Positions 1 through 64,000 of a stretch of 64,000 nt of DNA are shown in pieces. Numbering within the stretch: position 1 is the first letter of the stretch; each line of letters opens with the position of its first letter. A program made the position numbers and the translations under genes. The DNA is taken from positions 9,908,181 through 9,972,180 of the forward strand of contig OX424570.1 in the NCBI GenBank assembly GCA_949152475.1, in the 5' to 3' direction. The stretch comes from Terebella lapidaria (taxonomy: Eukaryota; Annelida; Polychaeta; Terebellida; Terebellidae). The notes beneath the pieces were generated by a model. It ran no database searches and was not told the origin of the DNA. It worked only from the letters and a program-made list of their open reading frames with translations.

Positions 1-1290
1 TTATGTGTGATATGTGGGTTGCCTCTCCTGGGTAGCTGTCATCCTCTGAAAGAGTATCAAAATGTTATGTGTTGATTTAGACTCGTCATCTGTGAGAACA
101 ACAAACCATGTTCGTAGGGATTCCCTTGTCAGCTCTCTACAGGATACAAATCTATTGGGCTAAGATCACGACAACCACCGAAAATAATAATGCCAGTTGC
201 CTAGTGTTAATGCAGAAGTCTGTCATTCACTTTGAATGGGCTGATATAACACGGAGGGTCAGTTACGTTGCAAACAAAGTCACAAAGGGGAAAAGGAGTA
301 CAATGCATTTATGTTTCTGTAAATCATGATATTCTATACATGTAAACATTTTACTTCATAATTTTCCTTCATAATCAGAGAGAAGTGGAGTGGACGAACT
401 ACAGTGGATTGGAATATATTGCTAGAAAACTTTTAGATCTGGTATGCACAAGCTGTTATGATCTCGGCCAGAGCATGTCAATGGAGTTTTGGTCTCTCTG
501 GAAAAAAAGGAAAGTACAAAATTGTATATTATCCGTCACATTTATTTCAGTGTTCTATGAAGCCAGCGCACTGACAGTGTTAGTTGTCATGAGGTGGGGA
601 AGGATAGTTGGTACGGTAGGCTCGGTAAAAACCATCGATGAGGAGGAGTGTTTATTTTTAGTTGATTGGGTTTTTAGGGCAGGGCATTGGTAATGTCATG
701 GTTACATAACTGCGCATCACTAGTGTTATTATCTGTTTTGGATAACACATTTAAAAAAAAAAAAAATTGGAAGAAATATTTTTTTTCCAAATGATCCAAC
801 AGCAGTTTGATAGAGGGATTGCTTGTGAGTCCACTGTATGCTATCGATGGTGTCTATCCAACTGCAGTAGCGGATTTCGTGGGGGGAAGCGGTGGCCTAC
901 GTCCCCTATCCCCCGCCCCCCCCCCCCCCCAACATGGCTCAATTTCGGCGTCCAACACCTCCGGAAACCCACCCAGGGATCATATGAAATTCTACAAATT
1001 CCATTTTTTCCCCGGGGGGGGGGGGGGGGCCTTAAGGCCCTCGAAATTCCCAGACTGCAATGTCCATAAATTTCAAAATTTTCAAACTGCATAAATACAA
1101 TTGTAAACTGCATCTCAGAAATCATCTAAAATACTATCAAATCCCCGAATTCCTCTTGGGGTTCTTATTATGGAGGATTGTGAACCCTCAGAGTGAGAGG
1201 AGTTATGCTCCCTCCTCTCAGTCCCCTTGCTCCTCCCCTTCCAGTCAAGAATTGATATTTCTATATCACAGAAAAGTCATATACTTATTG
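1..1290. other. No recognisable gene; low-complexity stretch
   Basis: I see no convincing exon here. Open frames of about 70-100 codons (for example 385-693 plus) have no recognisable domain, signal peptide or splice context. From about 893 to 1034 there is a run of about 15 C (near 918-930) followed about 90 bases later by a run of about 15 G (near 1014-1029). It looks like part of a dispersed repeat with unstable homopolymer tracts. Homopolymer lengths in an assembly are often wrong, so frames crossing them should not be trusted. Confidence 0.5.
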
Positions 1291-1385
1291 TACGTGTGAC
1301 ATCTGATATTTGACATCATAATGATATCATAAATATGATATCATACGTCTGACATCATAAAGATGTCATAAAAATATCATAAAAC
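1291..1385. repeat. GATATCAT-rich repeat (left block)
   Basis: Degenerate short repeats built on the palindrome ATGATATCAT and on TGACATCATAA are packed here. The same motif vocabulary recurs at 3610-3775. The two blocks flank the DUF4806-like remnant, so they may be ends of one composite element, but I cannot define terminal repeats or a target-site duplication. Confidence 0.5.
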
Positions 1386-1765
1386 CGCATGCCACTGAAG
1401 GTGGCGCCTCAGTAGATCTCGCGCACGGCTTGGAAACAACATCAGCAGAACAGTGAAAAATCGAAGACAAGAAGCAGACATTGTAAGGTTGTTCAGCATC
1501 AGAACGAGAGTAATTTGGGACTACTAAGTTCACATGATGTTTGCAGATATGAAAATAGAAGCTGTAATGTGGTTTATCTTCGGTGCAAAACACAGTTGAG
1601 CGATAATAGATCTAGCTAGGGTAGGTGAAGTAACTTCCCAGTGGGTGATTACCCGACCTCACTGGGTCGGCAGTAGACACCCTCACGGTGATGTCACTTT
1701 ACCTATAGCTAAGGGAACAATAAGTCAACACTGAGAGCGAATGAAACATACGTTATTTTTGGACG

Positions 1766-2560
1766 GTCCGATAACCTATTGGCATGGTAACTTAGGGCAG
1801 CCAGAGCAATGTTATTGGCATGGTGTTGCGTCCGTCGTCGGCGTCGTCCATTCAGATTTTTATCTTTAAAGTTTACAATTGGATCTTTCTGAAATTTTGC
1901 ACAAAAATAGATCTATCTAAAAGTATTTCAAGTACTTTTACTACCTAAAAGTATTGTATTTTAATTTTTTAGTTTTGCATTTTTTTCAAAATGGAGGACA
2001 TTTTCGATGTGAAACAGCCAATTTCTGATTTGGCGGCCATTTTTGTTTCAAACGATTCCCCTCATATACCTCTGTCACGGCTCTGTGATGTGTATAAGTT
2101 TCGTTGGCCTTGAATCCACAATCTGCATGTGGCGGCCATTTTGATTTTTTGACGGGTCCTAAATGGCACTTTCCCATGTTAAATTCTCCTATGCTTTAAA
2201 ATGGGACACATTATTCCTAGTATCTCACTTAATTTTGAGATTAGAGATCAGGAGTATATTGTGAACATATAGGAAATTATATATGCTGAATATTCTCATG
2301 ACTTTGAAATTTGAACTGTAGGAAATGGTATATGCTGAATATTTTCATGACATTGAACTTGACCTTCGACCTCATTTTCAAGGTCAAAGCACAAAATGGC
2401 TAATATCTACTTTATCGACTTTACAGCTTGGGAATAAATTGTGGACATATAGGAAATGATATGTGCTGAATATTCTCATCCTCTTGAGTTTGACAAAGAT
2501 GCGAAGATGATGATCGGTAATCATACATCCATCGTTCAAATTGAAACTCAACCCATGAAT
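1766..2560 (-). mobile_element. Non-autonomous repeat element with gaccttga-type tandem core
   Basis: This reads as the reverse complement of the element at 42040-43130. It begins with the end motif ggtccgataacctattggc and a gcgtccgtcgtcgg stretch. From about 2221 to 2500 it carries diverged units with 'tgacctcattttcaaggtcaaagcacaaaatggctaatat' character and 'atataggaaatgatatgtgctgaatattctcat'. Shared end plus internal tandem units suggest a non-coding transposon. I see no coding capacity and no clear target-site duplication. Confidence 0.5.
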
Positions 2561-2614
2561 ATCTTTTATTATTAGTCATGCATTGAATGCAATGAATTTT
2601 ATTCACTGCCAGGT

Positions 2615-3541
2615 TTGCTTCAAAGAGTTGTAACCTCTCAGGAGGAAATGAAGGAGGACTTGAAGTTCCCGGGAACTGTAGTGGCCAAACTTCAGTCCAA
2701 CATCATGCAGACGGTGCCAGGTGATGATGTCGAGGATATATTTACCGTTCCGCAGTTCAGCTCTGTGGAGGAGTTCGAGGAATTCTGCGTCAAGCTGGAC
2801 GACACGCAATGCAGGAGGAATGTGGTGAATAATGTGTGCTTCCATGCAAATATGTACCAGAAATATATGTGCAGAGTTGTCTAATTGTTTAAACTGATGC
2901 TTATAATGATATTTTTTCCTTCAAGTGTCAAAGGTTTAACGAACAAGTACGGCCAAAAGGATGTGGGCGACTGCGTACGGGTCATCTTGAAAAATACCAT
3001 GACTGACAGCCTGCGTATGGGTCATCTTGAAAAATACCATGACTGACAGCCTCATGCTGCAGTATAATCGTACTGGTGTGGGGAAAAAAAACTTTCCCTG
3101 CTTTGGTGGAAAAGTGCATTTACGGTAAGTGGCAGTCTTATATATAATTCACATATGCTGATACAGCGTCCTAAATATACCAGTGTGACTATTGGCTTTG
3201 TAATATACTAGTATAATAAATGTTCTACAATATATTTTTCAGTTGTCGTGAGGTCCTTCCACAAAGACGTCAACATCACTATGAAGAAAAGAAAGGCATC
3301 CATCAGCACCGCAGCTACAGTTCTAACTGTTAAGGAGTTAGAACTTTATCTGTCGAACACCTCCAGGCTTGAATATGAAGCCAATATAAAAACCGCAACC
3401 ATGATTGTTAAAGAATCATGGCGACATCTGGATCATGTTCAAGAGTGTCACTCTTGGATTTGGACTGAAGAAACAGTGATCATTACAATGTTCCTTGCGG
3501 TTACTACATTGTATTATCCAATGGACTTGTATTTGTTTTGA
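2615..3541 (+). pseudogene. DUF4806-like gene remnant
   Basis: Three plus-strand coding blocks read like a DUF4806-type domain, a family of unknown function common in invertebrates and often in multicopy or mobile sequences. Block 1 (2615-2840) has the FPGTVVAKLQ and FSSVEEFEEFCVKL segments. Block 2 starts at about 2926 after a cttcaag acceptor and has GQKDVGDCVRVILKNTMTDS, then YNRTGVGKKNF, ending at a gtaagt donor at 3125. Block 3 (3243-3541) begins after a ttttttcag acceptor and has VVRSFHKDVNITMKKRK. A poly(A) signal lies at 3569-3574. Block 2 contains a 40-bp tandem duplication (2971-3010 and 3011-3050) that shifts the frame, and the splice phase between blocks 1 and 2 does not fit cleanly. 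It is therefore probably dead. Family assignment is from remembered motif pattern only. Confidence 0.5.
2971..3050 (+). repeat. 40-bp tandem duplication inside the DUF4806-like exon
   Basis: The 40-base unit starting ctgcgtacgggtcatcttga occurs twice in a row with a single c/t difference. Forty is not a multiple of three, so the second copy breaks the reading frame. The near identity shows it is recent. Confidence 0.85.
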
Positions 3542-3609
3542 GTTGTCCTGTATTCATTGATTTGCACAATAAAAGTTAATAAAATGCAAATGTTTGAGGA
3601 AAACCTAAA

Positions 3610-3775
3610 TTATATGATATCATATATATCACACACACACATCATAATTTTGACATCAAACTTATGATATCATTCTGACACAATTACCTTGCCTCATTTT
3701 GATATCATAATGATGTCATGTTGTGATATCTTTATGATATTTTTTATGATGCCTTTATGACATCATAGTGATATC
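3610..3775. repeat. GATATCAT-rich repeat (right block)
   Basis: Dense ATGATATCAT, TGACATCA and TATGATATT motifs plus a short (CA)n run, matching the vocabulary of 1291-1385. From here to about 4220 I see no gene; an AATAAA lies on the plus strand near 3953 without a recognisable coding exon before it. Confidence 0.5.
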
Positions 3776-4220
3776 AAATTCTTTACTGGGCTGGCTCCTC
3801 CCCTGCACTGAAGTTTCAAACTTGGATGAAACACTTAATGTTTGGAAGCAGCATCAAAACCAACCAGAAAAGTAAAATTTTTCGAGTCGAAGTGTGTCGG
3901 CACAGTGTGTGAGGTATTCATTTAGTTACGTTGTATAATATTTTGAGCTTCCAATAAACGGGGTATAGTTTCATGATGATACTCACGGCCAGAGCATTTC
4001 CCTTACGGGTTATTGGTTCTCAGCAAGTGGCGATTAAACACATTGCTATTTCAACCCATCTTACTTTTCAGTTTTCACTGGATATTTTTATAGCAACTTC
4101 ATAGCACAATATCACAATTCCACCATCCTACCTATTTTTAAAGCTAACAAATAGAATAGTACAAAATACCTTCTATTTGTTTGAAACGACAATGTTAAGA
4201 AACATTCTTGACATTAAGAC

Positions 4221-6619
4221 TCAGAACAAATATGTTACAATATGGGCATACGTACGATATTGACACAGTAAATAACGCAATCTCTGGGTTGAAGTAGCAC
4301 TGATCCACTTGAATCCATTGTTGGTATCTAGACTGATCAACATGTGACTACTGTGCTCATGGGACTCGGCATCAGATGTCCACATCCCCGGATCCCAAGC
4401 AAAGTGGCTCACTGGTGAACCTGTGTAATGTGAGGAAGTTCTACTGAGTGTCCAACATAGTATAATACTAGTGCAACAACTGTCTTTCTGTTTGTATCAA
4501 CACTATTCTCTTCAACAGATAGCAGTCAAGTAAATAATAATTGAGAGGGATCTAACAATCCCGCCCTGTGTGCATACCACTGACTTTCAGTGTCATGAAA
4601 TATGATGAAAAAGCACATACCATTTCCCCAAAGCCATGGGTACCTGAGAATCCCAATCCACGTCCTGCGGTTGTATCTTGTTATGACTCCTCTCCTAAAA
4701 GTTATATTGTTGATGTGTGTATAAGCCAGATCTCCACCGAGCTGAGTGCGGCAGAAAGTTTGAGCGTCATACCAGTCACCTCTCCCAGGTTTGTGGGTAT
4801 TGGCGTAATGACACATATCAGAGAAGATAAATCCAGTTTAATTGCCGACGTTGCAATTATTGTCTGTAGAGGGATTCCGAAGTAAAAAAAGCGGGCAAGT
4901 ATCATGGCACAATAAATACTTCTCAAAACTCAAACATGACACTCCTTACCTGGTTGTAAATATTGACAAAGCGCAGAGATATTGCCTCTTATTTCATCAC
5001 AGTTGTCCGCGTAAATATTTCCATCTACATTCATGCAACCACAAAATTCTCCATCGTCAGGGCCTGTTACCACTTCACGACCTGTTAGGGAGACAACTTG
5101 TGGTTTTGTGCTGCTATGTGTTCTCGTGTTCAATGTTTGAATATATATATAAACCATGCGAGTGTGTTTTCCGCAAAAAGATATCGGTCGAGTTTGGTCT
5201 GGCGGATGAATTCAGGATGCACGAGTCCGAAGGACGAGTGTATTCTGTGTTCATTCGCCAGACCAAACGAGACCGATATCTTTTTGTGGAAAACACACGA
5301 GCGTGGTTTTTATTTTATCACACACAACTGTTCAGACATAATGCTAGATATTGTCGTAGATAATACGAAAATTTTGAATGATCAATAATATAATAATATT
5401 ACTTTTATAACATTCATGAATATGCCTGCTGTGATGTCCAGAAAATCTCCAGTCGGCTTGGTGACTTTCGGTTGCTAAGATCGTTTTCATATATTTGACT
5501 TCACATTGTTCTTTTACGTAATAACAATCTTCACGTAATCCGCCTTAAAAAGTAGTTTCGGCCGGATGTGGCTCAGCGAGTGATACATAATGATTTGAAG
5601 TAGGGTGATACAGAAAAGGTTATCACACCTTTCGGGGTCATGTAGCATTGTAGTTTATAGTGTGTGATAAGTGGTTAAAACCTACCAGACAGGGATGCTA
5701 GATTAATTAGTCTCCATGTTCCATCCTCATTCCTTCTGCCACCGACCCACACCCCGTGTGTATATGGATCAACATCTAACACAGGGACAGACTCCAACAC
5801 AGCCTCCACCTGAGACTGTACAGCCGGGTCTGTGATTGACGCAAGGGCGGCATTCTCTCCTATACAGGCATCTCTACTCTGATCCCAGGGGATACCATCA
5901 GTCTGATTGGTGCCGTAGACAACCAGACAGAACCCAGTAGAATTACACCATCTGTTAGCTGTGTACAACGCCTTCATTCCAGTAAAGTGAAGAGCTGCTG
6001 AAAGTCATGAGTCGTTTTGAACAATGAGGTGGATGTCTCTAATCATGAACTTAATGGAGAGCAATTTTTGGATTCACGACAATCAACGTGAACTTCTTCT
6101 TGAGTTTAAATGTTCAGCATGATGTACATATTCGAATGTTAGGATGTGTCGTGATTGACCAGCGTGGTTTTCATCAATGATCATTTAAGGTAACCGGAAA
6201 CTCTCAGCCCGTCCGTCCCGATGAAAGATTCGTTTTTTGATTTTCTTCAATGCTCAAGATACATGATACATTGATTATCATCTATGCTCAAGATACATAC
6301 ACTATATACCTCCCTAGACCAAATGAATTTACGAATAATTCCCAGGCATGATTGAAGCATTCCCCGGCACCCCAGACCCAATACCTCGGACCCCATTTTC
6401 TCTATTTCGCAGATCTACCCCTGTAATTATGCTAAGCATTGATGTTTTTTTTCAGAAAATCTCACAGGACAATTGGAGATGGCAACGATATAACTCTAGT
6501 ACAATAGGCTACATGAGCACTATGATGACATAATAGAGTAGACAGTTCACATTGGAAAAAAATTTACCGAGGTACTCACCGAGAATAGATTGATAGATGA
6601 CTACATTCTTCAATTCCAT
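4221..6619 (-). CDS. Secreted protein with two C-type lectin-like domains; in-frame stop in second domain
   Basis: Minus-strand model of five exons, all introns in phase 1: 6619-6580 (start MELKNVVIYQSIL), 5997-5686, 5081-4950, 4863-4621, and 4420 to the stop at 4221. Exons 2-3 form the first C-type lectin-like fold: GFCLVVYG, WDQSRDACIGENAALASI, VWVGGRR, then FCGCMNVDGNIY and ALCQY. Exons 4-5 form the second: NNCNVGN, CHYANTHKPGRGDWYDAQTF, WIGILRYPW, then GFKWISAT and YLLCQY. No EPN or QPD sugar-binding motif is visible, so carbohydrate binding is doubtful. The N-terminus (VVIYQSILAALHF) could be a signal peptide. Exon 4 carries an in-frame TAA at 4838-4840, eight residues after domain 1; as read, the product is a one-domain protein of about 169 residues and domain 2 is a relic. 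Alternatives are a polymorphic null allele or a base error. Confidence 0.65.
5151..5309. mobile_element. Near-perfect palindromic foldback element (MITE-like)
   Basis: About 159 bp folds into one long hairpin: the left arm from aaaccatgcgagtgtgtttt pairs with the right arm ending gcgtggttt, with only a few mismatches and almost no loop (centre near 5230). It sits between AT runs in an intron of the two-lectin-domain gene. No coding content; typical of a small foldback transposon or MITE. The plus-strand open frame of 173 codons crossing it is a by-product of the palindrome. Confidence 0.75.
5563..5645 (+). repeat. tRNA-like SINE relic (weak)
   Basis: The stretch beginning ggccggatgtggctcagcga resembles the 5' part of a tRNA-derived SINE, with an A-box-like tggctcagcgag. 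A B-box is not clear, and the 3' half is too diverged to assign. It lies in an intron of the lectin-domain gene. Confidence 0.3.
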
Positions 6620-7535
6620 TGTTCAAACACATCAACATACGTCACTGGCTACAAATGTTTGCAATGTTGTGGATACTTCACTCCATATTATATACACTTC
6701 ATCTAATATACAGACCTCTAAGAATATATGTTGAATACCTTGACGGTGGCCCTATTTATTTTTAAACTAACTCAAAAGTATTCTCTGTCTGATGCTGGTG
6801 ATATGTGGTGGTATGAGCGCTGGTGCAGTAAGTACATCAGTGATAAAATGCTGAACAATTTTTAACCTGTTACCTAAACATGTTCTGAATAAAAACATGA
6901 CTAATGTTGACATAGTACATATAAATCACGACAGAATGGCAGGCGTCATAATGCATTGCTGTAATTTATTTCAACATAAACCAGACAGTGTAATTGTTTC
7001 CAAATAGTTAAAATGTATACATTGTTAAAATGTCCAGATGAGACGTATATTGTCATGAAATGCCACGAAATCACAGGTCGATCTAAGAAGAGTATCAGCA
7101 ATATTATTGGGAATAACACAAAAAAGCTGTATATTCAAAAGCAAGTAACTATGACCAAAGAGCAAGAAATATACAACATTATGAAGTTTTTATCATCCGT
7201 CCTGTGGTAGCATTGATGTAGGCAAGCCCGACATATTATTGGTTAACATTTCACATTAACTACATGTATGATTCAATCATTTCAGGCACAAAAATAAAAT
7301 CATAGATCGACTCACTTAGGAAACTCTTGCTGTATGACATTCTCGAAAGTATATAACAATAGTTGTTCAGAAATATATGTGTGAAAATTCCAGTGATACA
7401 TATCTTCATGAACACATCAAAAGTAACAAAATTCAATGAATAAGCATTGTTGTTATGATAAGGGCATTGTCCCAAATTCAGCCATCGTACAGCAACATAA
7501 TGTCATCTGGAATATTCTATATCTAGAGTCGTCAA

Positions 7536-10500
7536 TTACTCAGATGTTGTACCCTTCGTCTCCTCGGCAGATTTAGTGGTGATGTACTCGCTGTCAGGTT
7601 CGTTCTGTGCTATCCGTCTCAGCCGGCCATTGACGTACTCCGAGTCCCTCTGTGCAAATCTTTGCACGTCAGTGATCAAGTATATATCCCGTATCATGCT
7701 GGATGCATGACGCATTGAAGTCTCCCCACGCTTATCACCCCCATCGTGTGTGATATATTCATCAGGCTTCTCTGCTATCGGCGCTGTGATTTCTATCCTG
7801 GGCACGGCTGCCCGTCTAGCCCTGCGGATGCATGCTCTAGGGGTGGATGGTGATGATTGAAGTAGTGGGGACGTTTTCCCAGGTCGCGTAGCATGGCTGG
7901 TAGTGTGCTGGTTGGCATGTATGTTGTAACGTGATACTTTCGGGCTACTCGATCCCTTCGGCGTCTAGTAATAGATGGTTATCATATGAATATATTTACA
8001 TACATTCTGATGGAAATTGACAAGCTGTTATCTGATTTTGAGAGGTTTTGAATTGATTCGTCTTTCAAATAGGGTAAGGCAAACGAGAATCACAAAGTGA
8101 AGGTCTCGGAGGTTCGTGCAGACCTTTTTATATCAGTATGCGAATATATTTTATTTCATATTATTTGCACTGATGTCAAGCATATATATATATTTACAAT
8201 TAGTTCAAGCACATGCCTAGTGCACACTCACTAGGTATCCAGCCTGGTCGTTCAAGGCCACAGCGATCTGCTCTGGGGAGACCTCCATGGAGGCCATGAT
8301 CTCCAGATATATTGTGTCATCTCTGTCCTGAGTCCCATTCTGTTGTGTATTGGGCAGCGTGTCACGTGGTAATGATGGCAACGGTGGCTGTGTCTCTTCT
8401 GGGCAACTCTTTTTGAATTTTGGGCCACATTTCTCGGGGAGCTTGCAGACTTTTGGTTCCATTTCGTAGATGGATACATTTTCTGTCCGTTCTCGAAATT
8501 TCCGTCGTTTTCTACTTGAATTTTGAAGAGAACAAATGTATCCCTTGACCCAATGATTATAATTGTATGATAGTTGTGTACCATTTACGTGAGATGAATA
8601 CAAATGCTACTCACGTGATTACACAGACCACAATATTCACAACGCCTATGAGGAACACGATAGTACCGACTGTTGCCAAAGCAACCACCAGCGAGTTTCC
8701 ACCTGCACGTGGTAGTATCAAATACACTAGATGCGATGATACCAGAGAAAAAATGTTCACTGCACAAGGGACTAGCTTCTGATGTGCATAGACAAGGCTG
8801 TTTTACTTTAATAATATATCATAAAAAGTCACTGGTTATTCATTGGTAGTGTCCACGGTTAGTAGTGGTACTACCCATTTTCACTAGGCCTTTTCTTCGA
8901 GTCAGGTGGGGCAGGCGTTCTTGACATGCCTTAACAAATTGAGGGTTAGAAAATATCATATATATGTTCACAACCATAAAACAGATTCGAAAATCACAAA
9001 ATGCTAACAAAAACTTACCAGTGTATAATACCAATTTTTCTTGAGTAGTCGTGCTGCTATATTGGCTTTTCTGGCTATCTGGCATCGGTGTCAGCAGGTC
9101 TGCGTTTAGGTCACAGGAATTGAAATATACTTTTGTATACTGTCATATTTACTGTGATGTTTACTGTAATGTTCAGTTCAAATTCCACCTCAGATTCAAT
9201 CAGTAATCACTGGATCACCTCCTCACCTGACACTTCTTGAGACCACTCAACCATACTTTGAGAGGCGAGCTTCTGACTAGCTCCTTGTTCCAAGGCCGAA
9301 CAGGCATACTTCGCACTACAGTCCTCTTTGTACACTGGGGACACCTTTAGCTCCGAACCCTGTACTGTGTGACGCTCTACCTTGATATCTGTCAGGTTAA
9401 CGCCCGATCTGTTTTGATTGTCAGATAAAGATTATTGATAGTGGATATTATGATGAATAATTCCATGCAGTGATGGCTAGTAGGCTCGTGGGGGTACTTG
9501 TTTGATGGTGTTTTGTTCACAGTTTACCCCATATACTAAGATGATGACCACCAGAGCATGATACTTGTAATAATGTAGCAGTTGTAGCACTGTCAGGTTC
9601 GAAGAGTAATTTTCGAGAAACTACAAGATTGTTGTGAGCTTTCGTTTGCACCAATGTTTACATTGATAATGTCTTTGGATTTGCGCCTGAAAAGGCCTTT
9701 ATAAATCATTTGTGTTTTGCCACAGAATGCGTATTGAAGTTGTGAAGTTTACCTGAACCAGGAGTACTGAATTGGCAGCCTATCCTGGGCCGGAAGAGAT
9801 GTAGAATTGGAACGACAGGTCAATCTTAGATTTTGGTGTGTGACTCCCAGGTCAAAAGTGATTTCAGGAGTCGTTGGTTGTTCTACAATACAGAATCCTC
9901 AGGTGTTCAAGACTATATCGAGACGAGTATATGTATTCTGATTGCTGATTGCTATAAAACTACATTTATCTCGCAGTATCATATATCAAGAGCACAAATC
10001 TGACATGAGAATTGCTTACATATGCCGCTTACAACATTATTATATTTTCCAGTTATGTTATTTGCTAAATGTATCATCATGTCACCATCTCACAGCTCTC
10101 CACTAACTATAGATGAAAAGCCGAATGGCGTCCGAAGTGCTGTTGCTAGATGAACCACATGTAAACACTCCTCTGGTCACGTCATCTGTCACGTGCTTCA
10201 ACGTCAATGTCGCCATTTTGGTTTGGGGATCAAAGGTGCAATTTTCCAAGCTGATACCATATTCGGTTGTCATCTTACAGTCCCCATGCCCTGTGGTGTC
10301 TACCATTGTGGCAAGAACATGTTGCTCTCCAGCAATCCCGAGACTTGCATTCTCAAGATCAAACACGTAAAATCGTAGAATGTCTGTGACGTCACTTTGA
10401 AGAGTCCACGTGAGTTGCACGAGAGTAGTGTTTGACACTCTATGCAATCGAACTGAACCTGCATGTGTGTTCAACAGTTGTGTGATCGGTATAATCTGAA

Positions 10501-10822
10501 GTTCTTCGAACATCATGATTTCAACATATTAAGTAATGAGACTCAATTTGAATCACACAATGATTAAACACAAATATTAATATTAAATGTTGATGTTATC
10601 ATTCTGGAATAGGAATATATTTTTAGACTGTATACTTGTAGCTGAGACTAGAGAAAAATTTGCAGTAATATTCGTTAAAACAATTATTCAAGCGAGGTTA
10701 GCTCATTCGATGTTGAAAGGTTTGAAATATACACCGTACGAATATATGAATGTTTGTACCATACCTATTAACAGTACCAACTCGCTCACAACCAGTAAAT
10801 CAAATAATGCCCTTTTATCCAT
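7536..10822 (-). CDS. Transmembrane receptor with two Ig-like domains and a tyrosine-rich cytoplasmic tail
   Basis: Eight minus-strand exons join with exact phase agreement: 10822-10765, 10458-10108, 9882-9753, 9408-9227, 9099-9019, 8702-8615, 8514-8232, 7964-7536; 533 residues. Residues 1-19 are a signal peptide (MDKRALFDLLVVSELVLLI). Residues 20-136 form a first Ig-like domain (VQLTWTL, ATLTLKHV, VFTCGS). Exons 3-4 split a second Ig domain (LRLTC, YSWF, CSAKYACSA). A Ser/Thr stalk follows, then a membrane helix at about 272-296 (VVALATVGTIVFLIGVV) and a basic stop-transfer TRKRRKFRER. The tail of about 235 residues carries SIYEM, TIYLEI (ITSM-like TxYxxI), DEYITH, DIYLIT, DSEYVNG (YxN, Grb2-SH2 type) and DSEYITT. 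Role as a phosphotyrosine-signalling surface receptor, perhaps immune or adhesive, is inferred; no ligand can be read from sequence. The exon 7 acceptor (ttcaag) is weak. An earlier in-frame Met at 10894 is possible. Confidence 0.75.
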
Positions 10823-12370
10823 GGTGCCCTGGCAGCCTGGTTGCTTCATGTGGAACATTGAAATATTCCAAGCATGGTGAATAGGACCATGCACATATAT
10901 GTATCCACTAATGTACCCATCGCTCTAACGACTTATATTAGAATTAAGCCTGAAACTGTTGTGCCCTGTATAGTCCTAAAGACATGAAACTTGCACTCCT
11001 TGTATACACACGAATCGCGCCTCAGGGCAGCCATCCATATATGTTGTGTTTGTCCAGTAATTATATGTCATTTCTTCTCCTACAACGCTGCAATATGTTA
11101 AACTGTTTACTGCGCTGTCACCAAGCTATTTTGTGTGACCTTGATGACACAACTGACTTATGAGGGAAGTAAATACCATGTATGTTTGTCTTGTGTTTTG
11201 TAAGCAATATAACTTGGCGAAATATGGACACAGTGATATTATACTTGTGATGCAGTTTATTTTTGGTACTCTTGTATATACATGCACATATTCATCATAT
11301 ACTGTCTCCTCCAAATATCCATCTATAATCACATATTTTATTCTCCATTGCTCTCGTCTCGTTTTCGCTCTGTTCAAGTACTCATTTTTCAAAACTAAAT
11401 TATCAGATGGATTAGTAAACTTAATTGCCAACTCATTTTCAATTACTCTGAAATCGAATGAATTTATCAATGATAATATGTAGTAATTGTTAATATTATG
11501 TTATACTGACACCAGCAACACAAGACTATCATAAACCACTGTAGCAATGTGACGTGTTTTAGCAAACAAGTAGTGGCACCACAGTTATAACACAAATGTG
11601 CTTATTCACTTAGACATGTAAGCTGATCGATGGCAGCCCAGTAATAGGGTGTATATCTTCATCGTGTGGTCGCCGAACTTTAGTTATTGGCGTAGCTTTC
11701 AAGCTAATGACCTTTTATGTCGGCGTCGGCCCCCGCTGTTGACACAAGTCATTTGTGAGCATATATAGATGCTTTCAAGAATTTATATGGACGTCATCAC
11801 AATCTGGTTGAGAAGTAGACATAATCTGGGATCAACTTGACCAGACTGATATGGCTGAACGGTGGCATACAGTTGACACGTTAACACAGACAAACACAGA
11901 CAACATGTTAACGTTAACACAGACAACATGTTTTTTCATATTGTATTGACACTGTGATTCGTACACAGAAAATCAATTCCAATCACTGATTAAAATTCCT
12001 GTTTTCAAATTAAAATTGTTAAGATTATTTCTTACCGGGTCTGTGTTGTATTCAGTATTCTGTCCAAAATATCTATACAGCAGAGCCTAACTATAAACAA
12101 AGTGTTAAGGTTAAGGTCAAGCTCTAGTGAGGAACCCACTCAGAGAGGTTAAAATGTGAAATTGATTTTTTAGAACTTCCAACTCATCATCATCATGTCA
12201 ATGTTTCTACTATACATCTGATGGAATTAGTATACAAGTGCCCAACGTCCTTGGAAAATAATTTAGAAATCCGAAACAAACCACCTGGAATAGAAATAAG
12301 TACCTGATTACAGGTCAAAAGGCTACTGCTTTCATTGTCAGACCTTTTGCCATTTCACCTACTGTCTGAC
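10823..12370. other. No convincing gene
   Basis: Upstream region of the Ig receptor. A 114-codon minus-strand frame at 11126-11470 includes a tyrosine-rich stretch (DGYLEETVYDEYVHVYTRV) that resembles a cytoplasmic tail, but there is no domain, signal peptide or splice context, and the opposite strand is also open across it. I leave it uncalled. Confidence 0.4.
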
Positions 12371-12379
12371 CTTGATGCC

Positions 12380-12505
12380 CCCAGAATATATATTACGTTT
12401 GCTGGTGTCATCATTAAAATCTAGTTATATTGGTGGTAATAAGTTCAAATTTCAGGTCTGTTGTATATACTAATAATGTTGTAATGTAAGTATCAATCTA
12501 TTACC
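12380..12505. repeat. Short dispersed repeat with accaccaat end
   Basis: The segment around 12385-12440 is the inverted match of 23432-23490 (ctattaccaccaatagtcag...aacgtaatata), and a second end motif taagtatcaatctattacca lies at about 12485. It looks like a small inverted-repeat element; the other copy lies inside the hAT relic. Confidence 0.45.
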
Positions 12506-13096
12506 ACCAAAACAGCCAAATTACTCGAGCGATATGATTGATAAAATGTGTACAATTGTACATGTACTCAATCACCACTGCACTTATGAATACGTTTGTT
12601 TAAATTTTATGTAGTTTTGCTCTGATTTGTGGTAGGAAGAACTATACCGCATGCGTGGTCTGCCACTCATTTCGTCTGGCGAAACAAGGGTAGAATTCGG
12701 TATAAATCTTTCCTCGGACTTTGCTTCTGTTTGAAACATTCCTCTTAGTGTCGCTTTTGGTAAATGAATTGATTCCTTTATGAGTACGCTAAAATCAGAA
12801 TGTCACAAGAATTACTTCCACTCAACTGTATGTTTAAATTAATCACTGTCTTAATTTCGTATATACACGGGGGACTATCCGTTTCGTTTAGAATGGTTTA
12901 CGGCGGTTTGGTTCCGATTTAGGTGTATTTGCCGACAGTCAAAACAAAAGTGACATGTGCGGTCTTGCTCCGATTACTACCTCAATATTTATCCATTTAT
13001 CACCAAATGTATATATATTATGTCTTTCAGGCATATTTTTGATATAAGCAACTACTTTCATCGCAGCACGCACAATTATGCTGGAAAACTATAGTA

Positions 13097-13660
13097 AAGT
13101 CCATCCATCAGTGAAACACGCTTTTTGGCCGTAGCTTTGTTTTAAATAATCGGATCAACTTGAAATTTTGGGTGTAATAATTGGGCCTTATGCCGTAATT
13201 TTTCACTAAAGTTCAGAGTTCTATCTCAAAAACTGAAAAAGTTGGGAATCTAACCCGATGTTAAATTTCAGTCGGAAATGGGATCAAGTAAATTTCAACA
13301 AATTCAGGGCATTCATCGTGGTTATGCCAATACAGAATGAACCTATTGCGTTGATAAGGAGTCGGAAGACATAGTCGGTGTATATTGAGTAACTATATTT
13401 TTTTCTGAAGCAATATATAATTCGTACATCGGATAAAGTTGTTGTTGTTTGTGCAGAATCTGAATGAAATTCCATGTTGGGGCTGAAATTTAACATCTGG
13501 TTAGAGTGCCAACTTTCTCAATTTTTCAGATAGAACTCATAATGCCGTAATAGAAAAATTACGGCATTATGCCCCTATAGTACACACATAATTTCAAGTT
13601 GATTCGATTATTCAAAACAAGACTACGGCCAAAAAGCGTGTTTCACTAATGGATGAACTT
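13097..13660. mobile_element. Foldback MITE with long terminal inverted repeats
   Basis: The left end aagtccatccatcagtgaaa continues into cacgctttttggccgtagc; the right end reads gccaaaaagcgtgtttcact then aatggatgaactt, the reverse complement. Further inside, tgccgtaatttttca pairs with tgaaaaattacggca-type sequence, so the inverted repeat extends well over 100 bases per arm, though diverged. No open frame of interest. Target-site duplication not resolved. Confidence 0.7.
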
Positions 13661-13990
13661 AAGTATACAAGTCTTCATGTCGCATCACATGTTCCGATTT
13701 ATCATCAGGGTGATTCCGATTCACGTTGGTTAACATGTTTTGATGTTCCGATTTACCAAAACTTATATGTCTAGATAGTAATTAAGAATATCATCTGTTG
13801 CAATGAAAACAAATTCGAACGCTTAAATGGCAACTTTCTTATCTTCATACTTTGTGTCCGCACATGAAATGTGCACGCAAATTAGGACAATTTCAACACA
13901 CGTTAAATGACAAGTTAAGATGAAAAGTTCAATGACAAGTTAAGATGAATTAAGTGTATTATAAGTTAAGCCCACAATGAAAACAGTTAA

Positions 13991-14398
13991 AGTAGTACTC
14001 TCCAAGCAGTGAGGGGAGGGGGTCAAAGAGTTTCTAAAAATAAATAACATAATCTAGAGCTTCCAAATGACATAGTTTATAGAGTAACTGTTCAGCATCC
14101 TAAAAATGAAAAGAAAATAGTGGGTCATAGTGTCTGTTCGCATGGAAAACACGATGCAAGATGTGAATATGGACAAAAAAATGTGCAAAAATGCCATAAT
14201 TTATGTCATTTTAGGTAAATATTTGTGATTTTGATCTAATATGTAGAAAAAAAGGAGCACGGTGACCCCTTATTTTCTTTTCAGTATTAGGATGCTGATC
14301 AGTTACTCTATAAAATATGTCATTTTGAAGAGATAATATTCATGAAATGATTTTTAAATTTTGACTCTTCCTTACCTCACTGTTTGTAGCGGACTACA
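13991..14398. mobile_element. piggyBac-type MITE flanked by TTAA (copy 1)
   Basis: TTAA at 13987-13990 and again at 14399-14402 bracket the element. The termini are inverted: agtagtactctccaagcagt on the left and actgtttgtagcggactaca on the right. Subterminal inverted blocks follow (agagtaactgttcagcatcc versus ggatgctgatcagttactct). No coding content. A TTAA target is the hallmark of piggyBac-superfamily insertion. A second copy lies at 41638-41932. Confidence 0.75.
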
Positions 14399-14559
14399 TT
14401 AAGGCGAGAAACATTTATTATTGAACTAAACAAGGCAACGCTTTTGTCCACATATCATGAAATGATATGTGGAAGAACTCAGAAGAATACCACCAGGAAA
14501 TAACCTTTTTGATTTTGGGATCAATCCGTGGAACGACTTTTGACCTAGAGAAAGAAATT

Positions 14560-15240
14560 CATCTTTGAGGCTTCCCGCATATCTCAGAAAAGTTGAGTCG
14601 TAGAGCCATGCGGATGTTATTTTCGGACTCATCACCTAGACAAACATGTCTAAGGGGTATTAGGGATAAACTTTGACCTCAAACTTTTTTGCTGAGTTAG
14701 CATTTTTCATTTTCCTCGAAAACGATGGGTTCTAGAGCAAAACGGACTTTCATTTTCGGACATGTCACCATGGACATACATAACTAAGAGTTATAATGGA
14801 TAAACTTTGACCTTGACCTAAATGTTTTTGCCAAGTCAGCATTTCCCAATTTCATTGATAGCTTGAAATGAATAAATGAAATTTAATCTGGACCTCAAAT
14901 TTTTTGGGCATTTTTTGGGCAGTCGGCATTTTTCGTTTGTGTGGATGTCTCGGAAACGGTGGATCCTAGAGTTAAAGGGACGTTCTTTTCGGACTCGTCA
15001 CCCTAGACATGTCTAAGCTGTATTATGGGTGAACTTTGACCTTTACCAAATTTCTTTGGCCAAGTCGGCATTTTATCATTTTGTTCGATATCTCGGAAAG
15101 GGTGTGTCGTAAAGGGAAACGGACGTTATTTTCAGACCTGTCGCCCCAGACAAACATGACTGTCTGAGGGTTATTACTTTGAACTTGATCTCAACTATTC
15201 TTGATGAATAAATCTTGGAAATGGTGCATCGTAGAGCCCC
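14560..15240. repeat. Diverged tandem array of about 150-200-bp units
   Basis: Four to five units share the order 'ctcggaaacggtggatccta', 'gacgttattttcggac', 'gtcacc.tagacaaacatgtctaag', 'ggataaactttgaccttga', 'ttttgccaagtcggcattt'. Units differ by many substitutions and indels, so the array is old. It lies just upstream of the acidic-tail peptide exons at 15.6 kb, probably in an intron or 5' flank. Confidence 0.65.
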
Positions 15241-15604
15241 GGGTGAACATGTTATAAATTAGTCTTAATACGGAACTGCCTCCAAGGCAACTTTAGGCTT
15301 CAACGTCTTGTAGCTGCATGGAATAAAATAGTTGACAAAGAGTCAGACAAAAATATATTTTGCCTGAATTATAGGTATTTTGGGCAGCAGGGATGATAGG
15401 ATATCAGTGGGATACACCCACGCGGTCGTCGAAGACCGGATTGACTAGTTTATGAAAATGGTATATCCCAGCATGGATTGATATGAATTGAACATAAGGG
15501 CTGGAATCTCATGGTGGAATCTATTATTTTTGTCACATGAGGAATAAACTACTGCAAGGCCAGGCATTACACTTTTAACCCTCATATCTGAGTTTCTTTT
15601 GTAG

Positions 15605-15983
15605 GCAAGAGGAGGGATGTTGTTGCCGACCTGAATGATGAGGAAAGAGTGAGTGAGTGAGTGAGTGAGTGAGTGAGTGAGTGAGTGAGTGTGCTCCTAT
15701 ACGTAAATTATGTACTCAAATATAATTTTGAATATTCATAGTGATGTTAACCCATTCCACGTTATTTTGGTTTTTGCCTTGCCTCGAATCATCATAAATT
15801 TTGCTCTGCCCACACAGTAACACTTTACATTAAATAACTTTACCTCCTGCCTATAACTTTCAATAACAGGCAGAGTTTGTTGAGTTCCTGAAGGATGTGG
15901 ATGAGTTGGAGCTGGCCTCTCAGGAGCAGAATGCAGATGAAGTTGGTGTGCAGGATTGGGATGATTTCAGTTGGTGGGATTAG
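15605..15983 (+). CDS. Partial peptide-precursor gene: last two exons with acidic, Trp-ending tail
   Basis: Two exons are readable. Exon 15605-15648 follows ttctttttgtag, enters in phase 1 and leaves in phase 0; it reads (G)KRRDVVADLNDEER. The donor gtgagt follows. Exon 15870-15983 follows caataacag and reads AEFVEFLKDVDELELASQ, then QNADEVGVQDWDDFSWWD and stop, with AATAAA at 16022-16027. KRR after a possible Gly would be a processing/amidation signal at the end of a mature peptide, and the remainder is an acidic C-terminal propeptide. Exon phases (1 then 0) match the other peptide genes in this window, and the AEF start resembles EAEF and EDRF in the 61.2- and 18.8-kb genes. I searched upstream to about 11 kb and could not find the signal-peptide exon, so the gene is either partial here, has a distant first exon, or has lost it. 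Confidence 0.55.
15649..15692 (+). repeat. (GTGA)n microsatellite starting at a splice donor
   Basis: About eleven GTGA units begin exactly at the 5' splice site of the preceding exon, so the donor GTGAGT is itself the first repeat. Every fourth base offers another GTGAGT site. Confidence 0.85.
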
Positions 15984-16029
15984 GTATAGCAATGTACATC
16001 ATATTCTTATCATATCATATCAATAAAAT

Positions 16030-18000
16030 GATGGTTCGATTGTATCATGGTCCAATGTGTATTGTGTCGACTTATTACCACTAATATGTAATTTTGCTGA
16101 CGTCAATAGAACATGGATAATCAGACATAGTGTCCTATAGCACTCTAATGGCTGTACTTATAATATACATCTTTCACAATCTTCTTTTCACATTTTTCAC
16201 ATTATATTTTATAGCAATACGTTTGTACCTGACGACACTGACGAATGTTTTGTCTATGTATTCCGCCCAGGCCAGGCAGGATACTAGGAAGAAATATCTC
16301 CGTCAATGAGAATGCCTGCTGCCGATCAACGATGTTGATTTGAACACACACATGTACGTTCAACCATTGATCTTCAAATAAACACTCATTTCCGAAGAAC
16401 ACATTTATGTGAAATGATAATCATAGTGCAATACACAGATGACATAAACACGTTGTAGCTTAACTCATGGGATAATGGGTGTAATACCAATATAAACATA
16501 TTTTAAATGTATGCCCCTAATCTGTCTTCAGGAGATCATTGCATCATATAATATCATATTTTGCTGGCAAGTATCAAAGTTAATTATGTTCCCAATAATG
16601 TTAAGAGCCTCAAACCATCCTTTGTGATAGGCTCCTCTGATTGAAAGAGCGAATGTTACTGGCTCGTATAAACAAAGTGTAGTTTTCAAGTGTATTTTTC
16701 AAGGATATAAGGAAAGGATTTGTCCGTCATTGTGAAACCAGTATCAACATACAACCGTTTTTAGAACCTAAAAAATACGTTTGAGCGTATAGCGTATGAA
16801 AATATAATGTATATGAATTTAATGAACACTTGTTATATGCCATAAAGGTTTATTCAATTTTCTGATGAAACAAATCGCATGGAATAGGTGTATGTCGAGT
16901 ACACATTTAACCAATCACAAGACAGAAGGCCTGATACAAACTGTTACCATATCCGATTCATTATGGTCTCATTTTATTAACACCCCTGTATCAGTTGGCA
17001 CCTGAAGTAAACTTGTTCAAGATAGTGGTATGCCCCCGAGTGTCATCTGTGTTGATCTACAAACACCCACGTAAACCCACGTATTGAAACACAAACGAAC
17101 TGATAGCTATTCAGCCTTGATCGTGTATGGGTGCGATACTGGGGGTGAACTCAATTTCTTGTTCACTTCAAATAAAATATATTCATATTATAAACCACAA
17201 ATGTATAAGTGACTCGCTAGTATGACGTGTAGTGGAAGTTTATATTATATCATAGCAGAGATTAGCAGGATATTGTCAGAGGGACTACAGGGAAAGAGCC
17301 GAGTACATATCAAACTGGATACTTTCTTGGCGCTTAGAAATTGGAATGTAGGCCCTGATATATGCATGTTTGCTCTTCGAAAGCAAGTTTCAGGATATAT
17401 CGCTTTGCTTTTACATTATTAATAGTATTTATTGTATTCACTATAAAACACCATATATGATATTCAAATATAATATACATATATCAATTACCGCTTAATA
17501 TACAGATAAAACAGTTTCTATCGTATCTGCTCCTAACGATGCACATAGGTCTCATGGTGTTGATGACTCTCAAAAGAGTAAGTGAAAGTTTTTTCAGCAT
17601 ACACCTCACAATCGTCTTTGATCATTTGTCATTCCCATTACTTTTTTTCCACGGAATTAAACTGTAATTCGAATTCAAGATGCAATTACTATTGTCTAAC
17701 ATACTTAAAATTATTCAATAACTTTTTTAATGTACTTTGTTAAAGTGGCAAGACACGAAATTAAAGTATTGAAGTATCACATGGTCCTGTAGAAAAAGTA
17801 TGTATGTTATGAAGTACACGATTGGGTACTTTTTCATGTGAATAGATTGGCGAATTTATATGCGACAAAACACGTAATAACGATGATTGCTCATACACTC
17901 AGAGATCGTTCACCTGGCTCAATTATATAGTATATCATATAAAAAACATCAAGTTCACTAGAAAATGGTAATAAAACAGCTAATATTGCATTCTCGAATC
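16030..18000. other. No gene seen
   Basis: AT-rich sequence with only short open frames on both strands (66 codons at 16202-16402 minus and 17222-17422 plus), without signal peptides, domains or paired splice sites. Probably intergenic spacer upstream of the 18-kb promoter. Confidence 0.5.
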
Positions 18001-18011
18001 CACTCGGGGAT

Positions 18012-18102
18012 TATAAAAGTCAGTCGCGAAACCTCCACAGTCATCTGGTTAGGTTTAGTGATGAAATAACAGTCCTGGTGTTTTTTCCTGCATACTAAGA
18101 AG
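18012..18102 (+). promoter_or_regulatory. TATA box and noncoding first exon of the cationic peptide gene
   Basis: TATAAAA at 18012-18018 is followed at a normal distance by a putative transcription start near 18042, and then by a consensus donor (aagaag|gtaagt) at 18102/18103. The next acceptor, ttctcacag at 18812-18820, abuts the start ATG at 18821, so the 5' leader would be a separate exon. The same ATG-after-AG arrangement is seen at 27371 and 61184. Confidence 0.5.
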
Positions 18103-18820
18103 GTAAGTCATCAACGGCTAAATGTGCATTTTTTCAGAGAAAAAATGTAGGGTTAGGGTGCTCATTTTCTTACACATCTTTTGTTATACTATATAATAGG
18201 AAATTAAAGCTGGTATTACTATATTACAATAGTTTGTGATACAATTTCAGGAAAAATATGTCTCATTGATTTTGCTAAAAATTGATTGTTGTGAAATTGG
18301 CCCAAAACGTTTAAATTGGGTGAAATTACCAATGATTCCAGGCCTATATATTCGATCAATTTATGTTCTCGAAAGTGCAATGTCACATTGATGTTTGTTC
18401 AAAAGTGTTGAAATAATCACACTCTAGCTCATCTGAGTGGGTCTCGCTTGTCCTCGAGCTTCATAACGACATAATCTACGTCAATGACTATAATTCACTG
18501 GCCATATTTCCAAAGTCTATGTTCACACACTGTTCGTTACCTCATAGGTGGTATATCGCACATATGTGAAGTGCGTTATGTGATGAATGATGCTACCTGT
18601 ATTCCCACTAACCCCTAGATGCACAGCAGTAACTGTGGCCCTGCATGTATGACCAGAGTCTCCAGAGTCACATTTCTTCTCATAGCTGCTCTGTAGTATG
18701 GAAATAGTTGCCCAGTGCCCACTCCCACATCCATGTTTTATTTTGATGTAATGTAGTATTTTCCCGTGTTTTTTGTGATACTCTCTAGCTCTTCTAGTCA
18801 TAGTTAAATATTTCTCACAG

Positions 18821-21554
18821 ATGCGCTGTAGTATACTACTGGTGGCCCTGTGCTTTGCACTTCTCGTCATCCCAGACGCTTCGGCTTGGAGAAGGCGCAG
18901 CTTTCGTGGACGAAGGTTCTTCCGCAAAATCGCTCCTCGTATCCCCAGCAAGTTGAATGTGTTCAAACCTGGTAGAAAAGTATATAAACTGCACTTCCAT
19001 TTAGTATCTTTGATATTCGGTATTGTAAGTGCAGACTTTTTACGAATAGACTCGGCGTGGCATAAATAATACGTGATGCAATATAAGCACTGCGTTGTTT
19101 TATGTGATATTGTAATCACTCTTTGTTGTAATGTTGATATTTTTGGTAATTTATGCAGAAATTTTGCCAATAATCACAAGTGCAGATGATCAACAGATCA
19201 CATTGCAGTTCCAGGACAAACAACAAGTAAGTGTACGGCATTATTTCAAAGACAAATTTGAATTACATTTCATATGATATAATCGCACTGAAAAATATGT
19301 AGTGAAATTAAGTGTAATTAATCGGTTTTTGGTTTTCCGGTTAAAAGAGACCAATAGATGTACCCAAAGTAGATCTAGCTGTACAGTGCAAAAGTTCAAA
19401 TGCGCACACGAATGTCTAAATTTGGCATTGAGAATCGGATTTTAAAAACACTTTCGCACGGACAGTTTCCATGCAGTGCCGCTAAATTAACGAGAAAGTC
19501 AGACCTTCGCCCTTCCAAATTTAGTTTTACCGAAAAAAAGTTGATAACCCTTACATTTTGTACCTGGACGATAATCAGGGATTTTGGTCGTACTATTATC
19601 ATTGGTCATATCAAATGGTTGGAAATTGGCCTTATAAAAATACAAAAAATATGGAAGAAATAATCATCAATAACGGTAGAGTTCTTTTTTTGTTTTTATC
19701 TTGAACATATTCTCGACCTGTCGACCACGACCTGAATTCTTGATACTGACAACCCAAACCCAAACAAGCCGGCTCTCACAACTTTATACTGCATACTTTA
19801 ATTCAATATTCTTTTGAATATTGTCAATGGTTTGGGAATTATCACACCTTGAAACACTACGAATCAGTGATTTCAGCTGATGACCCTTACACTTTCTACC
19901 TTGGGCGATAATGGGGATTCTGATCATAGGACCGTCGGTCGTACAGCGATTGATGGGAATTGAGCACAGAAAAATACAAAATCATTCAGAGAAATTAATC
20001 ATTAATATAAGCAGAGTTATTGCAACTTTTCGAGTTTGATCTTTTATCTGACCTTGACCTTGTTGTTTAATATTGAGTAGTAAAATGTCACAGTATTGTT
20101 TCTATCATCCAGGCACATGTCCTGAACGAAAATGGGTTAAAACGATTGAAAACTAGCTTCACAATATATGGCCTCGAATCTCAGAACACTCAAAAGTCCT
20201 AAAATCGTGACCCTTAATTTTTTGTCACTTTTTCCGTTGCCATGGCAACCGTTTTTATCTAATTTTAAGGAAGACTGAGCCACTGCCATATAGTTTCATC
20301 CCTATAAATTTATCATCGACCAGACCACTTGCATGGGTAACAAAAATAGCTGAAAATATAGAAAATTATACCTCACTTGAAGTTTGTATATGTAAGGTGA
20401 ATTATAGTTGTGGAGCCACTTATGTTGCTCAGATGTAAACAATTCGTTCACATCATGCATTCTTACAGTATGTTCAAAGTCCACTGCAGGGTCATGCGTA
20501 CATATTTTCGGGGTTGTAATGGTGATATATCATCTAATATATGCCAGCCAATTGATTGATAACGAATTTCGCACGCCGATTATTCCACTTTATTTGTTCG
20601 CGCCCGTTGCGATACAATCGGAATGGGCTGGCATTACTTCGAAATGATTTTGTTTGAATATATCTATACATTGAAAAGAATTCTGATCCAATTTTGAATG
20701 CATTACGAATATATGGGCTCATTTTGATAACAATCCTGAATGTTTTACTGATGCCAATAAATGTTAAGGTACAACTGAAATTGAGAAATATCTAACTGCA
20801 TCCAAAGTATATGAAGATAACTGCACATGGATTGCATTGCGAATATTTCTGAAATACTCAAACCGTATTTAACTCATCTTGTTCCCATTGTAGAGATAAT
20901 TGAGGCTAGAAGCCACTCAAAGTCCTGCGAAAATGTATGGACGTTGCTGTATATTAGGTTGATGTGTATTGGAAATAGTGTACCTTCTAAGTAGATTCTA
21001 ATGATTGGGTCGTAATCATGCAGTAATCGAACCAGAGTAAGAGTTTCTAACTATACCACAGGTGTATTTCCACGGACAATTCATTCATAATACATCAAAC
21101 TAAAAGGTACTCATACGTACTATAAAAAAAAACATTCAAGGCGGATCCGTCACATATTCTTGATATTTGAAAGGCATATCACTATTTTTTTCTCATTTTG
21201 CCGAATATTGCAAATTTCGAGGGGAGGGTGGGGGAGTCTTCATTTTGGCTGGTTCGGCAATTCACTGAATAATAGTGAAAGGCCATACATTTTTTTTCAT
21301 ATAATCCGCCATTCTAATGAAAAAATTTTGAATGGAACTGATCCTCCGATCTCCAGAGTCCATGTGACACTATTTTACATGTTTGATATGGAAAAATTAT
21401 TGATCAGTAACCGTCAGGACCGTTGATTCCATTCCAAAACAACCTGCAGGAGGACCGGTTTCTTGACCTGGTGCAACAAATGAATGAGTATGGACTGTCT
21501 GACTTGGATCGCGAGGTTGAAACAGGAGAGGTTGATGGAGCAGTGGACGGGTAG
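18821..21554 (+). CDS. Secreted precursor of a strongly cationic Trp/Arg/Phe peptide (putative antimicrobial peptide)
   Basis: Exons 18821-18971, 19159-19226 and 21450-21554 join in phases 1 and 0 to give a protein of about 107 residues. Residues 1-22 are a classical signal peptide (MRCSILLVALCFALLVIPDA, then SA). The next about 28 residues are highly basic: WRRRSFRGRRFFRKIAPRIP then SKLNVFKP, with ten Arg/Lys and no acid. Exon 2 reads ILPIITSADDQQITLQFQDK; exon 3 (EDRFLDLVQQMNEYGLSDLD, REVETGEVDG) is acidic. Cationic core plus anionic tail is the usual plan of invertebrate antimicrobial peptide precursors. Exon 1 uses donor cctg|gtagaa: the downstream gtatat would give the wrong phase for exon 2. 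AATAAA at 21839-21844. Intron 2 (2.2 kb) holds diverged tandem repeats. I do not recognise the family; function is inferred from charge and layout. A 215-codon frame runs antisense over exon 1 (see findings). Confidence 0.65.
19540..20060. repeat. Two diverged tandem units in an intron
   Basis: The block 'acccttacattttgtacctggacgataat..gggattttggtcgta...aaaatacaaaaaatat' at about 19545-19740 recurs, diverged, at about 19885-20060 ('acccttacactttctaccttgggcgataat'). Period is about 340 bp. It lies in intron 2 of the cationic peptide gene and ends in a 'gaccttgaccttg' stretch. Confidence 0.55.
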
Positions 21555-22587
21555 ACACTACATATACTGTGAGTGCCACACAACTCAACTGTTATCCTTC
21601 CTTTCGAAAACGAACAGTTCTTAATCTGCCGTGTCCTGTGAAGTTGTTAATCTGCAGATAAATATCTATCCATACATTGACAGATTTATTGTATATTTAT
21701 GTAGTATGTTTTAGCATCAACAATACGGTCAATGGTAATCCCAGGAGCTGAAAAAAGACGTAGAAAACGACGCTCAATCATGATTCCGAAGCACCCACCA
21801 CCGATATTGCGATGTTATTATTGACTATGCAAGTCGTCAATAAATAATTCAAACCAAAGTTCACTTGGTCACTTCCTCTAATATTCCTGTTCTTGTGATG
21901 CAGAACAAAGAATTTTTTCGTGATGCCCATACATTTGTCTCAATCTCTGTCCATTTTGGTTTATACATATGAGTATATTTTTTTCTATTTTACACATATA
22001 TCTTTTTTTCTAATTTACATCTATACACATTTCATAATTTATATCAAGTAGTAACACCATTGTTGTTTGTTATATCCCATGTGTATACTCAATAGTATAT
22101 TTTGTTTACTAGTTTCTGATTTTAACTGTTGCATATATTAATTTCAAACTAATTAATTCACATAGTACTCAACTAGGGCCAAATGGAAGACAGCTTTTAG
22201 CTAATTTGGTCTTTCAGTTTTTTTTCTTCATTTCAATGCATACCTTGCATATTTATAGGACATCATTTTTCACTCACCAGCTTAAAAAGTGAAAATTAAA
22301 TATATTCTATCCTATTCTATCCTGCACCAAAAAGTTCTGTCGTCCGCAAGATGTTCTGGAAAACTATATGGAAAATAGGACTGAATATTATGAAACTGAT
22401 ATATCAAATTCGCAACCCCTACCCGAAATCAAACTCCCATATAATTAAGGGGCTTCATCTAAAAAATTGCTTCCATCCAGGCAACCAAACGAATTTCCCC
22501 TCATCACAAACGTAAACGCTACTTGCCAACCTATTCGCTATATTCACAACTGGTGACCATCAATTGGAATGAGGCGATCAATATGGA

Positions 22588-22589
22588 GA

Positions 22590-22632
<43 letters not shown>
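22588..22632. repeat. (AT)n microsatellite
   Basis: About 20 AT units followed by a few GT units. Confidence 0.9.
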
Positions 22633-22640
<8 letters not shown>

Positions 22641-22739
22641 ATTATAAGACTATTGAAGGAAATCAATTTTATCCTGAAGTTCAATGACTAAAATTAGTCA
22701 GATAATAGGGACTTTAAGGTACGCTTATAAATTAGGATT

Positions 22740-22923
22740 ACATGTAAGGGTGTTATCAAGGTATAACCAGCAAAAACGTTTTGTACAGGGTAATGATATT
22801 GGATGTAGGGGAGTCATCAAGGTATAAACTGCAAAAAGGTTTTGTAGAGGGTAATGATATTGGATGTAGGGGAGTCATCAAGGTATAACCCGCAAAAAAC
22901 GTTTTGTAGAGGGTAATGATATT
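22740..22923 (+). repeat. 61-bp minisatellite, three copies
   Basis: The unit gtaggggagtcatcaaggta, then taa.c.gcaaaaa.gttttgta.agggtaatgatattggat, is repeated three times with period 61; the first copy is the most diverged. It abuts the start of the hAT relic, whose reading frame opens inside the last unit. Confidence 0.8.
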
Positions 22924-22924
22924 G

Positions 22925-25325
22925 ATGACCATGCCCGTGATGACCCTGTCCCTGGTGTTGAAGGAGGTGAGTCTGCTGCAGACCCCAAATCAGGTTCCAG
23001 TCAGTTGGCGAGTGACGTAGGCCCTGGCCCTGGTCAAGGTGCAGATGCAGTGGTGAAGCCATTGACTGTCATGATGTGTAACCTATGCTGTGATGCATCA
23101 AAAATTGACGCAAGTGTTCTAGTAAAGAACACATTCATAACTGGGTGTAACAGCTTCAAACTGGAAACAATCAAGTTACATGAAGCCTCAGCAAACCATC
23201 TGAAGGTGGTGAAGATTGCTTCAGCATTGACGAAACCCAAGGAGACACCAGCCTTTCGTATGATATGTGACCTGAACCAGGACATCTTGAAAAAGTTATC
23301 CATCATAATTCGAACATGCCATACACTCGCAAAAAAATCACATGGAATATGAATGGCAGTGCGAGCTAGACCCAGCGAAGGGATTTCATCTGGGGGAACA
23401 CCTATCGTAATGCAGACTATGGACGAATGTAAGAATCAATCTATTACCACCAATAGTCAGATTTTGATAATGCCAATAACAAACGTAATATAAAACATTT
23501 TGCAATAGAAACAAAAATCCCGACCAACTTAACTCCCGTTTACAGATCATCGAAATACAATGTGCAGAACTTATTGAAAATGACCATGAACGTGATCACC
23601 GTGTCAAAATTGGGATAAACATTGATGGAAGAAACCTTATTTCTGGGGAGTTCAGCCCTCACAAATATTTGTGAAGTACATAAATTTGTAGTAGTATCTC
23701 GGACATCGTATCATCCCCCTCAGTTATTATATATATGCGTTATGTTGCAGAAATTGCATTTTTCTTACCGTGTGTTGATCTTCCTTCCAAAAAATCTGAG
23801 CACAAGTCGGTGACAATAACATGACCTGACCCCTAGACAAAAGAACTAGGTCAGTCACCGCCTTAAGATATGTTGCAAGGTGTCTATGTCTATGCACAAA
23901 CGAGGCCTGTATGCACTACTCCAACAGGAACAGAAGGAACTTACGTTGGTACACTGATTCGCACACCGTCTAGAACTCGCACTGAAAGACAGCATGAAGA
24001 CATCAAATCTGTATGAGAAAGTGCAGAATCTTCTTTGTGGACTTTATACGTTCTATCATAGAAGCGCCCTGAATCGGAGAATGTTGAAGAGGAGTTTTGC
24101 AAGCCTTGGTTTGAAGCCTTACATGCCAACTCGTGTCGGAGGCACACGTTGGGTCGGCCACGTCCTGAGAGCCCTGCAAAACTGCAACAAAGGATACCCT
24201 GCTATTGTACAACACATGCAACAGGTACTGCTTCACAGTGATGTTTTTCTTCCTCAAAATACCACTTATAATATATGTACATTCAATTTTCAATACTTAC
24301 CTGTACCAATCTTTTGCTCACAAACTAATACTCACCAAATGTAGTGCAAGTTCAATACTTACCGAAACAATACGTATCGGATTAAATTTGTGATTGCAAT
24401 CGTGTAATCGAAGAATGATTACATCATGACATCATCACTTATATCATAATTATTATAATTTTGATTATATTAATATTTTTAGATCAGTGACACGGAAGGT
24501 GCCCCGAACAAGACATCTAAAGACAAGGCCAAGGGTTTCTTGAAGCAGCTGCAAAGCGAAGATGTTATTCTCTTCATGCACCTGCTCTTGGACATCTGTG
24601 AACCACTGAAACGACTGTCCTCAGTGTTTCAGAGAACAGCAAGCACTGTTGGAGATGTACATTCAAACCTGAAGATAACTTTGGCAATTGTGAAGAAGTT
24701 GAACTCAAAGTAAAACAATCAACAATGATTTGGTATTTTGGTTGACGGATTTTATTCAATAAAGGTACATTACATGTATGTGAACATCCACTATAATGAT
24801 AAATAGTTAAAGACAGTACGCTGAAGTTACAAATTAACAAGGTAATAAAGATTGAATAACAAGATGACTGGTGAAATGACTAGATTTTGGGTGTTTAGAT
24901 TGAATTTGGAATGGAATCACAATCATTCATGCCCGAATCTGAACCATCCACATTGGCACATTGACAACACGAATACATATTACTGATCGTTATAACACTG
25001 ACACATATCTTCCGGTAAAAAGTGACGGGCTTTATCTTCATATGGCATCATCAAGCGCAGAAGTCCAAAGAGGCTTCAGCCAGGTTAAATTGATCAAGAC
25101 TGACATTCGATCATGCCTAAACGAAGCCCGTTTCAATGACTCGATGGCCATCAAGATGCTCTCATCCTCAACTGACTTACAGACTGAAGAGAAAATTCAT
25201 CTGGGAATAAGTCTGGGGTCAGGCCCCGCAGACCCCTTCTGAAAGACAATCACAAACAGTCGACCTGTGTTAGACCTGCTGTCAGTCCTGTGTCATCAGC
25301 GTCAGACTCTGAGAGTGATTCAGAA
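22925..25325 (+). pseudogene. hAT-type transposase relic, ZNF862-like
   Basis: Separated plus-strand blocks match the order of ZNF862/C17orf113-like, hAT-derived proteins. (1) 22925-23352: acidic leader, then a TTF-like zinc-binding stretch (MMCNLCCDASK, NTFITGCNSFKL, LHEASANHLKVV). (2) about 23950-24225: FAHRLELALKDSMKTSNLYE, LLCGLYTFYH, MPTRVGGTRWVGHVLRAL. (3) 24481-24711: FLKQLQSEDVILFMHLLLDI, CEPLKRLSSVFQRTAST. (4) about 25050-25200: GFSQVKLIKTDIRSCLNEAR, the hAT dimerisation-like end. Blocks are separated by stops, and a small repeat is inserted near 23430-23500, so it is not a working gene as read. Some gaps may be introns (an 'atttttag' acceptor precedes block 3). No hAT terminal repeats or 8-bp duplication found. 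Confidence 0.65.
23428..23500. repeat. Small dispersed repeat inside the hAT relic
   Basis: taagaatcaatctattacca followed by ccaatagtcag...aacgtaatata matches, in inverted orientation, the segment at 12380-12440. Confidence 0.45.
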
Positions 25326-25510
25326 TCTTTATGAAATTATTAACATGATATCTTGCTATGTGAATGTGATTGATAAGTAAAATGTTTAGTTAACTCTCCG
25401 TCTGTGTTTGCTTGTATTCAAATATGTCTGTCCATGTTATTGTAGTCATACAGATCAAACACACACAAACAGTAATCGTCATAAAAGTAAGGACCACCTA
25501 AGTTTTGTTA

Positions 25511-25542
25511 AGGGCCACCATCTGGGAAAAGATGGTGGCCCT
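25511..25542. other. Perfect 13-bp hairpin
   Basis: agggccaccatct (25511-25523), a six-base loop, then agatggtggccct (25530-25542). It stands about 190 bases after the last hAT block and may be a transposon end structure or a chance inverted repeat. From here to about 26980 I see no gene. Confidence 0.6.
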
Positions 25543-26984
25543 GCTGTCCATCAATCAATTCTGGTTAAGCTGGACCCATGATTGATTCCTCTATATATAT
25601 GTTAAACTTATGAATCGTGAAATAATACAGCATTGATCAAGACAGTATAGTGTTCATTCGTCATCACTGTTAATTAATTGCTGTATGATATGCGCAGTAT
25701 CTCTGTAATGCATGTAGACAGCAGTCAACCAGAACCGACGGGGTGCAACCGAAATAGTGTATGTCCATAGAAAATAAGATAAATAGATGAACGTCATGCC
25801 AAGATATACGCTTGGTGTTATGTTCTGGTGTTAAGTAAACCAGTCGGTGGGTTTTAATACATTTTATGATAACATTGAAGAATGACTGCCCGGACATTAG
25901 ATCAGCATGTGATATCTTGCATTGTGAATACCTCCGAATGTATCTATTCAAAATGATTTCTATTTGGAGGCTTTGTCATTTAGTCCAAAATCTATGAAAG
26001 GTATTGTCATCCGTATGACATATTAGAATCTGTTTGCACTTGAGTAGCGACATGATGAACATTACTTTTGAATAAGCACACGGAACACATTGGCAAAACC
26101 CCGGGTAATACTAGATCTGCATCATTATGTTATGATATTCACAAATGGAGGCAATGTTGATATAAAGCTGGCTATATATTTGGTCTATATTTTTCTTCCT
26201 ATACACGAACGTATAAAAGCACAAATGTATACCAGCAAACATACAAATTCCAATTCCTAGACCGAATCCATGGACGAAGTTTACAAGTTCAGTATAAGTG
26301 GTCAAATCCGAGGGATACTATCAGTGTTATAGTCAGAGCCATGTGAATACCACATGTTTAAATTTGTACTCTAAAAAAATTGTACTATAAAAAATGTCTT
26401 CGCCTAAATAATCTCATTTCATAAGATTGTGAATGGGAATCTAATAATTTGTCATTGTGCACATTATCGAGGTGACACAGGAATTCATTGCGTCTTGTGA
26501 ATGAAAAAGACCTTTATTACATATTACACTATAATTGATCACATTTTTACCGCCACCTGAGTGCGCACTTTACTCGTAAAGGCGAATTTAGATTAAAGAA
26601 AGTAGATTAAAGAAATAAATTTCGAAAAAATAAGGATCTCCAAAGGAGGTGTCACCATTTTTAAAAAAAAAATATAGTCGAATCGAGACATGGTGAATAC
26701 ATTAGCCTATCATAAATATTGGCAGTCAGTAGTGCGACCGACAGTTAGTATAAATTACTGCCCATGTATTATATGCACTGCGGAATTTCATTAAAATTAG
26801 TTGGGTAACAACGAAGTCATTTGAGGGATAAAATAACTAATTTCAGCTCATTCGATGAATTTATGTCAAAGTCAAATAATATATAAAGACATTTCCTTAT
26901 TGCTGTATTTGTTTACTGTAATCAATGATCACAGTGAACAAATAATACAGTGAACAAGTAATCGATATAAACTCCCAAAGACCT

Positions 26985-27101
26985 TATATAAGCCAGTGTT
27001 TGGGGAATACATTTCATTGCGTGTGTACCTTGACAGAAGAGCACCCACAAGATCATAATCTTGACGTTCAGACTCCGACAAGAAGGGCAGAACACTGAAA
27101 A
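26985..27101 (+). promoter_or_regulatory. TATA box and probable 5' leader of the Pro/Arg peptide gene
   Basis: TATATAAG at 26985-26992 is followed by about 100 bases of leader that could end at a donor-like gaaaaag|gttggt near 27101. The coding exon begins with ATG at 27371 directly after a ccgaccag acceptor. This mirrors the layout of the 18-kb and 61-kb genes. Confidence 0.45.
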
Positions 27102-27370
27102 AGGTTGGTCGCACTGAACATATGGTAAGCCGCAATTGTTTGCTCGTTAATGAGCACTTTTCCAGAGCCGATAAAGCAGCAAATGCAGATGAATCACTAT
27201 CAAACAATCAATCAATCGATCAATTGATTAATCAGTTAGTTCAGGTAATGAAAACTGGCTCAAGGTACATGTACATGATGTTTTCGACAATAAATTATAC
27301 TTAAATATGAAATTTAGTGGCATTGATTGCACCATACACTCATATTATTTTTTTCCAATTATCCGACCAG

Positions 27371-28016
27371 ATGAGGGCGACAACACTGACCATGTGTGCG
27401 CTGGTTCTGGTGGTAGCTGTGGTTGCAATGGTGGGAGCCTGCCCCAAACCTCCACCCCCACGCTACCGTTATCCGCATGCCGCACGTACGTGGATGAGTG
27501 TTCTGAGCTGGCGAATATCGTTATGATAATACACAATTGATGACTTAATTCCAACTGAAAGTCATATGCTTCATACAAACAGACTGGACCGGACCTAACT
27601 ATGTATTCAAAACTCGGACTTCATATTTATGTACCTGTAGTTCCTGTTGTATGCATATACCCATAATCGAACCATGGTTTACCCAGCTAAATATGGACTG
27701 AGTGAGTAGTATAGTAAGGTAGTATGATGTGTTTGCTCTCCTTATCAGGGATTCCCGCTCCGGGACGCGGCAGGGACAATCTAAATCCAGTGACATTTGA
27801 CTTCGAGTCACCTGAAGGGGTATGTTCATGCAAACTGATAATACAATTTCGTAAATAAAAAAGGATTATAAATTATAGTTTTTGCTACCACAAGCGCATC
27901 AAAATGTGACACTGGTTTTCGAAATGAACAATTAACTTTCACAGGCAGATGACTTCCGGCGCCTGGCCCAGTATTTTGCAGAGATGGAGTCTCCTGAAGG
28001 ACGTGACGACCAATAG
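27371..28016 (+). CDS. Secreted Pro/Arg-rich peptide precursor with duplicated ESPEG motif
   Basis: Exons 27371-27485, 27749-27819 and 27945-28016 join in phases 1 and 0 to give 85 residues. Residues 1-23 are a signal peptide (MRATTLTMCALVLVVAVVAM). The mature start is CPKPPPPRYRYPHAA, followed by RIPAPGRGRDN: Pro-, Arg- and Tyr-rich and basic. Exon 2 ends FDFESPEG; exon 3 reads ADDFRRLAQYFAEMESPEGR then DDQ, so ESPEG occurs once per exon, suggesting an old internal duplication. The amphipathic DDFRRLAQYF segment is similar in kind to exon 3 of the other peptide genes here. AATAAA at 28055-28060. Pro/Arg-rich secreted peptides are often antimicrobial; that role is inferred. A broken copy of exons 2-3 lies at 41335-41632. 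Confidence 0.65.
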
Positions 28017-28310
28017 AAGGATTTATTGTAAACATGCGATGAAATTGTCATGAAAATAAACTGTAAATCATCCACAATCATCATACATTAGTGTTGTGTT
28101 GCTAAACCTGAGAACAAACACCACAACAAGTTTGTAGGGAAATCTTATTAGGGAATGAATTACTTTTCATGTAATAGGCTCTGTAAGTCTTGTTCGTCTC
28201 AAGTCGTCAAATAACGTAAATGGGTACGTAATGTAGTACTTACGGGTCCGAACAGTGCCACGTGGTCATTTTTGCCGGGTTGCCGTGGGTTCAGAAGCAC
28301 CACAAAAAAA

Positions 28311-29242
28311 GATGATTTGGAACAGAATAATAAACTTTTTTTATGTTCCATAAAATAGCTCTCCGTTACTTATTTGTGTTGAGTATAGCACGAAAGATTT
28401 GAATGACTCAAATTGCTTCTTATTTACATAGTGTTTTATAGTGTGATTTTCGCCCCAAAAATTGCTGATGATTGAATTTTATTGGTGATGTTATGATATA
28501 AATGATGCCAGAAACACACGACAACACATACGGCCCACGAAACAGTGCATAAGTAGTATACTTCTACAGTTTTTCACAATCAATATCACCTTTTCTCTAT
28601 AAAAGATACTGTGTCTGAAATATACAAACACTGCATATTCACGCTCTATATTGAGCAGGAAATATTCGATGAAACTCTGAATAGACCAGCTCATGCCAAC
28701 TAGTATCTGTTGAAATTTGTGAAGTGGGTTTCTTGTGTATCTCCGATAAATTGCTTTTATATAGTGTAAAACCGCTGATGATTTGGAACAGAATAATAAA
28801 CTTTTTTTATGTTCCATAAAATAGCTCTCCGTTACTTATTTGTGTTGAATATAGCACGATAGATTTGAATGACTCAAATTGCTTCTTATTTACATAGTGT
28901 TTTATAGTGTGATTTTCGCCCCAAAAATTGCTGATGATTGAATTTTATTGGTGATGTTATGATATAAATGATGCCAGAAACACACGACAACACATACGGC
29001 CCACGAAACAGTGCATAAGTAGTATACTTCTACAGTTTTTCACAATCAATATCACCTTTTCTCTATAAAAGATACTGTGTCTGAAATATACAAACACTGC
29101 ATATTCACGCTCTGTATTGAGCAGGAAATATTCGATGAAACTCTGAATAGACCAGCTCATGCCAACTAGTATCTGTTGAAATTTGTGAAGTGGGTTTCTT
29201 GTGTATCTCCGATAAATTGCATTTATATAGTGTAAAACCGCG
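28311..29242. repeat. 466-bp tandem duplication
   Basis: Copy 1 (28311-28776) and copy 2 (28777-29242) both begin gatgatttggaacagaataa and differ at only a handful of bases. Neither copy has a convincing gene; the minus-strand frames of 67-108 codons inside are shared because the DNA is duplicated. Confidence 0.9.
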
Positions 29243-30854
29243 TGTATCCAAATTACATGATTGGGCCGAAAATTTGGCGGGAAATTCGAATGGTCCCAAA
29301 ATTATGAAATAACGCAAAATAACGTGACGTCTCAATATAATGACCCAAGTTGAATGATCCAGTCCAGTTAATAACTTCCGACGATCGAGAAGCCAATTTC
29401 CTCGCTACTTCAAGATTAGATAATTAAAATCAAATTTCCTCAAAATCACATTACAACACAAATAAGTAGCACATATTTCGCAAGAAAAAAAAACAACCAT
29501 GATCTTTTTTGTTGAATGTGCAACTAAACACCTTTTTGCAAGAATAATGGGCACCTCGACAGAAATTGCGGGTGAAAATCAAATTACGCATGGACACGCT
29601 CCACCCCAGTATGGTATTAGGGTGCTGAATAATAATTTCAGAGTAATTATATTACGAGTTCATGGTTTCGAGTTTCTTCTTTTGTTTAAACTGACCAATA
29701 GGCTTTAGTTGAATATCATTTTTTATGAACCTTCATCCTTAAATGTGTTTGTGTTTAGTCAGCCTCAAGTACTGGTTCAGTTCTCATTTGTCCCCGTTTC
29801 CGCACACGTAACATCAAGTTCTGCTGTTGTGATGCTTGTCGTCTGTAATGCTGATGTGGAACATGACAACCTAACGACATCCACATTTTCGTTCTGGTTC
29901 GTTCTTATACCTAGTAGTTCGTTGCTAATCTGTGTGAATTCTTTGCAGTTCATTCTATTTTCCTTGATCATATACATGTTCCGTTGCAGTTCATTTGACA
30001 CCCTCGCATGTCTCCACATTATTCGCCGTTGGTTACTGTCCTTTGCTGGGATTAAGAGCGATTATCGTTCTACATCGTCATACATCAATTTCGTTGGTCC
30101 CTCGCTAACATAACCATACTGCTTGGCACTGGGCCTAACTTCAAGCTGAATAGCACAAATATTCCCCGGTATTCTTTGTGATTCGCACCGATATTCGTAC
30201 TGATAACCACTTTATATATCAATAAAATAAGCATCAGTATGTTGATGAAAACTATAACGTAAGAGGTTGTTGACATTTCCGATTTTACACATGTATACTG
30301 TATTTTGTTTCTTGGTCAAGAAATCATCAAGTGAGTTAATTAGGTGATATAGTCGATGTGAGTCTGGTGTACATCGAAAATGATGCATTTTCAGTGAGTG
30401 AAACTTATTTGTGCTATTTAAAAAAACTAAAACTAGCAATTTTAGTGTAAGACCACAGGAATTCACATTCGTCGTCATTTCGTCACCTTCTATTTGAAAC
30501 ACACGTTCACAGTTTATACCCCCCTCCCGATTATGATTTATAATATCATTTTGCATGTATTGCATTTTATTTATGTGTCTCAACATATGTTTTATCAGAA
30601 TATTGTGGATGGCGAAGAAACTCGTGCTGATGGGCCACCATTCGAATAGATATTCCAGGAACACACAAGGAAAGCTATATGTAATCACATTGCAATCCAT
30701 GATCGATTGTACCAGCGATTGTTAACTTAAACAATTGTTAAATTGTTAACTTGTCAGATGTTATTTGAAATATACTGAATCATTGTGAATCCGTGAGTTA
30801 AACTTCAGATCGGTTAATCCTATTTGTTTGAACAACAAACAATGTTTAAGATGA
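29243..30854. other. No assigned gene; possible decayed coding sequence on minus strand
   Basis: At 29777-30110 the minus strand reads MWRHARVSNELQRNMYMIKE, MNCKEFTQISNELLGIR and, upstream beyond a stop, EGPTKLMYDDVER, which has protein-like composition but matches no family I know. It could be a mobile-element ORF remnant. A 162-codon minus frame at 30212-30700 has no domain or signal peptide. Neither is called as a gene. Confidence 0.35.
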
Positions 30855-32250
30855 AAAAAAAACAAAATGAATAATAACTGGAATGTAGCAAGTTCTGGCA
30901 CACATTAAATGGACTAACTACGAAAATAAACAATTTATTTTCTACGAACTATATTTCATAACGAACATGGGAAATTAGCTGAGTGGTATGTACTCACAAA
31001 TAGTACGGATACGATCACTCCAGCAGGACATATTTGAGCAGGCGTTTCACGCGGGTTTTTGAATGGAAATATAGGCATTGTATCCATAACATGCAGAGGT
31101 GGACTCCACGCACACCAAACTGAATCATCGGTTATTTTTTCTTAGCTACATTCTACATACAGAGACAAACTGGAATTGATGGATAGGAGATGGTGTCTGA
31201 CATCAAAACTAACCAAAAAATGTTGGCAAAATAGAAACAATCAAAACAAGACCTTTGGTTAACCGTTTTGTGTCAAATTGAAGTTATCTACACACATAAA
31301 AATGGGTAATATATGGCCAGGTGGAGATCACTCACCAAATCATTGCTCAGCATGCCTAAGATCGGCTCAAGGAAACCTGGGCATCGGAAATACTGCATAA
31401 TAGAATATGTTTTATGCAAAATATCAGGTTTTACACAGAACTCTATCACTTTGGCCATTTTTTTTAATATCCCCAACTTTTTCGAATAGTGTACAAATTG
31501 CTAACTCAAATCCATCGATAATGTCCTAACATATAGTTTCGGGGGCAGTTGTTTTAGTTATCTTCTATCCCTATGTGATGATCAATTCGATAATGAATTC
31601 GAGTGATAATGTGTTGCCACTTAATAATACTCTTCCATTGAAAGCACGTCATTATTTGCGTCTGGCACTTTTTTCAATATTCCAAGCATGCATAAAAAAC
31701 AAACGGTTAACCCTGGACATATGGAAACAAGCAGCATAAGCTTGGGCCGCAAATCCTTATGACAACTGTTCAGCCTCCAAAAGGGGGAAAATTTTATATT
31801 CTTGGATTGTCACATTCCCTGTTGTGATTCCAATATAAGTACGAACGACAGGTACAAATATTCCCACTACATTTTTTATTCACTTGTCGTGTAATATAAT
31901 GTAAATCTGATTGGTATATATAGTATAACATTTCGTTCTCGACGAATTGCAATATATTAATCAATATATTACCTTATCTATAACAAAATGACCTTAAAAT
32001 TAAGCTGAAGTAGCAGTCTCTTGAAATAACGTCAAATATTGCTGCATTTTTATGGTTAATAACAGTGACTTCATCAAGCTGATCAGATGAAATGCGTGTA
32101 AATTATTAATAAAATTAATAATAAAATGGACTTTTATACACAAGACCTCCGTAGACAATCCCGGAAGACGTGTATTTACAGTCATTGGTGTTTATTAAAT
32201 GATAAAACGGAGATATTTCGACGTTTCTTAATTCTTTGTTTCTGCCTTCT

Positions 32251-32329
32251 CAATACTGTTTATAATTATAAATATCATAAACTGTTTATGCCGTTTCAAT
32301 ACTGTTTATAATTATAAATATCATAAACA
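32251..32329. repeat. Short tandem duplication of caatactgtttataattata unit
   Basis: The unit caatactgtttataattata, continuing aatatcataaac, occurs twice, separated by a few bases. Copy 2 of the segmental duplication has one such unit plus about 190 bp of other sequence (44424-44615). Confidence 0.7.
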
Positions 32330-32505
32330 TCGAAGAGATCTTCTATGTCTATGATAATTACCTCATTCATTCAGACAGTCAATGAGTCATTTCACATATG
32401 CAACTCAATGATAACCAATATGCGATATAATACTCCGACGGAACACAAGAGTCAATGTTATCTGATGACGTAATTTGAGCAAATAATAAATAACGCAATT
32501 ATTAA

Positions 32506-33211
32506 CCTTTCCACTACTCATGGTTACGCTGCGTAACCATACCACACCCCTGCTGCTGTACTGATGGTTACGCTGCGTAACCATAACTTTGGCAACCAAT
32601 AGATGCATAGTTAACTGTCCAATGATTGTATTTAATGTTATATATACCCGAGAATGTACCTACACGCTAAACTAGCACATGCACATTGCCACTGATTTAA
32701 ATTTAGAAGCTTAATTGACTGCTTAGTTAACTGAATATATAACGTGCAATTAACCTTGTGAAGTCACAAGTACCGATTACAACGGGTCGGGCTACAGACA
32801 ATTTTGACTAAAACTGTAATATCTTCAGAACTAATCAAGATATTGACATGCTGTAAACACTATCAAAACCCACGAGATTGACTTCATCACAAGTTAAAAA
32901 GACTACAAGTAGTCAAGTATAATGTATTGGGTTATATTTCATTACAAATTCGAAAAAGGCTGCAAGATAAAAAAAGAGGAAACAACCATCTGTTTGGTCG
33001 CTAGAATTCTTTCTTGTTTCCATGGTAACCAATGACACGAGGTTGAAAATGATGCACAATATAAATAGCACACAATAATATGACTTTATTTTCACACATA
33101 ATTATTCTGAAACATCTTTAAAAAAAGTAATCAAACATATAGAAATCCTATCAATTCATTACATGAATTCGCTCAGTATGGAGGCTGAGGGGTGGGTCAG
33201 TAGCGAAAAGG
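32506..33211. mobile_element. piggyBac-type non-autonomous element, TTAA-flanked, present in only one duplicate
   Basis: TTAA at 32502-32505 and 33212-33215 flank 706 bp with inverted ends cctttccactactcatgg and (reverse complement of right end) ccttttcgctactgaccc. Copy 2 of the segmental duplication has the uninterrupted junction taacgcaattattaatcaat at about 44807-44826, an empty site with one TTAA. Two copies of a 21-nt palindrome (atggttacgctgcgtaacca, then t) lie at 32520-32540 and 32564-32584. No transposase is visible. Confidence 0.8.
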
Positions 33212-33833
33212 TTAATCAATAGATGAAATTCAATACCACATGCAACTGTCGTCACAAATCACTTCGGTCATGTAATTTTATCAAATGCGATATCGTAAAT
33301 TATTGGAAATTACACCCATATATGAATGCAGTAACTCATTACATCTCTGAGGAATTTCTATTCGTCATTGAGCTTGATGAATAATTTATGAATGAATTAA
33401 TCCATAAACAAAGGCCATACATATTAATATAAAATATAGAATATATATATATATAATATACATACATGACATGCCCAATAACATGTCCAAGATTTGACAT
33501 CATTTGATAAGCTATGCTTAGCTACTTCATCGCTCCTTGATTGACACTTGATTAGCTAACCTTCATTAGATAATTTGTAATAAACGAAGTCACTATTTAA
33601 GAAGCAGGAGATAATTTTTCCGACACATCGGCAAAAATATTAGTCGGTGCTTGGAGAACCTATTGATCGAACCATCCACTGAAGGTAAATCACTATTGTT
33701 GACAAAATTTGATATAATGATATGTATCAGTCATTTTATTATGATCATACTACGGTTTTCATCACAGAAGAATGCGCACGACCAAATGTCCGAAAGTCAC
33801 AGATTATCCGTGCCCAATCTCACTATTAATGTG

Positions 33834-33876
33834 TGCGAGGGGGTAGCTCAGTGTATGAGGTACTCGTCTCTAAACA
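33834..33876 (+). repeat. tRNA-like A-box fragment (copy 1)
   Basis: gcgagggggtagctcagtgt, then atgaggtactcgtctc, looks like the D-arm half of a tRNA or tRNA-derived SINE. No T-arm follows. The paralogous site at 45224 reads gaggggtagctcagtgtatg then aggttctggcctcgtaatg, closer to a tRNA. Not a functional tRNA. Confidence 0.35.
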
Positions 33877-34949
33877 AAAATTAAACATTCTATACTGAGT
33901 AGTCTGTGTGTTTCGTGCTGATATATTTAACCGAGACGTGTAGCATTAAGCATTTATCCCATAGTTAGTATGTATCAAATGGTAACTTGCCATTTAATAG
34001 GATACTATTATGTAGCGTGAAACTGTGGCAGCTGTAGTTAATCCTTGGGTAAATTGTCTAGTGCCTTTGTTGATCAGGTATAAGTGATAATCTTAACGCA
34101 GTCAGAAGGTGTTCTTATAGCATGACGAAGTTGAACCATGGAAGAAGCAGGGGAGCACGTCACGTAACACGCAGCCAATGCTTTCGGCCACAAATACATC
34201 AAAAATCGTGATTCTCGCACAAATATCAGTAAATCTGTGGATTTTGTGTATGTATATATAACAATTTTGAATAAGCATATTGTCGTGATATCGACGTAGC
34301 CGCTTCATGGCTGCCATGAACTACTATCGACTGGCATTATTCATGATTTTTTTTTGCTTATGTGAAAATAAAATATTTATTGTGGTGTCCTATCTGAGGC
34401 TGCATAGAAAGGAAAAGTGCCGATATGCCTAAATCAACATCCCAGTCTAAGGCCTATCATTATTGTTTCCCGTGCCTAGGCCTGAGGGTACGGAGGTAGG
34501 TCGATAACAATTCATATCCGACCATACATGTTTCTTCCATTCTGATCCCAAACCTAGGCCTATATTTTTCGCAGGATCGCTATGCAGGGATACAAATGCA
34601 AAACCATGGGCATACAGTCGTGTTTACCTTCCAGGGCGATGCTTGCCTGGTTGTTCAGAGAGTGGATTTTTTCACAGCCATCAAAACCTACTTGTCCTCT
34701 GATATCAGTTTTTTTGGCACTCCTCGTACCGCCTATATCTGCCTCATAAGTCCCCACTGAGTTTTCAATCAAATCTTTTATATGGAGGAACAATAACATT
34801 TTCTGAAGTTGCATTACTGAGATGACAGACCTTCTAATGTGCCAGTAAGTCACTCGAGGTTTTAGTATGAACATGTGGTGATGGTGTGAGATCTGTGTCT
34901 ATCATGTGCCAGGGCACGTGTCTCTACACTATGTTTACCAGCATTTTCT

Positions 34950-35560
34950 AGAATACTAGAGAAAAATGTGTTTAATAACATTATTGGACTTTTTAACAGT
35001 CAAAGTTTATTCAATGTGGTTTTCGTCAAAAACACAGTACGATATATCCCAGTATATATCCACCTAATGCATGTGCTGAAGCGCATAACTCTCCCCAAAC
35101 CAAATAATACTCTCTGTTTTCTGTGACCTCTCTAATATCTTTGACATGACGAAGCATGAAGCATTATTGAGGAAATTAGAATTTTATGGCCTCAATGGGG
35201 TTGCAAATCAATGAATAGAGAGCTATTTGTCTTATAGAAAACAATTTACCGAATTCAAAATGTTAAATAAAATGTGGTGTATTGCAAGGATCTATTTTAG
35301 GGCTGCTTCTCTATCATATACATACGTAAACGATAGTCCCAAATCTACAGATACCAGTATTCTTTCATATGCTGATGATATTTCAACATTCATGTCTCAC
35401 AGTGATATCAAGGCTCTGTTGGATAAGGCGAATACAGAAGAAGAAATAAAAATTGTACCAGTGGTTTTGTGCCAATAAGCTATCCCTGAATGCCAGAAAG
35501 ACAAAAGTCATTGTATTGAGTCAAAAAAACAAAACTTTCCACGATTTACAAACAATTTAT
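34950..35560 (+). mobile_element. LINE reverse-transcriptase fragment (Jockey/CR1-like), copy 1
   Basis: Plus-strand pieces in order: LEKCVFNN-like start, QCGFRQKHST (35010s), FCDLSNIFDMTKHEALLRKL, EFYGLNGVANQ, ESYLSYRKQFTEF, then YVNDSPKSTDTSILSYADDI (YADD catalytic motif near 35370) and STFMSHSDIKALL. These are the usual finger-palm motifs of non-LTR retrotransposon RT. Several stops and frameshifts (for example an in-frame TGA before ESYLSYRK) and absent endonuclease and 5' parts show it is long dead. Same decay is shared with the copy at 46340-46940, so it inserted before the segmental duplication. Confidence 0.75.
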
Positions 35561-36136
35561 TATCCTAATCACATGTGGGATCAGATTTGAAAGAGAAAAA
35601 TGCTCGATTAATGATGAAACTCTGTCGTAGAAATATCACCTTACTCATGAAAACAACAAAATAAAAACCCTATATCATAAGTCCGATTCTGAACTCCGAG
35701 TAAATTCAATCCCACGATTTGGTCACCTGTTGCAAGAGGAAGTCTTCATATAGACTTGTTCCAAGAGAGCTGCCAGGGTGGCTGAAGGCCTCTGAAGTAC
35801 CATCGGACCAAGGTGTGAGATATATCTCAGATAAGAAATTCAATTCACAATTAATATGGACACCCAAGATTTCCCCTGATATTTATATCTACTGTTACTG
35901 AATGTTGTTACTTATGACCACCATATTTTTAACAATAATCCATCTTCGATTTCCAGCTTGCATAAACAAAATATGTGTCGTTAGGTTTTACCCGTGTTTA
36001 TTGATTACGTGACAGTGTGTGTATTAGACGTTTTGAGATGTGGGAATGTGTTTTTGTTTTCCCGTTGCTGATGAGTGACAATATAATACAAACAGGCGCA
36101 TGTGAGAATGGTAATACTTTCAGGTAACTAGAGAAG

Positions 36137-36793
36137 ATGAAACATCTGGCAGTGTGCATTGCACTGTGTGTGTTGGGGTATGTTTCCGCTATCTATTGCC
36201 CTCATGGTATGCGCGCACACAACAACAATTGCTACGTCTACGTCGGCTACCACAAGACCTTCGCTGAGGCCAACCATTATTGTCGCATGACCTTCGCAGG
36301 CTCCAGTCTCACCAGCGTCTTGAGTAGTGCCGAGAACAGCTACGTCAGGAGCCTGGGTTCTGGTCAGTGACCTTTTTACTATTCCTGCCAACGTAGCGAC
36401 TGGACGCCACAGTAACTGATAGAAAGACGTCATTATGCCCAAAAATCGAAGTATTGCATGATGGGTGAAATGATCTGAGAAACCATTGCCTTGACTTTCA
36501 GGCTGCTTGTCTATGTAACAAAACGAATGCCATGAAATAATTATACATCGTTATCTGGTATGTTTTTCGTTGTAGCACCAGACATCTGGATTGGTGGCCG
36601 TGCCAAAGTGCCGTCATCCATGAGGTTCTCCTGGCAGGCCTGTGGCGCAACCTACTGGTACAGCAACTGGTATCCTGGTGAGCCTAACAATCACGCATAC
36701 CTAGAGCCAGAAGACTGCATCCAGATGAAGCAGAATGGACAGTGGAACGACATTGCCTGCTCGCGAAGATTTAATTTTGTCTGCAAAGTTTAA
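36137..36793 (+). CDS. Secreted single-domain C-type lectin (copy 1)
   Basis: Two exons, 36137-36362 and 36576-36793, intron phase 1, 147 residues. Signal peptide MKHLAVCIALCVLGYVSA, then one C-type lectin domain: NNNCYVYVG, TFAEANHYCRMTF, SLTSVLSSAEN, DIWIGGR, WYPGEPNN, EDCIQM, WNDIACS, FVCKV. The EPN triplet (residues 111-113) and WND (132-134) are the Ca2+-site motifs that usually give mannose-type binding. The whole protein is little more than the domain, as in invertebrate soluble lectins. A ttcag acceptor 13 bases before ATG suggests a noncoding first exon. AATAAA at 36820-36825. Exon 2 is almost identical to that of the split gene at 50391-50608. The long antisense frame is a shadow. 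Confidence 0.85.
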
Positions 36794-37654
36794 TGTTAAT
36801 GAATGTATTAACGATCGCTAATAAACGATATTGGCATATGCCAGAAAAGACAATCAAGGCAAATACCGTTGTTAGTGCTATTATACAATAACCTAAATAA
36901 CTGTCAACAACTTAGGCCCGAGCGCGGAACTCATAGTTCGGACTAAGTTTTAACTTCTCCTATGTAACTTTTCTATGTCCTATTTTTCTTTGCCAAAGTG
37001 ATACTTGGTTCATAAGGCCCAGTGCTGATCTCGTATACTCTAAAGTAGAACTTGCCCGTTTAGTGATCTTTGCTTAGTGTGACTTTAGTGTCACTTTTAC
37101 CAAGTTCAACTTGGAGTGCTCATCCACTGGCATCTAGAAAAATAACTGAAGTTTAGCTTAATGCCATATGCCGCTCCTAATTTCAAGCAATACATGTAGT
37201 ATTGAGATGTATTTTCAGTGCATTAGACATGCAGTTCACGTGCGACTAACGAATATGTGGACCTGGGTATAATTTTGTACAGTTTGGGTGAACTTATATT
37301 ATTCAATCATGACTGCGGTGAAGAAACGTAACAAATCCATGTCGGCTTATGGCAATTTATGTGTAAATAAAAACAAACACAAAAGTGTGATGAAAAAAAA
37401 AACAAATATCGATATATCCAGACCACCTTGCCACGATTTTTAGCATTTTTAGGTCGGCTTCACCAATGACTTGGACATTGAACGAAAAGTATTTTTTCCA
37501 CAATTTCGGTACAGTTCCACTGTATCCTCACTCGGACACTAAAGTAGAATTTTCTGGTTTAGTGATCGTTTTAGGGTTCAACTTGGAGTTGGAATATCAA
37601 GCAAATCTCGATGTAAAAGAGTCAGCGAAATCAGAGTCACTATCATGAAAGTGG

Positions 37655-38395
37655 CCGTTTATAGAACCCCATATCTCCCTAAGTTTTCACTTAAAATCCG
37701 GGCTTCGGGAGGGCTACTTTCTCAGATAATAAGTTGTCAGTACCAGAAAAGTGCTACTACAGTTAAACTTTCATGAATGCATGGCCAAAGGATCAGCACT
37801 CGGCTCTGGAAAGTAATGTGTGTGCGGTTATTGCACCAATTACTCCCGGAAAGCCACAAATGTTGTAAAAGATTTGTAGAACATTTGGGATTTTTGGGGG
37901 GATTGCCATCGGGCATGACATTGAAATTGCCTCACAAAGCAGCTAGAGGGTTTAATACATTCATAACAACCAGATGTCGGATCATAAACAAGATGTTTAT
38001 GATCCGACATGCAGTTGTGCTATGCGCATCTAACAAATCTACCACTGGCATTTGGAAAGTTCCGATAAAACAGAAGAGCAATCAACATCTGCAGAAAGCT
38101 TTGGAACATCCTGCAAGTCTGTAATGATTCGATCATGCCTACTCAGATATTCGGAAACTTGCATAAATTTCAATTCCGTGAATATCATCTTATTGAACAA
38201 TGAAATCCACTACACGTCCATTCTCACCAATTTATTGTCTTTGTCATGGACAGCTGGTCAACTATATAACTCACTTTCCAAAAAATGACCGTTTAGGGAA
38301 CCCCATACCTCCCTGAGTTTCCCATTGGAATCTGGGCTTCGAGAGGGCTACTTTCTCATTATAGTAAGTTGTCAGCACCAGAAAAGAAAAACTAA
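37655..38395. repeat. Direct repeats of about 110 bp flanking an unassigned segment
   Basis: 'accgttta..gaaccccata.ctccct.agttt...cttaaaatccgggcttcg.gagggctactttctca' occurs at about 37657-37765 and again at about 38285-38390. An inverted piece (gtagcacttttctggtgctg) occurs at 48732. The segment between, with a 115-codon frame (37777-38124), is repeated in the 51-kb copy but has no recognisable domain. It could be a non-coding transposon family. Confidence 0.5.
37974..38010. other. Perfect 17-bp hairpin, conserved in both duplicates
   Basis: atgtcggatcataaaca, loop aga, tgtttatgatccgacat. The same hairpin is unchanged at 51787-51823. No known structured RNA is recognised. Confidence 0.75.
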
Positions 38396-38984
38396 AATTG
38401 GAGTGAGAAGCAACATTTGACCCATAGTCCTAAACATACCCCATTACTATGTTGCTGAATGTCTCAGGCTATGTACAAATTTACGTGAAATCAACGCTTA
38501 GTATGAATTCTAACGCTAAATTATGTGAAAAAGTCCTGAGGAGTAACTGAGGCAATTACGACACTAAATGTGAAATACCAGCCAAGGGTCAAAATATGTC
38601 ATCATGCCTACTTTTTGCTCATGCAACATTTATATAACTATTCTTCAATTTGAAAATTTACCTTTAAAATGTCACTAGAATTGTTCAGAAATTGTATTGA
38701 ATAGTTGGATAGTTAACAGTTACTTACTTTGACTGATGGCCATAATGTTGTTTTATAGATCTGAAATGCATGTCATGATGTCATTAACATGTGTACCCAT
38801 AGAGAAAGCCTTTCGAGCGTTTCAAGGCATTTGAACTTTATGCAACTTACAGATGGTCTGGAGTGTCACTTTCGCGTGAAATTAGAAAGAACAATGCTGA
38901 ACAATTTTTGACAAAATGATCGTCAAAGGGCAGACTCGGCTGTTTTCATTGGAAAATGACCGTCCTTTGAGAGAAGAATGCGAA

Positions 38985-40005
38985 AATGTAAATTCCTAGC
39001 TACCCCATACATCCGAGGGAAGTTATATTCTGAAACTTGCTTTGATCTGTCTAGAGTGCTTCTGCTATTTCCGTTTGACCGATATGTGATCTCGGACCTA
39101 GACCTTTGAAAAATCTGACAACCTTGCTCTGAGCAACTTGAAGTTTTTGTGTTTGTCTGACGTTTAACCCCGTATACCAAGATGAAACACCAAAGTCGAA
39201 ATGACACTGTATGCGAGCTGATGTTAACAACTTGCGAGATTTAGGGCTCGTTTATATGGATACATAAATTCGAGCCGTGAACTACATTTGGATACAATTG
39301 GGTTTACAATTTTTTTTACCTGATAGTACATTGTCCAGGTGAAGACGTAGATATTTTACTTCATTGGACGAGTTAATCATACTTGACATTCAATGACAAA
39401 ATTAGTTGTGATGTGACGCTTTCGCGCAGAAGAAAACACAATAGCTTCAGTTGTCCCCATGTGCATTGATAATAGATTATTAGTTAGCCAATGATAATAA
39501 TTTGAAATCGACATACAAAGCTCCGTGGATACAGTGCTGAGGTTGTTGTCACAAACAAGCAAAATAGTATAATCTGCGTACATTATAAGTTGACAGTATT
39601 TACAACACTGGGCATATCATTACTATATATCAAGTATAAGAATGTTCCCTTGAGGTACACCACATTAATGGTCAGTTCAGATGGCAAGCAGTTATTTACT
39701 ATCGCACATTGTTTACGGTCTGTTAGGTATGAGCAAAACCATTCCGGATCAATTCCAATAAGTCTGATAATAGGCTGTGATCGACACTGTCAAAAGCCTT
39801 TTGTACATATAATGAAGCCATGCCAACAAATTTACCTTTGCTGATTCCGGTCCTAATATAGTCATGGAGATATAATAAACATGTGTCAGTTGAATGGCCA
39901 CCTCGAAAACCCGACTGAAGTGGGTATAGCGTATGATTAATTGTACAAAATTGTTCGACCTGTTTGTGGACAGCTTTTTCCAGTACCTGGAAAAAGATGG
40001 AAGAT
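38985..40005 (-). mobile_element. LINE reverse-transcriptase fragment (Jockey-like), copy 1
   Basis: On the minus strand, in order: VLEKAVHKQVEQFCTINHTL, SGFRGGHSTDTCLLYLHDYI, VQKAFDSVDH, SYLTHRKQ-type block, IYINDMP-like block, MYADYTILLVCDNNLSTVST (YADD-box with Asp to Tyr change), NNLLSMHMGTTEAI, and a C-terminal block near 39060-39150. These are non-LTR RT motifs. Multiple frameshifts and the altered catalytic box show it is inactive. The copy at 52915-53945 shares the changes, so insertion predates the duplication. Confidence 0.75.
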
Positions 40006-40099
40006 GGAAGTTAACACACTAGGGGCTGCTTCGATCCTTCAAACAAGCACTTGATTCGTTTGACTTGCTCAGCGAGATCTTCTGAATAATTAGACCCAA

Positions 40100-40290
40100 A
40101 TGGAATATGGAATTTTTACCTGGTCATGTCAATCAAATATGGAATTTGTACCTGGTCATTTCAATCGATCATGAAATTTGTACCTGGTCACGTCAATCCA
40201 ATATGGAATCATGTATCTGGCTATATCAATCGAATTTGATATTTTCACCTGGTCATGGCAGTTGTATATTACATTTGTACTTGGTCATGC
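40100..40290 (+). repeat. About 35-bp minisatellite, copy 1
   Basis: Unit tatggaatttgtacctggtc followed by atgtcaatcgaa, five to six imperfect copies. The duplicate at 54030-54252 has one more unit. Confidence 0.8.
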
Positions 40291-41334
40291 ATACTCTGAT
40301 TTTCCTAAATCGTTTGCACTGCCAAATTTTAAAAGTCGGCAATCTACCCCAATGATAAGTTTAGCTTCATGATTGAACTTATGGACCCGCCTTCGATTCT
40401 GTGCATTTGCTCGCTTGTGTAGTATTGCAATTCTTCGAAAAATCAAAATCTGTCTGTTTGTGTAGAATACACCCCGACAACAACGAATACCTATGGATGT
40501 AAACATGACCAAATCCACAAATATGCTCCGATTCCTTAGACCCGTATTGGGCTAAAATTCAATACTAGAGTTGAAAATCTGAAATTCTGTAGAAAATTGC
40601 GGTTTGACTCCCGGGTGAAGTATGCCAAGTCATAAAACGATTAGCATCGCCAAGATATCAACAAATTTGACATTTGTTCATGGTCATAGCAATCGAATAT
40701 GACACAACTATAATTATCGGGTTTACCATGCAGCGGATATATCAGCCTCTTGACTCGTTCATTCAGTAAAAGTATCAATTTGCAATTGAACAACTTGAGA
40801 CATTTGTAATATCATACATAATATGATATTAATAATCTACTTTATTAATAAACTACTTTTATACAAGTACATTCCATAATTTAGTAGGGGTTGTTATCAA
40901 AGTACTGAGAGTTATGGGTTGTATATCATCCACAAATACATATCTTTCATGATTCAAGTGTGATGAAGTGGCATACAAAAGTGAATGCAATTTGTCGTTA
41001 TGAGTAATAAATTTGGTATAAAAAGCAACTTATCACCATACACTATACACACCGAATTTTCTCAACATGAATTGAGGTGTTGAGTGTTTGAACGTGATTT
41101 TGTATCTCCTAATATATAATATATAATCATATTATTTTCTATGAGACGAGAAGTTCCATGTCCATTTTGATAGCTAAACAAGCTCAGAATTCGATGTGAC
41201 TCGACCGTTTAATGTAAATTTCTTTTTGCAAAAATGTTCCATATTGATTGGAGCACATATGTAAAATTTTAAAACTATAGGTTTTGATAGATCCACTCGC
41301 GTATCCATGTCTAGAATCTACGTACTAGCCATAG

Positions 41335-41632
41335 CTAACTGTTACATACATGTACCCATCATCGAACCATAGTCTACCCAGATATATGAACTGAGTGAGT
41401 AGCATAGTAAGGTGAACATGATGTGTCAACATCCTCACTAGGGATTCCCGCTCCTGGACGTGGCAGGGACAATTGAAATCCAATGACCTTTGACTTTTTT
41501 GCAGCGATGGAGTCCCTGAAGACCCAATAGAATGATTTATCGAGAACACGCGATGAAACTGTCAAAGAAAAAACTGTCATCATCACCAATCACATTAATG
41601 TTGGTGTTGCTAAACCTGAGAACGAACAACAC
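41335..41632 (+). pseudogene. Broken copy of exons 2-3 of the Pro/Arg peptide gene
   Basis: Aligns with 27628-28125: intron end, then GIPAPGRGRDN-encoding sequence (41440s, with a stop after RDN), then the reading jumps from tttgacttt directly into gcagcgatggagtcc, so the exon 2/exon 3 intron and flanking coding bases are deleted. Downstream cgatgaaactgtcaaagaaa and ttgctaaacctgagaacgaa match the 3' region of the intact gene. No exon 1 is present. It places a former peptide gene at the start of the second duplication unit. Confidence 0.75.
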
Positions 41633-41637
41633 ATTAA

Positions 41638-41932
41638 GGTAGTCCGCTCGAAACAGTGAGGGGAGGGGGTCAAAGAGTTTTTCAAAATAAATGACTGTAT
41701 TAACATAATCTAGAGCTTCAAAATGACATATTTTATAGAGTAACTGATCAGCATCCTAAAACTGGAAAGAAAATATGTCGAAGAAACCAGCACAGTGACC
41801 CCCTATTTTCTTCTCAGTATTAGAATGCGGATCAGTTACTCTTTAAAATTATGTTATTTTGAAGAGATAATATTCAAGGTATACCTTTTAAATTTTGACT
41901 TTTCATTACCTCCCTGTTTGTAGCGGACTACG
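41638..41932. mobile_element. piggyBac-type MITE flanked by TTAA (copy 2)
   Basis: TTAA at 41634-41637 and 41933-41936. Ends ggtagtccgctcgaaacagt and ctgtttgtagcggactacg are inverted. Same family as 13991-14398 but about 110 bp shorter, lacking its middle. Confidence 0.8.
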
Positions 41933-42039
41933 TTAAACTAGTAGGGATAGAGTTTAAGCAATACAATACTCATTATATCGACATGTATTGCACACGTGCT
42001 ACATGTGAAAATAAACAACACAAAAAGGGGTATGTATGT

Positions 42040-43130
42040 GCTCAATTGATTGCGAAGCTGTAAGATCGATAATTAGCGATTTTATGCTTTGGCCTTTGAA
42101 ATGAGGTCAAAAGTCAAATTCAACGTCATGACACTCTTCAGCCCATATCGTTTACTATATGTTCACAATTAATTAAATTAATAATACTCGACATCTTAGC
42201 CATTTTATGCTCTGACCTTGAAAATGAGGTCAAAGGTCTAGTTCGAGGTAATGACAAGATTCAGTATATATCATTTCCTATATGTGCACAATTGATTCCT
42301 AAGCTGTAAAGTCGATAATAAGCGAGATATTAGCTATTTTGTGCTTCGACCTTGAAAACGAGGTCAAAGGTCAAATTCAACGTCATGACAATATTCAGCA
42401 TATATCGTTTAATATATGTTCACAATTGATTCCTGAGCTGTAAAGTTGATAATAAGCGAGATACTAGCTATTTTATGCTATGACCTTGAAAATGACGTCA
42501 AAGGTCAAGCTCATAACAATATTCAGCATATATCACTTCCTTCCATGTCGCCAATTGATTTGTAAGCAGTAAAGTCGATCATTAGCAGGATTTTAGCCAC
42601 TGTGTACTCTGACCTTGAAAATGAGGTGAAAGGTCAAATTCAAGGTACGACAATATTCAGCATATATATATTTCCCATATGTCTACAATTGATTCCTAGT
42701 CTCTAATCGCAATGAACTATTGGCAATTATGTGTCCCATTATAAAGCATAGGAGAATTTAACATGTGAAAGTCCCATTTGGGCCAAAATGGCCAACTTCG
42801 AGCAATTCAAGCGCAACAAAACTTATACACATCACATGAGTACATATGAGGAGTGTTATGTATCAAAAAGCAAAAAAGTTACTGAATAGACTTTGAGAAA
42901 ATGGCCGCCAAATTCCAAAATCAGGCATTTTTCATCGAAAACGACCCCATTTTGAAAAAAATGCAAAATTCGGAAAACTAAAAATACACTTCCGAAAAAT
43001 ATCTTTAGGTATTTTTTTTCGCAAAATTTCAGAAAGATTTGAGGGTAAACTTCAAAGATCAAAATGTGAACGGACGGACGCAACACCACGGCAATAGGTT
43101 ATCGGACCAAAGGTCCAGTAACCTAAAAAA
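42040..43130 (+). mobile_element. Non-autonomous element with about 140-bp tandem core
   Basis: 42040-42720 holds about five units of the form 'gaccttgaaaatgaggtcaaaggtcaaattcaacgtcatgacaatattcagcatatatc.ttt...atgttcacaattgattcctaagctgtaaagtcgataataagcgagat.ttagc.attttatgct'. 42720-43130 is a unique tail ending cggacggacgcaacaccacg, caataggttatcggaccaaa, ggtccagtaacctaa. The tail end matches the start of 1766-2560 in opposite orientation, defining one dispersed family. Confidence 0.65.
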
Positions 43131-44423
43131 AAGGGGGAAAAAAATAATAATAACTGAAATTTAGCGAGTTCTAGCACATATTCAATGGACTGAGTACGAA
43201 AATAAACAATTTATTTTCTACCAACTATATTCCATATTAAACATGTGAAATTAGCTGATTGGTATGTACTCACATCAAATAGTACGGAAACGATCACTCC
43301 AACGGGAAATATGAGTCACTTGAACAAGCCTTTCACGCGGGTTTTTGAATGAAAATATAGGCATTGTATCCATCACATAGGTGGACTCCACGCACATCAA
43401 GCTGAATCAACGATTAGTTTTTTTCCTAGCTACCTTCTACATGCAGGAACAAACTGGAATTGATGGATAGGAGATGGTGTCTGACATCAAAACTAACCGA
43501 AAAATGTTGGCAAAAATAGAAACATTCAAAACAAGACCTTTGGGTAACCGTTTTGTGTCAAATTGAAGTTTGACGCACACGAAAATGGGCAATATATGGC
43601 CGGGTGGAAATATTTCCCCAAATCGTTGCTCAGCAGGCTCAAGCTCGGCTCAACAAAACCTGGTCATCAAGAAAAAAAAGCATAATAGAATATATTTTGT
43701 GCAAAATATCAGGTTGTACATAGAACTCTATCACTTTGGCCATTTTTTTAATATCCTCAACTTTTTTCAATAGTGTACAAATTGCTTACTCAAATCCATC
43801 GATAATGTCCTTAACCTGAAGTTTTGGGGGCAGTTGTTTTAGTTTATCTTCGATCCCTATACGATGATCCATCCAATTGTGAATTCAGCCGAGAAACACA
43901 TCCCAAAGCAAGTTATTGCGTGTGCGTGATAGTGTGTTGCCACTCAATAATACTCTTCCATTGAAAGCCCGTCATCATTTGCGTCTGGCACTTTTTAAAT
44001 CTTCCAAGCATGCATAAAAACAAACAGCATATTATACCTGAGCATATGGAAACAAGCAGCATAAGCTTGGGCCCTAAATCCTTAGGACACCTGTTGCCCC
44101 CAAATAGGGAAAAATTTTATATTCTTGGACTGTCACATTACCTGTTGTAATCGCCATGAAATTAAGCTGAAGTAGCAGTCTCTTGAAGTATTAAGAGTCA
44201 AATATTGCTGGATATTTATGAATAATAGCAGTGACTTCATCAAGCTGATCAGATGGAATGCCTGTAAGGTATTAATAAAAATTATTAATAAAATATACAT
44301 TCATACACAACAGCTCTGTAGACAACTCTGGAAGACGTGTATTCACAGTCATTGGTGTTTATTGAAATGGTAAAACGGAGAAATTTCGACGTTTTTTATT
44401 TCTTTGTTTCTGCCTTCTAAATA

Positions 44424-44615
44424 ATAGACGTGGAATCAATACCCAGTATCAAGTATTCCGAGCAAACAAAACAGGGTCCGTTATCCAATCTCATAGTCCG
44501 GGGACAGAAAGTCATATCAGGCATACAAAGTGAGAGAAAACAAAAATGACAGGGAAACTCATGAACCCCCGTAAATGGCCATCAGGAGGTGAAATCAGGT
44601 GTTCCGGAATGTTAA
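44424..44615. other. Copy-2-specific segment
   Basis: Sequence from tagacgtggaatcaataccc to tcaggtgttccggaatgtta has no counterpart at 32250. It may be an insertion in copy 2 or a deletion in copy 1. I see no inverted ends, no target duplication and no coding content, so the type is unknown. Confidence 0.5.
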
Positions 44616-45223
44616 TGTTTATAATTATAAATATCATAAACATCGAAGAGATCTTCTATGTCTATGATTACTACCTCATTCATTCAGACAGTCAATGAGT
44701 CATTTCACATATGCAACTCAATGATAACCAAAGTGCGATATAATTCTCTGACGGAACACAAAAGCCAATGTTATTTAATGTTACTATGACATAGCAATTG
44801 ATAAATAACGCAATTATTAATCAATAGATGAAATTCAATACCACGTGCAACTGTAATCACAAAGCACTTCGGTTCATGTAATTTTATCAAATGTGATATC
44901 ATAAATTATTGGAAATTACATCTACTAGTATATCTAAATGCAGTAACTTGTTACACCACTGAGGAATTTCTATTCGTCATTGAGCTTGATGAATAATTTA
45001 TGAATGAATCTTTCCGACACACCGGCAAAAATATTCATCGGTGCTTGGAGAACCTATTGATCGAACCATCCACTTAAGGTAAATCGCTATCGTTGACAAA
45101 ATTTGATATAATGATATGTATCAGTCATTTTCTTATGATCAAACTATGGTTTTCACAGGAGAATTTGCGTGACCAAATGTTCGAAATACACAGATTGTCC
45201 GTGCCCAATCTCACTATTGATGT

Positions 45224-45265
45224 GTGCGAGGGGTAGCTCAGTGTATGAGGTTCTGGCCTCGTAAT
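45224..45265 (+). repeat. tRNA-like A-box fragment (copy 2)
   Basis: gaggggtagctcagtgtatg and aggttctggcctcgtaatg look like the D-arm and anticodon loop of a tRNA (ctCGTaa would be a Thr anticodon loop), but no T-arm follows and the anticodon stem does not pair. A decayed tRNA or SINE head. Confidence 0.35.
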
Positions 45266-46339
45266 GAAAAATTAAGCATTCTGGACTTAGTAGTCTGTGT
45301 GTTTCGTGCAGCGTTAAGCATGTATCCCATAGTTAGCATGTATAAAATGGTAACTTGCAATTTGATAAGATACTATAATGTAGCGTCAAACTGTGGCAGC
45401 TGTAGTTAATGCTTGGGTGAATTGTACGGTGCCTTTTTGGATCAGGTATACTAGTAAGTGATACATTTTAACGCAGTCAGAAGGTGTCCTTATAGCATGA
45501 CTAACTTAAACCATTGAAGTTGCATGGGAGCACGTCACGTAACACGCAGCCAATGCTTTCAGCCACAAATACATCGAAAATCGTGATTCTTGCACAAATA
45601 TCAGTAAATCAGTGGATTGTGTATATGTATATATAACAATTTTGAATAAGCATATTGTCGTGATATCGACGTAGCCGCTTCATGGCTGCCATGATTACTA
45701 TCGACTGGCATTATTCATGTTTTTTTTGTGCTTATGTGAAAATAAAACATTTATTGTGGTGTCCTATCTGAGGCTGCATAGAAAGGAAAAGTGCCGATAT
45801 GCCTATATCAACATCTCAGTCTAGGGCCTATCATTATTGTTTCCCGTGCATAGGCCTGAGGGTACGGAGGTAGGTCGATAACAATTCATATCCGACCATA
45901 CATGTTTCTTCCATTCTGATCCCAAACCTAGGCCTATATTTTTTTGCAGGATCGCTATGCAGGGATACAAATGCAAAACCAAGGGCATACAGTCGTGTTT
46001 ACCTTCCTGGGCGATGCTTGTACGGTTGTTCAGAGAGTGGATTTTTTCACAGCCATCAAAACCTACTTGTCCTCTGATATCAGTTTTTTTTGGCACTCCT
46101 CATATCTGCCTATATCTGCCTCATAAGTCCTCACTGAGTTTTCAATCAAATCTTTTTTATTGAGGAACAATAACATTTTCTGAAGTTGCATTACTGAGAT
46201 GACAGACCTTCTAATGTGCCAGTAAGTCACTCGAGGTTTTAGTATGAACTTGTGGTGATGGTGTGGGATCTGTGTCAATCATGTGCCAGGGCACGTGTCT
46301 CTACACTATGTTTACCAGCATTTTCTAGAATACTAGAGA

Positions 46340-46940
46340 AAAATGTGTTTAATAACGTTTAGGACTTTTTAACAGTCGAAGTTTATTCAATGTGGTTTTC
46401 GTCAAAAACACAGTACGATATATCCCAGTATATATCCACCTAGTGCATGTGCTGAAGCGCATAACTCTCCCCCAAAACGAATAATACTCTCTGTTTTCTG
46501 TGACCTCTCTAATATCTTTGACATGACGAAGCATGAAGCATTATTGAGGAGATTAGAATTTTATGGCCTCAATGGGGTTGCAAATCAATGAATAGAGAGC
46601 TATTTGTCTTATAGAAAACAATTTACCGAATTCAAAATGTTAAATAAAATGTGGTGTATTGCAAGGATCTATTTTAGGGCTGCTTCTCTATCATATATAT
46701 ACGTAAACGATAGTCCCAAATCTACAGATACCAGTATTCTTTCATATGCTGATGATATTTCAACATTCATGTCTCACAGTGATATCAAGGCTCTGTTCGA
46801 TAAGGCGAATACAGAAGAAGAAATAAAAATTGTACCAGTGGTTTTGTGCCAATAAGCTATCCCTGAATCCCATAAAGACAAAAGTCATTGTAATTGGCCA
46901 CAAAACAAAAAAATTCCACGATTTACATGTTGGAAAGAGA
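46340..46940 (+). mobile_element. LINE reverse-transcriptase fragment (Jockey/CR1-like), copy 2
   Basis: Paralogue of 34950-35560 with the same motif order and the same inactivating stop before ESYLSYRK. The YADD block is at about 46745. Downstream, YQWFCANKLSLNPIKTKVIV is readable in another frame (46830-46890), the block that normally follows YADD. Confidence 0.75.
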
Positions 46941-47787
46941 AAAATACTGCATTCTCATGCTCGATTAATAATGAAACTCTGTCGTAGAAGTATCACCTTA
47001 CTCATGAAAACAACAAAATATACAAACCCTATATCACAAGTCCGATTCTGAACTCCAAGTAAATTCAATCCTACACTTTGGTCACCTGTTGCAAGAGGAA
47101 GTCTTCATATAGACTTGTTCCAAGAGCTGCCAGGGGGGGCTGAAGGCGTCTGTCGTACCATCCGACCAAGGTGTGAGATATAACTCGGATTCAAAATTCA
47201 ATTCACAATTAATATAGACACCCAAGATTTCCCTGATATTTATATCTACCGTTACTGAATGTTGTTACTTATGGCCACCATATTGTTAACAATAACCCAT
47301 CTTACACTTTCCAGCTTGCATAACAAAATATGTGTCGTTGAGGTTTTTACCCTCGTTTATTGATAGGATATGTCTTTTTTAAGGAGGATAGCATATGTTT
47401 TTATTCAGCAACTTGAAATGAAATGATATATAATAATATGCAATAAGTGAGAAAAAGATAATGGATAAACTGACAAAATATGAGATGAACAGACATAATT
47501 TGCACAGAAAAAAAACCCAATCGATAAATGTAAGTGATGAAGAGACCATACAAAGTCTGAGGGCTGTATTATGTATGGCCTCAAAAAAAAAAAAAATATG
47601 ACAACGATGAACATATATCACGAAATAGATACATGGCAAGAAGACAAAAACATTGATTATGTGACAGTGTGTGTATTAGACGTTTTAAGATGTAGGAAGG
47701 TGTCTTTGTTTTCCTGTTGCTGATGAGTGACAAGATAATATGAACAGGCGCATGTGAGAATGGTGATACTTTCAGGTATTGGAGAAG

Positions 47788-48544
47788 ATGAAGTATCTGG
47801 CAGTGTGCATTGCACTCTGTGTGTTGGGGTACGTTTCCGCTCTCAACTGCCCCGCTGGTATGCACGCACACAACAACAGCTGCTACGTCTACGTCGGCAG
47901 CCACAAGACCTTCGCTGAAGCTAACCAGTACTGCCGCAGGACCTACGCAGGCTCCTGTCTCGCCAGCATCTTGAGTAGTGCCGAGAACAGCTACGTCAGA
48001 AGCCTGGGCTCTGGTCAGTGGGTCATTTACGTTTGTTACCAACTATATATTATGCCTTTATAGACAGTGTCTACAACAGTAAATGATACCAAGTCATCAC
48101 TAATTGGGTCACATATTCTTTGCATTGCATGGTGTGTGATATAGTCTGAGAAACCATTCCCTATCACTTGACACTCAGATTGGTTATGTGGCAGAATGAT
48201 TTTGACGGATTAATTATAAAGAGCTGTCTGGTATATACTTCCTTGTAAAACCAAACTGACGACAGGTTTATGTCAGCAAAATTGAAGAATATGATAGAAT
48301 CTTCACAATTTTAGGATACCTCTGGATTGGTGGCCATGCCATATGGTCGTCATCGATGAAGTATTTCTGGATGAATGTTATGCACAGCTCGACGTGTGGC
48401 CCGGTCTTCTGGTATAGCAACTGGCTCCCTGGTGAACCCAACAACTCACAGCCAGGGCCCGAGGACTGCATCGAGATGCTGGACGATGGACAATGGAATG
48501 ACGTTATCTGCTCGACAAAATCAAGCTTTGTCTGCAAAGTTTGA
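47788..48544 (+). CDS. Secreted single-domain C-type lectin (diverged paralogue)
   Basis: Exons 47788-48013 and 48315-48544, intron phase 1, 151 residues. Start chosen at ATG 47788 by alignment with the 36.1-kb gene. Signal peptide MKYLAVCIALCVLGYVSA; domain motifs NNSCYVYVG, TFAEANQYCRRTY, CLASILSSAEN, LWIGGHA, WLPGEPNN (EPN 116-118), EDCIEM, WNDVICS, FVCKV. Exon 1 is close to the other lectins, but exon 2 is clearly more diverged and four residues longer (MKYFWMNVMHSSTC region), so this gene is older than the 36-kb/50-kb pair or has changed under selection. AATAAA at 48577-48582. A soluble Ca2+-dependent sugar-binding protein by motif; target unknown. Confidence 0.85.
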
Positions 48545-48774
48545 AGTTTAATGTTAATAATGTATTAGCAACCGCCAATAAATGATATTGACCTGCGCCA
48601 CAAGGACAGTCAAGGCAATTATTTAAATAACTGTCAACATACTTAACACCGAGGGCGGGGCTCATACATTGGGCTAAGGTGTCATACTTTGGGCCGAGTG
48701 CTGATCCTTCACTTTAGCCACGTTTAACTTTAGTAGCACTTTTCTGGTGCTGACAACTTACAAGAGAAGAGAAG

Positions 48775-48865
48775 ATGAAATATCTGGCAGTGTGCATTGC
48801 ACTCTGTGTGTTGGGGTATGTTTCCGCTCTCAACTGCCCCGTTGGTATGCACGTACACAATGGAA
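48775..48865 (+). pseudogene. 5' stub of a C-type lectin gene
   Basis: ATG at 48775 begins MKYLAVCIALCVLGYVSA then LNCPVGMHVHN, almost the same as the 47.8-kb gene, but homology stops after about 90 bases and unrelated sequence follows. The upstream 'gagaag' leader is also kept. It is a truncated duplicate without the lectin fold. No gene is seen from here to 49480. Confidence 0.8.
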
Positions 48866-49481
48866 TGATGGTTATGAAAGATTTTTAAAACATGTACCTT
48901 TACAATGAAGTGTACACTTCTTGCTCCATATTATCTTGAAACTCTACTGCTATTATAATTATGTTGAGCAATAACAGCACTGTATTTTGATATTGTCCAC
49001 TGGGCGTAGAAGGAAAACACTTATGCTTGATCTCTATCTTTTGATGAGCGGGGTTCTCAACAGACTCAACTCATCATGACAGTTGTAATCTAGGAGGAAA
49101 ACTCTATCTCTGCCCACATATCTCCATAGTAAGTAGCTGAAACACATTGTAGGCTATAACCACCAGCTAGAGAAAGAGAGAAACTTTAGTTTGCAGGACA
49201 TGTTGTCTGTGCTCGACGAACGCGTCTGAACAGCTCCAGTGTCAACGACATTCATTTCATGAACAGTGCTTCTAATGAGTGCGTAGTGGACAGAAAGTGG
49301 TTGGTTATACATGTATAGCATGGAGTCATGGTCAATATGAACCAGTATACAATAGAATTTGGAACGAAACATGTGTTTACCATTCATATTGAACACATTG
49401 TATTCATTATGCACATGACATATTGAGCCTGTTGTCAAAAATGCGGGTTCTGTTAATATATAATTTCAGGTAACTAGTGAA

Positions 49482-50608
49482 GATGAAGTATCTGGCAGTG
49501 TGTATTGCACTGTGTGTGTTGGGCTATGTTTCCGCTATCTACTGCCCACATGGTATGCGAGCTCACAACAACAACTGCTACGTCTACGTCGGCTACCAGA
49601 AGACCTCCGCTAAGGCCAAGGCCCTTCCTGTTTAATTTTCTGTTTCTCGTCCCCGCGTGCCTAGCTTTTTGCGAAATTTTGAGAAAAAACAAACAAGATA
49701 AATGTGTAATATTATGGAAATAAAAGTGATTTTGACACACACAATTCCGCCAATCTCTGTAAAGCTTACCCATATTGGTCTCGCAGCAAACTCATCTGAC
49801 TGGCTTGTGTCTATACAAGATGTATCCAGAGTTTTGAACAGACTAACATTTCAAATTAACAATTCTTACCGCGAATAAGTTTCTAAGATTCAATATGAAA
49901 CTATGATATATATTCAGATGCTGAAAGACATAGGTCCCCCACCCAAGCATCGTTTGCATTCAGAGAATCATTGCATGGTATATCACATTTTATTTGTTGG
50001 TCTGTTTGTTTATTCCGCCCTCCCTCCTAGCTTTTGATTTTCCAAAGGACGAGAAACCAAAAATTAAACAGGGGTGGCCCAACTATTATTGCCGTATGAC
50101 ATTCGCAGGCTCCAGGCTCGCCAGCATCTTGAGTAGTGCCGAGAACAGCTACGTCAGGAGTCTGGGTTCTGGTCAGTGGCCTTTTTACTATATTCCTACC
50201 AACGTAGCGAGTGGACACAGTGACTGATACAAAGACGTCATTATGCCCCAAAATTAGGGTATTGCATGATGGGTGAAAGAATCTGAGAAAGTTATGCCTA
50301 TCACTTGACTTTCAGACTGCTTTGTCTATGTAACAAAACGAATGCCGTGAAATAATTATACATCGTTCTCTGGTATGTTTTTTGTTGTAGCACCAGACAT
50401 CTGGATTGGTGGCCGTGCCAAAGTGCCGTCATCCATGAGGTTCTCCTGGCAGGCCTGTGGCGCCACCCACTGGTACAGCAACTGGTATCCTGGTGAGCCT
50501 AACAATCACGCATACCTAGAGCCAGAAGACTGCATCCAGATGAAGCAGAATGGACAGTGGAACGACATTGCCTGCTCGCGAAGATTTAATTTTGTCTGCA
50601 AAGTTTAA
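49482..50608 (+). pseudogene. C-type lectin gene split by a transposon in exon 1
   Basis: Exon 1 starts at 49482 (MKYLAVCIALCVLGYVSA, IYCPHGMRAHNNNCYVYVG, QKTSAKA) and is cut at about 49619, resuming at about 50080 (YYCRMTFAGSRLASILSSAE) to the donor at 50171. Exon 2 is 50391-50608 with WIGGR, WYPGEPNN, WNDIACS, FVCKV, differing from the 36.5-kb exon by only a few bases. The 460-bp insertion adds stops within five codons, so translation would end at about 47 residues. Apart from the insertion every lectin element is intact, and the splice sites and AATAAA (50634-50639) are kept, which points to recent inactivation. The inserted DNA has no splice sites at its edges, so it is not an intron. Confidence 0.8.
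49620..50079. mobile_element. Short inverted-repeat element (MITE) inside the lectin exon
   Basis: Left end ggcccttcctgtttaatttt, ctgtttctcgtcc; right end reverse-complements to ggccacccctgtttaatttt, tggtttctcgtcc: an inverted repeat of about 33 bp. The flanks suggest a 3-bp target duplication, CAA (…GCCAA | element | CAACTATT…). A 3-bp duplication with GG-starting ends would fit a PIF/Harbinger-like MITE, but I am not sure of the family. No coding sequence. Confidence 0.75.
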
Positions 50609-51786
50609 TGTAAATGAATGTATTACGACCGCTAATAAACAATATTGGCATATACCAGAAAGACAATCAAGGCAAATACCGTTGTTAGTGCTATTATATA
50701 ATAACCTAAATAACTGTCAACAACTTAGGCCCGAGCGCGGAACTCATAGTTCGGACTAAGTTTTAACTTCTCCTATGTAACTTTTCTATGTCCTATTTTT
50801 CTTTGCCAAAGTGATACTTGGTTCATAAGGCCCAGTGCTGATCTCGTATACTCTAAAGTAGAACTTGCCCGTTTATTGATCTTTGCTTAGTGTGACTTTA
50901 GTGTCACTTTTACCAAGTTCAACTTGGAGTGCTCATCCACTGGAATCTAGAAAACTAACTGAAGTTTAGCTTAATGCCATATGCCGCTCCTAATTTCAAG
51001 CAATACATGTAGTATTGAGATGTATTTTCAGTGCATTAGACATGCAGTTCACGTGCGACTAACGAATATGTGGACCTGGGTATAATTTTGTACAGTTTGG
51101 GTGAACTTATATTATTCAATCATGACTGCGGTGAAGAAACGTAACAAATCCATGTCGGCTTATGGCAATTTATGTGTAAATAAAAACAAACACAAAAGTG
51201 TGATGAAAAAAAAAACAAATATCGATATATCCAGACCACCTTGCCACGATTTTTTGCATTTTTAGGTCGGCTTCACCAATGACTTGGACATTGAACGAAA
51301 AGTATTTTTTCCACAATTTCGGTACAGTTCCACTGTATCCTCACTCGGACACTAAAGTAGAATTTTCTGGTTTAGTGATCGTTTTAGGGTTCAACTTGGA
51401 GTTGGAATATCAAGCAAATCTCGATGTAAAAGAGTCAGCGAAATCAGAGTCACTATCATGAAAGTGGCCGTTTATAGAACCCCATATCTCCCTAAGTTTT
51501 CACTTAAAATCCGGGCTTCGGGAGGGCTACTTTCTCAGATAATAAGTTGTCAGTACCAGAAAAGTGCTACTACAGTTAAACTTTCATGAATGCATGGCCA
51601 AAGGATCAGCACTCGGCTCTGGAAAGTAATGTGTGTGCGGTTATTGCACCAATTACTCCCGGAAAGCCACAAATGTTGTAAAAGATTTGTAGAACATTTG
51701 GGATTTTTGGGGGGATTGCCATCGGGCATGACATTGAAATTGCCTCACAAAGCAGCTAGAGGGTTTAATACATTCATAACAACCAG

Positions 51787-51823
51787 ATGTCGGATCATAA
51801 ACAAGATGTTTATGATCCGACAT
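51787..51823. other. Perfect 17-bp hairpin (copy 2)
   Basis: Identical to the hairpin at 37974-38010, in the same relative position of the duplicated block. Confidence 0.75.
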
Positions 51824-52914
51824 GCAGTTGTGCTAAGCGCATCTCACAAATCTACCACTGGCATTTGGAAAGTTCCGATAAAACAGAAGAGCAATCAACA
51901 TCTGCAGAAAGCTTTGGAACATCCTGCAAGTCTGTAATGATTCGATCATGCCTACTGAGATATTCGGAAAATCGGAAACTTGCATAAATTTCAATTCCGT
52001 GAATATCATCTTATTGAACAATGAAATCCACTACACGTCCATTCTCACCAATTTATTGTCTTTGTCATGGACAGCTGGCCAACTATATAACTCACTTATA
52101 TAAAAAAATGACCGTTTAGGGAACCCCATACCTCCCTGAGTTTCCCATTGGAATCTGGGCTTCGAAAGGGCTACTTTCTCATTATAGTAAGTTGTCAGCA
52201 CCAGAAAGAAAAACTAAAATTGGAGTGAGAATCAACATTTGACCCATAGTCCTAAACATACCCCATTACTATGTTGCTGAATGTCTCAGGCTATGTAGAA
52301 ATTTACGTGAAATCAACGCTTAGTATGAATTCTAACGCTAAATTATGTGAAAAAGTCATCAGGAGTAACTGAGGCAATTACGACACTAAATGTGAAATAC
52401 CAACCAAGGGTCAAAATATGTCATCATGCCTACTTTTTGCTCATGCAACATTTATATAACTGTTCTTCAATTTGAAAATTTACCTTTAAAATGTCACTAG
52501 AATTGTTCAGAAATTGTATTGAATAGTTGGATAGTTAACAGTTACTTACTTTGACTGATGGCCATAATGTTGTTTTATAGATCTGAAATGCATGTCATGA
52601 TGTCATTAACATGTGTACCCATAGAGAAAGATTGTGCATATATTTGCATACATTTTGAGCAAAGAGCTAAAAGTTAAATTTTGGTCTTTTTGTTTTGGAG
52701 CCTAGATTTTGGGCCTTTCGAGCGTTTCAAGGCATTTGAACTTTATGCAACTTACAGATGGTCTGAAGTGTCACTTTCGCGTGAAATTAGAAAGAACAAT
52801 GCTGAACAATTTTTGACAAAATGATCGTCAAAGGGCAGACTCGGCTGCTTTCATTGGAAAATGACCGTCCTTTGAAAGAAGAATGCGAAAATGGGGGAAA
52901 AAATAACAAACATT

Positions 52915-53945
52915 AAATTCCTAGCTACCTCATACATCCGAGGGATGACAAAGTTATATTCTGAAACTTGCTTTGATCTGTCTAGAGTGCTTCTGCTATT
53001 TCCGTTTGACCGATATGTGATCTCGGACCTAGACCTTTGAAAAATCTGACAACCTTGCTCTGAGCAACTTGAAGTTTTTGTGTTTGTCTGACGTTTAACC
53101 CCGTATACCAAGATGAAACACCAAAGTCGAAATGACACTGTATGCGATCTGATGTTAACAACTTGCGAGATTTAGGGCTCGTTTATATGGATACATAAAT
53201 TCGAGCCGTGAACTACATTTGGATACAATTGGGTTTACAATTTTTTTTACCTGATAGTACATTGTCCAGGTGAAGACGTAGATATTTTACTTCATTGGAC
53301 GAGTTAATCATACTTGACATTCAATGACAAAATTAGTTGTGATGTGACGCTTTCGCGTAGAAGACAACACAATAGCTTCAGTTGTCCCCATGTGCATTGA
53401 TAATAGATTATTAGTTAGCCAATGATAATAATTTGAAATCGACATACAAAGCTCCGTGGAAACAGTGCTGAGGTTGTTGTCACAGACAAGCAAAATAGTA
53501 TAATCTGCGTACATTATAAGTTGACAGTATTTACAACACTGGGCATATCATTACTATATATCAAGGATAAGAATGTTCCCTTGAGGTACACCACATTAAT
53601 GGTCAGTTCAGATGGCAAGCAGTTATTTACTATCGCACATTGTTTACGGTGTGTTAGGTATGAGCAAAACCATTCCGGATCAATTCCGATAAGTCTGATT
53701 TTTCGCATAATAAGTTGCGATCGACACTGTCAAAAGCCTTTTGTACATCTAATAAAGCCATGCGAACAAATTTACCTTTGCTGATTTCGGTCCAAATATA
53801 GTCATGGAGGTATAATAAACATGTGTCAGTTGAATGGCCACCTCGAAAACCCGATTGAAGCGGCTATAGTGTATGATTCATTTTACAAAAGTGTTCGACT
53901 TGTTTGTGGACAGCTTTTTCCAGTACCCTAGAGATGGAAGTTAAC
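52915..53945 (-). mobile_element. LINE reverse-transcriptase fragment (Jockey-like), copy 2
   Basis: Paralogue of 38985-40005. Minus-strand blocks include IDPEWFCSYLTHRKQCAIVN (53650s), IYSNDMPSVVN, MYADYTILLVCDNNLSTVST and NNLLSMHMGTTEAI. It shares the changed YADY box and the frameshifts of copy 1. Confidence 0.75.
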
Positions 53946-54029
53946 ACACTAGGGGCTGCTTCGATCCTTCAAACAAGCACTTGATTTGTTTGACTTGCTC
54001 AGCGAGATCTTCTGAATAATTAGACCCAA

Positions 54030-54252
54030 ATGGAATATGGAATTTTTACCTGGTCATGTCAATCAAATATGGAATTTGTAACTGGCCATGTCAATCGAAT
54101 ATTGAATTTGTACCTGGTCATTTCAATCGATCATGAAATTTGTACCTGGTCACGTCAATCCAATATGGAATCATGTATCTGGCTATATCAATCGAATTTG
54201 ATATTTTCACCTGGTCATGGCAGTTGTATATTACATTTGTACTTGGTCATGC
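54030..54252 (+). repeat. About 35-bp minisatellite, copy 2
   Basis: Same unit as 40100-40290 with one additional repeat (containing gtaactggccatgtcaatcg). Confidence 0.8.
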
Positions 54253-55441
54253 ATACTCTGATTTTCCTAAATCGTTTGCACTGCCAAATTTTAAAAGTCG
54301 GCAATCTACCCCAATGATAAGTTTAGCTTCATGATTGAACTTATGGACCCGCCTTCGATTCTGTGCATTTGCTCGCTTGTGTAGTATTGCAATTCTTCGA
54401 AAAATCAAAATCTGCCTGTTTGTGTAGAATACATCCCGACAACAACGAATACCTATGGATGTAAACATGACCAAATCCACAAATATGCTCCGATTCCTTA
54501 GACCCGTATTGGGCTAAAATTCAATACTATAGTTGAAAATCTGAAATTCTGTAGAAAATTGCGGTTTGACTCCCGGGTGAAGTATGCCAAGTCATAAAAC
54601 GATTAGCAGCGCCAAGATATCAACAAATTTGACATTTGTTCATGGTCATAGCAATCGAATATGACACAACTATAATTATCGGGGTTTACCATGCAGCGGA
54701 TATATCAGCCTCTTGACTCGTTCATTCAGTAAAAGTATCAATTTGCAATTGAACAACTTGAGACATTTGTAATATCATACATAATATGATATTAATATAA
54801 ACTACTTTTATACAAGTACATTCCATAATTTAGTAGGGGTTGTTATCAAAGTACTGATATTTATGGATTGCATATCATCCACAAATTAATATACATATCT
54901 TTCATATTCAAGTGTGTTGAAGTGGCTTACAAAAGTGAATGCAATTTGTCGTTATGAGTAATAAATTTGGTATAAAAAGCAACTTGTCTTCGTACACTAT
55001 CTACATACCGAAATTTCTCAACATGAATTGAGGTGGTGAGTGTTTCAACGTGATATTGTAACTCTTTATATGTTATCATGGTTTTCATCCATGGAACGAA
55101 ACTTTACATGTCCATTTTAATAATTAAACCAGATCAGAATTCGATGTGATTGAATATACACTCAACCCTTTACTATAATTTCTTTTTGCATACATTCTCC
55201 ATATTGAATGGAGTACATACGTAAAATGTTAAGACTATAGTTTTCGTTAGATGAACTCGCGTCATGTCTAGAATCTATCACCAATCACTTCTGGTCCTAG
55301 ATATAATGAATGCAATGAATGTGCGTACGCAAGGAAATATTTGCTCGTTTTAGTGGTTTATGTGAATAAACTGTTATACTGTATTTCTAACTTTTATTGT
55401 CTGTGGATTCTACTTAGTGATCGCCGCTGAAAACAGACACC

Positions 55442-56257
55442 ATGCGAACTTTGTTGTTGATTCTGCTGATCACCTTTGTTTTCTCGAACCACGTGGACGG
55501 TTGGTGGTGGTCGAGACCTGCTCCAGCACCAGCGCCAAGTCCTACTCCAGCACCAACCCCCAGGCCTACTCCAGCACCAACCCCCAGGCCTACTCCAGCA
55601 CCAACCCCCAGGCCCACTCCAGCACCAACTCCCAGGCCTACTCTAGCACCAACGCCCGCGCCTGCTCCGGCACCCACCCCTGAGCATGCGTCAGGATCAT
55701 CCCATGATTCAGCCTCCATGTCGGCTTCCCATGCCAGCGATCAGTCAATTTCGAAAATGCGCGAAGTGAATCCACGTGGGTATTATGACCAATCAGAAAT
55801 ATATAACATCATATCTTCGTCATACCAATGAAATTATCCAATTGAAGGTACTCCAAGTCCCAGCATGTTCTAAAATGCCATGAAAACCATTTAATGTGTG
55901 TTTCTGTTCTATATTTTGTTTAATTGAGAATAATCAGAATATCGTATACCTTATGAAGACAAACTATACTTAAATAAAAAAAGATTTACCTACATGCAGA
56001 TGACGCGAGTCGAATGTACATCCAAAAAGACTCTGCAGTGAGTGGCGTTTACATGTGGTTTTATTGAATGATAACCGAACATATTCTCAGCTACGCACCA
56101 TTTCAACTACACCAACACGTTCTGTTTTTATGTACATTTATTTTATGTACTTATGATTGGCATGATATCACAATGTATATTTCTCTATACATGCGTTGTT
56201 CTTTAGAACAAAATGGAAGATGGGGAACTCCGTGCACAAGGACCACCGATTAAATGA
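55442..56257 (+). CDS. Secreted WWW-starting, Pro-Thr-Ala repeat peptide precursor
   Basis: Exons 55442-55775, 56000-56037 and 56207-56257 join in phases 1 and 0 to 140 residues. Signal peptide [20 protein letters not shown]; mature start [14 protein letters not shown]; then five imperfect 8-residue repeats of the type PTPRPTPA (24-bp units, about 55546-55665); a Ser/His/Ala stretch; REVNP; exon 2 [12 protein letters not shown]; exon 3 [16 protein letters not shown]. The start, the DASR block and the GPPI ending match the 57.8-kb gene, which proves the exons belong together. The donor after exon 1 is weak (cac|gtgggt); read-through would give a 129-residue form ending [22 protein letters not shown] at 56354-56359. 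Function unknown; Pro-rich antimicrobial, mucus or matrix peptide are all possible. Confidence 0.7.
55546..55665 (+). repeat. 24-bp coding tandem repeat
   Basis: About five units of caacccccaggcctactcca plus gcac, each encoding the 8-residue Pro-Thr-Arg-Ala pattern. The unit keeps frame; a poly-Gly/Val-type antisense frame arises from it and is not real. Confidence 0.85.
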
Positions 56258-56359
56258 CTGTAATAAGAGCGACAATGATCCTATTGCTTTCCATCAATGA
56301 ATGTACCAAAGACACAACTGTTGTCTCTTGGAATGTCATTCCATCATAGAAGCAATAAA

Positions 56360-57710
56360 ATTGGGCAAACCAATCTGTGTTCGTCTCTTTGTATGGATCT
56401 GGGTTTTTTTTCTCGAATGACGTAGCTTACCACATCGGTATTTGAGTGTTCTCAGCTCGAAGTTTTCATTATTACTGTATATTTATTCAAACTATATTCA
56501 CTCAAACTTTATCATGTTTTCTTATATTTTGGCCCTTTGGCATCACTCTAAATCAAGAATGATTAAGGTTCATATCACATACAAAAACAGTGGAGGCCAC
56601 GCACTTGCATAACAAGGCCCTATATCAATCAAGATAAGTTGTCCCACTTCGGACCCTCTTATCTTTATGAAGGGGAAAGCAAATCAGCATACTGTTTAAT
56701 GTTTCTGAGAGCTACTGGGCAGTAATATAAAAGTGAATTCGTCATATGGTCACGCGTTCGTTTTTCTATGTCTAGCTAACGAAAATCACGTGTTTTTGCT
56801 GAGGCTCGATCGAACACATGTATGTGGCGTAGGAATATCGGATCGGATTTCTGTTCACAATTTCACAATAACATGTTATGTAATGTTCGAAGCCTCGTTG
56901 CTGCCAAAAGCCGAACTGCCTGTAAATTATTCGAATTATTCCAAGTGATGTCCATGCTGATGAATGAGTATATCATTACTTATAATAGTACAACAGCTAT
57001 CTACATATATTTCAAATATATTGACAATCTTTTTTAAAATCAGTAGCAATATAGAAGGAATACGTGCCAACGTATTCGAAGCAGTTCATGTCATGTGTGT
57101 CGTTATTGTATGTCTACAAGCTTCCTGATGGTTGGAATGTAAAGAGTAAGAATATGTCCGAGAGACAATTTTTTTCAACATGCCGTATGACACGCATTGT
57201 GAATATGCTGTTTAAAGCCACAAGACAATAAGCTCAGTGAGCTCAAATTCAGCAAGTGTAATTTGTTCATTACGTTGTTTTGCCTGGAACAATTTGAAGA
57301 TGATCCAATATCGGGCAAAGCGAAAATTGACTGGTTCAATCATTTCCGTAGGAAGTTTTGCTGATGCACTTCATCATCGTGAGAGTCTTATGGGTATAAT
57401 TGACCGTTTTTAGCATCATTAATCCATTTTCGGAATCCCTATACCAAATAGGGCATCTCATATCAGGTCATAAACAAAATTCATTGGGGGTAATTTTGCC
57501 TGGCGCATATCACCTTAATTGCATTCCAAACTTTAGATTAAAGTATCTAATAATACCTCAGATTAAATTTTCATGAATTATAAGGAAATAATTCCATAAA
57601 TAAAATTCAAGTGGTTTCAGCTTGTTGACTCAAAAATCATATTTGATAGCTGTGCACACACTGAAATCTAATTTGCCATCAATACATCATTCACCATCGA
57701 GCTATTACCA
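56360..57710. other. No gene seen
   Basis: Spacer between the two WW-peptide paralogues. Short frames at 56733-57037 have no domain, signal peptide or splice support. Confidence 0.5.
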
Positions 57711-57717
57711 AGTAGCG

Positions 57718-57731
57718 ACTATATATATAGA
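57718..57731 (+). promoter_or_regulatory. TATA box of the WWM peptide gene
   Basis: ctatatatatag stands about 85-95 bases before ATG 57813 with no AG-ATG junction, so this gene probably has a single-exon leader. Confidence 0.5.
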
Positions 57732-57812
57732 ATCCAGAAACGTTAACTAATTCACAAGGCGTACAAGACTTGTTGTGACTTTTCGCTTGATGGTTTGAAG
57801 TAAAGAGACGCC

Positions 57813-58493
57813 ATGCGAAGTTTTCTGTTGATTCTCATCGTCACCCTACTCTTGACTTACCAAGTCGAGGGCTGGTGGATGGGCCGTAGAGATAGATCCC
57901 GATCCTCCCGCTCGGTGGATTATCATTCCAACACTCTGAAACAACATAAGGTCAACCCGGGTCAGTAATTTGTGGTGCATTTCCAAGTATAGTGTACATG
58001 TAGTGGTGTTTTGTGGTTAGCATTTTTTTTTCGCAAATTACTATGACATACTAAAGAAACAATGCAACACCGAGTACCAATTTTTTGATAAATGACCAGT
58101 TCTACAATGAAACAATTGTAATGTACAAATCTACATAATGTACATAGTATGCTTTAAAAACGTATGACATACATTCCACATCATTTCCCACTGTTCACGT
58201 ATATGTCCAGCTTACTAGTATATCAATACCCTGGACTGATGATTATCAAACGATTCTTAAACACACAGGTGACGCGAGTCGGGTGAACACTCAAGATGAT
58301 GCCTTTGCTGTGAGTGCATTTGGCATAACTTTGTTTCATAGCCGAGTTTATTAGCTGGCTCCCTGAAGAGCCTAAATCCTTTGTTCCCGTAACTGGGGTT
58401 GGTAGTAAGGAATTACGTATTTCTCTACACATTTCCTTTCAGTACGATGTGGATGACGCGGACACTCGTGCACGAGGACCACCGATTGAATAG
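57813..58493 (+). CDS. Secreted WWM-starting Arg/Ser-rich peptide precursor
   Basis: Exons 57813-57960, 58269-58309 and 58443-58493 join in phases 1 and 0 to 79 residues. Signal peptide MRSFLLILIVTLLLTYQVEG, mature start WWMGRRDRSRSSRSVDYHSN then TLKQHKVNP, exon 2 GDASRVNTQDDAFA, exon 3 YDVDDADTRARGPPIE. Paralogue of the 55.4-kb gene: signal peptide, WW start, VNP-(G/H)-DASR junction and RA(R/Q)GPPI ending are shared, while the Pro repeat is replaced by an Arg/Ser-rich segment. The first half is basic and the second half acidic. AATAAA at 58585-58590. Putative host-defence or other secreted bioactive peptide; family not recognised. Confidence 0.7.
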
Positions 58494-59429
58494 TTGGACA
58501 AGGTGAAAGCTGATCACATCGCAACCCGTCAATGATTGCACCAACTCAAAAATTCTTACATATGGAATGTTCGGGTACATAAGAAATAAAACAGAGCAAA
58601 ATAAAAGCTGTTCGTGTTTTTGTGAATAATGGAGCATTGTGGATCAGTTAGCCGAGGTCCTTGTTAAAAAACACACAATAATGAATATTGCACGATAGTA
58701 GATAGTTCTTTTCAAGAATAAGAAAAGTACGTGTAGCAGCTACTAGACCACGTTGAACGAATGGGCCGTTCAGGCCTGACACTATTGTCATACTAACGTT
58801 ACAAGTGTTACCATCTGATCATACATCCCTGCAAACATCAAATTACACCAACTGGACAAATGAAGAGCTAACGAGTTATATGACATTAATACAAAAATAA
58901 ATATGAAAAACTGTATGACTGACACATTGATCAATCAATGCTGAGGTAATGATACCATATTTTTAGACACGTGCTAAGCACTCCTCGTTTGAAGCATCTT
59001 AATTGAAGTAGTGAAAAAGCTATCCAATTGAGAGGGTCATGCTAAAAGTATGCGTGATTGCAGTGGATGTGAGTGTCAATGAAATAAAAAATGAAAATTT
59101 GAATCGATCTGAAATAAAATAAATTTTTACCAGAGTAATATATTGTATTTTTATCACAATCAGATATAATTTTCAATTGAAAATGCAGGCGATTGAAGGG
59201 GGAAAAATGAGACGCAATTGAGTTTCATCATCTATTATCATTTTAATTATTTATGTAAATTGAAACTCATCAATCCGGATTCCATTACCATTTCCCATCT
59301 ATCGTGTCCAAATAATTGCACGTGACTGAATAGAGGCATAATATGTACTTTAGCTACGATTACACTTGCCAAAAGCAAAAGCAGAATGCACTGTTACAGT
59401 TATGTTGTCATATCATACCTTTTATCATA

Positions 59430-59645
59430 CCATGCAACTGGTGGATATGTAATACATGTCAAACACAAACGAATATACATGTAGTTCCTAAATGCCAGGT
59501 GTTTCAAAGAATAAAATCATTACTTGCAAGATGACGTTACTATTTGAAGGTATGACCTGAGCGCAAGTCAATTCTACCCAAGAGGCTAGAGGCCGATTTC
59601 TGCCATGATGCTGTGGACAACGAGCAACTGCAGTAACTGCTGCAA
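59430..59645 (+). pseudogene. Orphan copy of the 60.6-kb promoter/first exon
   Basis: 'actggtggatatg...acatgtcaaacacaa' and 'ttactatttgaaggtatgacctgagcgcaagtcaa.tctac...gaggctagaggccgat..ctgc...gtggacaacgagcaa' align in order with 60540-60720 of the active-looking promoter. The TATA is degraded (tatttgaa versus tataaa) and the donor is lost. No coding exons follow. From 58600 to 60620 I see no gene otherwise. Confidence 0.5.
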
Positions 59646-60630
59646 TACACAAACACACAAACTGCATAATGTCAACAGGTTCGTCTGTTTGATCGATGGG
59701 ACATTATCGATCAATTCGATGATTAACAATATTAATCGTTTAAAAACTATCAGATTTTGCAGGAGCGTATAAACCTAATTTACTTACATAAGCAACTGAT
59801 TGTAGCCAGCACTATTATCCAAAAAAAGAAATGAACATGCTGGTACCAAAGTCAATATAAAATCACAAATACTTATGCCTGATCTGACACTTAAATTGCT
59901 GCCCATACCAAAGTAAATCATCATCTACTAGCAGGGACTATAAACTGGTATAGCAGTGATTCGAGTATCACTCTTATTACTGTACGATAGCGTTATATCG
60001 AGGCTGATAATTATCATGATATAGCCAGACACTTCTTGAGTACTTCTGGTTTGAAACAATAATTGAAGCGAATAAACACGAGATGTTCAGTCGTGTAAGT
60101 TTGTATTATAATGTGCTCCACAAGCGAGTATCAATGAAAACAGAGCTGAACTGATGAAACAGACACTTGTACATTTAACGGGCTAGGCAGGCGTACTGCA
60201 TCCTTAACGTAGGAACATACAACTTCAAAGATAATTAAGCAGTTTTTCCTCTTTTATATTTTCCCTTTAACATTCAGATAAATGGAGAGAGGGGGTTGGG
60301 ATATCAAGCCTCATTATCTTTCACCTTTTGAATTATTCCTGTACGAAAGAACTCAATATCCCCGATTTAATTACCAATATGAATCTCTAGTTTTTGGTAT
60401 ATTGATACATTTTCGACTTTCAAATACTTATACTCTCCTGTATAGAGAGTTTATTTGCACAAAAATGAGATTATTTGCACAAAAAGGCAATATGTACTGG
60501 GACAGTTTTGTTCATATATCGAACTTTCCACAGTAATAAAACTGGTGGACATGCATAAATGTCTAACATAAAGCAATATAAGTCTTTCATTTTTCAGAAT
60601 GTAATCATTATTCGCATGCTGGTGTTATTA

Positions 60631-60715
60631 TATAAAGGTGGTAACTTAGCGCGAGTCAACATTACTTTAGAGACTAGAAGCCAATTGCGACCACACTACA
60701 GTTGACAACAACAAA
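60631..60715 (+). promoter_or_regulatory. TATA box and noncoding first exon of the 61.2-kb peptide gene
   Basis: TATAAA at 60631-60636, probable start near 60660, and a consensus donor (caacaaa|gtgagt) at 60715/60716. The acceptor gtacttcag abuts ATG 61184. An alternative nearer TATA-like box lies at 61095-61102 (atataaaa). Confidence 0.5.
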
Positions 60716-61183
60716 GTGAGTAACTAATAGGATGAACTAGCATGCAATCTGTATATGGTTTCTGCAATTATAGTTGTATTCAAAATTGCAACCAGTCATG
60801 TTTCGAGTGTTGTGTTCATACTGGTGCCCCAGCCAGTTTCTAGTGACCTTGTCTGTCATACCGTTATTCATGGTTATTTCAAATCAGTGGTAGATATTTT
60901 ATGATCATGTCGTGTAGGATATGAGTCGATTCAGTACAAACTATGTATACACCAGTTGTACACCATAACATCAAACTAGGTTGAATTTCACAATGTTTGC
61001 CAACAGTTCCGATACCACCCAATAGCTATTTTAGGCTTGCTTTGGTCCTCATAAAAATCTGGTTCTATTGTGGGTGCTAGGTTTTTACATGCACATATAA
61101 AACTAAGCAGATCAACGAGAAGTATACGGACAAATTCAGCACTAGTACCTTATGTACGACTCTGTCATATCGCTGTACTTCAG

Positions 61184-62042
61184 ATGTTGAAGCCCACGAC
61201 TCTAGTGATCCTGGCCCTGTGTTTGGCGGTTATGGTCGCGTCAGATTCTGGTGCTGGTCTACAGAGAAGGCATGGGTATTGGTGGGGTCATAGTGCAAAA
61301 AGAGGTCAGTGAATATGTTGCTACTTCCAATTTTCGGTTTTGATTGTAGGTAGATGCACAATTGTTACTATCTCATACAATATTAAAAAGATGAAATAAG
61401 GATGACTATGTACCGGGGTTTATGTAATTGATACATACATCAATCAGTGCAAGGGTTGAATTTCACCAGCAAAATTATTTTCTGTATGGGCTATGCGGGA
61501 ATGCTGGTATATTGTATAGAAAAAATGGCGCCATACATCCCATGAATTTGCTCGTAGAGGCTGCCAAGGCCTCTGTTGACGCGGATCGTCGCACCAAGGA
61601 CTATCCCAAGACCATCACTCTAACTTTGGCGGATGCGGTTCAGGTATTGTAGAATTGCCATGACAAGTAAAGTCACTACATTTCGCTGCCAGCAGCACTG
61701 TGGCAAAACAGAATGGGAGGGACAGGGAGGATGTTTGACAGCAAATTAAACAACGTTTTAAGATGTAACTTGGTAAGCTATACATACCACCAAGCTTTCA
61801 CACCATTGTTTTCGCACGTTTGGACCTAGAATACTATTTTGTCAGATAATGTTGTATTGAAGCAATGGTGCTTACACAATCAATTCCAGTCATCCGTACA
61901 TATGACCAATTACCCACATGTTGATTTTTATGCACAACACTATGCATCCTAAATATATATACATCACGATTACTCTATTTTATATCTACAGGAGGCTGAA
62001 TTTGAAGAAGTTTATAAACAGGTTAAGAGTCGTAAACAATGA
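61184..62042 (+). CDS. Secreted peptide precursor with dibasic-flanked HGYWWGHSA segment
   Basis: Exon 1, 61184-61304, ends in phase 1: signal peptide MLKPTTLVILALCLAVMVAS, then DSGAGLQRRHGYWWGHSAKR. Exon 2 starts after gctcgtag at about 61559 and ends at 61645 in phase 0: EAAKASVDADRRTKDYPKTI then TLTLADAVQ. Exon 3 starts after atctacag at about 61992: EAEFEEVYKQVKSRKQ and stop. RR and KR bracket HGYWWGHSA, so furin/PC-type cleavage could release a short Trp/His peptide; alternatively the whole basic segment is the active part. A fourth exon is possible, because CAG|gttaag and atttcag (62168) exist and an AATAAA lies at 62250-62255; then the C-terminus would change to NFWACEVRDHVAAYSS. Which form is used I cannot tell. 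Confidence 0.6.
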
Positions 62043-62259
62043 TCTAAACTGTGAGTTATCATACAATTATAGTATACTATATATTACTACACATTACCTT
62101 TTAAAATGTATTTTTGGATATGTTTCATTGTTACAGTTATATACTAAAAATGTTTTATTTAATTTCAGAACTTCTGGGCCTGCGAAGTCCGCGATCACGT
62201 TGCTGCATATTCCAGTAATTCGAACGATTTGTATGTGTTAATGACATTGAATAAATTAT

Positions 62260-64000
62260 TTATCATGCATGCCAATTTTTTTTTTAATTAATGCCAAGGA
62301 AATATTTGATTGTCTCGTTTGTGCATTGAACTGTGGAGTAATGAGAATAAATCAATTTTTGTAGATCCACACAAGAATCGAGATATGTGGTATGAGCAAT
62401 GAAATGTAACATTGGTCCTGGAATAGACATAATGGCGGTGAAGAATATTCTGTACATTCACTAAATGCTATTGAAGCAAAGACTGGCTTTTGGGGCTTTT
62501 TGTTTCCATAGATCTTTTTCAAAATTTGATAGTTTGTTGCTAACGACTTCAGCGACCAAAATTTTAAATTTGAAGAAAATTTTCCGTTTAGTTCATGGAA
62601 CATTATATTTTGAAATAAAATGGTGAAATATAACCAGATTGTTGGACATTTTCTAAAATCTTTGTCACCAACGTACCCATTGCTGGGTCTTATGAACATG
62701 AATATGATGCTGGAGACTTGTATGCCTTGTATTCCATTTCTATTTGGATGATAAAATACGTTGTGAGCTTTCATCAAATATATTATGAAGATACCAGTTC
62801 ATTATGTCGTCGTAATGCACCCCACAGGCTTTAAGTTTTGGGTATTATGTAGCCTACTGATTACTGCAAAAATTATTTGATTTTTGTATAAAAAAATAAT
62901 CGGTTCCAAGGAAATTTTCAGAATTCTGATGAATAATAGAACATACACTGCTGAAAGAAATTGCAAAGATAGTGGAAATTCGAAATATTCTTTGATCCGT
63001 TTTTTTTTCGTTATAGCCTCAAAAACAACCTGACCCCAGTTTTAAGGCGGTAATTGTTGGACTTGACACCACACATTTCCGTATAAAAATCGTTCACAGT
63101 CGAATATTTTACAATGAATTTCCTGAAAAATCGGCCAATACATGCAATATCTTATGTAAATTGAAACAATATTTGTTTGGTGTGGATTGGACAGTTTCTG
63201 ACAGAATGCCCGTTGAACAACCCATCCACTATTAGTTTGTGGGCTCTTCAACCATTGATTTCGAAAACAAAACTATTCCATGCACAATGTTGTGACATTG
63301 TTTTCTTCAAAACGGCTATTGTTATGCGATTATATATAACAAGTGCAATAATAAACGACATACAAATAATTAAGATAACTTCAACACATATAGCACAATC
63401 GGTCATTTTCACATTTCATTCACTAGGGTCGCCACCCATTCGTCCGCCTTGGCCTTAACACCAAAATATTGCCCAAAACACTCAAGCACCAGATTCAATG
63501 TTCAAAAATGAGAAGGCACGAGGGGTGACTCTGATCAGCTTGACGCTCAATGAATTCATGTTGAAATTGCATCAAACAGAGCACCTATCACATCACTGAA
63601 TTCTGAATGATGTGCCACTAGTTATTATTGCCACGATCAGTCGCTTGAATGATCACCGGTGCAATATACAAAACCATACTTATTCCAGTCGATATAGAAA
63701 TGATCAAGACAGGAAAACCACCAGTTCAATTCCCAAGTATGTTATTTGAATTTCTGGTGATGTGGGAATGTTGTAAAACCGTTGGTTCTCGAAGCAATAA
63801 GATATCTGTATCAAATACATTCATGTTAACTTAGCAAATGAACACTGCATTGGATAATGAATAAAATATGAACATAAAAATGCAGTGAGTCGATTAAGTG
63901 GTTACAAGACGAAACAATTAAATTTTTGTTAATATAATGTGCTTGATTGAATGCGATACATCAAGTATCGTTTTTTGTGGTTGATAACAGTCACTTCACC
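62260..64000. other. No convincing gene
   Basis: A 141-codon minus-strand frame (62352-62777) lacks domain or signal peptide. At 63427-63458, after a cattcactag acceptor-like site, a short plus-strand reading GSPPIRPPWP then stop resembles the end of a Pro-rich peptide, but no partner exon was found. Confidence 0.45.

What the first reader, a model, noticed from the sequence alone, without database searches (positions are those of the whole stretch)
15605..62042. Cluster of small secreted-peptide genes sharing one exon plan (intron phases 1 then 0)
Five genes (18.8, 27.4, 55.4, 57.8, 61.2 kb) and the partial one at 15.6 kb share the same plan: exon 1 with signal peptide plus a basic, Pro- or Trp-rich segment ending in phase 1; a short exon 2 (phase 1 in, 0 out); a short last exon, usually acidic, often beginning (A/E)xxF. 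Three put the start ATG directly after a splice acceptor. Mature segments are unrelated in sequence ([53 protein letters not shown]), as expected if a conserved leader/tail scaffold has diversified its payload. Seen: exons and phases. Inferred: common origin and defence role.
Basis: partly seen in the sequence, partly recalled or inferred. Interest (0 to 1): 0.85.

Follow-up and report, generated by a model that had tools for sequence, protein, structure and literature searches.

The report
Annelid defence-peptide gene cluster, swappable payloads
What looks like a worm chromosome carries a long row of small secreted-peptide genes built on one shared gene plan but carrying very different, probably microbe-killing, peptides, much as mammals do with their cathelicidin genes.

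Summary
In detail: exons, splice sites and phases (1 then 0) are present for the five named genes; the 15.6-kb one has exons 2-3 only. The host is most likely an annelid (mitochondrial contig; gene order recalled). The window shows about a third of the array: on the same strand, eleven more genes with three coding exons lie at 65-156 kb (window coordinates), and seven whole-genome protein searches gave only weak hits outside C17:9.72-10.07 Mb. Key case: 61.2 kb and its sister at 86.4 kb, with signal 14/20 and tail 26/41 identical, payload 6/18, and DNA similarity confined to exons and a 3' piece. Outer members carry CxCx3-4CxC cores, protegrin-like, so one array holds Trp-, Pro- and Arg-rich and hairpin-type payloads, like mammalian cathelicidins, but with the payload in the first coding exon and no cathelin or BRICHOS domain. 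The plan also resembles mussel myticalins (intron before the ATG, phase-1 intron after the payload). Common origin is supported within subfamilies, moderately between most, not by tail sequence for the 55/57-kb pair. Expression and antimicrobial action are untested.

The parts
15605..15648 (+). Orphan/partial gene g15: exon 2, phase 1 in, 0 out; begins GKRR, a possible amidation and cleavage site, if the missing exon 1 ended in G
15870..15983 (+). g15 exon 3, acidic tail AEFVEFLKDVDELEL..., stop
   Evidence: no exon 1 found upstream
18012..18103 (+). g18 TATA-like box and possible 5' untranslated exon, donor GTAAGT
   Evidence: loose pattern match
18821..18971 (+). g18 coding exon 1: signal peptide plus WRRRSFRGRRFFRKIAPRIPSKLNVFKP; ATG abuts acceptor
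19159..19226 (+). g18 exon 2, phase 1 to 0
21450..21554 (+). g18 exon 3 (chosen from 15 candidates), acidic, begins EDRF; 2.2-kb intron before it
   Evidence: homologue at 120735
26985..27125 (+). g27 TATA-like box and possible 5' untranslated exon
   Evidence: loose pattern match
27371..27485 (+). g27 coding exon 1: signal peptide plus CPKPPPPRYRYPHAA; ATG abuts acceptor
27749..27819 (+). g27 exon 2, contains GRGR|DN cleavage-like site
27945..28016 (+). g27 exon 3, acidic tail ADDFRRLAQYFAEME...
30599..30649 (+). Orphan third exon of the 55/57-kb type (NIVDGEETRADGPPFE, stop), acceptor present
41339..41633 (+). g27-like pseudogene fragment: in-frame stop, exon 2 joined to exon 3 by a deletion
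55442..55775 (+). g55 coding exon 1: signal peptide plus WWWSRP and Pro-rich array of 24-bp repeats (6.8 copies)
56000..56037 (+). g55 exon 2
56207..56257 (+). g55 exon 3
57813..57960 (+). g57 coding exon 1: signal peptide plus WWMGRRDRSRSSR...
58269..58309 (+). g57 exon 2
58443..58493 (+). g57 exon 3
60629..60716 (+). g61 TATA-like box and possible 5' untranslated exon
   Evidence: loose pattern match
61184..61304 (+). g61 coding exon 1: signal peptide plus LQRRHGYWWGHSAKR; ATG abuts acceptor
61558..61643 (+). g61 exon 2
61992..62042 (+). g61 exon 3 EAEFEEVYKQVKSRKQ

Best explanation
This is the upstream third of an annelid tandem array of host-defence prepropeptide genes. Most genes appear to have their own promoter (TATA-like box and downstream donor in 11 of 15 by a loose pattern), an untranslated first exon, an intron ending at or just before the ATG, a coding exon with signal peptide plus payload, a phase-1 intron, a short middle exon, a phase-0 intron and a short last exon. 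The signal peptide sends the precursor out of the cell; the exon 2-3 tail (acidic in g15, g18, g27, g57, g86, g155; near neutral or slightly basic in g55, g61 and most hairpin members) is cut off, at basic sites where these exist (AKR|E, RCRR|, GRGR|D, GKRR|D), freeing a peptide that binds and damages microbes. New genes arise by tandem duplication; in some lineages the payload part of exon 1 then changes much faster than signal and tail, giving Trp-, Pro- and Arg-rich linear peptides and CxCx3-4CxC cores expected to be disulfide hairpins. Shown: exons and phases in DNA, tandem paralogy within subfamilies, exon-only conservation in 61/86. Inferred: splicing in vivo, promoters, processing, disulfides, antimicrobial action, single origin of the subfamilies.
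For: 13 of 15 gene models examined were complete with phases 1,0 and one frame; the 14th (18.8 kb) was completed. In the exon inventory over 244 kb the genes with three readable exons are all on the + strand. 61.2 versus 86.4 kb: DNA similarity confined to signal part, exons 2-3 and a 3' piece; identity 14/20 signal, 26/41 tail, 6/18 payload; dS about 0.6 in signal and tail, payload saturated. Hairpin group of 8: four Cys invariant while the other rows are 27-67% identical to the first. Exon-1 mature part has net charge +3 to +11 in the six linear/86-kb members (signal ends set by hand). Seven whole-genome searches place relatives in this array. No Pfam cut-off reached. C-type lectin exons lie inside the array.
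Against: No transcript or peptide data. In 7 of 8 hairpin precursors the exon-1 mature part has net charge -1 to -4, and in 6 of 8 the tail has charge 0 to +3, unlike a classical cationic payload with an anionic tail; the 55- and 61-kb tails are neutral. No dibasic site at the payload/tail border in the hairpin genes, nor in 18.8, 55.4, 57.8 kb. Tail similarity between subfamilies is weak, and absent in pairs with 55/57 kb. Faster payload change is not general among the hairpin genes. The 61/86 and 55/57 payload comparisons rest on short, uncertain alignments. The strand comparison is a weak control, since tandem genes share a strand; no control regions from elsewhere could be had.
Confidence: 0.68

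Rival explanations
1. Two or more unrelated small-peptide families (55/57 pair; 61/86; 27; 18/120; hairpins) that sit together in a defence-rich region and share phases 1,0 by convergence or chance, each diversified on its own.
For: Tail z-scores between subfamilies mostly between -1.6 and 2.5 (with 18.8 kb represented by exon 2 only); the 55/57 pair has no pairwise tail link and no acceptor of score 11 within 15 nt of its ATGs.
Against: Intron ending at or within 15 nt of the ATG, then phases 1 and 0, in 12 of 14 models; same strand; genes interleaved (86.4 and 120.3 kb lie among hairpin genes); exon-2 alignment of five representatives reached by 0 of 1000 shuffles.
Confidence: 0.3
2. Secreted signalling or neuropeptide-like precursors: amidation-type sites (GKRR, GRGR) free small regulatory peptides, not antimicrobials.
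For: GKRR in g15 and GRGR in g27 look like amidation/cleavage sites; payloads are short.
Against: Payloads are not repeated within a precursor except the Pro array, are Trp/Arg/Cys-rich, and duplicate and diverge in tandem next to C-type lectins, which is usual for effectors and unusual for ligands (general knowledge).
Confidence: 0.12
3. Secreted peptides of another kind (venom, tube, mucus or surface coat) diversified by the same exon logic.
For: Fast payload change with conserved signal is also typical of such secretions (general knowledge); the 55-kb Pro array resembles structural repeats; many hairpin members are not cationic.
Against: Small size, strongly basic cores in the linear members, hairpin cysteine spacing; no gland data.
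Confidence: 0.12

Closest known systems
Myticalins and modiocalins (Mytilus, Modiolus; PMC5577615, PMC12294457; passages read)
   Same: Untranslated exon 1, intron right before the ATG, one exon with signal and hypervariable cationic payload, phase-1 intron, C-terminal extension, clustered tandem genes, E subfamily rich in W/P/T/R.
   Different: Known from mussels only, per those papers; tail mostly in one exon (here two, phase 0 between); dibasic site nearly universal there, patchy here; described as lacking cysteines (abstract start), while most members here outside the window have them; no sequence comparison made.
Mammalian cathelicidins (protegrins, Trp-rich and Pro/Arg-rich members)
   Same: Conserved precursor part with payloads from hairpins to Trp- or Pro/Arg-rich linear peptides (that range is stated in a passage of PMC10745061); CxCx4CxC spacing as in protegrin (recalled).
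   Different: No cathelin domain found (no Pfam cut-off reached); payload in the first coding exon, not the last (cathelicidin exon order recalled); 7 of 8 hairpin members have acidic mature exon-1 parts.
Annelid BRICHOS antimicrobial peptides (arenicin, alvinellacin, nicomicin, HfBRI)
   Same: Annelid precursors with a conserved pro-part and unrelated payloads, some of them hairpins (passages).
   Different: No BRICHOS domain; the only BRICHOS match found in this genome is a borderline one on C15.
Lumbricins and hedistin (annelid linear peptides; passages)
   Same: Pro- and aromatic-rich, or Trp-containing and amidated.
   Different: No Pfam cut-off reached; direct sequence comparison not made.

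Membership tests
Myticalin/modiocalin | 5' untranslated exon and intron ending right before the ATG | tested here: inconclusive
   acceptor at 0 nt in 6 of 14, within 15 nt (score 11 or more) in 12 of 14 models; TATA-like box plus donor upstream in 11 of 15 by a loose pattern without background; no transcript to prove the intron
Myticalin/modiocalin | Phase-1 intron between payload and C-terminal extension | tested here: met
   all 14 complete models
Myticalin/modiocalin | One last exon for the rest of the C-terminal extension | tested here: not met
   two tail exons, phase 0 between, in all 14 complete models
Myticalin/modiocalin | Lys-Arg site between payload and anionic extension | tested here: inconclusive
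   KR in 61.2 kb and RR in 86.4 kb at or next to the border, GKRR in 15.6 and GRGR in 27.4 kb, none in the others
Myticalin/modiocalin | Sequence similarity to known members | not tested
   no myticalin sequences fetched
Cathelicidin | Cathelin-like pro-domain | tested here: not met
   no Pfam cut-off reached by any of 10 proteins
Annelid BRICHOS AMP | BRICHOS domain in the precursor | tested here: not met
Host-defence peptide array (functional class) | Antimicrobial activity and immune-tissue expression | not testable with these tools
   no expression or assay data

The most novel reading that the evidence does not exclude
One ancestral annelid gene gave rise, by tandem duplication and payload replacement inside a single coding exon, to Trp-rich, Pro-rich, Arg-rich linear peptides and to protegrin-like CxCx4CxC hairpins: an independently evolved counterpart of the cathelicidin locus that lacks any folded pro-domain, and whose exon plan may be an old lophotrochozoan scaffold shared with mussel myticalins.
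Probability: 0.4. Interest if true: 0.78.

Novelty: new variant of a known kind. Interest (0 to 1): 0.6.

Why it matters
It would give annelids a second, BRICHOS-free, multigene source of defence peptides, with a graded series of duplicates in which the payload is seen changing class while leader and tail stay put. It makes the question of how hypervariable payloads arise (substitution, indel or exon-part replacement) testable within one array of about 140 kb, and supplies new peptide cores for antimicrobial work. The parallel to cathelicidins and myticalins would show that the same gene plan has been reached, or kept, in distant animals.

Tried and rejected
Phase-pair scan: once exon 1 is fixed, exons 2-3 can be found by chance in any phase (on the + strand 2 to 8 loci for each of nine phase pairs, 7 for (1,0) and 8 for (1,2); on the - strand 0 to 2), so the hits (25 on +, 0 on -) were not used as evidence for phases; several of its tail exons were wrong.

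Mussel origin of the genome, my first guess from the myticalin likeness: dropped because the mitochondrial contig has an annelid-type gene order (order recalled).

Arenicin-type (BRICHOS) origin of the hairpins: rejected.

Exon 1 for the 15.6-kb gene: searched from -5 kb to 15.6 kb, nothing convincing.

The 84.7-kb exon 1 of the hairpin type lacks the cysteines and I recognised no tail for it: treated as a remnant. The gene at 120.3 kb has an in-frame stop in exon 2 and is not counted as intact.

Literature: six payload strings (one of them from a - strand copy) gave 0 papers; the payloads of 27.4, 55.4, 57.8, 61.2 and 86.4 kb were not searched as strings. Searches on annelid defence peptides listed no array of this kind among the titles and abstract starts shown (20 of 77 papers, 20 of 60, 5 of 5, 10 of 28; also 2 of 2). 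They cover open-licence PMC papers only.
Full report
What was checked. I rebuilt the exons from the DNA. Genes at 27.4, 55.4, 57.8 and 61.2 kb give single open frames with GT/AG junctions and phases 1 then 0; for 55.4 kb I tried two exon-1 ends, and only 55775 is followed by GT. The 18.8-kb gene had no third exon in my first models; a scan of 19.2-26.5 kb listed 15 acidic candidates, of which I chose 21450-21554 (EDRFLDLVQQMNEYGLSDLDR...) for its start and acceptor. It later gained outside support from a gene at 120.3 kb with a related third exon (z 5.6; 0 of 5000 shuffles). The 15.6-kb element has exons 2 and 3 only.

Which animal. The window lies at C17:9908181-9972180 of a 761.6-Mb, 438-contig genome. 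Its mitochondrial contig (15,973 bp) has its genes on one strand, reads with the invertebrate code, and has the order cox1-cox2-cox3-nad6-cob-atp6-(repeat)-nad5-nad4L-nad4-rRNA region-nad1-nad3-nad2 (genes named by me from the open frames). I recognise this as the usual annelid order; that is recalled, not a tool result. The species stays unknown.

The array is larger than the window. tblastn of the exons against 244 kb around the window and seven whole-genome protein searches found more genes. In window coordinates, all on the + strand: 65.5, 75.6, 78.3, 86.4, 97.8, 117.0, 126.6, 134.1, 139.6, 149.3 and 155.8 kb, eleven genes with three recognisable coding exons; a gene at 120.3 kb with an in-frame stop in exon 2; and isolated or broken exon matches at 30.6, 41.4, 81.1, 84.7, 137.9, 147.5 and 154.8 kb. 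Upstream, seven hits of the 126-kb type lie on the - strand; in the four I read, the ATG at the matching place is gone, so I take them as decayed copies. Hits off C17 were weak (E 0.8 or more); the tool scores only the best candidates, so weak relatives elsewhere could be missed. In one search, 13 of 15 models were complete and all 13 have phases 1,0; with 18.8 kb that is 14. The models for 139.6 and 149.3 kb were not assembled; their exons match those of 134.1 kb.

Leader and tail stay, payload changes. The best case is 61.2 versus 86.4 kb. blastn finds similarity only in the signal part (61181-61253), exon 2, exon 3 and a 3' piece, not in introns or payload. Identity is 14 of 20 in the signal, 26 of 41 in the tail, 6 of 18 in the payload; synonymous divergence is about 0.6 in signal and tail but saturated in the payload. 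Saturation at synonymous sites too suggests replacement or indels rather than only selected substitutions, but so short an alignment may also be out of register. 55.4 and 57.8 kb show a similar shape (signal 9/20, tail 14/29, payload 10/29), with a 24-bp repeat expansion (6.8 copies) making the Pro-rich part of 55.4 kb. Among the hairpin genes the picture is mixed: payload against tail identity is 16/22 and 26/35 (65/75), 13/22 and 22/36 (65/97), 20/24 and 36/48 (97/117), 20/24 and 48/48 (78/97), 14/21 and 26/36 (126/134), 5/15 and 10/34 (126/155).

Hairpin-type members. Eight precursors align with four invariant cysteines: CMCYRGICIC, CVCYRGICVC, CVCWHICIC (three genes), CVCAWGFCYC, CLCAWFVCYC, CICYRNVCVC. 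The spacing CxCx4CxC (x3 in three genes) is that of protegrin (recalled). No solved-structure sequence matched the 65.5-kb precursor. Against a simple cationic-peptide reading, 7 of 8 have net negative mature exon-1 parts because of an acidic spacer; where the spacer is cut is unknown.

One family or several? Within subfamilies the tails are clearly related (z up to 25; hairpin A to hairpin B 3.2 to 7.3, lower, 1.5 to 2.3, for 155.8 kb with hairpin A). Between subfamilies single pairs are mostly not significant. Seven joint tests were run, 1000 shuffles each; shuffles reaching the score for exon 2 / exon 3: 15.6+18.8+27.4+61.2+65.5 kb 0/13; the same with 117 for 65.5 kb 3/66; 18.8+27.4+61.2+65.5 kb 2/46; 18.8+27.4+61.2 kb 3/616; seven genes including 57.8 and 126.6 kb 11/1; 57.8 for 15.6 kb in the first set 12/125; 18.8+27.4+61.2+126.6 kb 72/503. 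So exon 2 supports kinship of the linear genes in most sets, exon 3 only in some; and the 18.8-kb third exon was chosen partly for its start, which favours the exon-3 test. The intron near the ATG is further support: 12 of 14 models against a 16% background, though the 14 are not independent. I put single origin of all but the 55/57 pair at about two in three.

Known kinds. I read passages of two myticalin papers (PMC5577615; PMC12294457): untranslated exon, intron right before the ATG, signal plus hypervariable payload in one exon, phase-1 intron, C-terminal extension, tandem clusters, restricted to Mytilus and Modiolus. The plan here looks the same but for one more intron in the tail. A passage of PMC10745061 likens BRICHOS peptides to cathelicidins, whose payloads include helices, hairpins and Trp- or Pro/Arg-rich stretches; the present array shows the last three without BRICHOS (one borderline match in the genome, on C15) or a recognised cathelin domain. 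Passages of PMC6780910 describe lumbricins, hedistin, perinerin and BRICHOS peptides in annelids; nothing like this array appeared in those passages or in the listings; six payload strings gave no paper.

How it probably works, and verdict. Secretion through the signal peptide, removal of a tail, release of a membrane-active peptide; payload change after tandem duplication in some lineages. Anatomy and paralogy are shown; splicing, processing and activity are inferred. The finding is real and richer than reported; it is a new variant of a known kind (scaffold-sharing defence-peptide arrays), not a new category.

Noticed in passing
window 36536-36793, 48260-48544, and - strand 4526-4837 and 5675-6004; starts at 36137, 47788, 49483: C-type lectin exons inside and beside the peptide array: Pfam Lectin_C in 4 of 10 stretches tested, one of them just under its cut-off. 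Three lectin-like starts have an ATG near an acceptor and a signal-like core; the 36.1-kb one alone matched no Pfam family.
   Followed up: partly
window 36270-41320 and 50079-55277: Direct segmental duplication, 97% then 92% identical; it ends just upstream of the 55.4-kb gene, so the other copy has that gene's 5' flank next to a broken 27.4-like fragment.
   Followed up: partly
C17:9720660-9897270, - strand (upstream of the window): Seven matches to the 126-kb hairpin gene on the opposite strand; in the four read, the start codon is lost, and a third-exon match lies within about 500 bp in three of them.
   Followed up: partly
window about 28310-28770 and 28776-29240: Nearly identical direct repeat of roughly 465 bp just downstream of the 27.4-kb gene, seen by eye.
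   Followed up: no
window 15649-15690: The donor of the 15.6-kb exon 2 runs into a GTGA microsatellite.
   Followed up: no
window 39723-40010 (-): Reverse-transcriptase-like stretch, below the Pfam cut-off.
   Followed up: no
G000 C417:44633-46450: Second COX1-like copy in two pieces with TGA codons inside, perhaps a nuclear insert or another organism.
   Followed up: no
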